Both the position numbers and the translations under genes were made by a program. A stretch of 64,000 nucleotides of DNA from the NCBI RefSeq assembly GCF_040183065.1, contig NC_091122.1, positions 157,556,955-157,620,954 of the forward strand. The letters are read 5' to 3'. This DNA comes from Periplaneta americana (lineage: Eukaryota > Arthropoda > Insecta > Blattodea > Blattidae). Position 1 is the first letter of the stretch. Each line of letters starts with the position of its first letter. Under the pieces are notes generated by a model. That model saw only the letters and a program-made list of their open reading frames with translations. It did not search any database and was not told where the DNA came from. This document shows, one piece after another, positions 1 through 64,000 of this stretch.

Positions 1-12
1 TAGAAATGAGAG

Positions 13-420
13 ACTTTTACTTTTCTGAATTAAGTAGCCTGTAGTTTGCGTAATATTCTTGTTATAAGAATTTTAAATTTTGATTTTATAAACAACAGAG
101 GCTTTTATTTTTTTTAATTATGTGTAGTCTGTGTACTAAATTTAGTTTAGAAACGACAGAATTATGTTCTCGTCTACGTAATACACTAATAATAGAATTT
201 TAAATTTTATTTTATAAACAACAGAGACTTTTATTTTTGTGAATTATGTAGCCTATACTTGATCTGCATAATAATCTGGTATTAAAATTTTAAATTTTAT
301 TTTAGAAACAACAGAGACTTTTATTTTTGTGAATTATGTAGCCTATAGTCTGTGTAGGCCTAATACGCTAGTATTAGAATTTTAAATTTTAATTCAGAAA
401 AAGAAGAGATATTTTCGTTA
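13..420. repeat. Degenerate 4-copy tandem repeat, unit about 90-127 bp
   Basis: The core GAATTTTAAATTTT recurs at 68, 195, about 285 and 377, followed each time by a TTTATAAACAACAGAGACTTT-like stretch and, in later units, a TTGTGAATTATGTAGCCTATA segment. Spacings are 127, 90 and 92 bp. The units have diverged by substitutions and small indels. The fourth unit carries an extra GGCCTA at 357-362 that the other units lack. No coding potential is seen. Confidence 0.7.
355..362. other. TAGGCCTA micro-insertion in a tandem repeat unit
   Basis: This repeat unit reads GTGTAGGCCTAATACG, whereas the sister unit near 176-184 reads CTACGTAATACAC. The difference is an added GGCCTA at a TA dinucleotide. 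Confidence 0.65.
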
Positions 421-877
421 ATTAAGTTATGTAAAATTTTGTGTCATTCCCAAGTTATTTTATCAAAACGGAACTGTCTTCGAAAATGAACTTTGCTCTT
501 TCGGGGTACTTTCACGTAACGTTTCATATTGGATAATAGGCCTATGTTATTAAGTTATTAAATGAAATGAAATTTTTCTACAAGCTTGCTTCTTAACAAA
601 GTTAGAAAACTTTAAAATCTTTTGTGTATTTTGAATTATTCTATTCATTATCATTCATCTGTCTCACCTGTACATAATAAAATAAAATATTTCGTCTTAT
701 CGTATCATGCAAGACAATAGATTAAATCATTTTATAAGACGGAATAGTTTGAACTTCAACGTTATTAAAATCCCGTTGATAACAACAAAACTTATAAAAG
801 TGAGGAAGCAGTTTAGGAAGAGACTGACAGGCGATATTTCTTTCAGAGATCGGAACGTTTCTGGTAGCCTCAACCAT
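421..877. other. AT-rich stretch with no gene recognised
   Basis: No family or motif was recognised apart from a TAGGCCTA at 537-544. An open frame from 707 runs into the GGT microsatellite and is not supported as a gene. Confidence 0.5.
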
Positions 878-950
878 GGTGGTGGTGGTGGTGGTGGTGG
901 TGGTGGTGGTGGTGGTGGTGGTGGTGGTGGTGGTGGTGGTGGTGGTGGTG
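878..950 (+). repeat. (GGT)n microsatellite
   Basis: About 24 uninterrupted GGT units. Read in frame it gives a polyglycine tail to a 90-codon open frame, which is best treated as an artefact. Confidence 0.95.
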
Positions 951-1273
951 ATAATATAATTTCTGTTAAAATAACTTAACTCTGTTTAAATAAATTATAT
1001 TCGTGTGATTAACATGAAAAATATGTAAGCCTATTAGGCTTATTATGGTTTCCTACACAAATATTATCGTATACGTTCTATAAGTGTCTATCTTTATTGC
1101 ACTAGCAATTGGTTTAACTTGTTGGTATTTTTAGTGTTAATTCAGCAGAGCAGTACGACTGTTAAATGAAAGATTTATTGCTAGATATCTTTATTTCCCT
1201 CCCTACCAATAATAAAACTAATGCCGATTTACTTTGTTATTTGTAAACATAGTACCATGACAACTCAAAGTCT
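951..1273. other. Unassigned AT-rich stretch
   Basis: Nothing recognisable on either strand. AAGCCTATTAGGCTT at 1028-1042 is a short palindrome-like variant of the TAGGCTA motif. Confidence 0.4.
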
Positions 1274-1325
1274 AAAGCAGTATTTCCCAACCTGTGGTCC
1301 GCGGACCCCCAGAAGTTCGCGAGTA
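1274..1325 (+). mobile_element. Possible hAT terminus remnant
   Basis: CAGTATTTCCCAACCTGTGG followed by TCCGCGGACC resembles the CAGNG...TTTC...CC start and GGTCCGCGGACC segment of the two hAT relics at 13175-14433 and 33363-34595. No opposite terminus or target duplication was found, so this is at most an end fragment. Confidence 0.35.
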
Positions 1326-1986
1326 ATCCGCAGGAACAACATATATTTTTCAAATGGCATTTCAATTAAACTTAACTTCATCGCTTTCTCTGATTTTCCT
1401 CAGCTTGAAGAAACATTTGTTTGTTTGTGTCAGACTTGTGAGATACGGAGTTTATCAGGAACGAGATAACCTGAGGGACTTCTCTTAGCTTGCAAGTCTA
1501 GCCTACCTATCTGTTACGGTACTTTCGATTTTTAAATTCTTTGAATTCAATTTTCAGGGTCCAGCTTTAGGTGTTCACCGTTAAGGATAAGATTGAAGCA
1601 ATGATAAAGAAATTAAATTTTGTGGTCTAGCTGTGTTGTCAATCGAGAATTCGATTAATTTCCCACTCTAAGTGACCTCCTAACAATAAATGGTGATGAA
1701 CTCCGATATCTTTGGGAGTACGAAGAACATCTTGATTTATTAACATTAAAATTAAGGGAATATTTTCCTTTCTGCAATTGAAAAGACAATTCGGTGAAAA
1801 TTCTTCTGTGTGACAAAAAATAGTTCGTCCGTCATTCGAGCTTAAAAATCGTGTTTTCCACAACGACCTTGTTGCATTCACCCACGTGTTTCCATGTTTT
1901 CCGATCTACAACACAACACCTAAACGTCATTTCCATCAACATACTTGTGTCCAGTGTACATTTTCTGTTGGTCTCCATGAAGAATT
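1326..1986. other. Unassigned stretch with an unrecognised open frame
   Basis: An 80-codon open frame on the minus strand (1881-1639) has no recognised motif. A TAGCCTA lies at 1499-1505. No gene is supported. Confidence 0.35.
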
Positions 1987-2024
1987 CATCATCATCATCA
2001 TCATCATAATCATCATCATCATCG
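1987..2024 (-). repeat. (GAT)n tail of RT family B copy
   Basis: On the minus strand this ATC-type microsatellite directly follows the end of the RT coding relic at 2030-2615. The same arrangement is seen after the other family B copy at 39452-39510, so it is probably the element's 3' tail and not an unrelated microsatellite. Confidence 0.6.
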
Positions 2025-2029
2025 TCCTT

Positions 2030-2615
2030 GCAGGTATTAGGCCTAGTGGCCTGTTACGGTCTCCGTCCATCTTTTCAGGGGGCGTCCCAAAGATCGTCTT
2101 CCATGTGGTATGTAGCGGAGAATTTGTCTTGGGAGTCTGGAACGGTCCATCCTATTGACATGTTTAAGCCATTTTTGTCTATAGTGGTTGAGATGTTCAT
2201 AAATAGGTGTAGTTTTCAATTCTTTTTGTAATTAGTTCATTCTTTTTGTGGTCAAGCAAGCTGTAGCCGGCAGTCCTCCTTAGAAATCTCATTTCTGCAG
2301 TTGTTAGGCGTTGAACATCTGAGTTTCGGACAGTCCAGGCCTCACTACCATACATGAGGACAGGTCTTGCTAGAACTTTATATGCTTTTAACCTGGTATG
2401 TTTTTGGGTTTTCGTGGTTGTGAAAATCTGATTGATGGTTCTTAAGGCTCAATTAAAATGTTGAATATTTTCAAGTATATCAGTAACAGGTAAATATGTC
2501 AAATTATAACCTAAATATTTAAATGAGTTTACCTGTTCTAACGTATGGGTTCCAATGCAAATTTTACTCCTAACCTCGGAACGCCATAATTTTTTATTAA
2601 AATTGATATAGGCCT
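2030..2615 (-). pseudogene. Non-LTR retrotransposon RT family B, C-terminal relic
   Basis: Reverse transcriptase of a LINE-type element; only the region after the catalytic core is present. Reading from 2615 down, one frame shows a thumb-like segment with FKYLGYNL, then a stop (about 2430), then LARPVLMYGSEAWT, RNSDVQRLTTAEMRFLRRT and a frameshift near 2195. A second frame continues with QKWLKHVNRMDRSRLPRQ and GRRSLGRPLKRW, the typical end of this family. Damage visible by eye is one internal stop and at least one frameshift. TAGGCCTA lies at both edges (2038-2045, 2609-2616). The GAT tail follows on the same strand. Related to the longer copy at 37425-39430. A dead, 5'-truncated insertion; the family is sure and the exact ends are approximate. 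Confidence 0.75.
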
Positions 2616-2924
2616 AAATGCAAATTTAATGTTGAGTTAAACTTGCGATTTAAGAGTATCTACAACTGAAGCAGACTTGTCAAAACTGCCAACTACCAGC
2701 CAATATCAACCACCCAAATAACAACCTTACCTCAAGTCTAAGAAACTAATTTCATTTTTCTCAGGAAAACGTGATATCTTTGTATTTATGTGTTTTCAGA
2801 TTGAAATTGTATTCAAAAGCTAAAACTAAAATTTAACATCGCTACCAATTCATTAAAGGTACTTATGTAATTCACTATATTATGTATGTAATGAGTAGAA
2901 CATATTTATGGGCATAAAATATGC
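2616..2924. other. Unassigned AT-rich stretch
   Basis: No recognisable family, repeat or terminal motif. Confidence 0.35.
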
Positions 2925-3232
2925 AAAATATTTTTGGGGGTCCGTCAATACCAACACGCTCTTTTATGTCTATACACAATTTTCTATAACTCTTCTCCAA
3001 ATTACTTATCTTCACGGTTTCAGTTCCTAACCACTTCACGAAATCAGCTTCAATCTCTCCTCTCTATTACTCCTCACAGAACTTCCCTATACTCATCCTC
3101 CTTTACTGTAGGCTATCATTGCCTCGCCTCTGGAATTCGTTACCTAGTGACGTCAGGGGTTGCCGGACAGTCACAGTTTAAAAGTAAACTAGAAAAATAT
3201 GTTTTATCTCACGAAATCTGTTTCTGAGAAGT
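2925..3232 (+). pseudogene. Jockey-like RT (family C), C-terminal relic
   Basis: This is the last part of a LINE RT polyprotein. The frame shows LLCLYTIFYNSS, then HRTSLYSSSFTV, a signature shared with the copy at 35298-35765 where it is followed by RHWNSLPPEVKGCRT. Here the frame is disturbed by GGCTA at 3111-3115. Dropping those five bases restores RLWNSLPSDVRG immediately after FTV. A second, compensating indel lies about 50 bp on, before FKSKLEKYVL. The coding end is followed by a 3' UTR ending in a hairpin and an AAATA tail (3570-3840). 5'-truncated and dead. Family assignment to the Jockey/CR1-like group is by recall. Confidence 0.7.
3109..3115. other. TAGGCTA micro-insertion breaking an RT frame
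   Basis: GGCTA added at a TA causes the frameshift between SSSFTV and RLWNSLP in the family C RT relic. The intact frame is seen if the five bases are ignored. Confidence 0.7.
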
Positions 3233-3615
3233 TGCTGGATTTATGTCGAAGTTTTCATCTTTAGTATTTTGGCAATCATTTCCTTTTGTTGGATTAACCC
3301 TTTCTCTCGTCTTTGTGCCAGGATACTAGAACAGCTTATTGTCCCTTGGTTAATAACAATGATGCTGAGGACACTGTTATTTTGTGTCTGTATTTGTTGT
3401 AAATGTTTTTACTTTTTTGCATCATTTAATATGTTAAGACTAATTTTTATTATTTTCAACTTATACTTGTACGTTCAGTTGATTTTTTATGTCATATTCA
3501 TTCTGACACTCGTTATTACTGTAGATTAATTGCATTGATGTATAATTTTTCTTGTAGTTGTATTGTATTTCCGGTGGTGTGGAAGAGAAGGTCTGGTGGC
3601 CTTAACTCCACCAGA
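3233..3615 (+). mobile_element. LINE family C 3' UTR ending in GGCCTTAACTC hairpin
   Basis: After the RT relic comes AT-rich UTR. It ends at about 3580-3615 with GAAGAGAAGGTC, a loop, GGCCTTAACTCCACCAG and an AATAAATAA tail. The same terminus ends LINE copies at 7420-7530 (-), 30798-30980 (-), 34640-34765 (-) and 48955-49070 (+). The inverted AAGGCC/GGCCTT arms can form a short hairpin, a likely recognition structure for target-primed reverse transcription. Confidence 0.65.
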
Positions 3616-3792
3616 ATAAATAAATAAATAAATAAATAAAAATATATATAAATAGATAAATAAATAAATGAATGAATAAATAAATAAATAAATACAAAAA
3701 TATATATTTATATATAAATAAATAGAAAAATAAATAAATAAATAAATAAATAAAAAGATATATATTTATATATAAATAAATAGATAGATAGA

Positions 3793-3840
<48 letters not shown>

Positions 3841-3851
3841 AAATAAATGAA
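3616..3851. repeat. (AAAT)n / AAATA array
   Basis: Tandem AAAT with interruptions such as AAAAATATATAT and AGATAGATAG. It starts as the tail of the LINE end just upstream and runs into an RT family A fragment. Confidence 0.9.
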
Positions 3852-4076
3852 TACTACTTATACTACTTGGGCCTACTGGCTTTTTAGGAACCCGGAGGTT
3901 CATTGCCGCCCTCACATAAGCCCGCCATTGGTCCCTATCCTGAGCAAGATTAATCAAGTCTCTACCATCATATCCCACCTCCTTCAAATCCATTTTAATA
4001 TTATCTTCCCATATACGTCTCGGCCTCCCCAAAGGTCTTTTTCCCTCCGGCCTCCCAACTAACACTCTATATAAAT
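3852..4076 (-). pseudogene. RT family A C-terminal fragment
   Basis: Encodes the last roughly 65 residues of a LINE RT polyprotein: VGRPEGKRPLGRPRRIWEDN, a DLKEVGYDGRD segment and RAYVRAAMNLRVP at the end. It is embedded in AAAT arrays and begins at the same truncation point (CTCTATATAA on the plus strand) as the copy at 5428-5642. The two therefore derive from duplication of one insertion, not from two independent events. GGGCCTA at 3866-3872 sits where the sister has plain TTACTGG. Not functional. Confidence 0.75.
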
Positions 4077-4185
4077 AAATAGATAAATAAATAAATAAAT
4101 ACATAAGTAAATATAAATAAATAAATAAAAAGATATATAAATGGATAAATAAATAAATAAATAAATAAAAAGATATATAAATGGA

Positions 4186-4216
<31 letters not shown>

Positions 4217-4229
4217 CTAAATAAATAAA
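4077..4229. repeat. (AAAT)n array, left flank of Helitron
   Basis: AAAT units with periodic AAAAAGATATATAAATGGAT interruptions. Confidence 0.85.
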
Positions 4230-5345
4230 TCTATACTAATAATAAATCTGTAGCCGAAATTTTTCTGGTAATTTTGGATTTTCCAAAAATAATTGGTCCT
4301 AACATATATAATTAACCACCCTGAAACCGAAAATCGCATTTTTGCAATTTTTGTTTGTATGTCTGTCTGTATGTTTACCTTTTCACGCGGTAATGGCTGA
4401 ACCGATTTATATGAAAATTGGAATATAAATTAAGTTCGTTGTAACTTAGATTCTAGGCTATATGGCATTCAAAATACTTTATTTAAAAGGGGAGTTATAG
4501 GGGGGCCTGAATTAAATAAATCGAAATATCTCGCTTATTATTGATTTTTGTGAAAAATGTTACATAACCAACGTTTCTTTAAAAATGATTTCCGATAAGT
4601 TTTATTCTTTACAAAATTTTGATAGGACTGATATTTAATGAGATAAATGAGTTTTAAAATTAAAATAACGCCATCTAAGACGGTGCAATGAATTAAGAAC
4701 AAATGACTTCGTCTATAAGGGGCCTTGGACAACAACAATCGAAAAAGGGGCCTTGGACATCAACAATCGAAAGCTATTAAACATAGCATACAGAGAATGT
4801 TTCTGTGTTTGTATGAAGTAATATCAGAAGCTATATTAACCGATTTGTATAATTAATTATTATTTCACCATTGGAAAGTGTAGTTTCTCTAGATGGACAT
4901 AATGCTATAATGTTATTACAGTAACGTCTGAGTAAATCGAGGACAGGTAAGATTGAAATAGCTTCTTATGCACAGAAAATTTGATAGGCTATTTTGTACA
5001 TTCGTTTTCTGTATTTCTTAAAATAATATTTATGTACACTCATTTTAATCTCAGAGAATTAACGAACAACGAGAGTGTATTGATTTAGTATGCAGTAATA
5101 GTACGTTAGCTTAGCAATCCATTATTTTATAATTCAAATTTTAACTATGCTCAATTGAATCGTGTTAAAATACATAAAATGTATTTATGCAATAAATGCA
5201 ATGCAAAAAAAATTGGGTAATGAGCGAAGCAGATTATCTTGCGATGTTGTAAAAGTTGTTCCCTGGATCAAACGTCCTATATTCATTATGTAATTACTTT
5301 ATATTTATTTCTAACAGGTGCAACGGAGCGCACGGGTACGGCTAG
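4230..5345 (+). mobile_element. Non-autonomous Helitron, complete ends
   Basis: The element starts TCTATACTAATAATAAATCT at an A|T position in the AAAT array. It ends GTGCAACGGAGCGCACGGG then TACGGCTAG, followed by T. The 5' TC, the 3' CTAG, a subterminal GTGC/GCAC stem and A|T insertion without target duplication are the textbook Helitron signs. Its 1116 bp contain no Rep/helicase frame, so it must have moved in trans. It contains TAGGCTA at 4454-4460 and 4985-4991. A direct repeat, GGGGCCTTGGACA, occurs at about 4720 and 4746. Confidence 0.8.
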
Positions 5346-5365
5346 TAAATAAATAAATAAATAGA

Positions 5366-5408
<43 letters not shown>

Positions 5409-5427
5409 ATTAATTAATTAATACTAC
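5346..5427. repeat. (AAAT)n array, right flank of Helitron
   Basis: Continuation of the AAAT array split by the Helitron, ending in TTAATTAATTAAT before the RT fragment. Confidence 0.85.
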
Positions 5428-5642
5428 TTATACTACTTACTGGCTTTTAAGGAACCCGGAGGTTCATTGCCGCCCTCACATAAGCCCGCCATCGGTCCCT
5501 ATCCTGAGCAAGATTAATCCAGTCTCTACATCATATCCCACCTCGCTCAAATCCATTTTAATATTATCTTCCCATCTACGTCTCGGCCTCCCCAAAGGTA
5601 TTTTTCCGTCCGGCCTCCCAACTAACACTCTATATAAGTAAA
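5428..5642 (-). pseudogene. RT family A C-terminal fragment (duplicate of 3852-4076)
   Basis: Encodes VGRPDGKIPLGRPRRRWEDN and DLSEVGYD, after which a one-base deletion shifts the frame so the usual DWINLAQDRD end is lost. It shares the flanking ATACTACTTATACTACTT and the same 5' truncation with the copy 1.5 kb upstream, on the far side of the Helitron. Confidence 0.75.
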
Positions 5643-5694
5643 TAAATAAATAACTATACATAAATAAATATATATATACATAAATATATATTCA

Positions 5695-5745
<51 letters not shown>

Positions 5746-5750
5746 AAACA
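5643..5750. repeat. (AAAT)n with TATATA interruptions
   Basis: AAATA/AAAT array closing this simple-repeat province. Confidence 0.85.
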
Positions 5751-5884
5751 TAGAATCGTATACTTCGCTTAGTGTAGTCTACAAAACATATTGATGGAAT
5801 ATTTATCTATGTCGTAAATTTATGAGCGGAATTATGATGTAACATTTTTGTTCCCCCTACACAGTTAGCAGATTGTAACATAGA

Positions 5885-6075
5885 CCGTTATTCTGCCCAA
5901 CGCTTCAATTGTTGAATGTCTAAGAAAAGTTCCTTACTCTTGACACATCTCAGAACGTGATGACCGTAAGGCTCGACAAATTCCCCACATACACATTTAT
6001 GTGGTTGGCAGATTTTGCATCCAAGACATAGAGCGACTGCAGTCTTAAAAGAAAGAATTAAAATACTCATTCTCT
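5885..6075 (-). pseudogene. RT-associated Cys/His motif fragment
   Basis: A 60-codon frame shows VALCLGCKICQPHKCVCGE, then GHHVLRC and a serine-rich end. The C-x2-C...C-x-C...GHH-x3-C arrangement resembles the C-terminal Cys/His segment found after the RT in some LINE polyproteins. No RT core is nearby and the frame ends after about 60 residues, so this is a short relic. A host zinc-finger exon cannot be excluded, but no splice context was recognised. Confidence 0.4.
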
Positions 6076-6649
6076 TTACACACTAAAAATATTAATTCTC
6101 CTCAACTGCTGTGATTTTTTCAGAAAAGTGTCTCTGTTGCATTACTCACACAGCGGTAAGCCTACAGACTGTCGAGTTTCTATTCTGATGTAAGCAGAGA
6201 GATCCTGCACGTGATAATTCCCCGAATGCCATTTGCTGAGCTACTTCAGCGAAATGCAAAACCTTGCAGGTCAGCATCATCTGATCTGGTGAAGCGGACA
6301 TGTTTAGCACTAAGTGAGGTCTTTGCTAATGATGTTAATTACTCAGTAATAAGCTAATAACCTTTTCTATGCATTTAAAACACAAGCCACTTGTTACATC
6401 TTGGAACTGTCAGCTAGTTCTGATGATGAAAATCTCGAATTTCTTCAGGAAAAATATCTTCACTTGAATACACACATTCTGTTCTCGAAATGTTTAGAGG
6501 TTTAATGGTTTAGAATTTTATCAACATTAATTATAAATTACAACACATAAACTGGTTAATAGTCTATTTGTAGGCCTATGTGTGTACAGTAGGTAGGTCT
6601 ATAGTAGCGCCTACCTTTGTAGGCCTATATAGCCTATGTAAAAAATTAA
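6076..6649. other. Unassigned stretch
   Basis: No recognised element. It holds a cluster of TAGGCCTA (6571, 6620) and TAGCCTA (6630) motifs. Confidence 0.35.
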
Positions 6650-6875
6650 ATTATGGTTTATTTAACGACGCTCGCAACTGCAGAGGTTATATCAGCGTCG
6701 CCGGTGTGCCGAAATTTTGTCCCGCAGGAGTTCTTTTACATGCCAGTAAATCTACTGACATGAGCCTGTCGCTTTTAAGCACACTTAAATGCCATCGACC
6801 AAGGCCGAGATCGAACCCGCAACCTCGAGCACAGTAGGCCAGCACTATGCTGACTGCAGTACCCAGGCCGACCTG
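6650..6875 (-). mobile_element. SINE type B, tRNA-headed
   Basis: On the minus strand the head CAGGTCGGCCTGGGTACTGC contains an A-box-like region and the B box GGTTCGATCTC. The body follows with CAGTAGATTTACTGGCATGT and the 3' end GCGAGCGTCGTTAAATAAA. Same family as 62445-62676 (+) and the truncated copy 60327-60474 (-). The head directly abuts a TATG microsatellite. Confidence 0.75.
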
Positions 6876-7262
6876 TATGTATGTATGTATGTATGTATGT
6901 ATGTATGTATGTATGTATGTATGTATGTATGTATGTATGTATGTATGTATGTTATATGTTATGGTATGGTATTGTATTGTATTGTAATGTTATGCATGTA
7001 TGTATGGTATGTTATATTATGTTATGTTATGTTATGTTATGTTATGTTATGGTATGGTATGTTATGTTAGGTCTAAATGTTATGTTATGTTATGTTATGT
7101 TATGTTATGTTATGTTATGTTATGTTATGTTATGGTATGGTATGTTATGTTAGGTCTAAATGTTATGTTATGTTATGGTATGGTATGGTATGGTATGGTA
7201 TAGTATTGTATTGTATTGTGTTGTATTGTATTGTAATGTTTGTATGTATGCATGCATGTGTG
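6876..7262. repeat. (TATG)n then (TTATG)n microsatellite
   Basis: TATG units to about 6950, then TTATG/GGTAT pentamers with an internal duplicated block (GTTAGGTCTAAATG at about 7068 and 7151). Open frames here (YVCMYV, MLCYVM) are products of the repeat. Confidence 0.9.
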
Positions 7263-7407
7263 TAAGTATGGTTTAACGTATAAATCTCACTGCAATATTT
7301 CTTAGTAATTGTCATACAATTGTAAAGAATTAAGGACTGTGTCGTATCTACATATTGGTATTGGAGAAATAATAATATAAATTAGAAGAAATGTAAAACA
7401 AAATCCT

Positions 7408-7419
<12 letters not shown>
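7263..7419. other. Unassigned stretch
   Basis: Nothing recognised. Confidence 0.3.
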
Positions 7420-7472
<53 letters not shown>

Positions 7473-7530
7473 ACTGGCGGAGTTAAAGCCGTAGGGCCTT
7501 CTCTTACTACACTCTGTCAGGTTACAAAAT
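7420..7530 (-). mobile_element. LINE 3' terminus with hairpin and (ATT)n tail
   Basis: On the minus strand CTGACAGAGTGTAGTAAGAG precedes AAGGCCCTACGGCTTTAACT and CCGCCAG, then a TAATAA tail (plus-strand 7421-7471). It has the same organisation as the family C termini. Only the end is recognisable. Confidence 0.6.
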
Positions 7531-8189
7531 ACACAAGCAGTAAATATGTATAAATCATTTATTTTATAGACTTAGGCCCTACATGGTTTAGAGAGATTTT
7601 GTCCCATAAAATGTTTAAGAACTTCAATCTCTCTTCTGATGTTCCACACGTTCTTTGTTTTAGACATATAAGTTCGCTTATGAACTGTTTTTTTTTCTCT
7701 CCTCTCGATAAAACAGATAAAAGAAAAGCTATTTAGGCCCTAAATTTATGACTGTGTGCTCAATATTTTATGGTAGTGAAATTCAGCCGACGACGCTGAG
7801 AAAAAAAAATTTGCTCCCTAAAATAAAATATATTATAAGAACCAACACAGTAACAAACGAAACTGTAGCAGGAAATAAAACAAGTATTTCCTATGAAAAA
7901 GAATTCAAGAATACTGCACAAAAGGAACTGGACCAAATCTAAATAAAATGCTCATGGAAAATTAATAGACATCTCTCTTACATCGCTCAAAATGAAGAAG
8001 ACGTATTTAAAGAAAGACCCAGACATTATTTCGCGATTGGTGATGTTGATGCATAAATCTTCACAAAGTCGAAATTATGAAGAAGAAGAAGAAGAAGAAG
8101 AAGAAGAAGAAGAAGGAGAGAAAGCGAATGAACTGATTATTGTGATTACAACAAAGTTAAAAAAAATGTAGTCTATGCAAGATTATTTG
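7531..8189. other. Unassigned stretch with a (GAA)n tract
   Basis: A 12-unit GAA-type tract lies at about 8078-8115. An open frame at 7748-7942 has no recognised motif. TAGGCCCTA variants occur at about 7572 and 7733. Confidence 0.35.
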
Positions 8190-8494
8190 GCAAACAAGTT
8201 AGTAACATACAATATTCTTAAGTTAGTAACATTATTCTTAAGTTACTAACATACAGTATTCTTAAATAGTAACATACAGTATTCTTATGTTAGTAACATA
8301 CAGTATTCTTATGTTAGTAACATACAGTATTCTTATGTTAGTAACATACAGTATTCTTATGTTAGTAACATAAGCTTGCAATATTCTTAAGTCAGTAACA
8401 GACAGTATTCTTAAGTAGTAAAATACAGTGTTCTTAAATTAGTAACATACAGTATTCTTAAGTAGTAACATACATTATTCCTAAGGTAGTAACA

Positions 8495-8502
8495 TAGGCC
8501 TA
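8495..8502. other. TAGGCCTA micro-insertion in minisatellite unit
   Basis: GTAACATAGGCCTACAG here versus GTAACATACAG in neighbouring units. The same change at 8649-8656 was copied by higher-order duplication. Confidence 0.75.
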
Positions 8503-8841
8503 CAGTATTCTTAAGTTAGTAACATAAACTTACAATATTCTTAAGTCAGTAACATACAGTATTCTTAAGTAGTAAAATACAGTGTTCTTAAATTAGTAAC
8601 ATACAGTATTCTTAAGTAGTAACATACATTATTCCTAAGGTAGTAACATAGGCCTACAGTATTCTTAAGTTAGTAACATAAACTTACAATATTCTTAAGA
8701 CAATAACATACAGTATTCTTATGTAGTAAAATACAGTGTTCTTAAATTAGTAACATACAGTATTCTGAAGTAGTAAAATACAGTATTCTTAAGGTAGTAA
8801 CATACAGTATTCTTAAGTTAGTAACATAAGCTTACAATATT

Positions 8842-9305
8842 CTTAAGTCAGTAACGTACAGTATTCTTAAGTAATAAAATACAGTGTTCTTAAATTAGTA
8901 ACATACAGTATTCTTAAGTAGTAAAATACAGTATTCTTAAGTTAGTAACATACAGTATTCTTAAGTAGTAAAATACAGTATTCTTAAATTAGTAACATAC
9001 AGTATTTTAAGTAGTAAAATACAGTATTCTTAAGTTAGTAACATAAGCTTACAATATTCTTAAGAATACTGTATGTTACTGACTTAAGAATATTGTAAGC
9101 TAATGTTACTAACTTAAGAATACTGTATTTTACTACTTAAAATACTGTATGTTACTAATTTAAGAATACTGTATTTTACTACTTAAGAATACTGTATGTT
9201 ACTAACTTAAGAATACTGTATTTTACTACTTAAGAATACTGTATGTTACTAATTTAAGAACACTGTATTTTATTACTTAAGAATATTGCATGTTACTGAC
9301 TTAAG
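8842..9305. repeat. 223 bp near-perfect inverted repeat within the minisatellite
   Basis: The left arm 8842-9064 and right arm 9083-9305 are both 223 bp and flank an 18 bp spacer. Comparing them by eye gives about four mismatches. The arms share private variants, for example the shortened ACTTAAAATACTG unit and the TTAAGAACACTG unit, in mirrored order. The structure therefore arose by inverted duplication of a block and not by chance orientation of units. Beyond 9305 the array resumes in the forward direction. It could extrude a long cruciform, or it could be a sequencing or assembly foldback. Confidence 0.85.
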
Positions 9306-9445
9306 TAGTAAAATACAGTGTTCTTAAATTAGTAACACACAGTATTCTTAAGTAGTAAAATACAGTATTCTTAAGTTAGTAACATACAGTATTCTTAAGT
9401 TAGTAACAAACAGCATTCTTAAGTTAGTAAAATACAGTATCCTTT

Positions 9446-10100
9446 AGATAAATACAAGCTCGTGGTCTCTGAATATGGAGGTCTACTACTCATAGGCTAA
9501 TGTTTTTTAACTCGGATATGAAATGTTAGTCCTATATTACATAGGCCTACAGCCAGTTACTAAATTTACATAGTAAAGCGAGAGATATATTTGAATTGAA
9601 GAATTGTGTGGCACGCAAATTTGAAATTAAAATTCCAAGCTCATTTAGCCACAGGCGATATGATTTATCCTGCGAACTGAATCACGAATCAATCGGCAAT
9701 ACCAAATTATACAGACTCTGTCTGTGTAGCATCTGCTTCGAGCCATCCTTTCACTATTATTTCTCTACTTATTAAACATAGTTTCTGGAGGTTCGCTATT
9801 TCCAGTTGGAAGATCTACAGCCTTCTCGTAGCCTATAGGCCTATCAGTTATGACGTAAAATTACAATATTTAATTTATAACCAAAATGCTCCCAATTGCT
9901 TCACACAACATCAAGAATTCAAATACACTGTGAAGTTTGAAAAAATCCGAGATAATCGACTGACAAAATATGAATTAATGTCCAAGATGCAGAACACGCG
10001 TTCATAGTTTTATGGCTTGAAGATTTTATGTAACATAATTATTTAGAAAATTGCATGATTTTCGCCTTAAGCTAAGATGATGTGAGGCCGAAATCTTTCG

Positions 10101-10102
<2 letters not shown>
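9446..10102. other. Unassigned stretch
   Basis: No family recognised. TAGGCCTA at 9542 and 9836, TAGCCTA at 9829 and TAGGCTA at 9493. Confidence 0.35.
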
Positions 10103-10164
<62 letters not shown>

Positions 10165-10165
10165 G
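10103..10165. repeat. (ATT)n microsatellite
   Basis: About 20 ATT units, broken at the end by GGCCTA (TAGGCCTA at 10163-10170). Confidence 0.9.
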
Positions 10166-10204
10166 GCCTACTATTACTGAAATATAGAGCGAAATGTTAA
10201 TAGA

Positions 10205-12070
10205 CCCCTAATGAAAAATAAAAAATGTAGGAAGAGAACGAAATTAAGGAGGACAAGCATGAAGCAAAGAAGGATAACAGGAAGAATGACAGAAATAAAT
10301 AACAAAGTGGGAAAGGAAAAGAGAAGGGGAGAAAATAAAAAGCAAAAAAGAAGAGGTAGAATGAGACGGAAAAAAGGAACGAAAAAGGACGAAGAAGACA
10401 AGAGGTAGGGGGATGAGATGGAAAAAATTAGTAGGAAAACAGAAAAGCTTGAAGAGAAGAATAGATAGGACACGAAGGAAAAGAATAACAGGATAAGAAA
10501 AAGCAAGAAGAAAAGCGGTAGGAAGAGAAGGAAAAAAAAGAATAGGACGAAAGAGCACGAAGAAGACAAGAGGTAGATGAGAAGGAAAAAATAACAGTAT
10601 AGAAAAAAAAAGCACGAAGAAGACAAGAGGTAGGATGAGAAGGAAAAAAAGTAAAACGAAGAAGACAAGAGGTAGGATGGGAAGGAAAAAATAACAGGAT
10701 AGAAAGAAAGCACGAAGAAGACAAGAGGTAGGATGAGAAGGAAAAAAAGTAAAACGAAGAAGACAAGAGGTAGGATGGGAAGGAAAAAATAACAGGATAG
10801 AAAGAAAGCACGAAGAAGACAAGAGGTAGGATGAGAAGGAAAAAAAGTAAAACGAAGAAGACAAGAGGTAGGATGGGAAGGAAAAAAATAACAGGATAGA
10901 AAGAAAGCACGAAGAAGACAAGAGGTAGGATGAGAAGGAAAAAAAGTAAAACGAAGAAGGCAAGAGGTAGGATGGGAAGGAAAAAAATAACAGGATAGAA
11001 AGAAAGCACGAAGAAGACAAGAGGTAGAATGAGAAGGAAAAAAGAATAGGACAAAAGAAAATGCACGAAGAAGACAAGAGGTAGGATGAGAAGGAAAAAA
11101 AAGTAGAGGGGAAAAGAAAAAGGAAGAAGAAGAGAAAAAGTACGATAAGAAGAAAAAAAGAAAAGGCCTAGCACATAAGAAAAGCACGGAGAAGACAAGA
11201 GGTAGGATGAGGAAGAAAAAAGAACAGGAGAAAAGAAAAAAAAGCCACGAAGATGAGAAGGAAAAAGAACAGGAGAAAATGGGATGAGTAGGATGAGAAA
11301 GACAAAAGAGCAGGAGGAAAGGAAAAGCAAGGAGAGAAGAATAGGTATGGAGAGATGTAAAAGAACAGGAGAAGAAAAAGCCAAAGATGAGAAGGAAAAA
11401 GAACAGGAAAAATGGGATGAGTAGAATGAGAAAGACAAAAGAGCAGGAGGAAAGGAAAAGCAAGACGAGAAAGTTGTGTATGAAGAGATGTGGAAAAAGA
11501 GCAGGAGACAAGAAAAATACACGATGATGATAAGGAAGAATTACAAGAAAAAAAGGAATGATTAGGATGAGGAAGATAGAAGAGCAGGATTAATGAAAAA
11601 ACAAGAAGAGAAGATTAGGTATGAAGAGAGATAAAAAAACAGGAGACAAGAAAAAATACGAAGATGAGAAGGAAAAATAACAGGAAAAAAAAGGAATGAT
11701 TAGGATGAAGAAGGCTAAAGAGCAGGAAGAAATGAAAAAAAAAATAAGAAGAGAAAAATGGGTGTGAAGAGCTATAAAATAGTAGGAGGAAAGAAAAAAC
11801 GCGAAGATCAGAAGGAAAAGAGGTAGGATGAGAAAAAAACAGAGAAAAAAATGAGAGACCGAGAAGCACGAAGAAGAGCAGAAGAAGACGTAGGTTGGTA
11901 ACTAAAGTAAGGAGAGAGTGAAGAGGGAAGGAGAGAAGAGAATGGATGATGGAATGTAGGAGCACGACAAGGTATAGCAACAACTGGAGGAAGAAGATAA
12001 AAAAGTAGTATTGTTAAAGAATAGTAGAAGAACATAAAAGAGGAAGAAGAATATGAAGAACAAGAAATGT
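10205..12070 (+). repeat. 1.87 kb polypurine (GA-rich) block with internal ~98 bp repeats
   Basis: The plus strand is almost pure purine with scattered T and C. Between about 10600 and 11100 a unit built on ACGAAGAAGACAAGAGGTAG, with GGAAGGAAAAAA and AACAGGATAGAAAGAAAG, recurs about every 98-100 bp (AAACGAAGAAGAC at about 10652, 10750, 10848, 10950). Further out the block is less regular. Long Phe/Leu/Ser-rich frames on the minus strand follow from the composition. Such mirror-rich purine tracts can adopt triplex structures. Confidence 0.9.
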
Positions 12071-12084
12071 CTAACAGTACTTAC

Positions 12085-12400
12085 TTATTTAGAAATGGCT
12101 TTTAAGGAACCCGAAGGTTCATTGCCGCCCTCACATAAGCCCGCCATCGGTCCCTATCCTGAGCAAGATTAATCCAGTCTCTATCATCATATCCCACCTC
12201 CCTCAAATCCATTTTAATATTATCCTCCCATCTACGTCTCGGCCTCCCCAAAGGTCTTTTTCCCTCCGGCCTCCCAACTAACACTCTATATGCATTTCTG
12301 GATTCGCCCATACGTGCTACATGCCCTGCCCATCTCAAACGTCTGGATTTAATGTTCCTAATTATGCCAGTATCTGCTTCTTTACTTAGCAAAAGAGAAT
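12085..12400 (-). pseudogene. RT family A C-terminal fragment, about 96 codons open
   Basis: Reads [67 protein letters not shown] and RWRAYVRAAMNLRVP, ending at the family's usual stop. The 3' flank is AAAAGCCATTT then a TAAG-type tail. 5'-truncated: no catalytic YADD segment. This is the least damaged short copy in the window and a useful consensus for judging the others. Confidence 0.85.
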
Positions 12401-12771
12401 TTAGGTAGGAAAAAGCCTAGTTTTACACAGTTTTAGTGTCAAATGCAAGCAAGGAGGAATTTTTGGGGCCTACCGCCCCCACTACCGTATTCCTGTCAAA
12501 ATGCTTCAGCAATGCGCGCCGATCTGATAAGAGCCAGCAACAAATGCGTGCGTGCGAACACCTCGCTGGAATGCGGCGACCTCTGTCGTCATGCATAGTT
12601 TCGCGCTGAATGGAAAACTGGAATGCAAGTTCAATACCCACTAACGTATACCTACTAGGAGTAACAACAATACATTTCCGCACTGTCTTGGATCGCTATG
12701 ATTTCGCATAGACCAAGTGTTTACTTAATAGTTACCTTAGAAACTGCATTGTTGTTGTTATTACAGGAGAA
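12401..12771. other. Unassigned GC-richer stretch
   Basis: A minus-strand open frame of 86 codons (12683-12423) covers GC-rich sequence of unknown nature. No domain recognised. It may be the 5' part of a repeat. Confidence 0.35.
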
Positions 12772-12860
12772 AAATTCGCTCCGGCGCCGGGGATCGAACC
12801 CGGGTCCTTGGTTCTACATACCAAGCGCTCTAACCACTGAGCTGCGGCGAAGTTCAATCC
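12772..12860 (-). mobile_element. tRNA-like SINE head or tRNA pseudogene
   Basis: Minus strand: GCAGCTCAGTGGTTAGAGCG (A box and D-arm), a TTGGT/ACCAA anticodon-like stem with GTA in the loop, and CCGGGTTCGATCCCCGG (T-arm with B box). The acceptor strands do not pair over seven bases (TTCGCCG against CGCCGGA), so it is not a functional tRNA gene. Confidence 0.65.
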
Positions 12861-12910
12861 ACAGCACTGGATCGAATCTCTCCTCTAATAACAATTATTA
12901 ACATAACAAG

Positions 12911-13160
12911 GTCTACACCTGTGGAGTAACGGTCAGCGCGTCTGGCCGCGAAACCAGGTGGCCCGGGTTCGAATCCCGGTTGGGGCAAGTTACCTGGTTG
13001 AGGTTTTTTCCGGGGTTTTCCCTCAACCCAATACGAGCAAATGCTGAGTAACTTTCGGTGCTGGACCCCGGACTCATTTCACCGGCATTATCACCTTCAT
13101 TTCATTCAGACGCTAAATAACCTAGATGTTGATAAAGCGTCGTAAAATAACCCAATAAAA
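12911..13160 (+). mobile_element. SINE type A, near full length
   Basis: Head: TGTGGAGTAACGGTCAGCGC (A box) and GGGTTCGAATCCCGG (B box). Body: GGCAAGTTACCTGGTTGAGG, GGGGTTTTCCCTCAACCCAA and GGTGCTGGACCCCGGACTC. 3' end: AGCGTCGTAAAATAACC with an AATAAAA tail. Other copies: 22093-22356, 57025-57232, the split copy at 42505-42579/43799-43870, and the fragment 47713-47835. Confidence 0.85.
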
Positions 13161-13453
13161 AAAATAACATAACAAAGTGTTTATCAAACTCTTTTTTAAG
13201 TAGGGACCACTTTTTCAAGTCAGAACAGTTCCGCGGACCACCTTCTCTTGTTCCCTTCGAAAGCAAATTTATCATTTTTGTAACATATTTTAATACCAGT
13301 ATACTTATATTTTAAAATAGAATTAATTAATTATAATACTTTTGTAATTATATTTCTTGTAGCCGGTCACAAGTAACTTATAACAAATTCTGTGCATTGT
13401 TGATTCATCGTTTGCCTCTTAGCAGTTAGTTGTTTGAAATCCTTCTTATGTGG

Positions 13454-13460
13454 TAGCCTA
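13454..13460. other. TAGCCTA micro-insertion in hAT copy 1
   Basis: GTGGTAGCCTATACGCTAG here versus GTGGTACACGCTAG in the sister hAT copy (reverse strand, about 34312-34325). Five bases (GCCTA) were added at a TA after the two copies diverged. Confidence 0.75.
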
Positions 13461-13576
13461 TACGCTAGTAGTTGTCCATGTCTCATTTAAATAGTACCCA
13501 TTATAAATAAAGGAAAACTGGCTTCGATCCGGATCTTTGAAAAGAAAGGAACATGATGATACATTTCATTTAGGCA

Positions 13577-13861
13577 GTGCTAATAGTTCAGAAGCTGTTT
13601 GTGAAGAAATATATTAATATAGTGCCATTAAAGAAATATCTACTCCTACTAGTAGCTATTCAAAGAAAAAAATACTTCCGTAAATATGACAAGAGTTATT
13701 TGGAACTCGGATTTACTTGGCGTGGCAATGAGAGTGAACCAAAACCTCGGTGCGTTGTTTGTTACGAAGTGCTTTCAAACGAGTGTATGAAACCCGCGAA
13801 ATTGAAACGGCACTTAGAGACGAAACACGCAAGTGTGAAAAGTAAACCTGTCGGATTTTAA
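13577..13861 (+). pseudogene. BED-type zinc finger N-terminus of a hAT transposase
   Basis: The frame reads FRKYDKSYLELGFTWRGNES, PRCVVCYEVLSNECMKP and AKLKRHLETKHASVKSK. This fits a C-x2-C...H-x4-H BED finger as found at the N-terminus of ZBED/SCAND3-like hAT transposases, where it binds element DNA. Cys pair CVVC and the His pair in HLETKH are intact. The frame stops after KSKPVGF. The sister copy (33363-34595, minus) carries the same stop region with extra indels, so both descend from an already defective element. No DDE or hATC dimerisation domain follows. Non-functional as a transposase. Confidence 0.75.
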
Positions 13862-14433
13862 AAATAGGCGGAGTCTAAAATTTTTTATATCGTCATCTGG
13901 AAAAACAAATAAAAAATTAATGCAGAAACATGCCCGATTTTCAACAAATAAAGATGCAATTTGGCACATTCTGTTTTTGGTGTACGACGTATAGTACGTG
14001 CCCATTTCAATATGCAGACTGGGTGTCGGCAAAACTATTAAGAAAGTCATCAATACATGAAAAGGTTCGGTACTTTGGTCCTCTGTTATGAATTCAGGTG
14101 GTCCCTGGTTGGGTTACAGGCTCAGCACCAGATATGCAGGGAAAAGATGGCGAGAAACGCCACGTTCATAGTGCTTTAAATCCCTCTTTTATTGCTAATA
14201 GTAGAGTGGGAACTAGGTAGATGGGTAGGGTAAGAAATTTCATAAAATATTAGTACTGGAAGAAAAAGTGAAAGGCGATTGCCATGTGTAATTTCCAAAG
14301 TCTGAGATTTTCAGCTATAGTGTGATACGCAATTCGTTTGAATTTTATTTTTTCTTCTGTCTTTTTTGAAGGACCACAAGGACAGAACTCGAGGATCACA
14401 GGTGGTCCGCGGACCATAGTTTGAGAAACGCTG

Positions 14434-14940
14434 CCATAACAGATAAATTCTGTAGGACCAAAAATTAATATTTAAGTAGGTTAAAAACGATTAAATTCAT
14501 ATAAATACTTCTTACGTAGGCTGTTTCAACAATAAACATAAATGCAATCCATATCTATTTAACAGTCATAAATGTTTAAACATTAGTGCAATGGAAACTG
14601 TAGGCCAATTATAACCAGGAATTCTAAACCCCAAATAATGTACAAAGAAATACCGTGCGCATTCATAGATATCAAATCAGTATCGAAAGAGAAATGAACT
14701 CGAAATATTCAGCTCGATGCACGCAATATAGCAACAAAATAATTATCTCACCTTTATCAACATAAGTAAGAAGAAAATGTCAAGAACGCATAAACTACGT
14801 AATTTTCCCAATCAAGTTATCTTTGTGCGACAGAAAAGAAGTTGAAGTAGAAAGTCCGCACTTTGAAGTTAAAATCTGATAAGTCGCCAAAAAATAAGAG
14901 CTTGACATATCATAAGCTTATATAGCCTATTATCTCTGAT
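14434..14940. other. Unassigned stretch
   Basis: AT-rich, no recognised element. Confidence 0.35.
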
Positions 14941-15340
14941 GTCACATGTCTGGCGTCACAGTTAAGGTGTAACCACAGTCTAGTATATACAGTCTCGAAG
15001 CTTGAGTTTATGAGGGTACTAGGAACAATAGACTGTGCAGGTACTATTTCGCATTGTCTGTAATGAGGCGATAGTAGCGATCCTAGTGGTTAGCAACTAT
15101 TTATGGATGCATATTTACTACATATTGAGCTTCGTGGCTATATACTAGACTGTGGTGTAACGCTGCAAGCAGAAAGGTCGCGAATTCGATTCTCGATGGA
15201 TTCTCTCCGCGCACTGTGGTTCTGGGATTTACTCAGCTTCTAACAGAATATCTGGGATATTTCCTTGAGGGTAAAGGGGGCCGGCACGTAAGACTGACAT
15301 ACCTACTGTCACATCATCATCCCGCCAAAAAATTGTAATC
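14941..15340 (+). mobile_element. SINE-like copy interrupted by a MITE
   Basis: The tRNA-like head is split: GGCGTCACAGTTAAGGTGTAAC before the MITE and GTGTAACGCTGCAAGCAG...GAATTCGATTCTC (B box) after it. The body runs on as GGATTCTCTCCGCGCACTGT and a CCGGCACGTAAGACTGAC segment. The far end is uncertain. Confidence 0.5.
14974..15154. mobile_element. ~181 bp MITE inserted in a SINE head
   Basis: Terminal inverted repeats CACAGTCTAGTATATACAGT and CTATATACTAGACTGTG, extended inward by CGAAGCTT/AGCTTCG. GTGTAAC flanks both sides (14967-14973 and 15155-15161). GGTGTAAC is also possible because the last G is shared, so the target duplication is 7-8 bp. No coding capacity. Confidence 0.8.
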
Positions 15341-16336
15341 TTGTAAAATTTTGACTGTTCCAAATCTTAAAGCTTCAATTTTAATGTAAGATCTATGAAA
15401 TACAATAAATGAAATGAAAAAAAGCTGGTTTCCATGCTGTTTGGATCTTTAACTTCTCGCCAGTCTATGGATCTCCATGGTCTGTGGCTGAACTTTTTGG
15501 AACCAGAAAACAATTGAGAACCTAATATTCTAAATGTGCTAAGTGCCAAAAACTGTACGGAACGACGTGTCCGAACCAATAATGACTGCTTATCCTAAAA
15601 TGTTTATCACCTTCCTAGCATTTGTTTTTAATCATCTCAATAACATTGTTTTTATCACCTCCCTAGCATTTCTTACTTTGTATGCCAACATTGTACTTTT
15701 AATATGATTCATGTTTATATCATCATCCTTAGACTAATTAAAACTTTTATATAATTTATCTTGTTTATATTATTTAGATTATATTATAGCTTCTGCTGTA
15801 TGAGATTATGGATAGTCACGTAGGTATCAGAGATTTTCTAATATACATTGATAATTGAAGTGGAATGCAACTGTTTTAATAAAAATGAAATTGAATCAAC
15901 AAAGCCTTCTTGACTAGTAATAGTCCATATAGTTGAATGAAGATTGTGTAATTGGCACAACTGGTAACAAGAGAGCACCTTATCACAACACTACTGCCAT
16001 CTAGAGAAATAATTGTAATGATGAGATGGTACAATAATACATTTTCAAGATAGTTTAGTTTTTTAGTTAAGTCAATATTTTACTGTATTAGAGTGCTTTA
16101 TTTCTTATAATCTTTATATACTTTCATCTAATAGTGTAATAGTCAATTAAATCCCACTCGAGTTTTGATTTTCTCTAGGTAACCTCCAGTAAGATTATTT
16201 TAAGTCTCAGATAAAAATGTCTTGCTTGAAGACATAGGCAATGTGACAGGAGAAAATGACGAAGTGGAATGAAGAAAATGCTACTTTCTACTCAAAAATG
16301 AATAAAATTTTCATTTAGTTTTTTTTTTCTGAGAAA
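15341..16336. other. Unassigned stretch
   Basis: AT-rich. A local imperfect direct repeat (TTTATCACCT-CCTAGCATTT) lies at 15602 and 15651. No gene recognised. Confidence 0.35.
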
Positions 16337-16573
16337 ATGATTCGCTATGCACAACTTCACAAGCTGGACTTTGTGTGGCCTGGAAGTAGATATGCTTCAG
16401 TGGAGAAAGTTTCTTCAGTGATATGGACGGACATCCCAGAAATCCAGAATGAGTTTAGAAATAGTTTGTGCCAACTTCAATATGTCCTGTCAGAAATTTT
16501 CAAAAAAAAAATGGGATATATAGAAGACCTGCTTAAAAATCACTCATCTGAAGAAAGGGAAACAATAGTTTAG
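16337..16573 (+). CDS. Unrecognised 78-codon open frame
   Basis: The frame is not low-complexity: it begins MIRYAQLHKLDFVWPGSRYA and ends EERETIV, with a lysine-rich stretch and a plausible helical end. I do not recognise the family. An in-frame poly-T run precedes it and nothing recognisable follows before an RT relic. It could be an exon, an element remnant or chance. Listed only because its composition is protein-like; function unknown. Confidence 0.2.
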   Translation: MIRYAQLHKLDFVWPGSRYASVEKVSSVIWTDIPEIQNEFRNSLCQLQYVLSEIFKKKMGYIEDLLKNHSSEERETIV

Positions 16574-16609
16574 TATGTAGACATAATAGAATGAGTACCT
16601 TACTTACTA

Positions 16610-17640
16610 AGGCTAGTTACTTATGGCTTTTAGAGAACCCGGAGGTTCATTGCCTCCCTCACATAAGCTCGCCATCGATCCGTATCCTGAGAAAGATTAA
16701 TCTCGTCTCTATCCCATCTCCCTCAAATCCATTTTAATATTATTCTCCCACTTATGTCTCGGCCTTCTCAAAGGTCTTTTCCCCTCCGGCATCCCAACTA
16801 ACACTCCATATGCATTTCTGGATTCGCATATACGTGCTATATGCTCTGTCCATCTCAAACGTCTGGATTTAATGTTCCTAATTATGTCAGGTGAAGAATA
16901 CAATGCGTGCAGTTCTGCATTGTGTAACTTCCTCTATTCTCCTTTAACTTGATCTCTCTTACCCCCAAATATTTTCCTAAGCACCTTATTCTCGAACATC
17001 CTTAACCTCTGTTCCTCTCTCAAAGTAAGAGTCCAAGTTTCACAACCATACAGAAAAATCGGTAATATTAATTAACTGTTTTATAAATTCTAACTTTCAG
17101 TTTTTTTCAGGACAGACTGGATCACAAAATCTTCTCAACCGAATAATATTGGGTATTACCCATAGTCCTGTTTATTCTGCGTTTAATTTCCTCCCGAGTT
17201 TCATTTATATTTGTTACTGTTGCTCCAAAATATTTGAATTTTTCCACCTCTTCAAAGGATAATTTTCCAATTTTTATATTTCCATTTCGTACTATGTTCT
17301 GCTCACGAGACACAATCATATACTTTGTCTTTTCGGGATTTACTTCCAAACTTACTTGCGTCAAGTAAAATTCTCGTGTTTTTCCTAATCGTTTGTGGAT
17401 TTTCTCCTAACATATTTACATCATCCGCATAAACAAGCAGCTGATGTAACCCTGGACTTTCCTAATGGCATATTCTAGAGTAAAGTTAAAAAGAAAAAAA
17501 AGGTGATACTACATCTCTTTACTTTAGACAACAATGAATTGGAAAAACATTCGACAGAAACTGGCCTATATGGACTCTTGTAGACTACGTTTCACTGAGA
17601 GACATTTTAATTAATCGAACTATTTCATAGTTTCTTTGAA
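16610..17640 (-). pseudogene. RT family A copy, extensively decayed
   Basis: Reading from 17640 down: remnants of the palm (LIKMSLSET-like, then IGQFLSNVFPIHC), the segment around the YADD site (17380-17460, degraded), [49 protein letters not shown], then LRWTEHIARICESRNAYGV, a GMPEGKRPLRRPRHKW motif and DLREMG. Many indels and stops. The 5' half (17284-17640) was copied in the tandem duplication just to the right. It ends in TAAGTAAG on the minus strand, the family's usual tail. Confidence 0.8.
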
Positions 17641-17811
17641 ATAACAAATTTAATAAGAATATTCTGTAATTTTGTAGAGACGATACAAATGAACAGCAAT
17701 TTAACAAAAATGTTAAAAAATATTTTTTTTATAGGCTATGCCGATATTTGTCCCAGAAACTGGTGAAAAAATATCTGGTACATAACCTTATTTTAAAATG
17801 AAAACCCGGAC
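17284..17811. repeat. Tandem segmental duplication, unit 1
   Basis: Starts CATTTCGTACTATGTTCTG and ends AAAATGAAAACCCGGAC. The same sequence recurs in unit 2, 17812-19051, with high identity. Unit 1 preserves the uninterrupted site TTTTGTAGAGACGATAC at about 17671 that is occupied by an RT insertion in unit 2. Confidence 0.85.
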
Positions 17812-18236
17812 ATTTCGTACTATGTTCTGGTTACGAGACACAATCATATACTTTGTCTTTTCGGGATTTACTTCCAAACTTACTTGCGTCAAGTAAAGTT
17901 CTCGTGTTTTTCCTAATCGTTTGTGGATTTTCTCCTAACATATTTACATCATCCGCATAAACAAGCAGCTGATGTAACCCTGGACTTTCCTAATGGCATA
18001 TTCTAGAGTAAAGTTAAAAAGTAAAAGGTGATACTACATCTCTTTGCTTTAGACAACAATGAATTGGAAAAGTATTCGACAGAAACTGGCCTATATGGAC
18101 TCTGCTGTAGACTACGTTTCACTGAGACACATTTTAATTAATCGAACTATTTCATAGTTTCTTTGAAATAACAAATTTAATAAGAATATTAAAATAATGA
18201 ATACCAGTAATTTAATTCTGTAATTTTATAGAGACG

Positions 18237-18906
18237 GGAAATATAAAAATTGGAGATTTATCCTTCGAAGAGGTGGAAAAATTCAAATATCTTGGAGCAA
18301 CAGTAACAAATATAAATGACACTCGGGAGGAAATTAAACGCAGAATAAATATGGGAAATGCGTGTTATTATTGGGTTGAGAAGCTCTTATCATCCAGTCT
18401 GCTGTCCAAAAATCTGAAATTTAGAATTTATAAAACAGTTATATTACCGGTTGTTCTTTATGGTTGTGAAACTTGGACTCTCACTCTGAGAGAGGAACAT
18501 AGGTTCAGGGTGTTTGAGAATAAAGTGCTTAGGAAAATATTTGGGGCTAAGTGGGATGAAGTTACAGGAGAATGGAGAAAGTTACACAACACAGAACTGC
18601 ACGCATTGTATTCTTCACTTAACATAATTAGGAACTTAAAATCCAGACGTTTGAGATGGGCAGGGCATGTAGCACGTATGGGCGAATCCAGAAATGCATA
18701 TAGAGTGTTAGTTGGGAGACCGGAGGGAAAAAGACCTTTAGGGAGGCCGAGACGTAGATGGGAGGATAATATTAAAATGGATTTGAGGGAGGTGGGGTAT
18801 GATGATAGAGACTGGATTAATCTTGCACAGGATAGGGACCGATGGCGGGCTTATGTGAGGGCGGCAATGAACCTTCGGGTTCCTTAAAAGCCATTTGTAA
18901 GGAAGT
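18237..18906 (+). mobile_element. RT family A, 5'-truncated insertion with target duplication
   Basis: Flanked by ATTTTATAGAGACG (18223-18236) and ATTTTGTAGAGACG (18907-18920), a 14 bp duplication with one mismatch. The undisrupted site is present once in duplication unit 1. The insert begins GGAAATATAAAAATTGGAG, in mid-coding sequence, and ends AAAAGCCATTTGTAAGGAAGT. This defines both the family's true 3' end and the truncation point. Confidence 0.9.
18273..18887 (+). pseudogene. RT family A C-terminal frame, 204 codons uninterrupted
   Basis: This frame encodes the part of a LINE RT polyprotein downstream of the catalytic palm. It reads [60 protein letters not shown], a [17 protein letters not shown] linker, RRLRWAGHVARMGESRNAYR, VGRPEGKRPLGRPRRRWEDN and a terminal RAYVRAAMNLRVP. 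YGCETW and GHVARM mark the thumb and C-terminal domain shared by many insect LINEs. The first ATG is internal to the native protein. With no catalytic residues and a 5' truncation it cannot be an active enzyme, but the frame is unbroken, which points to a recent insertion. Confidence 0.85.
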
Positions 18907-19051
18907 ATTTTGTAGAGACGATGTAAATGAACAGCAATTTAACAAAAATGTTAAAATATATTTTTTATAGGCTATGTCGATATTTGTCCCTGAAAGTGGT
19001 GAAAAAATATCTGGTACATAGCCTTATTTTAAAATGAAAACCCGGACAATC

Positions 19052-19514
19052 TCACCTTTTGAGAAAACGCACCTGATCGGAATTTTCATAGGCAAAGAAG
19101 AGGATATGGGTGGGGAAAAGAGGACGTATGGTAACCCTGACTAGTAGAAGAAGATCACGGCTGCCTCCTGCAGCTGGTATCGGCTGCTATGGTAGCCTCG
19201 CAACGCGGAGAGGTGGCATCAAGACCGGCCGTAGCAGAGCGCGAGCTCGCGGGCAGGATCCGTGATAATACGCAGCCCGTGCATTGGTTAGGGCTGGCGC
19301 TGGTGCGGACCGCCAGACTGGCCTACCTGGACTCAAACCCTCCTCATTGGCTGGGCACCTCATGTGGGTCGTAAAAAACACGCACATCTCGGGCTTTTGG
19401 TGAAGACCTTGGCTCACCGTTCCTTTCCGTAGACACGTGTGGAGTGGAGCGCTTCGTTGCATTGTAAGATAGACACACTTATCGCTCAACAGCCTAACAT
19501 TACTTGTAGACTTA
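19052..19514. other. GC-rich island of unknown nature
   Basis: From about 19150 to 19460 the sequence is markedly richer in GC and CpG than its surroundings (for example ACGCGGAGAGG, GACCGGCCG, GAGCGCGAGCTCGCG). It carries ATTGG/CCAAT-type motifs near 19285 and 19350. Open frames exist on both strands without recognised domains. It could be a promoter or first-exon remnant, or the 5' region of a repeat. Confidence 0.3.
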
Positions 19515-20545
19515 CTTACTTACTTACTAGCTTTTAAGGAACCCGGAGGTTCATTGCCGCCCTCACATAAGCCCGCCATTGGTCCCTATCCTGAGCAAGA
19601 TTAATCCAGTCTCTTATCATGATATCCCACCTCCCTCAAATCCATTTTAATATTATCTTCCCATCTACGTCTCGGCCTCCCTAAAGGTCTTTTCCCCTCC
19701 GGCCTCCCAACTAATACTCTATATGCATTTCTGGATTCGCCCATACGTGCTACATGCCCTGTCCATCTCAAACGTCTGGATTTAATGTTCCTAATTGTCA
19801 GGTGAAGAATACAATGCGTGCAGCTCTGCGTTGTGTAACTTTCTCCATTCTCCTGTAACTTCATCCCTCTTAGCCCCAAATATTTTCCTAAGAACCTTAT
19901 TCTCAAACACCCTTAATCTCTGTTCCTCTCTCAAAGTGAGAGTCCAAGTTTCACAACCATACAGAACAACCGGTAATATAACTGTTTTATAAATTCTAAC
20001 TTTCAGATTTTTTGACAGAAGACTAGATGACAAAAGCTTCTCAACCGAAAAATAACACGCATTTCCCATATTTATTCTGCGTTTAATTTCCTCCCGAGTG
20101 TCATTTATATTTGTTACTGTTGCTCCAAGATATTTGAATTTTTTCACCTCTTCGAAAGATAAATCTCCAGTTTTTATAGTTCCATTTCGTACAATATTCT
20201 GGTCAGGAGACATAATCATATACTTAGTCTTTTCGGGATTTACTTCCAACCCTATCGCTTTACTTGCTTCAACTAGAATTTCCGTGTTTTCCCTAATCGT
20301 TTGTGGATTTTCTCCTAACATGTTCACGTCATCCGCATAGACAAGAAGCTGATGTAACCCATTCAACTCCAAACCCTGTCTATTATCCTGAACCTTCCTA
20401 ATGGCATATTCTAGAGCGAAGTTAAAAAGTAAAGGTCATAGTTCATCTCCCTGCTTTAGCCCGCAGTGAATTGGAAAAGTATCAGATAGAAACTGGCCTG
20501 TACGGACTCTGCTGTAAGTTTCACTAAGACACATTGTAGCCAGCC
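19515..20545 (-). pseudogene. RT family A copy with YADD core
   Basis: The longest family A copy on this strand. From 20545 down it has the QFLSDTFPIHCG palm segment, a frameshift or stop near 20440, then an open run 20372-19791. This run reads [20 protein letters not shown] with the catalytic [44 protein letters not shown] and [21 protein letters not shown] small deletion near 19795 shifts to a second frame with RRLRWTGHVARMGESRNAYR and the GRPEGKRPLGRPRRRW motif. A last frameshift precedes the family stop. Ends in a TAAG-type tail (plus strand CTTACTTACTTACT). Confidence 0.85.
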
Positions 20546-20789
20546 TGGCTAACTATTCTGTTGACTACCTTCATTACAGTGATTGGCTGAGCTATAGTCA
20601 GCCACTGTAGTTCTATAAATCGGTGAATATTTATTTACTCTAATGAAAAATGTACACAGAGATGGTAGATTTTAGCAACATAAAATACACAATTTAACAT
20701 TTTAGAAATCAGATTTTATTCTTATTGAATTTGGTTGACGTCGTACAAAATTTTGTCCAATATTCTTTCGAGAATATTAACTCCATATG

Positions 20790-20796
20790 TAGCCTA
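20790..20796. other. TAGCCTA micro-insertion breaking the RT fingers frame
   Basis: CATATGTAGCCTAGATG: dropping GCCTA gives an uninterrupted frame through YVDEIIGDH in this RT copy. Confidence 0.7.
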
Positions 20797-21284
20797 GATG
20801 AAATTATTGGAGATCATCAGTGTGGTTTTAGGTGTAATAGATCAACTATTGACCAGATATTTTGTATTCGACAGATAATGGAGAAAAAATGGGAGTATAA
20901 GGGTACAATGTATCAGTTATTCATAGATTTCAAAAAGGCATATGACTCGGTTAAGAGAAAAGTTTGATGTGATATTCTTATTGAATTTGGTATTCCCAAG
21001 AAACTAGTTCGATTAATTAAAATGTGTCTCAGTGAAACGTACAGCAGAGTTCGTATAGGTCAGTTTCTGTCAGATGCGTTTCCAATTCACTGTGGGCTAG
21101 AGCTAGAGTGTTTTTAACTTTGCTCTAGAGTATGCCATTAGGAAAGTTCAGGATAACAGAGAGGGCTTGGAATTGAACGGGTTATATCAGCTTCTTGTCT
21201 ATGCGGATGACGTGAATATGTTAGGAGAAAATCCACAAACGATTAGGGAAAACACAGGAATTTTACTGGAAGCAAGTAAAGAGA

Positions 21285-21292
21285 TAGGCCTA
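21285..21292. other. TAGGCCTA micro-insertion in RT copy
   Basis: GAGATAGGCCTAGGTTTGG here versus GAGATAGATTTGG at about 55591 in another family A copy; GGCCTA has been added at TA. Confidence 0.7.
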
Positions 21293-21980
21293 GGTTTGGA
21301 AGTTAATCCCTAAAAGACATAGTATATGATTATGTCTCGTGACGAGAATATTGTACGAAATGGTAATATAAAAATTTGAAATTTATCTTCTGAAGAGGTG
21401 GAAAAATTCAAGTACCTAGAAGCAACAGTAACAAATATAAATGACATTCGAGAGGAAATTAAACGCACAATAAATATGGGAAATGTCTGTTATTATTCGG
21501 TTGAGAAGCTTTTGTCATCTAGTCCGCTTTTATAAAGTGAAAGTTAGGATTTATAAAACAATGATATTACCTGTTGTTCTGTATGGTTGTGAAACTTTCA
21601 CTCTCTCACTTTGAGAGAGAAATAGACGTTAAGGGTATTCAAGAATAAGATGCTTAGGATAATATTTGGGGCTAAGAGTGATGAAGTTACAAGAGAATAT
21701 AGCCTAGAAAGTTACACAACGAAAAACTTCACGCATTGTATTCTTCACCTGACATAATTAGAAACATTAAATTCAGACGTTCGAGATGGATAGGGGATGT
21801 AACACGTCTGGATGAATCCAGATATGCTTTTAGAGTGTTAGTTGGAAGACCTGAGGAAAAAGACCTTTGGGAAGGCCGAAACATAGATGGGAGAATAATA
21901 TTAAAATGGATTTGAGGGAGGTGGAATATGATGGTAAGGACTGGATTAATCTTGCTCAGAATAGAGAGAAATGGCGGGCT

Positions 21981-21988
21981 TAGGCCTA
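21981..21988. other. TAGGCCTA micro-insertion near RT C-terminus
   Basis: GGCTTAGGCCTATATGAGG here versus GGCTTATGTGAGG in the copies at 18850 and 56265. Confidence 0.65.
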
Positions 21989-22092
21989 TATGAGGGCGAC
22001 AATGAACCTCCGATCTCCTTGAAAGCCATTTATAAGTAAGAATGCAGGTCTAAATAAGAAATCAGATTTAGCATCATATAACAATTTTAATG

Positions 22093-22356
22093 TCGAGTCC
22101 AAATCTGTGGAGTAACGGTCAGCGCGTCTGGCCGTGAAACCAGGTGGACCGGGTTCGAATCCCGGTCGGGGCAAGTTACCTGGTTGAGGTTGAGATTTTT
22201 CCGGGGTTTTCCCTCAACTCAATACAAGCGAATGCTGGGTAACTATCGGTGCTGGACCCCGGACTCATTTCATCGGCATTATCACCTTCATTTCATTCAG
22301 ACGCTAAATAACCTAGATGTTGATACAGCGTCGTAAAATAACCCAATAAAATAAAA
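22093..22356 (+). mobile_element. SINE type A, near full length
   Basis: A-box region TGTGGAGTAACGGTCAGCGC, B box GGGTTCGAATCCCGG, body GGCAAGTTACCTGGTTGAGG, 3' end CAGCGTCGTAAAATAACC and AATAAAATAAAA tail. It differs from 12911-13160 by few substitutions and a short TGAGAT insertion after GGTTGAGGT. Confidence 0.85.
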
Positions 22357-22995
22357 ATTAATGTCGAAATTTATCATTTTGTAGCGTTTTGGGGTGGAAC
22401 ATTTTTTATGAGAAGTTTAATGATCGCAAATCAATGTCATCAATGTGTTAACAGGTGCATTTTCTATATTTTTCAGTTAAAATTATTGAAAATAATAAGT
22501 TAAGTGAAGGAAAACATAAAATTACAGTGAAATTGTGAATATTAAGAAACGAGCCAAAAGATAGGCTTATGATGTGATTTTACTCGACTCATCTTGTTAC
22601 ATAATCACTATCACTAATATTCTACCACCAGACAGATTGGTTGAAACTCGAAATAACGGTACAGGTAACAACAAAGAGGGTATAGGTAGATCTTATTCCT
22701 ATGTTAACTTATAGGCCTACAGAGGAGGTAATATGAGTCCCGAGTGGTTGTTTGCTTACTCCCATCTGAGTCCCTAGTATCATAAGGGTATAGGTAAGCT
22801 GAGTCCCAATATAGGCCTAATTCACAAAAATGCGTGGAGATATATTTGATTTATTATACTGTTATTTTTTGTAAAATATTTCAAAGTTAATAGTTGTTTT
22901 TGTTTATAATACTGTATGATCACATCTTTTGAGACTTACATTGCACCAAATGCGCTATTTCCACCATATCTTTGGGCCGATATCGCAACCACATC
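22357..22995. other. Unassigned stretch
   Basis: A loosely repeated GAGTCCC...GGTATAGGTA motif occurs at 22670-22805. TAGGCCTA at 22712 and 22812. No gene recognised. Confidence 0.35.
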
Positions 22996-23288
22996 TAAAC
23001 TCCGTTTCTGGAATCTGAAAAGTAAGTTGATGCATTTGGGTGGAGCCGATGAGAAGCGAGTGGGCGGAGCCTATCAGTACGGGAGTGTGTAGCGGGCTGC
23101 ATCGGCTCGCGATCGCTAAGGGGTAAGATGCGCATGGTAGAAAGTGATAAGTAGTGTGGCATTTTAGACGCTCGTCTTCAATCAATAGTTTCACCCAGAG
23201 CGATCATTGGATTCGCCCCCTCCACTCACCACTTGCGCAAAGGACTTGTTTCGTTTCTGTGCTCTACAGATTCCAGAAACGGAGTTTA
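22996..23288. mobile_element. ~293 bp MITE with 22 bp perfect TIRs
   Basis: TAAACTCCGTTTCTGGAATC at the left end is mirrored by GATTCCAGAAACGGAGTTTA at the right. Target duplication not evident. The interior is relatively GC-rich (GTGGGCGGAGCC) with no coding domain. Confidence 0.65.
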
Positions 23289-23356
23289 ATATAACCACAA
23301 ACAGCTGCGAATCTTTCTATTCCCGCTTGAATGCATTATTTTATAGTAGCCATAAG

Positions 23357-23359
23357 AAA

Positions 23360-23454
<95 letters not shown>

Positions 23455-23455
23455 A
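23357..23455. repeat. (AAAT)n array, left half
   Basis: About 25 units. Interrupted at 23456 by a small MITE and resuming at 23626. Confidence 0.95.
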
Positions 23456-23625
23456 GGCGAAAACGTAATACGGCGAACGCCAGTAGGGGAACTTATCCCC
23501 ACCCACATGAAATGTGCATTCGACACAACACTAGCCTATCACGTAGAGTGTGTGGTGAGCTTGTAGGGGAAAAGTGGAAAGGGGTCGTGGGCGGAGCTTA
23601 GCGTTCGCCGTATTACGTTTTTACC
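23456..23625. mobile_element. 170 bp MITE inside an AAAT array
   Basis: Ends GGCGAAAACGTAATACGGCG and CGCCGTATTACGTTTTTACC form an imperfect ~25 bp inverted repeat. TAAA lies on both sides; because the host is TAAA-repeated, the target duplication length cannot be fixed. A GG... end with a TAA-type target would fit PIF/Harbinger, but this is inference. Confidence 0.65.
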
Positions 23626-23649
23626 TAAATAAATAAATAAGTAAGTAAG

Positions 23650-23728
<79 letters not shown>

Positions 23729-23742
23729 GTAAATAAATAAAT
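23626..23742. repeat. (AAAT)n array, right half
   Basis: Starts with TAAATAAATAAGTAAGTAAG and continues as AAAT. Confidence 0.95.
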
Positions 23743-24614
23743 ATAGACTACTTCAATCAATGCATTCAAGGACATCCAGTCAAACTCTAATATTTCATTG
23801 AGAAACAAGGGTAAAAAGAGAAGAGAAAAGCAATCGAAGAGAAAAGCAGTCGAAGAGAAGGAAGGGTTTTTAAGAGAAAAAATGACACGTTTGGAGAACC
23901 AAGATATCACAAGATTTCAATTCGTCAAATCAGTTTCTTTCATGTTTTTTTTTTTTCTATAAAAATGGTGCAAGAGGTTGACAATTTCCTAGACGATCTT
24001 AAAGTGAAGCGGCGAAATGTTTTTACCACATAGCCTAGTGTTTTTAACCATAAGATGTGACAAATGTTTAACCACACCGACCAACCTGCTAGTGGTAGGC
24101 TATGTGTGGCGTTGCAATTGCCTTACAATAATAATATGAGCAACACATACAAATAGGTTACCGAGACACAGTCCTGATTGGAGCACTCACAATAATTTAG
24201 AACGAAGTCTCTAAAATGTAAAGTCCTCCAATTTTAATGCAGAATAAGTAAGTTGTATTGATGTTCTTTACGATTATCAGCCATGGATATGGAAAAAAGA
24301 CGAGAAAAGAAACGAGAATTACAGCAGCAGAAATGACATTCCTTTGTATCGTAGAAGAAGACTCGAGAGTAAATAGAGTACCCGACTAAGGAATCAGACG
24401 ACAACAGATCTCTTCAGTGCTCAAGAAAATAAATCAGAATAGGCAAGGAAGAAAGAACCACGTGTATATAAACCTACTTACTGTTACGCTTCTTAATGAA
24501 TAGAAACTTTCTTACTAAACCAATTTCAATTAAAAAATTAAAGACCTTACAGAAAAGATGCATTGGGCCAAGTAGGAAAAGTAATTTAGTAATTCGAAGC
24601 TGGTGTTGTGATCT
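23743..24614. other. Unassigned stretch
   Basis: Purine-rich patches near 23815-23885. TAGCCTA at 24031 and TAGGCTA at 24096. No gene recognised. Confidence 0.35.
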
Positions 24615-24646
24615 GACGATGATGATGATGATGATGATGATGGAGT
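24615..24646. repeat. (GAT)n microsatellite
   Basis: GACGATGATGATGATGATGA-type tract. It resembles the tail of RT family B but no RT relic precedes it. Confidence 0.85.
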
Positions 24647-24689
24647 AAACTTAGTAGCCTACATCTTGGCGGTAAGTTTATAACGATAT

Positions 24690-26515
24690 GTTGGAAATTA
24701 TGTAGTAGGTTGTGATGATTACAAAGGTTGTAATAATTTTGGGATGGCGATGATGTAGATGATAATAGAGATGATATAGTAGCTGATGATTACGAAGCTG
24801 ACGATTATTGAGGTGATATTGATTCCTATAGTGGGGATGATGTAGGCCTATATGATGATAATAGTAATATAGTAGATGATGGTGATATAGTAAGCTACAT
24901 GATAATGATGCAGATGATGATAATGTTGCAGATTGTGGTGATTGAGGAATTGATGATGTCAACGGAAATAATGATTGTGAGAGATCATGTAGGCCTAGTA
25001 GATGATGATTATGAAAACGATAATGATGATTCAAAGAGACCATGTAGTAGATTAACTTATGGTTGTGGAGATGAAAATGATGATTGAAAGAGATCATGTA
25101 GTAGATTAATTTATGATTGTAGAGATGACAATGATGACTGAAAGAGATCATGTAGTAGGTTAACTTATGATTATGGAGATGATAATAATGATTGAAAGAG
25201 ATCATGTAGTAGATTAACTTATGATTGTGGAGATGACAATGATGATTGAAGAGACCATGTAGTAGATTAACTTATGATTGTGGAGATGACAATGATGATT
25301 GAAAGAGATCATGTAGTAGATTAACTTATGATTGTAGAGATGACAATGATGACTGAAAGAGATCATGTAGTAGGTTAACTTATTATTATGAAGATGATAA
25401 TAATGATTGAAAGAGATCATGTAGTAGATTAACTTATGATTGTGGAGATGACAATGATTGAAAGTGCCCATATAGTACATTCACGTATGATTGTGGAGAT
25501 GACAATGATGATTGAAAGAGATCATGTAGTAGATTAACTTACGATTGTGGAGATGACAATGATGATTGAAAGAGATCATGTAGTAGATTAACTTATGATT
25601 GTGGAGATGACAATGATTAAAAGAGCCCATATAGTACATTCACGTATGATTGTGGAGATGAAAATGATGATTGAAAGAGATCATGTAGTAGATTAACTTA
25701 TGATTGTAGAGATGACAATGATGACTGAAAGAGATCATGTAGTAGGTTAATTTATGATTATGGAGATGATAATAATGATTGAAAGAGATCATGTAGCAGA
25801 TTAACTCATGATTGTGGAGATCATTATGATGATTGAAAGAGATCATGTAGTAGATTAACTTATGATTGTGGAGATGACAATGATGATTGAAAGTGATCAT
25901 GTAGTAAATTAACTTATCAATGTGGAGATCACAATGATGATTGAAAGAGATCATGCAGTAGATTAACTTATGATTGTGAAGATCACTATGATGATTGAAA
26001 GAGATCATGTAGTAGATTAACTTATGATTATGGAGATCACAATGATGATTGAAAGAGATCGTGTAGTAGATTAACTTATGATTGTGGAGATAACAATGAT
26101 GATTGAAATAAATCATGTAGTAGATTAACTTATGATTGTGGAGATGACAATGATGATTGAAATAAATCATGTAGTAGATTAACTTATGATTGTGGAGATA
26201 ATGCTGATTGAAAGAGATCATGTAGTAGATTAACTTATGATTGTGGAGATAACAATGATGATTGAAATAAATCATGTAGTAGATTAACTTATGATTGTGG
26301 AGATAACAATGATGATTGAAAGAGATCATGTAGTAGATTAACTTATGTTTGTGGAGATAACAATGATGATTGAAAGAGATCATGTAGTAGATTAACTTAT
26401 GATTGTGGAGATGACAATGATGATTGAAAGAGATCATGTAGTAGATTAACTTATGATTGTGGAGATGACAATGATGATTGAAAGAGAAGATGTAGTAAAT
26501 GATGATTATGGAGAT
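24690..26515. repeat. 54 bp satellite (ATCATGTAGTAGATTAACTT...)
   Basis: A unit of 54 bp (GAAAGAGATCATGTAGTAGA, TTAACTTATGATTGTGGAGA, TGACAATGATGATT) is repeated more than 25 times from about 24980, preceded by degenerate GAT-rich units. On the minus strand a unit is an 18-codon stop-free cassette (ISFNHHCHLHNHKLIYYM), giving a 293-codon open run at 26521-25640. Length changes in that run keep the frame (a 51 bp unit near 26205). Units to the left at about 25245 and 25460 break it. This is satellite DNA; coding is not supported. Confidence 0.9.
24990..24997. other. TAGGCCTA micro-insertion in the 54 bp satellite
   Basis: GATCATGTAGGCCTAGTAG here versus GATCATGTAGTAG in all neighbouring units. 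Confidence 0.75.
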
Positions 26516-26569
26516 GATCATAAGAAATAATGTGGGCTAATAAATGATGGTGATTAAAATTATTTTAAT

Positions 26570-26812
26570 CGTTGACGTAACGACGCTGTATCAACTACCA
26601 GTTCAACGTCAGTGGAATTTATGATATCGAGATATTTGGCGAGATGAGGGTAAGAATTGGTCATGTGATTATCTAATATTCGTCTTACAAAGTAAAATCC
26701 TCGGAAAAACCCAAGAAGGTGAACAGCCCAAGCGGGAATCAAGCACACACCTGATGGCAGCTTCGAATCAGCAGCTAAACGCTCCAACCCTCTGAGCTAC
26801 GCCGATGTCTAT
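26570..26812 (-). mobile_element. SINE (type D head) copy
   Basis: Minus strand: CATCGGCGTAGCTCAGAGGG (A-box region), a degraded B box (GCTTGATTCCC), CCCAAGCGGG/GGGCTG linker, body with CGCCAAATATCTCGATATC, and the 3' end CAGCGTCGTTACG. It shares its plan with 41530-41785 but is more decayed. Confidence 0.6.
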
Positions 26813-26832
26813 GATAATGATTACGGAATTTG

Positions 26833-26885
26833 GGTAGTGGTGGTGGTGGTGGTGGTAGTGGTGGTGGTGGTGGTGGTGATGGTGG
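26833..26885 (+). repeat. (GGT)n microsatellite
   Basis: GTGGTGGTGGTGG with a single AGT interruption, ending GATGGTGG. Confidence 0.9.
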
Positions 26886-27547
26886 CCATGCCGAGAATGA
26901 AATTCTCTTTTGAAATTTCTTCAGCGAATTGAAACATATTATATTTTGGGAACACCCAGTGTAGTCTAATCCAGGGACTAATGGCTTTCTCTCAATACGC
27001 AGGTATAGGAACCTAAAATAAAAATCTATAGATTTTCCTGCTCAAGCTTGTCTGGAGCTGAACTAAGATATTGCCGTCCTTTGTGATTCGGTCGTATAAC
27101 TGAAAGCAGCGAGAGTTACGGCTCTCATATAGGCCTAGTCTAGTACAACGCACAGACTAATACACATACAGGTGTTTGCGTTGCTATGGAAACCGGACTC
27201 TTATGAAGCACGGGTAATTGGATATAAAATTTTATGAACATGCTCCAACTTCAGACCTTCTTAAAATACACGCCACTACAGCAGTCACAAGACAGAGCAT
27301 TATGATTAAGTTTGCATCAACGGATTTCTTATACAATACGTTACATACAGCAGATCCCTTTATTGCTTTATTGGTCGCATCAAATAGTTCCTGCAGTATG
27401 ATTGAAATAAAATTATTAAATTCATTTCATCTTGGGTTATTTACTTCCTTTTTAAAGAATTTCTACTCTTACCGGACGTGGTATACGAAACAGCTCTCAA
27501 TAAAAGTAATTATCTTGGATTCGTATCCCATCTTATATAGCTAGTCA
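26886..27547. other. Unassigned stretch
   Basis: A 108-codon open frame at 27218-27544 (+) lacks recognised motifs. TAGGCCTA at 27130. No gene supported. Confidence 0.3.
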
Positions 27548-27724
27548 GGGATGTATGCAATGGAGGGAGAAAGAAACTAGCCATCCTACCCCATTAGCTC
27601 CTGATCTAGTTTCCTCACAAGTGGTGCCTTCTTGGTATCACTTGTGAGGTTCAGACCTGTCTTCGGACAGTTAACTAAACAACTACTGTATATGCCTACA
27701 TATTTGTCTAACGTACATCTAAAT
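27548..27724. repeat. Interspersed repeat R1, left part (interrupted by hAT)
   Basis: Contains TATCACTTGTGAGGTTCAGA and CCTGTCTTCGGACAGTTAAC. Other copies lie at about 31185-31325 (+) and 53635-53770 (-). The right part resumes after the hAT relic at 28563. Nature unknown. Confidence 0.65.
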
Positions 27725-28562
27725 CAGGCCTGCACAAGGTTTGCGCTCTCCGAGCCGGCTCACAGCTCACGAGCGGAATGCAGATATTAGCTGCGCTCTG
27801 TATAAGGGTGGACTGGAAGAAGGGGTGATCTCGTACAAAATACACACAAAAGGAAGTACTATTACGAGTGTTTATGAAATGAATTCCCGTTCAGTGTTTG
27901 CAAAACTATCTCAGACTATTATTAATTAATAGATAAATATTTATTTTACAGAAATAATAGAAATTCTATAACTACTTAAATGTACAATATCATTTTCTTA
28001 CATTTTTATTTATCAGTACATCAAAACGGGGTTTTATGCTGTTGGCAGCTGAAAGGAACAGTAGCCTACTGATCGTAATGAAACATCAGTTACAGATGTT
28101 CGATATCTGCCTTTATTAAAGTTGATTATAGAAAACAGTTGCTCACAAATATAATTGTTGAGCCAAACATAGCAATCATTTTCACAGCCAGCCTGTGTAG
28201 TCGTGGATATTATTGCTAATCTTTAGTCTTGTAAAACTCAACCAGGCTAGTAGTATTATTCAAACGATCTTTAACCCTTAGGTCACATTGAAGATCAATA
28301 AGTTCGAGCTGTAAATCGTTAAATGTTAAATCTTATGTCCCGTCTTTTAGATTCCTCCATACTGTACTGTAGCAGTAGGTAAGCAACGTGAAACAGTTAC
28401 TGAGAATAGGCCTACACACTGCACTTCACTAGATAACTGAGTGGTCGTTTCCCTCTCCTCTACCTATAACAAGTCTATGTCATTCTGACGTATCTTCCTC
28501 TCCGTTTCGGCGAGCGGTAAACACTGCTCTCCCGCTCCTTGAGCGCTGTTTGTGCAGATATG
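27725..28562 (-). mobile_element. hAT relic with 8 bp target duplication
   Basis: ATCTAAAT flanks both ends (27717-27724 and 28563-28570). The ends CAGGCCTGCACAAGG and, on the other strand, CATATCTGCACAAACAG form an imperfect terminal inverted repeat, extended by related GC-rich subterminal sequence. The 838 bp remnant keeps part of a hAT C-terminal domain on the minus strand. The uninterrupted site is visible in the R1 copy at about 31270-31300 (CTAAATGAGGTAGGCTACGC). Confidence 0.85.
28020..28210 (-). pseudogene. hATC dimerisation-domain fragment
   Basis: The minus strand from about 28178 to 28050 reads YICEQLFSIINFNKGRYRTS followed by VTDVSLRSVG, matching the CEQ-x-FS...NxxKxxYRSxLTDxxL pattern of the C-terminal dimerisation domain of hAT transposases and the host proteins derived from them. 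The frame is broken upstream and the rest of the gene, including the catalytic core, is gone. A deletion derivative that would need a transposase in trans. Confidence 0.65.
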
Positions 28563-28570
28563 ATCTAAAT

Positions 28571-29084
28571 GATATAGGTTACGCATACAAACGAACGACC
28601 TTTTGTGTGATCATGGCGTGAGTGTTTCTAACATTTCTTTGCGTTTAATTTAATGTTGAACAAAGTGAAATGACAATACAAGTAGGCCTATTCCATCCCA
28701 CAGTTTTCATGTACAGTACGTACGGTTCATATGTACCTAGGTATTAACGGATTTGAGATGTGACCGTTCTGACGCAGAAGGTGAATGGGGTAGCCTACTG
28801 AAAAACTAATAACAATTAAATAGACAGTCGTTCTATTTTCAAGTATATTGTTTAATTTAAAATAATATCTATATTTTATTTTGTTTTGAAAAACATTAAC
28901 ATTAAAAATACTTTACTTCATGTGTGACTGAAAAGTGTAGACCTATCAAAGAATTTCTAATATGGTTGGAAAAAAGACTTTCTTTTAGGCCTATGTTATT
29001 ACTTTTTATTTTAGTTCTTTCACCTTATTCTAGATGCATATACAGCCAAAGCTACTGGAAAGATAAATTACATAATTATGTTCT
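28571..29084. other. Unassigned stretch after R1
   Basis: The first ~50 bp continue R1 (GGTTACGCATACAAACGAAC). The rest is AT-rich, with TAGGCCTA at 28683 and 28986 and TAGCCTA at 28791. Confidence 0.35.
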
Positions 29085-30400
29085 AAGTATGGATTAAAGA
29101 AAGAAGTGCTTGAGTAGGTACAAACTTGGCCAGACTGGAGGGTTAACCAAGTTGCTGAACTTGTCTAAAATATTGTGTTGTCACATGTAGCTTTGATTGC
29201 CAGATGTATCTGCTATTTGCTTAATTTAGCCAGAAAGGAGGGTTAACCAAGTTGCCGAACTTCTCTAAAATATTGTGTTGTCACATGTAACTTTGATTGC
29301 CAGATGTATCTGCTATTTAATTAGTTTAGCCAGAAAGGACGGTTAACCAAGTTGCCGAACTTCTCTAAAATATTGTGTTGTCACATGTAACTTTGATTCC
29401 CAGATGTATCTGCTATTTAATTAGTTTAGCCAGAAAGGAGGGTTAACCAAGTTGCCGAACTTCTCTAAAATATTGTGTTGTCACATGTAACTTTGATTCC
29501 CAGATGTATCAGCTATTCAATTAATTTGGGGCAGAGTGGAGGGTTAAAGTTACCGAACTTGTCTAAAATATTATCTTGTCACATGTAGCTTTGATTGCCA
29601 GATGTAGGCCTATCTGCTATTCAATTAATCTGGCCAAAATGGGAAGTTAATCAAGTTGTCTAAATTGTCCAAAATATTGTGTTGTCATATGTAGCGTTGA
29701 CTGCCAGATGTATCAGCTATTCAATTAATTTGGGGCTAAGTGGAGGGTTAAAGTTACCGAACTTGTCTAAAATATTATCTTGTCACATGTAGCTTTGATT
29801 CCCAGATGTATCTGCTATTTAATTAATTTAGCCAGAAAGGTGAGTTAACCAAGTTGCCGAACTTCTCTAAAATATTATGTTGTCACATGTAGCTTTGATT
29901 GCCAGATGTATATGCTATTCAATTAATTTGGGGGCAGAGTGAAGGGTTAAAGTTACCGAACTTGTCTAAAATATTATCTTGTCACATGTAGCTTTGATTG
30001 CCAGATGTATCTGCTATCCAATTAATTTGGCGAGAATGGAGAGATATCCAAGTTTCCGAACTTATCTATAATACTGAGTTGTCACATGTAGCTTTAATTG
30101 CCAGATGTATCTTCTATTCAATTAATTTGGCTACAATGAAGAATTAATCAAGTTGCTGAACTTGTCTAAAATACTGTTTTTTCACATGTAGCTTTGATTG
30201 GCAGTTGTAGTCCATGTTATTAAATTAATTGTATTAAATCGGTGTAAGTAGAACTTTAAATCTTCATATTCTAATTACAGATTAAAGGAAAAAGTGCTTG
30301 AGGAGGTGTAAACTTGACCAGAATACAGGAGCAATCAAGTTACGAGACTTCTCTAAGATACTGTGTTCTCACTAGTGGCTTTGACTTGCCAGATCTGTGT
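29085..30400. repeat. 100 bp satellite array
   Basis: GGTTAACCAAGTTG begins units at 29141, 29241, 29341 and 29441 (exactly 100 bp apart), then more diverged units to about 30220. Unit landmarks are TCTCTAAAATATTGTGTTGT, CACATGTAACTTTGATTGCC and CAGATGTATCTGCTATT. Two higher-order types alternate (a GGGGCAGAGTGGAGGG form recurs at 29530, 29735 and 29932). Both edges carry the same non-unit sequence (AAGTGCTTGAG-AGGT-AAACTTG at 29105 and 30290), suggesting an initial larger duplication. Confidence 0.9.
29605..29612. other. TAGGCCTA micro-insertion in 100 bp satellite
   Basis: CAGATGTAGGCCTATCTGC in one unit versus CAGATGTATCTGC in the others. Confidence 0.75.
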
Positions 30401-30797
30401 GAATGGCAGCCGATATGGCTGCTATAAATCTGAAGGCCGGCGACTTACCGGCTGATGCGAGATGCAGAAGTACAGAAGTCAACTGCTAGCCGTCTGATCA
30501 CCTGGAACAAGTAGATAAGATAAGATTATTGCGAGTATAGGATAGAAGAGTCTAAAGAAAATTATTGTCCTCCAGAGTTATATCATAGGTTACTTGTAGA
30601 CCAACAGCAGACACTTTTATCCCATGTCTCCTTTACAATCACATTTTCCTATGAACATGAGCGTAAAGCTACTTAAATGGATAAGCCATCGCTTTTAAAA
30701 GCAGGGGATTCGAATCTAAATTCCTCTCAGATAAACGTCAGATTTAAAAGAAAAAGTGCTCTTTTACATAATTTCGAATTTCATTTCGTCCAACAAT
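30401..30797. other. Unassigned stretch
   Basis: No recognised element. Confidence 0.3.
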
Positions 30798-30798
30798 T

Positions 30799-30838
<40 letters not shown>

Positions 30839-30871
30839 GTAGTAGTAGTAGTAATAATAATAATAATAATG

Positions 30872-30912
<41 letters not shown>

Positions 30913-30980
30913 TGTTATTTATTCTGGTGAAGTGAAGGCCATCAGGTCTTCTCTTCCACTTAGCCAGAAACAAAAGAAGC
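30798..30980 (-). mobile_element. LINE 3' terminus with (ATT)n tail
   Basis: Minus strand: GGCTAAGTGGAAGAGAAGAC then CTGATGGCCTTCACTTCACC and AGAATAAATAA, followed by a 110 bp ATT/ATC tail. Same terminal plan as the family C LINE; no coding part remains. Confidence 0.65.
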
Positions 30981-31064
30981 TGATACAAGAGTAACGTTAC
31001 TAGGCACCACATTAAACAAAGTAGAAATAAATTAAATAATACCGCTACTAGGCAACTAGAAATG

Positions 31065-31168
31065 TCTCGTTGGACGATATGTCTTACTGGACGAAGCTTG
31101 TTGGACGAAATGTCTCAATGGACGAAATGTCTAAATGGACGATAAGCGCTATGGACGAAACTTGTTGG
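31065..31168 (+). repeat. Short minisatellite, TGGACGAAATGTCT-like units
   Basis: Seven degenerate units of 13-17 bp, with GTTGGACGA and ATGGACGA starts and AAATGTCT or AGCTTG inserts. Confidence 0.75.
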
Positions 31169-31184
31169 ACGAAAAGTTCTGTAA

Positions 31185-31330
31185 GGTTTCTTGGTAGGTA
31201 TCAGTTGTGAGGTTCAGACCTGTCTTCGGACAATTGACTAAACAAAAACTAGTGTATAGACCTACATTGTCTAATGTAGACCTAAATGAGGTAGGCTACG
31301 CATACAAGCGAACGTTACAAGAAAGTTACA
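31185..31330 (+). repeat. Interspersed repeat R1, uninterrupted copy
   Basis: TATCAGTTGTGAGGTTCAGA and CCTGTCTTCGGACAATTGAC, continuing through the site occupied by the hAT relic in the 27548-28620 copy. This copy therefore supplies the empty-site allele. Confidence 0.65.
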
Positions 31331-31569
31331 AGAATCTATACCTCAGAGTTGACATAATGGAATATATTCCGAAGTATCTTTCACGCGACATAAGTTATAA
31401 GTAGGGTTCGAAAGTTAATGGAATGACATCTTTCTTCTGAGACATCACAGACAATGCAGGACGCAATATAAACTCCTTTCACTCCAACACGAACCAATAT
31501 ACATACTTATATTTTACATCTTTTTTTTTTTACATTTTTCGGTCTTTTATTATCTACTGGTCCTTTTTT

Positions 31570-31945
31570 GTGTTGAGGCTTATAAAGCAATTTATTAAAG
31601 CTCTTGATAAGGAATCGACAGCTTTCAAGTACCTTCAAAACTTGGTCCCTAAGCTGAGGCAAAGATCAAAGTCGGTGTCTTCGTCTGACCACAGATTAAG
31701 ACGATTATGTGGAGCAAGGAATTTCCAAAGATGCTCTCTAGGAAGGAGAAAGCAACTAGGAATAGTTTTGTTGGAGTTGTTCGTTTTCCTGGGTAATCAT
31801 AAGGCCGAAAATTGTGTGAAGTTTGTTGAGATTCTGGCAAAGAAGTCCCGCACAATGGGCTGCAGAATGTCCCTCAAAGTCCATAACCTGGATGATCACC
31901 GTTAACAATTCAAGGAGAATATGGAAGCATATCACTGGTCAACAA
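31570..31945 (+). pseudogene. Fragment of a multicopy arthropod protein family (MGCRMSLK)
   Basis: The frame shows FIKALDKESTAFKYLQNLVP, an FLGNHKAENCVKFVE segment and KSRTMGCRMSLKVHNLDDHR, then a stop. Downstream, QFKENMEAYH can be read past it. The order and motifs match a protein family I recall as multicopy in insect and spider assemblies and associated with transposons; I cannot name it securely. The minus-strand fragment at 32136-32625 belongs to the same family and points towards this one. The motif PKLRQRSK and preceding Lys-rich part are frameshifted relative to the expected family. Broken and incomplete. Confidence 0.5.
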
Positions 31946-32135
31946 AATTAAACACATTTTTTTGTTAAAAGATAAAGAATAAGTGATTCTTATTGCACTT
32001 TTCGTGCTGATTTCAGATCTGTTTTAAAAATGTTTCTATCACGCAAGGTTTTTGAGTAATTGTATATTAAATATACTTCAGACTTTTATAGTATTGTTTC
32101 CTTGTAACATTTTACCTAAAATCATATTTATTTAC

Positions 32136-32625
32136 CTAAAATGTGTGTGAAATAGGTTTTAGGCTATACTTCGCTTCAGAAACATCTCTTTTGGCTGTCC
32201 AGCAGTAGTCTGCCAGAATATTTGGGCTCCATTTTTCCTGATAGCGCCTTTCGATTTCAGAAATGTCCTGGTGAAAACGCTCCCCAGTTTGTCGCTCACT
32301 ACCCGAAGGTTTTGAGGAAAGAAAAATTAGATGAGAATCGAAAAAGTTATTTTGAGAGATATGACATCCCATGACGTTATAGTTCTGAATCAGTTCGCTG
32401 ACAAGTTCTCTGTAATCTTCTGATCTGTGGTTCCTAGAAAGTAACAGTCTGTTGAATGATCCTTAGGTTCTCGGCATATCATTGGAACTGGAAAAGGCAT
32501 ATGACGAGATCCTTTTAGCCAACCACGTAATAGAATCACATGGAGCACAACAGATTTCAGGGGCCCAGTTCCTGTCCTCGTCTATTTTGCAATCAAAAGA
32601 ACACTCGTAAGCTCTTTTAACTAGT
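32136..32625 (-). pseudogene. Second fragment of the same family, internally deleted
   Basis: From 32610 down, one frame has a Cys-rich segment (AYECSFDCKI, NWAPEICCAPCDSITWLAKR). A frameshift leads to IPMxxREPKDHSTDCYF-type sequence. A further frame then continues directly with YRELVSELIQNYNVMGC, SHLIFLSSKPSGSERQTGER, FHQDISEIERRYQEKWSPN and ADYCWTAKRDV to a stop. In the family these two blocks should be separated by a long middle region, so this copy lost its centre. The Cys pairs suggest a zinc-binding N-terminal part. Function unknown. Confidence 0.55.
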
Positions 32626-33362
32626 TTAGTAAAATTCAAAGTTAACTAATCACAAACGCAACAAAAATTGTTTATGCTATTTATAAAATATTTTGAGATA
32701 TGTTTCACTTTATGAGATATTTTTACCACACTTAAAATAAGGACAAAGAAAATGCAGGTTATGAAACTTCTTTCATGAGTGTAAGTTCCAACTCAACTGA
32801 GAATTAATTAACAATTAATATTAACTCTCACAGTCTTACGAGGAACAAAAATTATTTTTATGAATTCAGACTTCACAGGCAACAATGATCTAAAGTTATA
32901 GGTCAATTGTTAAAACAATAGAATGAAAATATGAAATATTTTCTCTCCATTAGCATGGGTTAAGGACTGTATATAGCAAAAAAATGAATCAATTTTTCTA
33001 AAATTACAAAAAAAAAAAAAAAAAAAAAAAAAAACGTGGGTTGTAGAAAAATTCTGACTTCATTTTTGGAATCAGCAGATGAAATTACACAAGAAACAGC
33101 AGAAATGACATTTAACAAAATCATTGTTGACCAGTGTATTCGGAGGAGCAAATACATTCTAATTTCGATTCGCTGTTGTTTTTCTGATTCAGTCGCTTAT
33201 TTTAAAGTCGAATGAAGTAACTGTATTTCAAAATATCATTATCCTGCTCACAAAACCGAAGTTTGAGATAAATAGTACATACTACCTATACTTTTCAGGC
33301 ATAAGCAGTTAGGAAATAACACTCATTAGCCAAGAACAAAAATCACGTTACATAGTATAATC
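32626..33362. other. Unassigned stretch
   Basis: AT-rich with an A-homopolymer at 33007-33034. No gene recognised. Confidence 0.35.
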
Positions 33363-34595
33363 CAGCGTTTCTCAAACTATGGTCCGCGGACCACCTGTGG
33401 TCCTCGAGTTCTGCTCTTTTGGCCCTTCAAAAAAGACAGAAAAAAATAAAATTCAAACGAATTGCGTATCACACTATACCTGAAAATCTCAGAGTTTGGA
33501 AATGACACATGACAATCGCCTTTCACTTTTTCTCCCAGTAATAATATTTTATGAAATTTCTTACCCTACCCGTCTACCCACTTCCCACTCTACTCTCGGC
33601 AACAAAAGAGAAATTTAAAGCACTATGAACGTGGAGTTTCCTGCACATCTGGCGCCGCGCCTGTGACCCAGCCAGGGACCATCCGATTTCATAACAGAGG
33701 ACCAAAGTACCGAACCTTTTCATGTATTGATGACTTTCTTAATAGTTTTGCCGACACCCAGTATGCACATTGAAATGGGCACGTACTGTACGTCGTACAC
33801 CAATCATAGGACGTGCCAAATTGCATCTTTACTTGTTGAAAATCGGGCATGTTTCTGCATTAATTTTTTTTATTTGTTTTTCCAGATGACTATATAAGAA
33901 ATATTACACTCTGCCAATTTTAAAATCCGACAGTTTTACTTTTTGCACTTGCATGTTTCGTCTCTAACTTAAGTGTCGTTTCAATTTCGCGGGTTTCATA
34001 CACTCGTTTGAAAGCACTTCGTAACAAACAACGCACCGAGGTTTTGGTTCACTCTCATTGCCACACCAAATAATTCAAGTTCTTAGTAACTCTTGTCATA
34101 TTTACGAAAGTATTTTTTCTACCATTAGGACTAGATATTCCTTTAATGACACTATAATCACTGATATTAATATATTTCTTCACACACAGCTTCTGAACTA
34201 TTAGCACTACCTAAGTGAAGCGTATCATGTTCCTTACTTTTCAAACATCCGGATCGAAGCCAGTTTTCCATTATTTATAATGGGCACTATTTAACAGAGA
34301 CATGGACAACTACTAGCGTGTACCACATAAGAAGGATTTCAAACAACTAACTGATAACAGGCAATCGATGAATCAACAATGCACAGAATTTGTTATAAGT
34401 TACTTGTGACTGGCTACAAAAATATAATTAGGAAAGTAATTAATTAACTCTATTTTAAAATATCTGTATACTGGTATTAAAATATGCTATAAAAATGATA
34501 AATTTGCTTTCGAAGGGAAAAAGAGTAAGGTGGTCCGCGGAATTGTTCTGACTTAAAAAAGTGGTCCCCACTTCAAAAAAGTATGAGAAACACTG
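33363..34595 (-). mobile_element. hAT-type relic, copy 2 (reverse of 13175-14433)
   Basis: Starts CAGCGTTTCTCAAACTATGG and ends GTATGAGAAACACTG. GGTCCGCGGACCACC lies just inside. Collinear, base by base with indels, with the reverse complement of copy 1, including the BED-finger coding part at about 33905-34200, where the frame is broken by indels. The flanks (GTATAATC, GCAATCCA) do not form a clear 8 bp duplication. Non-autonomous or deleted form. Confidence 0.8.
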
Positions 34596-34653
34596 GCAAT
34601 CCAATGTCAGAAAGTCTGTCGCTTAACAGTAAACTCTACGTAATAATAATAAC

Positions 34654-34696
<43 letters not shown>

Positions 34697-34984
34697 TATT
34701 TAAACTGGCAGAGTTAAGGCCATACGGCCTTCTCTAACACTCTACCAGGAGTAAAACTGCGTTACAAAAAATACTACAAATTTACAAAGTGCACTACAAT
34801 TTTACACACAAAACTGAATAAGATAATAATAATAATAAAATGTAAACAACAAGTAAGTAGAAATCAGACATAATATATAACATACAGAAAGAAAGAAAAA
34901 AGCATCAGTAATAAAATATGAACAGCAGGCCAAAATAAATGAGACATGCAAAATATAAAGTATAAAAAAATAAGACAATTATTG

Positions 34985-34990
34985 ATGATG

Positions 34991-35068
<78 letters not shown>
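34985..35068. repeat. (TAA)n microsatellite inside LINE 3' UTR
   Basis: About 27 TAA units with GTA and CTA interruptions. Poly-Ile/Leu frames here are artefacts. Confidence 0.9.
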
Positions 35069-35070
<2 letters not shown>

Positions 35071-35297
35071 AATAGTAATAATAAAATAGTGCAATACAAA
35101 GCATAGCCTACAATGAATACAACATTTTTAAGTACACACAGTAAGGAATATTATGATTATAATATAGCTCAACTTATCACATTATAGATAGGCCTATACC
35201 ATTATCGGAAAATATGGAAACAAAAATATAAAATAAGTTAAATGCCACTGGAACATAAAAAAATGTGAATACGTGGAAGCATGCAATACAACACTTG

Positions 35298-35765
35298 TCA
35301 TAATGGTAAGTTAGTTTGGCAACTCGTCATATGATAATTTTCTAACTTGGATTTGAAAGATTTCAATGTTCGGCAGCCCTTGACTTCAGGTGGCAGAGAG
35401 TTCCAGTGACGAGAGATAGCAACAGTGAAAGATGAGGAATACAGAGATGATGTGTGAAGTGGAATTTCTAGCGTGTTATCGCGTTGTGATCGAGTATTAA
35501 TATTATGATAGCGAGCGAGAGAGAGTATGAAAACGAGCGAATAAATAATAGGGGGATGAAGTGTGCATAATTCGATAGAAGAGATAAAGTGATTGCAGAT
35601 TTCTCCTCTCATATAACCTAAGCCATGATAACTTCTCGACTTATCAACTTTTAAGAAGGGACATACAGCAGCCCATGTTTCAAAAGCACTGTATAACTCA
35701 TGACATATTAATTTATGGTCCTATAACTCTTCCGATGGTCCACAATTAGAGATCCCCAAGCAGTA
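35298..35765 (-). pseudogene. Jockey-like RT (family C), C-terminal relic
   Basis: An open run of 104 codons (35612-35298) reads FISSIELCTLHPPIIYSLVF, then HTSSLYSSSFTVAISRHWNS, LPPEVKGCRTLKSFKSKLEN and a stop. Upstream, in-frame sequence such as AFETWAAVCPFLKVDKSRSY is still readable to about 35730. The HWNSLPPEV...FKSKLE ending is the usual C-terminus of insect Jockey/CR1-like polyproteins. 5'-truncated; no catalytic motif. Confidence 0.75.
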
Positions 35766-35804
35766 TTCTTATCAACCAGATCTGCTACCTTTATGCAGCA
35801 GATT

Positions 35805-36880
35805 GTATGTATTTATTCACACTGCAATGGGTATATACCCGGTGGCAGTGGTAACTAATTACACTCAATAATGACAATAATAAACTTATTAATTAAAAAT
35901 ACAATTAATAATAATACTAATAACTAATACTAACAATAATTAATAATAATAATTAATAATAATAATAATAACTACAACAGGGAATATCCTAAATTAAATG
36001 AAACGATCACTTAAAATAACATTTGAAATAAATCTAATTTGTATCTTAAAACTAAGATCGAACTAAAACCCACGAGTATGATATGTTCATATCTGCACAA
36101 GTACCTTTAAACATTGCACTCATTTCGCTGTCAACTTACTCACTGCACTGGAACTACGACACATTTCACTGATTCTATCCTGATTTCACTAACACTTCAA
36201 AAACATTTCACTGTTCAAATACTTTGCACTGCCACTATAAACTATAAAGCTTCACTGGCAGGAACACGTTTCACTTACACAACACACTTCACTGACACAA
36301 CATAATTCTTCACTGATACAACACTTCAATAACAACATATCACTTACACCCTTTAAGTACTGTGAATAATTACCGTCTATTAGTAAGGTCCTTAAGCCTA
36401 TTTTTAAATACATTTTTGGTTGTTGGTAAAGCCTTTAGTAAGTCTGCAGGTAAAGCATTCCAGTCCCTGATAGTACGATTGAGAAAAGAAAACTTTCCAG
36501 TTTCCGTCCTCTGCCTGCTTTCCCTCAATTTATATGAGTGGTCGTTCCTTGAAGAGTAATTTGGCGGCTGCAACCTATTTTTTATTTCTCTCCAGGCAGG
36601 CTCACCTCTGTATGTTTTGAACATTGCGCATAATCGAATTCGCGTTCTCCTGTCCGTGAGTGTGTCCCATTTTAATGGTGAATTTTTCCGACAACACTTG
36701 AGAGCCCATTTTTGAATCTTTTCCAATGTCTTAATATGTTCTAATCTGTAAGGATCCCAACATGCAGTACCATATTCCATTACTGGACGTACTAGTGATT
36801 TATATGCAATCTCTTTGGATTTATCAGAACCTTTTCTTAGTAATGGAAATAGAACAGATGGATCAAGAGAGAGATAACAA
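35805..36880 (-). mobile_element. LINE family D copy, 5'-truncated
   Basis: RT relic followed on the minus strand by ~560 bp of UTR in which CACTGA/AGTGAA motifs recur (36100-36330), an AAT-rich microsatellite (35870-35990), and an end GGTATATACCCATTGCAGTG then TGAATAAATACATAC. The exact end is inferred from that tail. Confidence 0.55.
36370..36875 (-). pseudogene. RT family D C-terminal frame, 136+ codons open
   Basis: From 36780 the frame is MEYGTACWDPYRLEHIKTLE, a KWALKCCRKNSPLKWDTL segment, RRTRIRLCAMFKTYRGEPAW, an HSYKLRESRQRTETGKFSF segment, NRTIRDWNALPADLLKALPT and a final FKNRLKDLTNRR before the stop. In-frame coding extends upstream to about 36875 (KEIAYKSLVRPV). YGTACWDP and RTIRDWNALP are the typical thumb and C-terminal signatures of CR1/Jockey-like RTs. 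Uninterrupted, so probably young, but lacking the catalytic region. Confidence 0.8.
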
Positions 36881-37139
36881 CGCAGTACTGCTGATGCGTG
36901 GTGATCTTGTCAAAAGTCAAGGCCGATGATGCTTGTGCATTCCTCCATCGACCTGCCTACTTCCGTGTTGGAAGCTGTGAGATGCAGTGAACTGCGTAAT
37001 AGGGCGGGACGGACTAGACTTGCATTTGGTAACGTGCACATACTGCCAGCCATTTCAAATGCAGTGGCACATCCAACTACGTGTTGGGGACTTTCTAAGC
37101 ATTTAACTGGTGTCAGATGAACTCATTATCGTACTTTTT
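36881..37139. other. Unassigned stretch
   Basis: GC-richer than average around 36940-37090. No family recognised. Confidence 0.3.
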
Positions 37140-37345
37140 GAAGTCTGTCGTTAACTGTCAACTGCAAAAGTCCTCCGCTGTGCAGCAACGATTAGCATTC
37201 TGAAACGAGCGGAACCGGGTTCAAATCTAGATTGGGACGAGTCACCTGGTTGAGGTTTTTTTCCAAGGTTTTCTCTCTACCAATTGTAGCAGAATTGCTG
37301 GGTAACTTCTGACATTGGACCGCGAACTTATTTTTCCATCATAAT
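37140..37345 (+). mobile_element. Decayed SINE (type A-like)
   Basis: Degraded head with the B-box remnant GGGTTCAAATC, then GAGTCACCTGGTTGAGGTTT and AAGGTTTTCTCTC. The 3' end is not recognisable. Confidence 0.55.
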
Positions 37346-37581
37346 TACACTCCCCTCTTTCATCATATCCGTTTCCTTCCCATATTTCGGGTTTACGTTT
37401 GATGTATAGTCGCCTGCGAGCCGCCATCGAAATTGGACCCAGGAAAAGAGAACAACGAGGGAGAAATAAAAGTGGAAAATATTGATGTAATAGATATAAA
37501 TGAATTAGAAATGGCTCTGAAAACTGTTAAGAACAGGAAAGCAACGGGATTAGATAATATGAATATGGAGTTAATAAAATA

Positions 37582-37588
37582 TAGGCTA
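37582..37588. other. TAGGCTA micro-insertion breaking RT family B
   Basis: AAATATAGGCTAGTGG: dropping GGCTA leaves AAATATAGTGG and restores an RT-like frame down to the NRCW segment; with it the frame ends at 37624. Confidence 0.75.
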
Positions 37589-37802
37589 GTGGAATATTGT
37601 GTAAATTACGAATACTACACTTAATTAATAGATGTTGGCAGAACTATGAGATTCCAAATACCTGGAAAACAGCAATTGTAAAGAATATAATTGAAAGAGG
37701 AGACTGGGGGAATTGTGAAAACTATAGAGGGATTAGCTTGATGAATACTGCTTATAGCTAAGATATATACGAAAATGATAAATAATAGAATGAGAAATAT
37801 AA

Positions 37803-38106
37803 AAAAGGTAGGCCTAAAGGTATCCCCGTAACATGCCATGAAGGCACTTGGGGGGGGGGATGGAGGTAGAGCCCCATGCTTTCAATGACCTCGGCACTAG
37901 AATGAAGTGGTGTGGTCGGCACCACGCTCTGACCGCCTTTTACCCCCGGGAAAGACCCGGTACTCAATTTTATAGGAGGCTGAGTGAACCTCGGGGCCGT
38001 TCTGAAAGTTTGACAACCAGAAAAAATCCTGTGACCATCTGGGATCGAACCCCGGACCTTCCAGTCCGTATCCAGCTGCTCTACCAACTGAGCTACCTGG
38101 CCGCCG
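37803..38106 (-). mobile_element. SINE type C, full length, inserted in RT family B
   Basis: Target duplication AATGAGAAATATAA (37789-37802) and AATGAGAAACATAA (38107-38120), one mismatch in 14. Minus-strand head: GGCGGCCAGGTAGCTCAGTT (A box), GGTTCGATCCC (B box). Body: TTTCCCGGGGGTAAAAGGCG and a run of G/C near 37850. The end is TACCTTTTTT. A plus-strand fragment of the same family lies at 49905-49990. Confidence 0.85.
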
Positions 38107-38205
38107 AATGAGAAACATAACAGAAGTAATACTAAATGAAAATCAAAGTGGATTTAGAAAGGGAAGGTCGTGTGTAGACAATGTATTATTACGCTGAAAC
38201 AACTC

Positions 38206-38385
38206 ATAGAGAAGAGAAGAGAAGAGAAGAGAAGAGAAGAGAAGAGAAGAGAAGAGAAGAGAAGAGAAGAGAAGAGAAGAGAAGAGAGAAGAGAAGAGAG
38301 AAGAGAAGAGAAGAGAAGAGAAGAGAAGAGAAGAGAAGAGAAGAGAAGAGAAGAGAAGAGAAGAGAAGAGAAGAGAAGAGAACTT
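38206..38385. repeat. (GAGAA)n microsatellite within RT coding sequence
   Basis: About 35 units replace the position where the RT reads LIEKRRE, just before the NLETHIGFIDLD segment. The first units continue the RT reading frame as EKRREEKRR, which shows where the expansion began. Confidence 0.9.
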
Positions 38386-38599
38386 AGAAACTCATATAGG
38401 ATTTATAGATTTGGATAAGGCCTTCGATCGAGTTAAAACACAAAAATTATGGGAAATATTACTAATGAAAGGATACCCACTGTGCCTTGTTGAAACAATA
38501 AAGAAATTATATGAAGATACAAATATAATTAGACACCGGATTCAGATACAATTAAAACAAACACTGGGTTACGATAAGGGTGCAGTTTATCGCCCACTT

Positions 38600-38605
<6 letters not shown>

Positions 38606-38662
<57 letters not shown>
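38606..38662. repeat. (TA)n microsatellite within RT coding sequence
   Basis: About 27 TA units at the position where RTs of this type have an IYIDD segment. The frame still reads IYIYIY into DDILSKWK. Confidence 0.9.
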
Positions 38663-38665
<3 letters not shown>

Positions 38666-39451
38666 GACATTTTAAGTAAATGGAAAGTTTTAGTGAATTC
38701 AGGAATAAGAGTACGGTAGGTAATAAATTATATATAAATAATCTTTTGTTTGCAGATGATTTAATCATAATGCAGAAAAATGAAGGTGACTTACAGAAAT
38801 CTTTATATGAATTAAATAAAATATGTAAATTATATGATCTAAAGATATCAGTAAAAAAACAAAGACAATGGCATTTAGAGGAAAATATCCAGTGAGATCC
38901 AAAATTATTTTAGAAAATCAAGGTATAGAACAGGTGTCTAGTTTCAAATATTTGGGCTGTGATATTAGTTACAATATGGAAAGAGATATTGATTCTAAAA
39001 TAAATAAATTTCAGACGGTATGTGGAACAATACAGAGAACGTTCAAAAATAAAGTTAGAAAAGAAACAAAAGTAAAAATGTATAAAGTTAAGGTAATTCC
39101 CACAATATTTTATGGATGTGAAACTTGGGCTCCAACGAAAAAACAGAAAGACAGAATACAAACGGAGGAGATGAGGTTCCTCAGAGAAGTTAAAGGGTGT
39201 ACAAAACTTGATATAATTAGAAATGAGGATATAAAAGAAGAATTAAAAGTACAGCCTTTATTGGATAAAGTCACGAATTGAATTATAGACAAAAGTGGAT
39301 TGAACACATGAATGGAATGAGTAAGGAGAGATATCCATTGTTAGCAAGAAATTATCAAGCAAGAGGAAGGCGTGACGTCGGGAGACCTAGAAAACGTTGG
39401 GCTGATGAATTATGAAGTCGGAACGGGCAATTGCCTAATCCTTGGAGTGAC

Positions 39452-39510
39452 GACGACGATGATGATGATGATGATGATGATGATTGATGATGATGATGAT
39501 GATGATGGTA
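39452..39510 (+). repeat. (GAT)n tail of RT family B
   Basis: GACGACGACGATGATGATGA and so on directly after the RT C-terminus, with a TTGAT interruption. It matches the (GAT)n tail next to the family B copy at 1987-2024. Confidence 0.8.
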
Positions 39511-39544
39511 TATGGTCATTAGTTGCTGGTAGTAGTGCTACATA

Positions 39545-40620
39545 CCGTAACTCGTGAGACCGAGGTTGAAGGACATGGATTTTTAATCAAACCTTTATTT
39601 ACTCCGACTCCTCTACATACGATCGGAACTTGTAACGGGTATTGAATTACTATGTACATTCGGTACGTGAACTCGTAGCCTCAAGGTCATCCGTCTCACT
39701 TCATTCATATCGTCTCGATAACATACCTTTTCTGAATCCTTTGTAGTAATTCTATAAGTAGCCTTTCTGATCAACAAATCACTTACAGTCATTCTGGGCG
39801 ATCTCGACATTTGGGAGATCGCGACACTTTTAAGGGGACACCCACTAAAAATGACAACTTTTTTCCTAATATTTTCTCAACAAAATTTTGAAAGCATGTT
39901 TACTGTGTAAAGGATTAACAAAATCCAAATTTGTAACTCCCAAATGTTTTTGGATTTTGATGTTTTATATTTTTTTAATTAGAGATATTTTCAAGCCCAA
40001 GTTTTTAGTAGAAGATCTCAATTTTTAACTTCCGTTTTTTGGCTACATTCACAAAACATAGAGAAACATTTCTATGCATTCATTTGATTAAATCTCATTT
40101 ATTCGCTTTCAAAATTCTTTTTGAAATTTTGAAAATGTTGTTTTTTATATAATTCATGGAAAAACATTAATAAAATAAACTAGCAGCATTTCTTACAAAA
40201 TAAATGCATAGAAATACAGATATCTCATAAATATATACTTGCAGTAAAAATTTCATCCGGACTGATTATTTGGCATAAAAAAGTTGGTGTTGAATCAAGA
40301 AAAATAAACTTACGGAAAAATGGATTTGAAAGTAAAACGAATATTTATGTAACACATATCTACTCGTATTAAAGTTCTCCTCCGATATATTCACCTAGTA
40401 ACTTCAGGGAGCCAACTTTAAAACAAAAGTTACTCGATTTGTAATAAAAAATTTGTAAAAAAGAATCCTTAATGAAAAAATAATCTTGACAGCTCTTCTT
40501 CCTGAATTAAAAAAATTTTGAACATATTAATTGAACTAAATGCATTTGGAGTATGAAAATATACATTGTAAAGAAGTGAAATAACCAATAAAAATATTTT
40601 GGAAAATTTTCATGTTTTTC
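39545..40620. other. Unassigned stretch
   Basis: AAGGGGACACCCACTAAAA at about 39832 looks like a terminus of some repeat, but no partner was found. No gene recognised. Confidence 0.3.
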
Positions 40621-40624
40621 AGTG

Positions 40625-40824
40625 GCGTCTCCAGAACATGAATTTTACCAGCAATCGAAAAGTAATGGGAATAAATTTGAATAAGGAACAAAAAAAAAGC
40701 TTCCTTCCCAGGCAGGATTCGAACCACGAAAGTCTTAGTTACCAGTCTATCGTGATCTGGAGTAAACAAGGCTCTGAAATCAGCTACAAGGGTCGGTCCG
40801 GTTTTTTTTTTTTCCACTACTGTA
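40625..40824 (-). mobile_element. Partial copy of the TAGTGGCAAAA MITE with tRNA-like segment
   Basis: Shares GTAATGGGAATAAATTTGAA, GGCAGGATTCGAACCACGAA and the right end CCACTACTGTA with the complete copy 53877-54265. Minus-strand TTCGTGGTTCGAATCCTGCC is a B-box-like T-arm. The left TIR is missing. Confidence 0.6.
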
Positions 40825-41529
40825 CATAATCCGGAATAGTCCAACCACTTCTATCTAACGATGCTATAGGCACACTTCTGATTTTCGTCACTGACACAAA
40901 CATAACCTTTAGGAGCAACGCACTGGAGCTTGAGTTTAGTTTCCTGTATTTCACATTGCCTGTAGTATACAATGGGAATTCGATCTACTATAATCCAGAA
41001 TGATGATTATTATAATGCTACAGAATACCGGTAGAAAAACGCAAGTATTCTTCGAAAGCCTGCCTCAAATACCTCGCGTCATTGGTTTAGCGGCGCGCCA
41101 TGGAGTTCGGAATGTCTGTCTTCTTAAGATCTACAGCTAGTGATAAGTGAAAGGAAATTTACCTTTTTTCAAAGCAATATCCCCATTGTTTGTATATAAA
41201 AGGGAAGAAAAGGAATTGTTTCATGTTTTTTCCCCTGAAATTCACAGCAATTTCATGGTCTGGGAATGTGTGACAAAATTCATTATATCTACAAGACAGA
41301 CATATGGAAAAAAATCTGTGTTTTTGTGAAAGTCTCGAAATCGATTATTCTGCAACGCAACACTTTCTCATCTGTGCGATTATCTCGCGCCGATGAAAGT
41401 GATAATAACTAGACCGTATTTCGGCGAGAAATATCCAGGATTCACCACAAATTGTACAAGTTCTCGCTGCGATTTGAGAATGTGTCTCCGGCATGAAAAT
41501 CTGACATTGCAATCGTTCGGTTATTATTT
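40825..41529. other. Unassigned stretch
   Basis: Two short open frames (41147-41329, 41393-41620) lack recognised domains; the second runs into the SINE. Confidence 0.3.
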
Positions 41530-41785
41530 TTTTCTTTGTTATTTAACGACGCTATATCAATTACTGGGTTACTTAGAGTCGATGGAATTGGTGATAGAGA
41601 GATTGTATTTGGCGAGATGAAACCGAGGATTCGCTATAGATTACCTGACATTCGCCTTAAGTTCGAGGAAAATCTCGGAAAAAGCCCAACCAGGTAATCA
41701 GCCCAAGTGGGAATAGAACTCACGAGCGAGAGCAACTCCGGATCGGTAGGCGGACGCCTCAGCCGACTGAGTTACGCCGGTGCTG
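41530..41785 (-). mobile_element. SINE type D copy
   Basis: Minus strand: CACCGGCGTAACTCAGTCGG (A box), GTGAGTTCTATTCCCAC (decayed B box), GGGCTGATTACCTGGTTGGG, and the 3' end ATATAGCGTCGTTAAATAAC. Same plan as 26570-26812. Confidence 0.7.
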
Positions 41786-42504
41786 TTCGGTTAATATACA
41801 GTAACAGTGTAGCATGGAGTTCCGCACGTCTAGGTCTTCTGTTCGTCCAAGCAGGTCCAAGTAATCTTAAAGCATTATGTAGCTAGTGATGGTAGGTACT
41901 GATAATGTTACTCTACTATTGGAAGTGGGGATTCGAAGCAGGGCCGCCTGCGTATCAGGCTACTAGTCTAGATCTCTCAGGGTGCTCTGCATAGACATTT
42001 CGCTAGCCCGCGCTACGAGCGTGCTAAACTAGCCCTGGTTATCGACTGGTTACTTGTACGGGATTCATATTATATCATATCGCTAAAACTGGTTTATGAA
42101 AACGAAAAACTTTAGTTCGCTGATCATCCACCGGAAGTCCGCGCTAAGAATATCTATGAATACGGCCCTCAGCGATTCAGGGACTAGTGGTTGTAAAGTA
42201 AAGGGAAGAGTCCTTTTTCGAGGAAATGTCACAGTTGTTTATGTAGAGAGAAAAAAAATGAAATTGTTGAATAGTTTTTTCTGTCTAAAAATCATGGCAA
42301 CTTAAATTTATAAAATTTACAATACAGAGATGTTGAAACCGTGCATCTTCATGTAAGTTCTGAAATCGGTTTTTCAGTATCAGCAATTTTTTGGTATTAC
42401 TTTGAGTAAAAGAAGTCATTAGAAAGGCTCAATGAACGGAAACAGACTAGCACTTCGAAACAGTCGAAGGGTTCAAGCCGCTAAGTTGAGAAAGAGTAGG
42501 GTTA
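41786..42504. other. Unassigned stretch
   Basis: No recognised family. Confidence 0.3.
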
Positions 42505-42579
42505 TTTTTTTAATTGGTTATTTTACGACGCTATATCAACTGCTGTAAGTATCTAGCGTGTGAATAAGATGGTGATAAT
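42505..42579 (-). mobile_element. SINE type A, 3' part (split by hAT)
   Basis: GGTTATTTTACGACGCTATA and TCTAGCGTGTGAATAAGATG are the tail side of SINE A in reverse. The remainder continues at 43799. Confidence 0.7.
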
Positions 42580-42819
42580 TAGGAACCGGATTTGTAAGTT
42601 TTACCTTTTTTTTTTTCCTTGCTTCTGAAATCCTAATTTCTTCAATACTTTTCCGAATCATGATCATAGGAGTCGTATATGTGAATTCTGATTAACCTAA
42701 AAAACCTAAATTGGACCTTAGTACTTAAAAAAACCTAAATCATTGTTGATGAGCGTTATCCTGTATTTATTGTGTTATATATTGATTTTTTTTATTTAGA
42801 GAGAAATATCAATATATTT

Positions 42820-42820
<1 letters not shown>

Positions 42821-42881
<61 letters not shown>
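42821..42881. repeat. (GA)n microsatellite
   Basis: About 30 GA units inside the hAT relic. Confidence 0.95.
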
Positions 42882-42882
<1 letters not shown>

Positions 42883-42889
42883 ACTCGAC

Positions 42890-43353
42890 GGGAGGAGGTT
42901 CTCTCAATTCCTAAGGCAAAATCTGTACTTAGCACTGAAATCTATGGCTCTCTTGCTTTTCTCAAGGCACATTTTAGTGACCTTTCAAAATATATTGAGT
43001 AGGCATACTTGGAATCTTCGTCACTACAACTGAAAGATGCAATTGGTGTCAATGACTCGCTTTTACAGAAACAAGTACCAGGACCCGTGGATGAAGCCGT
43101 CACATTAAAACTGAAGAAATCCAGGGTTTGAATAAATGAAAAATGTGTGCTCCAGGGGGAAAGCTTCAATAGTCAGTTACCGTCGGTATCTGCTGCAGTG
43201 GCAGCGATGAAATTTGCACCTATGGCGTCATGTTCTGCCAAAAGAACCTTTTCGTTCTTCAAATGCATTTTGAGAGACAATAGAAAAAACTTCTCGGTCG
43301 AGAATCTTGAAAAGTATTTGGTCATATATTGCAACCAGGAACAGTACCAGTAA
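42890..43353 (+). pseudogene. hAT transposase C-terminal relic
   Basis: After two in-frame stops (near 43000 and 43128) the frame ends with SAVAAMKFAPMASCSAKRTF-type sequence and SFFKCILRDNRKNFSVENLE, then KYLVIYCNQ. The pattern xRTFSxxKxILxDNRxNFxxENLEKYLVxxCN is what I know from the C-terminal dimerisation end of a hAT subgroup. Upstream, FLKAHFSDLSKYIE and SLQLKDAIGVNDSLLQKQ are also readable. The catalytic DDE region is absent. Confidence 0.65.
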
Positions 43354-43798
43354 ATAATGTTGTTTTGTTTGTTGGTTTGTTATTTTTTCAAATAATTCTT
43401 GATCAAGTTTGAACAAATTTAATTCAAAAGTTGTGTGTGTACTGTACCTTTTATCTATTGAAAATTTGAATTTATGTAATTATATCAAGACAAATTATAT
43501 TAGATAGAATGTTAATTATTACAATAATTTATTGAAATTATAAATAATGTTAAAGGGAAAGGAGCAAAAATTTCGAATCTTATAAATTTTGATAAATATT
43601 TTGGTTCTTGAAAAGATCAGTTTCTGGTTCATGTTGCCTTAATAAATAGGCTATATAGATATTTAATTTTTAAGAATAGCCGTAAGGATACATTTTTAAC
43701 GATCTGGCAGTTTTTGCGACCCTTTTCAGAGGTTGGACATAAAACCTATTCCAAAAACCTAAAATGGTCTTTTTAAGAACCTAAAAATCCGGTCGCTA

Positions 43799-43872
43799 GT
43801 GATAATGCTAGCGAGATGAGTCCAGAGTCCAGCACCGAAAGTTACTCAGCATTTTGTCTTAACTCTTAAGCA
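43799..43872 (-). mobile_element. SINE type A, middle part (split by hAT)
   Basis: GTGATAATGCTAGCGAGATG, AGTCCAGCACCGAAAGTTAC and CAGCATTTTGTCTTAACTCTT: the body of SINE A in reverse. Its head is missing. Confidence 0.7.
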
Positions 43873-44322
43873 GACGCGCGAGATGTTTTCAACGCTCCAG
43901 TCACATATACGGAGCTGTTAAATAATATTATAGGTGAGTAACTCTGTAATTCTGAAACTTTGAATACCTTTCTTAGAATTGGTAAGGCAACAATAACCGC
44001 AAACATGTTTGAAATCGGAATTCCCATATTCTAGATAATAAAGTTTTAAGTGATGTGGGGTGACGAAATGTTACAAAAATGCTGCTATTGTAAATAGTGA
44101 CAATGACTAAACTGACCATACTTATGTAACAAATAATAATAATAATGGATGTTAAGTAGTGATTGTGCGCACAGAAAAAATCCAGAAAGGAAGTCTGGAA
44201 AGGAAGATAAAAAATAAATTATGATTAGGAGTGAACAGACGTTCGAATATTACATGTGAACCAATATTGAAATATTACCATTACTCTACATTGATTATAA
44301 CTTTGTGATAGGTATTAAAGTA
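43873..44322. other. Unassigned stretch
   Basis: No recognised family. Confidence 0.3.
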
Positions 44323-45570
44323 TCTATATATATATATAATTTGAACTGGTAATGGAAATTACGGGAAAACGGCTGAACGGATTTTAATGAGTGACCCCTC
44401 ATTTTCATGCCTGGCATCCGAAGTTTTTCGGAAAAGTAGTAGTTTTCAGTGAAATGTCAATTTTCCTACATAATTTTCCTATTTTCCAAACTCCATCTGC
44501 TGTCAGTTTTGAGAACTAATTTTAATGAATCACGGCCGACTTGATTGAATTTCAGAACAAAACACACACTACAATAAACAATAGGCTAGTACACGAAGGC
44601 CATGACCTGCAGGATTGCCGACATATTTAGAGCTCAATTCAATTTGTTATTAAAAATTGATTCTGCAGTGTATAATTTTCTGAGTACAGCTGTGTGTTGG
44701 ATATTCAAATCTACGAAACTTGAGGTGGTTTGATGACATTATTACCATTAGAAATTAAATATTATTATAGTTAATATCATGATGCATCTATTTTTCATTA
44801 ATTGTACATAATATTGGTGCTATATTTATGACATGAAAGTGAAATGTTTTGAGGTTATGTAAGTAAATGTAGAGAATATCTTAATTTAGATGTTCATTTC
44901 TATAATTAATGATTGGCTGCTATGTATAACTACAAAGCTTAAGTAAGATAATAATATTGTTATTAAAAATCAAATATTTTTATACTTATTAACCCAGTGG
45001 TTGCGTCTTTTTCACATACTTAATGGCGGTGTAGTGTAGATATTGATATGTGTCATTGTCTTCAGTATTGGCTCGAGAGAGCGCAAAAATTACAGTTCCT
45101 AAGGAAAGATAAAAAGGTATTACTTACTGATAAAATAAGAGGCCTAGAAAATTTTGTAGTCTCCAGATCATTTCAGCAAGATCTCTTAGTAGGATAAAAT
45201 AATTTTATGCTCTATATTTCAAGTTCTACATGCAGCAGCTATACGAAAATGCTATTGTTCGAAAGCTTAGCAAACCTGACATTTTTTTAACTTTTGCCTA
45301 CAATCCACAATGACCTGAAATAGCTACTGCTATCGTCCTGACGTTGATACTTGCGTTTTCGCGTTGAAACTCAAAAACTGAAGTTGGATAGGTTCAAGAA
45401 AAAGTATTTGGCCTAAAAAAATCCATTGGGAGGGAGTATGTTTCACTATTATGGAAGCAAATAACTATAAAAAAAGACAAGTATTCTTCATGGAAAATAA
45501 ATCTGAAAAATTTTTATTTGAACGTCTAACGAACTTAGTTTGCAGCAGCATTTGCTGCACAAGCCACTAG
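44323..45570 (+). mobile_element. Non-autonomous Helitron, second family
   Basis: Begins TCTATATATATATATAATTT after an A. Ends with the hairpin GCAGCATTTGCTGC then ACAAGCCACTAG, followed by T. TC/CTAG ends, an 11-12 bp gap after the hairpin and A|T insertion identify a Helitron. No Rep/helicase frame in 1248 bp. TAGGCTA at 44582-44588. Confidence 0.8.
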
Positions 45571-45700
45571 TTTCATATAAATAAAAAGATCGACATTTTA
45601 ATTGTTCACAAAAACATAGCCCATCATTAATTCACAAAAACATAGCCCATATGAACCCATGATATTTGGGATGTCAGCAACACCCCGTGCGATTCTTAAG
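45571..45700. other. Short spacer with a direct repeat
   Basis: TTCACAAAAACATAGCCCAT is repeated at 45604 and 45631. Confidence 0.5.
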
Positions 45701-46527
45701 CCTTGGTTTTTCTGAACCGACGCATGCGACGTGCGAGGTGCGAGGGGGTCTCTCACAAATCCGGACTACACGAGAGACAGTGAGTGGTTTCTATAACTGC
45801 GACGTGCGAGGTCTGCGTGGCAGTGACCTAGTCTACCTCTATTGAAAGTTGAAACACAATGCGAAATCCTTATTAAGTTTTATGGTTTTCCAAGAAAAGT
45901 TCCACCTTGTTGTCAGCTCATTTTCCTAGCATATGAAATACATACTTTTCTGGGATTCGTCCCCCTCATCCCTTATAAAATATCCATGTCTACACTGTGT
46001 GCAAGTGAGAGCGTAACTACCTTCTTCTCTTTCTAAAATCTGGTAATTCGTTTATAATAGAGACCAGTCTTCTGTTTCGGCTGCAGTTTCTATACTGAGT
46101 TTGTATATGAAGGTTGTGTGTTTAGTTTGATAAAGAAAAAAAAATCAGTTTTTTGTGGTCTGTGAAAAGTGTAAACTCCATTATGTCATATGAGAATTTG
46201 AGAGGTAAACTCGGTGAAACGTTTGGATTTAAATTGAATGATCGTGAGAAGTGCTTGACAGAAAAAAGTTTTTTTTTTTTTCGTGTTTAGTGGTGCAGGA
46301 AACATTGTTACTAAACGTAGAACAGCACTTAATTCGGAGCATGTAAATGCATTCACGTGTTTAAAATCATGGATGAAGCAATATTAACTAGGTGAGTCTT
46401 CATACTTTTTGTTATTTATGTTTGTCTCAAAAATTCCCGGTAAAACTGACACAATAAATTATAAGCCTCATAATAAATATGTTAGTAAGTAATGAAAATA
46501 GTTGTTTTGTAATATAACGATACAATA

Positions 46528-47375
46528 TACAGGGTGTAACAACTTTAATGTTTAGAATTTCTGGAACATGTTCCCTGACACGTTCTACGTCGATTAAACC
46601 TAACATACCTATATCCAAGTTCTATAGGTTTGGAGTATTTGTACCCCAAAGTTAAATTTTTTAGTTTAATTTTATCGCTGAATACTGAAAGAAGTAACAC
46701 CAATTTCCGAAAGTGACATGTCTATGTCATTATTTTTATTAGTACCATATTACATTTTAATATCAACTACTTGTGAGTATGAAAGAAGCAGTGCAAAGTT
46801 GAAAAAAATGTCCTTAAGATTCCAAACACTGTACTTCTTGAAATTTGCCAATAGGCACGTGAAAATACCTGTGCACTAGGAATCCTACGATTTCGGAACC
46901 GTGCTTGATATGCCAAAACAGCTGCTGTTGCATTGCCATCACACAGTCCATACACATGAACTATGTCGGCGTATTCCTGATGTGTGTACACAAAAGGCAC
47001 GTTTTAATGGTCAAAACTCAATAAAAAGACTAGTCACAATACGGTTTATTTTTCTCACAACTGTTATTTTAAACTGTTGTCTGTTTCGTTTCCTTAGCAA
47101 CCTAAACAATTTTGATTTAATTTCTCTTAAAAGTAAAATTTCCTTCATTCACTGCTTTTCAAATGTTTCTTATGTATCTCTACTTAGTAATGCCATAAAA
47201 TAGGCCTTGTATAAACGGTACAATGCTTGGAGCTGCAAGAAGTTCTATTTTTTCCAGCTCTGTTATCTCTGTAACCTCTCAATTTCGGATATAGGTATGT
47301 TAGGTTTAATCAACGTAGAATGTGTCGGGGACCATGTTCCAGAAATTCTAAACATTAAAGTTGTTACACTCTGTA
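46528..47375 (-). mobile_element. TACAGGGTG element with ~92 bp TIRs and DUF4817 remnant
   Basis: TACAGGGTGTAACAACTTTA at the left and TACAGAGTGTAACAACTTTA (minus strand) at the right start inverted repeats that run to CTAACATACCTATATCC. TA flanks fit a Tc1/mariner-like target. Only the N-terminal helix-turn-helix coding part is kept. Confidence 0.8.
46770..47000 (-). pseudogene. DUF4817 helix-turn-helix fragment
   Basis: Reads YTHQEYADIVHVYGLCDGNA, TAAVLAYQARFRNRRIPSAQ and VFSRAYWQI before losing similarity. This is the N-terminal DNA-binding region (DUF4817) commonly found in front of a DDE endonuclease in a Tc1/mariner-like group of insects. The catalytic part is absent, so the element is a deletion derivative. 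The related copy at 57251-58127 keeps both ends of the protein. Confidence 0.65.
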
Positions 47376-47712
47376 TACAGGTATACAACATTTAATATTT
47401 ATGCTTATCATCGAACACAAGTTAAATTTAACAATAATTGTGTATTATAGTATATTAAAACATTTTTTCCAACTCGATCAAAACTCGAATAATCTATCGA
47501 TTAATCGATTAAATTCAAATAGTTACTCGATTGAATTCAAATAGTTAATCGATTAAATATTTTTATCGAAACTAATGGAAACACTCACTATCTCTCGTGT
47601 AGTCCGGATTTGTACGAGGCGGGCCTCACACCTCGCACGTCGCATGCGTCGGTTCAGAAAAACCAAGGATTTAATGTTACAAAGTTAGGCGTGACTGCTT
47701 AATGGTTAATAG

Positions 47713-47835
47713 GATGAGGAAAACCCCAGAAAAAATCTCAACCAGGTAACTTGTCCCAACCAGGATTTTAACCCGGACGTGCTAATTTCACGGTCATACG
47801 TACTAATCGTTATTCCATAGCGGTTGACGAGAATG
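47713..47835 (-). mobile_element. SINE type A, head-side fragment
   Basis: GAGGAAAACCCCAGAAAAAA, TCTCAACCAGGTAACTTGTC and a decayed B box (minus strand GGGTTAAAATCC) with head GACCGTGAAATTAGCACGTC. Confidence 0.65.
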
Positions 47836-48884
47836 AGTGGGGCATATAAGTAATTTACAATGTTATACTGTGCATATTTAGACTAAATGGTATGACAAGA
47901 ATTGGTGACACTCTTCAAAGCGCGTCTCCTCTTGATTGGAGATACATTGTTGTGTCAGTTAATTTAGTAGTTGGATAATTAAGAGACTATGACAAGACTA
48001 CTTAGTTTAACTCTTTGTGCTCGTATTCATGGATCTACAGGTTCTCGCCACAATGAAGGGTTTGTTTAGAACTTGGCTGCTCAAGGAAGACCGGAGACTA
48101 GCATCCTTCAAGACTTGGCAGCGATGCTCGAGACGGACAGACGACGCCTCCAGACTGAAGAGCCGGTTCTATGTGATGCTGAATTATTGTGAACTGTGAA
48201 GGCTAATGAATACATTAACATTCTAGAGGCGCCAAGCAAACAAAACAATGCAATCACAATAGTCTGCGCTTCCTAGTGGCGACGTCATTCAATTTTCTGC
48301 TTCTTTAGGAAATTTGCCGGATACAGTTTGTGCTGTCTGCGATGGTAACAAAACTAGAGCTAGACCTAGTAGATTTTCGCAAACACGATAAATGAATGCG
48401 AAATATGCCCAAATGCTGCCAAAATAAGTAATTTTATGTTTGAAAGCATCGTAAGTAGGCCCCGTATTTCCAAACTCTGTCTTGGTTAAGCGATCGACGA
48501 GCCCTGAATTCTGTTATTCTCTTTATTTCAAATTCTAAGCACCGCTATCCCAATCTACTTGGCTTTTAGTTTTCAAAATTTATCCCCATATCATCAGCTA
48601 AGCCCCTACCAGATGCTCATTATATCCTGGCACAAGATATTTAACTTATGTACATTCTTCAGTCTATAGGGTAAAGGTTGGTAATATTGTGATAGACTAC
48701 TAATAATATTCTGATAGTACTCTATGAGAATTCTTTACAATTTTATTGGCGAGAGAAGGACCGGTTTTGTGCAGAATCGTATCCACAAACATTTTATGTA
48801 TTTTAGTTTAATTCTGCTACACAGTTTATTTCAGTGTTTAATTAATAGTTCATAGTATTTTGTTGTTTAATTTGTAAATGACTC
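47836..48884. other. Unassigned stretch
   Basis: A 60-codon frame at 48017-48199 is not recognised. The last part may already be LINE 3' UTR. Confidence 0.3.
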
Positions 48885-49015
48885 TTGTATACATGTAACT
48901 CTCATCTAAATCAAATTGTTGAATTCTTTGTAAGTTCATGCATATGTATATACACTTTTTGCTGGTTGAGTGGAAGAGAAGGCCTTACGGCCTTAACTCT
49001 GCCAGCTAAAATAAA

Positions 49016-49070
<55 letters not shown>

Positions 49071-49078
49071 CTCAGTCC
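48885..49078 (+). mobile_element. LINE 3' terminus with perfect AAGGCC/GGCCTT hairpin
   Basis: GTTGAGTGGAAGAGAAGGCC, TTAC loop, GGCCTTAACTCTGCCAGC, AAATAAATC and a (ATT)n tail to about 49070. The stem AAGGCC/GGCCTT is perfect here. Coding part absent. Confidence 0.75.
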
Positions 49079-49590
49079 TGTTGCTTAGCAAGTGACTAAC
49101 TCATTCCCGTTGCTTAGCAAGTTACTAACTCATTCCCGTTGCTTAGCAAGTGACTAACTCATTCCCGTTGCTTAGCAAGTGACTAACTCATTCCCGTTGC
49201 TTAGCAAGTTACTGACTCATTCCCGTTGCTTAGCAAGTTACTAACTCATTCCCGTTGCTTAGCAAGTTACTAACTCATTCCCGTTGCTTAGCAAGTTACT
49301 AACTCATTCCCGTTGCATAGCAAGTTACTAACTCATTTCCGTTGCTTAGCAAGTTACTAACTCATTCCCGTTGCTTAGCAAGTTACTAACTCATTCCCGT
49401 TGCTTAGCAAGTGACTAACTCATTCCCGTTGCTTAGCAAGTTACTAACTCATTCCCGTTGCTTAGCAAGTTACTAACTCATTCCCGTTGCTTAGCAAGTT
49501 ACTAACTCATTCCCGTTGCTTAGCAAGTTACTAACTCATTCCCGTTGCTTAGCAAGTGACTAACTCATTCCCGTTGCTTATTAAGTGACT
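49079..49590. repeat. 29 bp minisatellite (GTTGCTTAGCAAGTTACTAACTCATTCCC type)
   Basis: About 17 units of exactly 29 bp in two variants (AGTTACT and AGTGACT), with TTGCTTAGCA and ACTCATTCCCG landmarks. It abuts the LINE tail. There are no variable spacers, so this is not a CRISPR array. Confidence 0.95.
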
Positions 49591-49904
49591 TGAGATGATT
49601 CAACTTTCGTAACGTTTCATCCACTTGCAACTCGGATGTAAACATTCCAAGTTAAAAAGAAATTTGTTTCGAAAAATATGACACATAATTTCTCATAATG
49701 AACCATTAGCATTCGTTCACTTAATAATGTTATTCCAAGCTTTCTACCCAAGTGTAGGTATTTCACTACTAACTCAGCATTCTCCAATCTTTCCCCATTT
49801 TCCACCTTCCTTCTAGTCTCCGTGTACGATCCACATATCTTAATGATATTTATCACCTGACCGCTACCTTCTTCTCGTTGCCAAATTTCCAGAACGGCCT
49901 CACT
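49591..49904. other. Unassigned stretch
   Basis: No recognised family before the SINE fragment. Confidence 0.3.
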
Positions 49905-49990
49905 TAGTCTCCTATCAAATTGAGTACCTACCGAGTTTTTCCCGGGGGTAAAAGGCGGTCGGAGCGTGATGCTGAACACACCACCTCATT
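49905..49990 (+). mobile_element. SINE type C fragment
   Basis: CTCCTATCAAATTGAGTACC, TTTTTCCCGGGGGTAAAAGG and CACACCACCTCATTCTAGTG match the body of the full copy at 37803-38106. Confidence 0.7.
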
Positions 49991-50478
49991 CTAGTGTCGC
50001 CATAACTTATCTTCTGTTTCTGAACTAATATTATAAACGGTTAAATACGCAAGAGTTGCAATCAAACGAGTAAGATTCCCGTGACACCTAATTGTCTCTT
50101 TGAGGATTTGATGTTAAAATCAACAGATATGATAAATCTTCTCAGGAAATGAGCAGACGTCATGACGTTCTTGTAAAACTGACGCCAGTAAATGTATTAG
50201 TTGTTTCAAAATAATGGTCACTCACTATCAGTAAAATTTCTTTTCATGTTCTTCCTTTCCATTTTAAGGCTAGAGAGAATATCATCGAAATGATAGCCGT
50301 CCAAATCTTGTATTTAAAATATCGGCATCCTAATCAATTCAAATGAACAAAAAAGTAAATGTAAATTAATGTTTAAAAAATACATAATGAAATTTTAAAA
50401 AAAGAATATTCTGCGACAAGATCTGGTGGCTATCAAAACGATAAACATTTATTGAAAATAAATAATATACATTGAATA
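49991..50478. other. Unassigned stretch
   Basis: No recognised element. AT-rich. Confidence 0.3.
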
Positions 50479-51015
50479 TTATAAAGATGAATAGAGATGG
50501 TGATTGATGATGTTCAGTGAAGATTTTAAAATGGTTGATGCAATTGTCTGAAGAGTCTTATCAGGAATCTTTAATTTTCTGAGGACCTCCAATGTAAATT
50601 TGGGAATTGTTCCTCGCGCACCAAACACAAGTCCAATGACATTCCAATCTTGAATATTATATTTATGACTGAGATCATCACAGCATGGAAGGTAAATAGC
50701 GCGTTTCTCTTCATGTACCTGCTTTGGTTGATCTTCATTAATTTCGAACCTTACAGTGGGGTCAAGAATGAGACGAGTTTTTTTTATCTCGGTCAATTAT
50801 TATGATGTCAGCACGCCGTGTAGATCCTTCCGCAGAAAGACATTGAACTTCCTCATATACTTCGTATTCACCATGTTCCCTTAATCTGTTAGCAATTATT
50901 GAGCGGACTGTGTTATGTCTGTCAATTCGCAGAAACCTAGCACGTGGGGTAACGTTTCATGCTCATTGCATCTCCTGCAATGGATATTGCTAAGGCTTCT
51001 AATCTTAAAAATTTG
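50479..51015 (-). pseudogene. R2-like LINE fragment: Cys/His motif plus restriction-like endonuclease
   Basis: From 51010 down: IHCRRCNEHETLPHVLG (C-x2-C...H-x4-H). After a frameshift comes RIDRHNTVRSIIANRLREHG, a YEEVQCLSAEGSTRRADIII segment, then a second frameshift in an A-rich run, and LILDPTVRFEINEDQPKQVH, YNIQDWNVIGLVFGARGTIP and an IASTILKSSLNIINHHLY end. The order zinc motif, R-x-DxxxxDxx, then ILDPTVRFE fits the C-terminal end of restriction-like-endonuclease LINEs (R2/NeSL-type), which nick the target and prime reverse transcription. No RT domain upstream; at least two frameshifts. Class is from recalled motif order. Confidence 0.65.
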
Positions 51016-51732
51016 AAACGTTGTGGTTTGTGTACCTTAATTAGTACTGGAGTAAAATATCAAATCTATAGGCCTATCTCTCTTTCTGAATAAGCCACAT
51101 TGCTTCGTCTCTCTTTTTGTAAATGACTTCATTTCTTGTTCTCAATTTACAGTTCTGATTTGTCATTGAGTTTAAGGATATATTTACGCAATTTCTCGAT
51201 GTAAACACAAAATGGCGCTCTCACAACGATATCGGCCAGAGAAAATTAAATTGATAACGGATAAACATCCGTGTCGTAGATGAGCTCACATTCATCTTCG
51301 TAACTGTTCAGCGTTACAGCTAAGTAAGACATTAGGCTACGTACACAATGGATAGGTAAGCTTAACTGTGATTTAGAAAGGCATATTTTAACGACATATT
51401 TTTAGATTTTTTTTTTATTTAATAATAATATATACATAAAAACGTTGCATTAAAATACCCCGAAAGAGCAAAGCTACTTTGTAGACAAGATACTTAAGAA
51501 AAAAGCTCACATAAAGATGATAATAAAATTAGTAAATAATAATACTAGTAATAACTGAGTGAAAAAAGAGACGATGTTGAGTTTGATGGCTTAATATTAA
51601 ATTATTAGTAGTATTATAATTAGTGCAGGTCATGTTGATATAATAACCAAGATAAAATAGAAAAATACACTTAGGATAGAAATAAACTTGTTTTACAATA
51701 CATGGTACATAATATATATACAGGGAAGTCTG
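51016..51732. other. Unassigned stretch
   Basis: AT-rich. TAGGCCTA at 51069, TAGGCTA at 51333. No gene recognised. Confidence 0.3.
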
Positions 51733-52335
51733 TCATATAATTTTTTTAATTCTGGATCTGAAAATTTCATTGCTTAAAGTAGTCAATTCTGGATGAAATT
51801 TTATTATCGAATTATATAGACGTGGACCATAATTTGTACTTTGTAGTAAAGCAGCAGATGTGAAACATTTAGGTTCAACTAATTTAAGAATTTCGTTTCG
51901 TCTTGTATTATGAGCATGTGGCTGAGCTACAAATTTCATTCTATTTTTATGATAGAATTTCATTAAAGAGTATTTATAAATTTGGTCAATTCTAAAAACA
52001 TTCAATTAGGAATGGATCAAATTTGTTGGATAATCCAATCGCCTTTTCAAACAAATTTTGATTATACGTTTTTGCAACATAATTAGAGGGAAAAAAACAG
52101 TTTTTGTAATGCCTCCCCATCCAGTTATACCATATTGGATAACAGATTCAACTATAGCCAAATAAACCAAACGTAATACATGAGTAGGCAAGTAATGTCG
52201 AAGGTTTACAAATTTGTAAGATGTTTTACGTATCCTGTTACATAAAAAGGTGATTTGTCTATCCCATTTCAAGTGCTGATCAACAATAATTCCCAGGTAT
52301 TTCACATCTACAGATTCTTTCGCTTGGTGACTTCA
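51733..52335 (-). pseudogene. RT family E C-terminal relic with one in-frame stop
   Basis: From 52335: SVDVKYLGIIVDQHLKWDRQ, SYKFVNLRHYLPTHVLRLVY, AIVESVIQYGITGWGG and RIIKICLKRRLDYPTNLIHS, a TAA stop at 52006-52008, then in the same frame QIYKYSLMKFYHKNRMKF, HNTRRNEILKLVEPKC, NYGPRLYNSIIKF and a stop at 51733. YLGIxxDxxLKW...YGITxWG is the classic connection/thumb pattern of CR1/Jockey-like RTs. Only one lesion is visible over nearly 200 codons, so the copy is fairly young. 5'-truncated. Confidence 0.75.
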
Positions 52336-52566
52336 ATGCTTGATTAAGACAGGTTCATAAAGTATTAACAGTAGCTAGTCTCAAACAGTAAATTAAATTG
52401 TATTTTTCTTATCTGTACTTAGGCCTATATATAGTCGCCCAACGCCATATCGCGACTGTCTGTAGTTTTTACTGTTGGGAATGAACTGTGATACTGTATC
52501 TCTTATTCCATGGCAATTAGGGTCCAATCCGTCATTCTGTATTTAACTGAAAATTAGTTATATCCA

Positions 52567-52680
52567 GTTGAGGAAAACCACGCAAAAACTTAGCCCAGAT
52601 TGGTCGGGACAGGGGATCGAACCCGGGGCCTCCCGAATGCGAGTCTCGATAACGTCCGAGCAACTTCGTTCGGTTAAACT
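52567..52680 (-). mobile_element. SINE head-side fragment
   Basis: Minus strand: GTTGCTCGGACGTTATCGAG (A-box region), CCCCGGGTTCGATCCCC (B box), GGGCTAAGTTTTTGCGTGGT and TTTTCCTCAAC. A separate head type; the tail is not visible. Confidence 0.6.
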
Positions 52681-53634
52681 TTCATATGTTTCTGAAAATA
52701 ATAGAAAAACGTGCAGTGGGAAAATTTATCTCTACATTTTTAAAGACTACAGTGATATATATATACTATAATACAGGGTGGAAGTGAAATAGTTTTCCAG
52801 ATTTTCAGAGATAATGGCTCATGTTACATGTAAAAAAACTATAATATCATACATAGTGGAAAGTTCGTAGTTTTTTTTTTTTTTCAGATAAAGAAATGTT
52901 TTTCCCAAATGTTTAACAACCTCTTATTCGGTAACTATTGCGAGTAGGATAGTCATTTTTTTTTCATATCGATAGGAAATCTAATAAATAATAATTTATC
53001 CCTCTGGAGTATTTCAATAACGTGGACGGTTTCCGTGTAAATTTAATTTTAAAAACCTCTAATTTCAAACCACTGCACAATACGAGCAAGTGGCAACGTC
53101 GAGGCAGAGAGCAGGTCACCTACAGAGACGCACTGAGTTCGTTGACCTCTTACATCTGTATTACAAGAAGAGTGTGTTAGCGGCGATGTTGCCGGACTGC
53201 TGAAACTTCCAACTTAATTTTCTAATTAACCGTGGATTTAACCACAGAACGATCATTTAATCAAAACGACTTAAGTAGAGTTAAGCTGTTATTGCACCCA
53301 GCACCTCAACTGTGAAGTAGTCGGATACATGGAATAAAGAAAACGTTCCTGTATCGGATAGATGGATACAGATTTTTTTTCTGAAATCAGCTAAAAACGC
53401 CTGGACTTTCAAGACTTTGTAACATCGTAGAATTTCTTTGCCTTCTAGGAAGTAGGCTACAGTAGTCACTGAGAAAATATTTTCTGTTATGAACAGTATG
53501 TGGTCAAATGATAAATCTAGGTTAAATGTTGAGACAATGAGGAGTATGTTAGTTGTAAGGGAATACTGAATCATGGAATGTGAGAAGACTTAGGCCTACA
53601 AGGTGCTGAAAGACCGAAATTTGCTATATTGTTG
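52681..53634. other. Unassigned stretch
   Basis: TACAGGGTGGAAGTGAAAT at 52773 looks like a Tc1/mariner-type end, but no partner was found. An unrecognised 97-codon minus-strand frame lies at 53574-53281. Confidence 0.3.
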
Positions 53635-53770
53635 TTATTGTTGTTCAGTCAACTGTCCGAAGATAGGTCTGAACCTCACAAGTGATACAAACGAGACACC
53701 ACTTATTAGGCAACTAATAATGGAGTAGTGTGACCAGTTCTTTTTCCCCCATCCATTGCATAATTCGCCG
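53635..53770 (-). repeat. Interspersed repeat R1 copy
   Basis: Minus strand TATCACTTGTGAGGTTCAGA, CCTATCTTCGGACAGTTGAC. Third copy of the family seen at 27548 and 31185. Confidence 0.6.
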
Positions 53771-53876
53771 ATTAGCTATATATTACACTAATCAGACTTC
53801 AGATGCATACAAACAATAATTCTTCCTCTGACACATACTGTATCGTCAAGTGAGATGTACTGCCTGATAATAGATG

Positions 53877-54265
53877 TACAGTAGTGGCAAAAAAAACCGG
53901 ACCGACGGAATAATCAAAGTCCCCGAAATGAGCCACTGCGCATGCCACGCCCGCATTCACAAGATAGCGAGTAATCTATTGAAATTGTTGTAGTTTCGAC
54001 TGCTGACGTAGCCCATTTCGAAAGCCATTAGAAAATAAGCTGGTAAAATTCATGTTCTCGGAATAATAAGTTAATTAAGTAGTAAAATGTCGCTGAAATC
54101 GAAAAGTATTGGGAATAAATTTGAATAAGGACCAAAAAAAAGTTTTCTTCTCCGGCAGGATTCGAACTACGAAAGTCTTAGTTACCAGTCTATCGTTCTG
54201 TCACTGTGAACAAGGCTCCGAAATCAACTACAAGAGTCGGTCGGTTTTTTTTTGCCACTACTGTA
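53877..54265. mobile_element. 389 bp MITE with tRNA-like internal segment
   Basis: TACAGTAGTGGCAAAAAAAA at the left is mirrored by the right end, with a ~29 bp TIR. TA target fits Tc1/mariner. Inside, the minus strand carries TTCGTAGTTCGAATCCTGCC, a T-arm/B-box-like sequence with upstream tRNA-like arms. The same segment is in the partial copy 40625-40824. Confidence 0.75.
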
Positions 54266-54299
54266 CATATCAGGCAGAACCTTTCAGAGGATTATGCTG

Positions 54300-54430
54300 T
54301 GTTATATTTATTTATATTTTATTTAAATATTTATTTATCAATTCATTTATTTACTTATTTACTTATTTATTTATATATTTATTTATTTATTTACTTATGT
54401 ACTTATTTATTTATTTATGTAATTATTTAC

Positions 54431-54461
<31 letters not shown>

Positions 54462-54486
54462 TCTATCTATTTATTTATTTATTTTC
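54300..54486. repeat. (TTTA)n microsatellite
   Basis: TTTA array with ACTTATTTACTT interruptions. Confidence 0.9.
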
Positions 54487-55167
54487 GGTATGATCGTAGA
54501 GGAATATAATCCCCGTCTACGTCTACCTAAATTTTTGTATAGATTCTGTCACTGAAGTTGCAATATGTTCATGTAACAAAATTTTTTATCTACTTTCTCT
54601 TGAATACAAAATAGACTACTAGGCCCATATATAAGTCCCGTACCTTTTTTGTCATCGCAATGTCCTGTTTGTGTCTCAAAGAAATATGGTCAGCCCAACT
54701 ACGAGTATTTCAGTAGTCTAAACTCAGAGACGTAAAGGGGTGCTTATATCAATGAAGAATTTGTCTTGCAGCTACATCTGGATCTCGTTCCAAGTCCCTG
54801 TGGATCTGTAACTTGTCTGAGAGCCATCAGTCAGTGTCCAACACAGTCCACCCCAGTCAGCGTCTTACAAACCAGTTTGTCTCTTGAGCACTCTTGAAGC
54901 TATTCATAAAAGATAAAAATAAGCTCTCCTCGCGATAACGATATTTGGGGGAGGACGGAATAGACATCAGAAACTCTCAGGTCAGATAGATCTCAGAGAT
55001 CAGATCTCCATCATCTAATAAAATAAAGGCATTTCCAAAGATCCCAAGTGGGAATGTAAGATAATGTTACATGCAGAAGTAGGTGCCTATTATCAGGTAA
55101 AAATTGAATAATTTGAAGAAAATTGTAAAGATATCTGCCAAACCTTGACACAACAATATACGAGTAG
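54487..55167. other. Unassigned stretch
   Basis: No recognised element. Confidence 0.3.
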
Positions 55168-55435
55168 AAGGAGAGTAATACATGAATGAATGAATGAATG
55201 AGTGAATGAATGAATGAATGAGTGAATGAATGAATACATGAATGAATGAATGAGTGAATGAGTGAATGAATGAATGAGTGAATGAGTGAATGAATGAGTG
55301 AATGAATGAATGAGTGAATGAATGAATGAATGAGTGAATGAATGAATGAGTGAATGAATGAATGAGTGAATGAATGAATGAGTACCTAAATAAATAAACA
55401 AATAAACATAAAAATAAATAAATAAGTAAATAAAT
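55168..55435. repeat. (GAATGAATGAGT)n minisatellite and AAAT tract
   Basis: GAATGAAT-type 4/12 bp units to about 55383, then AAATAAACA/AAAT. Iterated HSFIHS frames are artefacts. Confidence 0.9.
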
Positions 55436-55493
55436 AATAGAAAAAAGAAAGAAATGAAGTATTTTATTGAAAATGGCAACATTAAAAAAATAG

Positions 55494-55501
55494 TAGGCCT
55501 A
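55494..55501. other. TAGGCCTA micro-insertion inside a target-site duplication
   Basis: The left target duplicate reads AGTAGGCCTAATACAC and the right one (56315) AGTAATACAC. GGCCTA was therefore added to the left copy after the RT A insertion. Confidence 0.75.
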
Positions 55502-55542
55502 ATACACTTATCAGCCATTTTCGATTTCTTATAATATACAAA

Positions 55543-56314
55543 TGCACAAACGATTAGGGAAAACACGGGAATTTTACTGGAAGCAAGTAAAGAGATAGAT
55601 TTGGAAGTAAATCCCCAAAAGACAAAGTGTATGATTATGCCTTGTAACGAGAATATTGTACGAAATGGAAATATAAAAATTAGAAATTTATCTTTTGAAG
55701 AGGTGGAGAAGTTCAAATATCTTGGAGCAACAGTAAAAAATATAAACGATACTCGGGAGGAAATTAACCACAGAATAAATATGGGAAATGCTTGTTATTA
55801 TTCAGCTGAGAAGCTGTCTGCTGTCAAAAAATCTGAAAGTTAGAATTTATAAAACAGTTATATTACCGGTTGTTCTTTATGGTTGTGAAACTTGGACTCT
55901 CACTTTGAGAGAGGAAATAGGTTAAGGGTGTTTGAGAATAGGGTGCTTAGGAAAATGTTTGGGGCTAAGAGGGATGAAGTTACAGGAGAATGGAGAAAGT
56001 TACACAGCACAGAACTGCAAGCATTGTATTCTTCACCCGACATAATTAGGAACATTAAATCCTGACGTTTGAGATGGGCAGGGCATGTAGCACGTATTTG
56101 CGAATCCAGAAATGCATATAGAGTGTTAGTTGAGAGGCCGGAGGGAAAAAGATCTTTAGGGAGGCCGAGACGTAGATGGGAAGATAATATTAAAATGGAT
56201 TTGAGGGAGGTGGGATATGATGATAGAGACTGGATTAATCTTGCTCAGGATAGGGACCAATGGCGGGCTTATGTGAGGGCGGCAATGAACCTCCCGGTTC
56301 CTTAAAAGCCAGTA
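55543..56314 (+). mobile_element. RT family A insertion with ~45 bp target duplication
   Basis: Flanks ATACACTTATCAGCCATTTT and CGATTTCTTATAATATACAA (55501-55542) recur at 56319-56359 (one substitution, plus the GGCCTA on the left). The insert starts in mid-coding sequence (ACAAACGATTAGGGAAAACA) and ends at CCTTAAAAGCCAGTA. Confidence 0.85.
55560..56305 (+). pseudogene. RT family A C-terminal relic
   Basis: Reads [40 protein letters not shown] and [16 protein letters not shown] deletion of about a dozen codons removes the [10 protein letters not shown] region and shifts the frame. [15 protein letters not shown] is readable in another frame. A third open run (56069-56305) has RWAGHVARICESRNAYRV, ERPEGKRSLGRPRRRWEDN, DDRDWINLAQDRDQ and the terminal RAYVRAAMNL. 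No catalytic motif. At least three lesions. Confidence 0.8.
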
Positions 56315-56444
56315 AGTAATACACTTATCAGCCATTTTCGATTTCTTAAAATATACAAAATATTACCAACTGGTACAGCAAACAAAAAAAAAACAACACA
56401 TTTTAAAAAGTTGAAATGCGTGAAATATATTCGAGAATATATAA

Positions 56445-57002
56445 TACAGGTTGAACCATAAAGTAATACTGTTAATTTAAGGGGGTTATTCTTTTAGATA
56501 ATTCAAACAAAAGAGTTTAATACAATTTTGCTCGTTTTTGTTTCCATTTCGAGATAAAAACAGTTTTATATGAAATATTTTATAGCGTGTTTTTGGGAAA
56601 GCCATTGACTTAATTCCCAATATGCTCAGTCAATTTAAGAGAACAGCATATCATGATGATAAATGTGCAGAAATTTGATCCGAACAAATGTAACTTTTCG
56701 TTTTGCAAAGGAACTTTACAATTTTACATTGGTCCGAATTAAATTTCTGCACATTTAAAGGACAAAACTGAAATTCTTTCAATAATATATTATCATAATA
56801 CACTGCTCTCTTAAGTTGACTGAGCATATTGGGAACTAAGTCAATGGCTTTCCCAAAACACGCTCTGAAATGTTTCATATAAAACAATTTTTATCTAGGA
56901 AAGTAACCAAAAACGAGCAAAACTGCATTTAACTTTTTTGTTTGAAATATCTCAAAGAATAACCATGTGAAATTAATGACATTACTTACGGTTCACGCTG
57001 TA
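56445..57002. mobile_element. 558 bp foldback MITE
   Basis: TACAGGTTGAACCATAAAGT at the left pairs with TACAGCGTGAACCGTAAGTA read from the right. The inverted arms continue through GGTTATTCTTT, TTGCTCGTTTTTG, GGGAAAGCCATTGACTTA and CCCAATATGCTCAGTCAA to AATGTGCAGAAATTT near the centre. Each arm is more than 200 bp with moderate divergence. TA target. No protein. Confidence 0.85.
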
Positions 57003-57024
57003 ATCTATATAGACATATATATTT

Positions 57025-57232
57025 TTATTTTATTAGGTTATTTTACGACGCTTAATCAACAGCTTAGGTTATTTAGCGTCTGAATGAGATGAAGGTGATA
57101 ATGCCGGTGAAATGAGTCCGGGGTTCAGCACCGAAAGTTACCTAGCATTTGCTCATATTGCGTTGAGGGAAAACCCCGGAAAAAACCTCAACCAGGTAAC
57201 TTGCCCGGAACGGGAATCGAACCCGAATATAA
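57025..57232 (-). mobile_element. SINE type A, head truncated
   Basis: TTAGGTTATTTTACGACGCT, CCGGTGAAATGAGTCCGGGG, AACCTCAACCAGGTAACTTG and the B box (minus strand GGGTTCGATTCCCG) at the right edge; the A box is missing. Confidence 0.8.
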
Positions 57233-57250
57233 TATAATATTTTATATATA

Positions 57251-58122
57251 TACAGGGTGTTTAAAAATACGGGGCATAATTTCAGGTATGTATTTCCCAC
57301 ATGTAGACAATCAAAATAGTTCATTACAACATGTGTCCGGAAATGCTTTACTTCCGAGTTATGGCCTTCACAACATTGAAATTCACCGGAACGTTTTTCT
57401 TTCCGCAGGTCGTTGTCATTACAGAAGATGTTCAAAATGTCCACCTCCTGCCTGAATACAAACCTCACATCGATGTCTCATTGACCTGCGAACACGATCC
57501 CAAACTCCAGGAGTATTGCGTATGTCCTCAGAACATGCCACAATTCGATTCCGAAGGGATTCCAAATCAGGCACCGGAGACGAATGAACCAATGATTTTA
57601 AATGGCCCCACAAGTAGAAATCGAGAGGGTTCAGATCAGGTGTACTTCTGTACTTCTGGAGTTGTAGACCTTGGTCGTCCCCTTCCCAAACCAGGAGAGT
57701 TAAATTTTCCATACTCGCACAGACGGTAATGGAGACAATGGTACAAATGTCTTCCGATCTGGACATTGTCGCTGTGGGTACCTCTCCTGGTACAAACGAC
57801 GAGCCAGCGCAGCATTGCCGTCCGCCTTACCGTACATGAAGTGTATCTCTGCCAGCTCTTGATTTGAATACATGTCGCACAGTCTAACGCCTACACAACA
57901 CTGAATGTAACCTTCGCCTCGGAATGAACTGTCAGAGTGCCCTCTTAATGTCTCCTTTGACGGCAACGACCTGGGAAAGAAAAACGTTCCGGTGAATTTC
58001 AATGTTGTGAAGGCCATAACTCGGAAATAAAGCATTTCCGGACACATGTTGTAATGAACTATTTTATTGTCTACATGTGGGAAATACATACCTGAAATTA
58101 TGCCCCGTATTTTTGAAACACC

Positions 58123-58127
<5 letters not shown>
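57251..58127 (-). mobile_element. Internally deleted DUF4817/DDE element with ~165 bp TIRs
   Basis: TACAGGGTGTTTAAAAATAC at the left and TACAGGGTGTTTCAAAAATA (minus strand) at the right start ~165 bp near-identical inverted repeats reaching into CGGAACGTTTTTCTTTCC. TA flanks, with the right TA running into a TA microsatellite. Both ends of the transposase gene remain, the middle is deleted. Confidence 0.85.
57422..57960 (-). pseudogene. Transposase relic: DUF4817 N-terminus joined to DDE C-terminus
   Basis: From 57915: MYSNQELAEIHFMYGKADGN, ALARRLYQERYPQRQCPDRK and TFV (helix-turn-helix DUF4817), then a frameshift with LCEYGKFNSPGLGRGRP still readable. Directly after come TPDLNPLDFYLWGHLKSLVH (third catalytic region of the DDE/D core), NRIVACSEDIRNTPGVWDRV and CIQAGGGHFEHLL at the C-terminus. 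The first two catalytic Asp residues are lost in the deletion. The ends and order match full-length insect relatives of about 350 residues (recall). Mobilisation would require a full-length relative. Confidence 0.8.

Positions 58128-58186
<59 letters not shown>
58128..58186. repeat. (TA)n microsatellite
   Basis: About 29 TA units directly at the right end of the DUF4817 element. Confidence 0.95.
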
Positions 58187-58188
<2 letters not shown>

Positions 58189-58407
58189 TTAAAACGAGGC
58201 ACATTATGGTAAGCGGTCAATATTACTCCTAATAAATGAATGAATGTTGATGGAATTCTGGTATAGCTAGGCTTCTCATTCTAAGAATGTCAGATAAATA
58301 TTTATTTTTATTTGCAGCTTTTTTTGTTCTTAATTTAATTTTAAATATGCTTTTTTCTGCTGTAGCTTTGTTTCTCCTAATCTTAAAACAGTGTATTTTG
58401 AATAATA

Positions 58408-58420
58408 TAAAAATAATAAT

Positions 58421-58457
<37 letters not shown>

Positions 58458-58496
58458 TAATAACAATAATAATGTTATTATTATTATATTATATTA

Positions 58497-58574
<78 letters not shown>

Positions 58575-58575
58575 A
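58408..58575. repeat. (AAT)n/(ATT)n inverted microsatellite
   Basis: AAT units to about 58470, then ATT units from 58474. The two halves are reverse complements and can fold back. Confidence 0.9.
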
Positions 58576-59920
58576 GTTCGAGATAGTATGGACAACATAT
58601 CACTGCGTTCCGTACAAAGATAAGACCAGACATAGCAGTATATTTCAATATGCAGCACGTCGTATTTACTGATAAGAGCAATGGCAAAATTGAATTGTCA
58701 TGGTAACATAGAAAGGTCTTAGTGTTACAATGCAACACAAAGTTACATTAGGCTTTCCTTATATCATTTCAGCGATAGCCTACGTGTGAATGACTTTCTC
58801 ACATAAATTAGAAGTGTCTGCAGACTAGTTCACGGTGAGGTTGGTCGCATAACTAATAGAAAATGCAGTGCATAAATCGGTCAATGCAATTCATGAAGCA
58901 CTGAACAATGCACCGTTTTTTGAATGAGAATTGTATGAATATCTAGAACTTTCTAATAGGCCTATACAGGGACAGCTTCACTTGATAGATGCCCCAAACC
59001 TTTAGCAATAAAATTACTATTCAGAATGGAAGTGATATAGCTATGCAGATAGAAGGGAACAATAGAATACATTAAAATAAATAAAAAAACATGCGTTTTC
59101 TAATTAAGTGCATGGTTAATAGGGATATCTTATGAGAAGTTTTACCGTTAGATGGCAGGAGCGTTCCATGCGGCGCAACATGTTGCAGGGCTATGTTATG
59201 TAATATGCTACAGTTGATTACGTTTTCCCGCTTGTTGGTTTTCTGTGCGTGTCAAAATTTTATTTACAATTATTTTGTATAACCTAGTATAATTTAATAT
59301 AATTCAGTATTTTTACCTCATAATTTAATTTAATTTACAATAAATAATAGCGTAAACCTGTATAATTATACTGAACGATTTCTCTTACGAGATGGGTTGG
59401 GAAATCTGCAGTATGAAAAATATAGGTACGAGTAAATTGAATGTTCATGAACCTAAACGAGAACTTTGAGAACAAGGTGCACGAATAAAAAATAGGAACT
59501 TTGTCGAAGGTGAATGGTGCTCTTTAATCATAAGTATTGTAAGTACCGTACGCTAAAAACAAGATATGCAGCCACAAATGTGTTTTTTTTATAGGGAAGG
59601 GACTATCGAAATTGAATTCCTCGTATTTTTTCTATAGTTGCAGAGAGATCAATTGCAATATTTGATAGGTTGATATAATATGATCGCAGTAGTATGACGA
59701 TTATTCGTGCGTTTTGTAGGTTAAGGACATGCAGTTTTGAATACTATGTAGGATGATTTTGAAAATTTAAAGCTAGAATATGGTTTTAATAATTAGTCTA
59801 AAGTACATTAAAACATTATTCATGAATTTCACTACGGATCGTCCTGGATAATAAACATGACACTTTATCGAGAGTTTGTTTCAGGCGTAAACTTCGGAGA
59901 CTTCTACAACTACTGCATAC
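58576..59920. other. Unassigned stretch
   Basis: No recognised element over 1.3 kb. TAGCCTA at 58776 and TAGGCCTA at 58957. One of the longer candidate stretches for single-copy DNA. Confidence 0.35.
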
Positions 59921-60117
59921 TACTAGGTTCAAAAAGTTCCCGGAATTTTACTACCATTTTTCGTATTAATATATAACAAGGGATATTATACATTTGTTTT
60001 GTTGGTAACATTCATGATGTCATTTCCTTAAAGTTTGCTGATAATGGCAATTATTGGTTTTGAGTTGTAGGCAATTGTTTATCATAGTGTTTTGTTTGTT
60101 CGTCGCATTTTGTAATT

Positions 60118-60956
60118 ATGTCCACAGAGCAAAGTACAAACATCAAGTTCTGTGTTTTGCTGGGGACATGATCAGTATGGCTGATGAAGATGGTGATTTC
60201 TTAAACAAAATGAAACTGGTGCTACTTGTACGACCCAGTCCCTAAACGACAGTCATCTGAGTGGAAATCGAAAACATCTCCTCGGAAGCAAAAATTTCCT
60301 AGGGACACTTCCAAAGGCAAAGTTATTTTAAATGTTATGTTTTATTTAACGACGCTCGCAACTGCAGAGGTTATATCAGCATCGCCGGATGTGCCGGAAT
60401 TTTGTCCCGCAGGAGTTCTTTCACATGCCAGTAAATCTACTGACATGAGCCTGTCGCATTTAAGCACACTTAAAGCAAAGTTATGTTGGAAGTTTTCTTC
60501 GACTCTCAGGGTCTCATGCACCATGAGTTCATTCCAGAAGGTCGTACTGTAACGAAAGAATTGTACGTAGAAACCCTCCGTCGCCTCTGGGACGCAGTGA
60601 GAAGGAAACGTCCAGAAAAGTGGGTAGAAAACAACTGGTTCCTTATGCATGACAATGCACCTGCTCATCGCGCAATTATTGTAAAGAATTTTCTTGCCAG
60701 GCACAACATAACTGCTTTGGATCACCCACCATACTCTCCTGATCTCTCACCACCTGATTACTTTCTGTTTCCCCGTCTGAAAAGTCATCTGAAAGGACGG
60801 AGATTCAATGCTGAAGAGGTTATCGCAAACGCGACGAGAGCACTAAGACGGGTTTCACAAAATGGCTTCCAGGCCTGCTTCCAGGAACTCTACACGCGTT
60901 GGCAAAAGTGTGTTGTTGCGGAAGGCAACTATTTTGAAGGGAATGCTGTAGAATAG
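60118..60956 (+). pseudogene. mariner transposase (DD34D), deleted and SINE-interrupted
   Basis: N-terminal remnant MSTEQSTNIKFCVLLG (60118-60168), then a large deletion. The ETWCYLYDPVPKRQSSEWKS region follows in broken frames; the Asp of the first catalytic motif is lost to a short deletion near 60210. KSKTSPRKQKFPRDTSKGKV leads into the SINE. After it, an open run gives LEVFFDSQGLMHHEFIPEGR, NNWFLMHDNAPAHRAIIVKN (second Asp) and HPPYSPDLSPPDYFLFPRLK. The spacing from the D of HDNAPAH to the D of SPPD is 34 residues. The C-terminus NYFEGNAVE is complete. Full relatives are about 345 residues. Inactive. Confidence 0.9.
60327..60474 (-). mobile_element. SINE type B, 5'-truncated, inserted in mariner
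   Basis: GCAAAGTTAT flanks both sides (60317-60326 and 60475-60484). The insert has the tail side TTTATTTAACGACGCTCGCA and the body to TTAAGCACACTTAA, lacking the tRNA head. Confidence 0.9.
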
Positions 60957-61016
60957 TGTTTAAGGTACGTTGTTTCTATGATGCTAGCAAATTCCGGGAA
61001 CTTTTTGAACCTAGTA

Positions 61017-62433
61017 TGTATAATCTAAGTCATCTAAGCTAACATAACTCGCTGTCGAGGTTGCATATGTTTTTATTAATTTTTCTTTTTCCTCTTCCAA
61101 AATGAAACTGTAGCCAATAATTCCTTACTTGAAGTAGATACTTTTGTTTAATAACGCAATTTAATTAGTTCTATTTTTTAAGGTTTAAAGCATATATTCA
61201 GAATATTTCGGGACCTGAATGAAGATAAAAAGCTTTCCCTGGTTTTTGCATATAGGAACATAACAAAAATTTGGCATTTTGAGTTGTTTTTAAGAGTATT
61301 TAATATACTAATACACTACATAAATCCTCAATGTTTATATACCGAAAAACAAATGCACACGCAAAGCGCATCCCTCAAAGTACACGTGCGCTATCTGTTG
61401 GTGCTACTTCAGGATATCCCTATTAGGAACTTAAGCTGGAAGTTTGTGTAGTTTGGCAACAGCGCATCGCCGGCTTACGTATGCAAACACACACGCGCTC
61501 GTTGTGAATGGTAGCATTCCGATCCTTAGTCACTGCAGCAGGGTTGCCAGAATTCGTAACGGCAGGAAATAACGATCCGCGTTAATCTTTTCATTTATCT
61601 TGTAAGAAACACGTCCATTTTATTTAAAAAAAACTGCAAAGGGCTAAATCATTCCTTAGCAATGTCTCTAATGATATGAGTAAAAATCAGAATCGTACTG
61701 ATAGTACTTATCGAGTAAAACTGCGGTAACATTTAGAAGAATTTTTTTTTTTTCTGAGAAAGTATTCATTTGAGACTAATAGGTTATGGTATTATAATAT
61801 TTTGTTGCACTTTATCTAAGGGATAAGCTGTTAAAATCTACATAGTTATATTTAGGCTTCATATTCCAGCTACCTAAAGACTGAAGTTAAAGACACATTG
61901 GTTGTATAGTACGCCGAACACAGATAATGTAAAGAATAAGGATATAAACAAACGCGTCGTCGCTGCGTGTTCGTGGAATACGGTCAACTCCCGACATTCT
62001 GAAGCTATTACTAGTAAACAAATGCTTGAGCCGTAATGTTCATTTTCGTAGTGATCTTTGCAGTGAATAATAACGTGCATTCGTAAGTTATTGAACTTGA
62101 ACATATGCGGATATCATTTGAAATGATTTTATTTGCAAGAAATTATATCAATGGGATATGACGTTATTGCTGCATGATGTAGTACAAGATATTCCTATTG
62201 TATGATATTTTTTCGTGTTTCATTATGATATTGCATGTCGCTCATCACTGAAGCCCCACTAATTTTCTATATACCTTTTCTAGAAATTCTCTAAAATGTA
62301 GATTATTTAATTTATTAATTGAGATCTTAGCATTGAACAACATGGTAGGCTACACAAATCCATGCTAAACGTCATTTTCTGTGCCTTTTGATATTGCAGT
62401 GTCTTTCAGTGCACTGTTTTTGTCACTTTTAAG
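61017..62433. other. Unassigned stretch
   Basis: AT-rich without recognised element. TAGGCTA at 62346. Candidate single-copy DNA. Confidence 0.35.
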
Positions 62434-62444
62434 TTTATTTTACA

Positions 62445-62676
62445 GTCGACCTGGTTGGAGGGTTGGTATAGCGCTGGCCTTCTATACCTAAGGTTGCGGG
62501 TTCGATCCCTGGCCAGGTCGATGGCATTTAAGTGTGCTTAAATGTGACAGGCTTATGTCAGTAGATTTACTGGCATGTAAAAGAACTCCTGCGAAACAAA
62601 ATTCCGGCACATCCGGCGGCGCTGATATAACCTCTGCAGTTGCGAGCGTCTTTAAATAAAACATAAAATTTAACAT
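62445..62676 (+). mobile_element. SINE type B, full length with target duplication
   Basis: TTTATTTTACA at 62434-62444 and 62677-62687. Head GGTTGGTATAGCGCTGGCC (A box), GGTTGCGGGTTCGATCCCTG (B box), body GGCATTTAAGTGTGCTTAAA and GATTTACTGGCATGTAAAAG, 3' end GCGAGCGTCTTTAAATAAAA. This copy fixes the true ends of the family. Confidence 0.9.
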
Positions 62677-62687
62677 TTTATTTTACA

Positions 62688-63166
62688 CAATTTTTATGTA
62701 ATTGTTGTCTATATTTACAGTGAAAATATTAATTCAAATATCCTCAACTATGCCCTGCAATATTACACGCTTGAGCGTCTTACCTAAGGCATTTTACCTC
62801 TGCAATGAACCTTCAATCAGCCACAAAGATGTAGTTATTTAAATAATACGACTGGTAAGAGCAGTGATCGATAAGACTACTCACTATAATTGTGTCCCGC
62901 TTATGACTTTCTAGAAGAAGAAGGCAGAGGATGCGTAACTATTTTGTATACGAACGCACCTGTACCTGCGCTGCGACTTCACATATACTTCGAATCTGGT
63001 AACTTCATACGGAGCCTAGTAATATTACTTCCATCTTTAATTTGGAATGAAAAGTTATGTACACAAATCTTGAAACTTGCAAAAGAGATCTCTCTGACTT
63101 CCTCATAATTCGGACTCTTCCTGTAAGTGACTTGTCTATGCTAAAAATCCTTGGAATTTGGACATA
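62688..63166. other. Unassigned stretch
   Basis: A 72-codon frame at 62890-63108 is not recognised. Confidence 0.3.
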
Positions 63167-63778
63167 ACTTACAAGCAGACATTCTGATGGTGGCAGATAA
63201 GAAAGTTAATTTTTTTCTTCCACCATGTTAATAATGCCAAAAGAAGTGCTTATTTACACAAATTTTGACCACTCGAGTGTAATTACGAGGGCCGTAAAAA
63301 TAAGTTCGCCAGGAGATGTTAACAGAAAGAAAACACAATTTCATTGGAAAAATTTATTGGAACAGATACAGCAATTGTTGAGCTAATTTTCAAAATATTT
63401 CCCACCGGAATTGAGACATTTGTCATATCATGGGATCGACAGAGAGGTGCAGACGACTGTCACACACTGGTTCCGATCCCAGGCGGCTGACTTCTGCAAC
63501 ACAAGGATACAAAAGTTGATCCCATGGTATGACAAATGTCTCAATTCCAGTGGGGGATATGTTAATAAATAGCTCAACAATTACTGTATCTGTTTCAATA
63601 AACGTTTCCATGCAATTGCGCTTTTTATCTCTAAACGGCCCCAGGAAAAATCACTTTCTGGACGGCCTCGTAATTGCGGTCGAGTGGCCAAAATTTGTAT
63701 AAGCACTTCTTTTGACTTTATTGACATGAACGAAAAAAAATATATTATCTGCCCTCATCAGAATGTTTGCTTGTTAGA
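63167..63778. mobile_element. ~610 bp foldback element
   Basis: Inverted arms of about 270-290 bp. Left landmarks ACAAGCAGACATTCTGATG, AAAAGAAGTGCTTATTTACA, TTACGAGGGCCGTAAAAATA, ATTGGAACAGATACAGCAAT, TTGAGACATTTGTCATATCA. The right arm holds the mirror images from 63513 to 63778. Centre (about 63440-63512) unpaired. No intact frame. The inner part may be a mariner-type MITE with ACGAGGGCCGT ends. Confidence 0.8.
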
Positions 63779-64000
63779 TTACGAATGAAGCATGGTTTCA
63801 TTTTAGTAGGGATCTGAACTCTCAAAATACGATATTACGCTAAATAATCATGAGAACAACTAATTTAATTTATGTTGTTCGTTACGAAAAAATAATCAAT
63901 ATCTTTGTTATTTTTCAAGAGATAGCATACTTTTATGCTGTTGTTAGCGACAAATAATCAACTTTTACATTTTCTTCACGACACGTAATCAACTTGTACT
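63779..64000. other. Unassigned window end
   Basis: AT-rich, nothing recognised. Two related AATAATCAACTTTTACA/CGTAATCAACTTGTAC segments at the very end suggest a short repeat. Confidence 0.3.

Follow-up and report, generated by a model that had tools for sequence, protein, structure and literature searches.

The sequence TAGGCCTA and the one-base-shorter words TAGGCTA and TAGCCTA were confirmed to recur at TA dinucleotides in DNA of the cockroach Periplaneta americana, and they are probably excision footprints of a TA-targeting candidate Tc1/mariner-like transposon with ends 5'-GGC. A word count of the window (the whole stretch of 64,000 bases that was analysed) showed 29 TAGGCCTA, 15 TAGGCTA and 16 TAGCCTA compared to 0.6, 2.5 and 2.7 expected under an order-2 Markov model, in agreement with the preliminary description, which had put them at about 29 and about 31 and far over chance. 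All 60 sites fall within 249..62352 (Table 1). Tandem-repeat masking removed 8,848 bases, and in the masked window TAGGCCTA was observed 25 times against 0.57 expected, TAGGCTA 15 times against 2.25 and TAGCCTA 16 times against 2.46. The Poisson chance was approximately 3e-32 for TAGGCCTA and 9e-16 for both 7-mers jointly. The 8-mer check against a Markov model that had been suggested earlier was run on the window and placed TAGGCCTA as the top over-represented 8-mer among those with at least 10 occurrences (masked, order 3), while TAGCCTA and TAGGCTA were the top TA-NNN-TA words among those with at least 3 occurrences (masked). The expectation for TAGGCCTA was 7.7 at Markov order 4 and 12.5 at order 5, because those orders already hold the signal. 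Its palindromic, composition-matched relatives, over which an excess had been predicted, were rare in the window, with one TACCGGTA, no TAGCGCTA and no TACGCGTA. The two strand forms of the 5-bp word were balanced, with one tandem or duplicate copy inside each count. Finally, the ordinary Tc1 footprints TACAGTA and TACTGTA occurred 30 and 22 times before masking and 6 (5.9 expected, no enrichment) and 15 times (5.8 expected, enriched) after it, and they fail as a positive control because TACAGTA was unenriched after masking.

All 60 sites were compared against the window itself, and another copy aligned across the site at 15 of them. At five independent loci the sister copies had plain TA; four of these loci are of the 6-bp form and the fifth is of the 5-bp form, and because of them the 5-6 bp are read as gained and not ancestral. 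At the loci with decisive sisters, the bases were thus shown to be gains at TA ending in a second TA. The TA-core-TA against a single TA in the sisters corresponds to a TA target duplication, observed at the scars and not in an element. The copies at 8495 and 8649 match at 97.6% over 248 bp and represent one event. This minisatellite had plain TA in 12 units, and 5 units had TAAACTTA, TAAGCTTA or TAAGCTTG in that position, therefore a 6-bp variant of other sequence is also present there. Plain TA was present in 7 of 7 sisters at 21981, in 9 of 10 at 29605 and in 2 of 4 at 21285, where one of the two was re-placed by eye and the remaining two were without a longer stretch. The single sister of 13454, the sole 5-bp locus with a clean empty sister, also has plain TA. 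At 24990, GGCC was found in none of the 23 other satellite units and TAGTAGAT in most, and a second 5-bp difference close to the site led to this locus being graded probable. The preliminary description had named all of these loci as having plain-TA sisters, together with three that were not clean: 355 (sister TCTGCATA), 21700 (TGGAG or GAGG) and 55494, whose copy reads GTAAGTAATA, which therefore places it at the edge of a duplication. Sister comparisons were uninformative for 10163, 31292, 249/339 and 17732/18968, the last two copies (93.8% identical) both carrying the scar. In addition, insertions were tabulated across repeats, as had been proposed, in an indel table built blind to the inserted sequence. 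It showed seven six-bp loci with TAGGCCTA at five of them (four events), and one of the two others is apparently the 21285 event in a different alignment. Two further 5-bp TA-form indels, TAGACTA and TAACTTA, were not of the GGC type.

Table 1. Positions in the window of the TA-flanked words, with the basis of each assignment
Feature	Position	Strand	Basis
TAGGCCTA scar	355..362	.	word match; sister reads TCTGCATA, not clean plain TA
TAGGCCTA scar	537..544	.	word match; sister alignment ambiguous
TAGGCCTA scar	2038..2045	.	word match
TAGGCCTA scar	2609..2616	.	word match
TAGGCCTA scar	6571..6578	.	word match
TAGGCCTA scar	6620..6627	.	word match; TAGCCTA adjoins
TAGGCCTA scar, minisatellite	8495..8502	.	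sister alignment, indel table
TAGGCCTA scar, tandem copy of 8495 event	8649..8656	.	sister alignment, indel table
TAGGCCTA scar	9542..9549	.	word match
TAGGCCTA scar	9836..9843	.	word match; TAGCCTA immediately before
TAGGCCTA scar, TTA microsatellite	10163..10170	.	word match; sister uninformative
TAGGCCTA scar, LINE copy	21285..21292	.	sister alignment, indel table
TAGGCCTA scar, LINE copy	21981..21988	.	sister alignment, indel table
TAGGCCTA scar	22712..22719	.	word match
TAGGCCTA scar	22812..22819	.	word match
TAGGCCTA scar	24843..24850	.	word match
TAGGCCTA scar, 54-bp satellite, probable	24990..24997	.	sister units
TAGGCCTA scar	27130..27137	.	word match
TAGGCCTA scar	28407..28414	.	word match
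TAGGCCTA scar	28683..28690	.	word match
TAGGCCTA scar	28986..28993	.	word match
TAGGCCTA scar, 100-bp satellite	29605..29612	.	sister alignment, indel table
TAGGCCTA scar	35189..35196	.	word match
TAGGCCTA scar	37809..37816	.	word match
TAGGCCTA scar	51069..51076	.	word match
TAGGCCTA scar	52420..52427	.	word match
TAGGCCTA scar	53591..53598	.	word match
TAGGCCTA candidate scar, edge of duplication flanking LINE fragment	55494..55501	.	word match
TAGGCCTA scar	58957..58964	.	word match
TAGGCTA 5-bp form	3109..3115	+	word match
TAGGCTA 5-bp form	4454..4460	+	word match
TAGGCTA 5-bp form	4985..4991	+	word match
TAGGCTA 5-bp form	9493..9499	+	word match
TAGGCTA 5-bp form, common to 18968	17732..17738	+	sister alignment
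TAGGCTA 5-bp form, copy of 17732	18968..18974	+	sister alignment
TAGGCTA 5-bp form	24096..24102	+	word match
TAGGCTA 5-bp form	31292..31298	+	word match; short sister TAGGTTA, uninformative
TAGGCTA 5-bp form	32160..32166	+	word match
TAGGCTA 5-bp form	37582..37588	+	word match
TAGGCTA 5-bp form	43647..43653	+	word match
TAGGCTA 5-bp form	44582..44588	+	word match
TAGGCTA 5-bp form	51333..51339	+	word match
TAGGCTA 5-bp form	53453..53459	+	word match
TAGGCTA 5-bp form	62346..62352	+	word match
TAGCCTA 5-bp candidate, tandem repeat with 339	249..255	-	word match; sister uninformative
TAGCCTA 5-bp candidate, tandem copy of 249	339..345	-	word match; sister uninformative
TAGCCTA 5-bp form	1499..1505	-	word match
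TAGCCTA 5-bp form	6630..6636	-	word match
TAGCCTA 5-bp form	9829..9835	-	word match
TAGCCTA 5-bp form, sister 34204-34438 plain TA	13454..13460	-	sister alignment
TAGCCTA 5-bp form	14923..14929	-	word match
TAGCCTA 5-bp form	20790..20796	-	word match
TAGCCTA 5-bp form	21700..21706	-	sisters TGGAG or GAGG, not plain TA
TAGCCTA 5-bp form	23532..23538	-	word match
TAGCCTA 5-bp form	24031..24037	-	word match
TAGCCTA 5-bp form	24655..24661	-	word match
TAGCCTA 5-bp form	28062..28068	-	word match
TAGCCTA 5-bp form	28791..28797	-	word match
TAGCCTA 5-bp form	35104..35110	-	word match
TAGCCTA 5-bp form	58776..58782	-	word match
GTTATATTACC, scar-free form of coding site with GL, GL and RP inserts in three P. 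americana LINE proteins, LINE copy	18438..18448	+	

The target analysis, in which the 6-bp and 5-bp forms were pooled, showed a preferentially palindromic site. Purine-TA-pyrimidine (R-TA-Y) was found at 33 of 58 sites compared to 24% of all TAs (p 9e-8), and depletion was seen for A following or T preceding the TA (0.12 against 0.33 in the background). The gains at TA, the second TA and this palindromic target best support a TA-targeting transposon, and this part of the earlier excision-footprint model is supported; its 4-base GGCC overhang is not needed. A cut-and-paste transposon with ends beginning 5'-GGC would insert at TA and duplicate it, and its transposase would cut each end 3 nt inward, so that both flanks keep a 3' overhang of GGC. 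Overhangs pairing in register would have one central G:G mismatch, to be resolved to TAGGCTA or TAGCCTA, and after a one-base slip the self-complementary GC would pair without mismatch, a one-base fill-in giving TAGGCCTA. Because such an overhang can pair in register or slip, one element and one cut would make all three scars. An enumeration of joins for the 3-nt GGC overhang produced TAGGCCTA at overlap 2 with 0 mismatches and TAGGCTA or TAGCCTA at overlap 3 with 1 mismatch, and a 2-nt GG overhang gave all three products too. Mismatch resolution predicts equal strand forms, which would account for the ratio of about 1:1 (15 TAGGCTA to 16 TAGCCTA); both resolutions of a 3-nt footprint are thus present, with a clean empty sister at one 5-bp locus. 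The loss of one base by which the 5-bp form had been explained becomes unnecessary, since the GGC overhang gives it by mismatch resolution. Counted against a GGC end is that most Tc1/mariner ends start with C or T. A GGC end would also leave a 3' C, while the contact of the Mos1 transposase with the base at the 3' end is purine-specific (PMC4505599).

A transposon with a 4-nt self-complementary GGCC overhang, as in the preliminary description, would yield TAGGCCTA, the commonest single scar (29), directly by perfect pairing at overlap 4. Its overlap-3 product TAGGCCCTA was seen twice against 0.12 expected, a count equally compatible with the 3-nt overhang. This origin is nevertheless unlikely, as the enumeration for a 4-nt overhang gave no 5-bp form, leaving no direct route other than one-base loss to TAGGCTA and TAGCCTA, which jointly number 31 and are on par with the 6-bp form. 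Furthermore, Sleeping Beauty and mariner transposases leave 3-nt 3' overhangs, and end joining produces footprints identical to the overhangs (PMC7827188). Two or more TA-targeting elements, one leaving GGC or GCC and one GGCC, could be hidden by the pooling of both forms in the target analysis; with the core and the TA flanks common to both forms this is less economical and rather improbable. There is also a small chance that a tiny GGCCTA unit was inserted directly at TA by end-joining or integrase activity and that no full element ever existed, with which the 60 scars in 64 kb and the lack of any donor element seen in the window would agree. However, the fixed 4-bp sequence would then need a source without precedent, and the second TA and palindromic R-TA-Y would rather resemble transposase targets.

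A PIF/Harbinger-type element is very improbable. Ends of GGCC are possible in this group, the rice Harbinger consensus being GG(G/C)CC (PMC4423477, Table 1), and the related ISL2EU group duplicates AT (PMC4482050), whereas TA is the duplicated dinucleotide here. PIF/Harbinger elements duplicate TAA/TTA, which is contradicted by the depletion of A outward of TA at the scar sites, and TAGGCCTT was counted only once. An assembly or library artefact such as linker remnants could be suspected since AGGCCT is a restriction site. It is highly improbable, as the scars are common to the duplicates 8495/8649 and 17732/18968, and neighbours of TAGGCCTA one transition away were in excess (12 against 4.6 expected) while those one transversion away were not (8 against 9.4), as ageing sequence would show. 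TTAGG is the insect telomere repeat unit, and telomere-like repair inserts joined head-to-head would give TTAGGCCTAA, a junction containing TAGG+CCTA, but this origin is hardly credible because TTAGGCCTAA occurred 0 times in the masked window, the TTAGG/CCTAA context was not found and the 5-bp forms are left without explanation.

Among known systems, Sleeping Beauty/Tc1 is similar in that the outermost 3 nt of the transposon lie between duplicated TAs, in two versions that differ at the middle base (PMC4378557, PMC7827188). Its footprints are TACAGTA and TACTGTA (PMC4378557), a core of CAG/CTG compared to GGC/GCC here, where a 4-bp GGCC form is equally common; the slip to that form is possible because GC is self-complementary. 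Stowaway, a Tc1/mariner MITE of Triticeae, and Osmar5 also left 1-4 bp of terminal repeat beside duplicated TAs at historical empty sites, with repeat insertion at one TA, although those sites were few and in gene introns (PMC1925063), unlike the 60 near-identical scars in 64 kb here. The pogo element Passer, compared by target duplication and footprint, shares the TA duplication and has footprints of 0-4 bp, and 43 copies are listed in the cockroach Blattella germanica (PMC9976928). Among the papers listed in searches of the open-licence literature (TAGGCCTA, Periplaneta, mariner, excision footprint), none was by its title on scars of this kind.

The donor search scored the next 21 bases of pairs of TAG[GC]C starts lying 60 to 8000 bases apart. 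The preliminary description had envisaged an element bounded by TAGGCC...GGCCTA, and no TAGGC...GCCTA element emerged in the 64-kb window from the best 12 pairs, all of them either inverted copies of LINEs or matches at chance level. The best 25 TA-bounded inverted repeats were rejected as donors, being LINE or minisatellite copies plus two inverted duplications, and so was the window's own mariner (59921-61016, with an ORF), whose ends begin CTAGGTTC after TA and not GGC. The donor may have been lost, or it may be rare or lie in another part of the genome. Outside the window, viral contigs queried with LINE and mariner proteins gave 2 and 3 stretches that fit the pattern, of which 0 were confirmed, and a plasmid search gave one 25% match. 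Among contigs of bacterial and archaeal genomes, confirmation was obtained for two of 10 stretches, L001 and L002, both LINE-like and at MAG contig ends; they held 0 TAGGCCTA and one TAGGCTA (in L001), and are too little insect DNA to judge by.

It is tentatively proposed that an undescribed GGC-ended, TA-targeting transposon was so mobile in cockroach ancestry that its scars greatly outnumber surviving copies. The genome of Periplaneta americana is some 3 Gb in size, and if the window is typical the scars would number roughly a million or more. The history of a transposon is usually reconstructed from its remaining copies, whereas scars record copies that went, and these may form a widespread, genome-wide fossil record of the candidate element's excision. 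A uniform, countable scar would allow the rate of excision and the choice of target and of repair to be followed over long times in one genome, with in-register against slipped joins (about 1:1) as a natural measure of break repair, for which the GGC end gives a sharp, testable prediction. Genes of the host and of transposons would also acquire 5-6 bp insertions in this way, giving frameshifts, GL or RP dipeptides and stops.

Such dipeptides were found in LINE proteins. The nearest protein matches were those of Periplaneta americana. An all-against-all comparison of 233 LINE proteins, 221 of them named as Periplaneta americana, replaced an earlier multiple alignment (19 two-residue inserts with one GL and one RP) that was noisy at ragged ends. 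It showed 7 private 2-residue insertions, of which three (GL, GL and RP) were, as read from the protein sequences, exact in-frame products of GGCCTA. They lie on three contigs and fall at three neighbouring TAs of GTTATATTACC, each with the reading phase that the insertion requires. Two more were SL, one transition from GL, and the last two, TS and WV, do not fit GGCCTA.

The preliminary description had claimed an excess of the 6-bp scar word TAGGCCTA, in which GGCCTA is gained at TA, and of the 5-bp forms TAGGCTA and TAGCCTA, and this was borne out against a Markov expectation with or without masking of the window. In the whole window, TAGGCCTA occurred 29 times, TAGGCTA 15 times and TAGCCTA 16 times against order-2 Markov expectations of 0.6, 2.5 and 2.7, respectively. 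After masking of 8,848 bases of tandem repeats, the counts were 25, 15 and 16 against 0.57, 2.25 and 2.46. TAGGCCTA then showed the highest excess among 8-mers with at least 10 occurrences, while TAGGCTA and TAGCCTA were the top two among TA-NNN-TA words with at least 3 occurrences. In the masked window, 25 of the 32 occurrences of AGGCCT lay within TAGGCCTA and the words TAGGCCTT, TAGGCCTC and TAGGCCTG occurred once in all, therefore the excess is bound to TA at both flanks. The scar-word observation is real.

A total of 60 sites, each with 120-bp flanks and numbered by the first base of the scar word, were compared against the remaining window, and another copy aligned over the site for 15 of them. 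Sister copies with plain TA were present at five independent loci: 8495 (8649 is the tandem copy of this locus), 13454 (a 5-bp form), 21285 (two of four sisters), 21981 (7/7) and 29605 (9/10). The array around 8495 had plain TA in 12 units, TAGGCCTA in 2 and TAAACTTA, TAAGCTTA or TAAGCTTG in 5. A gain was read at 8495 because the nearest array segment (92.7% identity) carries plain TA; the older 6-bp variants in the array may be scars that have decayed or may have a different origin. At 24990, GGCC was found in none of 23 other units, most of which carried TAGTAGAT, and this locus was graded as a probable gain because the scarred unit also shows a difference of about 5 bp nearby. These six examples from the preliminary description were thus kept, 24990 as probable, whereas 355, 21700 and 55494 were not clean.

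Indels between repeat copies were also tabulated, as proposed earlier. The table, built blind to sequence and leaving out low-complexity contexts, contained 88 loci. TAGGCCTA made up five of the seven 6-bp loci (four events); of the remaining two, one looks like an alternative alignment at 21290 and the other is an unrelated GTCCTG. The 14 loci of 5 bp comprised 11 variants of one satellite, 13454, TAGACTA and TAACTTA. Overall, plain-TA sister copies give strong evidence of gain for the 6-bp form; for the 5-bp forms, this evidence comes from one locus (13454).

Among 58 sites (8649 and 18968 were excluded as copies), 33 had a purine ahead of the first TA and a pyrimidine behind the last, compared to 24% of all TAs (p = 9e-8). 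Scar pairs at adjoining TAs (9829/9836 and 6620/6630) and the TATA contexts TATAGGCCTA and TAGGCCTATA (6 each) fit a preference for alternating sequence. Neighbours of TAGGCCTA numbered 12 against 4.6 expected for one transition and 8 against 9.4 for transversions. As a rough estimate from small numbers, about 7 surplus neighbours over 25 intact copies suggests a mean divergence of a few per cent per site, and the scars therefore appear to differ in age.

PMC7827188 states that Sleeping Beauty (SB) and mariner transposases cut three nucleotides within the element, which produces 3-nt 3' overhangs, and that end joining then leaves footprints matching the overhangs exactly. SB footprints are given as TACAGTA and TACTGTA in PMC4378557. 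Joins of two identical flank overhangs were enumerated for GGC, GGCC and GG. The GGC overhang produced TAGGCTA and TAGCCTA at overlap 3 with one central mismatch, TAGGCCTA at overlap 2 with zero mismatch, TAGGCCCTA/TAGGGCCTA at overlap 1 (window counts 2 and 0) and TAGGCGCCTA at overlap 0 (window count 0). The GG overhang produced all three scars, TAGGCCTA solely by unpaired joining, and also predicted TAGGTA and TACCTA (20 vs 17.7 and 20 vs 11.5 expected). The GGCC overhang produced no 5-bp forms. For these reasons, 3 nt is the best fit for the overhang length. The footprint idea of the preliminary description was retained as the best reading, while its 4-nt overhang was revised to 3 nt. Both GGC pairings would hold two G:C pairs each and perhaps be nearly equal in stability, which could account for the two 5-bp forms standing at 15:16 and for 6-bp and 5-bp forms being present at nearly 1:1.

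The scars are thus best read as a dense population of excision footprints in the window, cut at 3 nt, with a candidate TA-targeting transposon as the maker. That the maker works like Tc1/mariner is well supported. Its membership of Tc1/mariner is not established because no donor element was found within the 64-kb window, including among the best 12 pairs listed in a search for elements bounded by TAGGC...GCCTA, and the mariner in the window has different ends, which would leave another scar than the GGC type. A GGC terminus would be unusual as a Tc1/mariner end. In PMC4505599, Mos1 makes a purine-specific contact at the 3' base, which would mildly disfavour the 3' C of a GGC end. TACAGTA as a footprint control was negative in the masked window (6 vs 5.9 expected). 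Counts of other words there were 15 vs 5.8 for TACTGTA, 10 vs 3.7 for TAGGTTA and 9 vs 3.5 for TAGTCTA. For the mariner ORF, 15 of the 120 matches listed were named Periplaneta americana, 13 of them at 89-100% identity and the others at 81% and 57%; the best LINE matches were likewise Periplaneta americana. These matches suggest that the window comes from the American cockroach or a very close relative.

GGCCTA gained at a coding TA adds GL (NTA GGC CTA), RP (NNT AGG CCT A..) or a stop. An all-against-all comparison covered 233 LINE proteins (P0121-P0353; 221 named P. americana and 12 unnamed, with no other-species control). Private insertions, defined by at least 50 sisters without the insertion and at least 7/9 identical residues on either side, numbered 10, 7, 2, 0, 0 and 0 for 1 to 6 residues, respectively. 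The 2-residue insertions, all in proteins named P. americana, were GL (P0316 and P0162), RP (P0344), SL (P0331 and P0159), TS (P0174) and WV (P0326). TS and WV could sit at TA and misfit GGCCTA, and one transition, GGC to AGC, would turn GL into SL. The corresponding DNA in three LINE copies of the window is ACA GTT ATA TTA CCG, where RP falls between V and I and the two GL insertions follow I and L, an exact match to the three TAs in their three phases. P0316, P0162 and P0344 are encoded on three different contigs, therefore these are separate events. Three of seven insertions as predicted gives p = 3e-4 under an assumed 2% chance per insertion, which is our guess. A GGCCTA gain in P0162, P0316 and P0344 would read ATAGGCCTATTA, TTAGGCCTACC and GTTAGGCCTATA in DNA, respectively. 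The LINE-like pieces in bacterial or archaeal genome contigs (L001 and L002) are probably host contamination or chimeric assembly.

Coordinates of the mariner and other features (window positions unless a contig is named)
Feature	Position	Description
Mariner element	59921-61016	28/28 end bases matching, TACTAGGTTC...; TACTAGGTTCAAAAAGTTCCCGGAATTT with first TA = target
Mariner ORF	60483-60956	C-terminal transposase ORF, 157 aa
Minisatellite array	8196-9456	Orientation flips near 9070 (arms 223 nt, 98%); palindromes TAAGCTTA or TAAACTTA in some units and plain TA in others, a second 6-bp variant at TA
tRNA-Tyr gene and second tRNA match	12778-12987	tRNA-Tyr on minus strand; weaker second match on plus strand, 63 bases off
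Inverted repeat	46526-47377	105-nt arms, 90% complementary, 642 nt spacing
LINE fragment	55500-56360	Flanked on both sides by copies of roughly 40-45 bp (TAATACACTTATCAGCCATTTTCGATTTC...), a large size for a target duplication
Inverted duplication	57313-58065	92-nt arms, 99% complementary, 569 nt spacing
ORF in inverted duplication	57331-57729	No Pfam match
L001	4733-5089 (JAITUS010000078.1)	Insect-LINE-like piece at MAG contig end
L002	2-472 (JAISPR010000115.1)	Insect-LINE-like piece at MAG contig end
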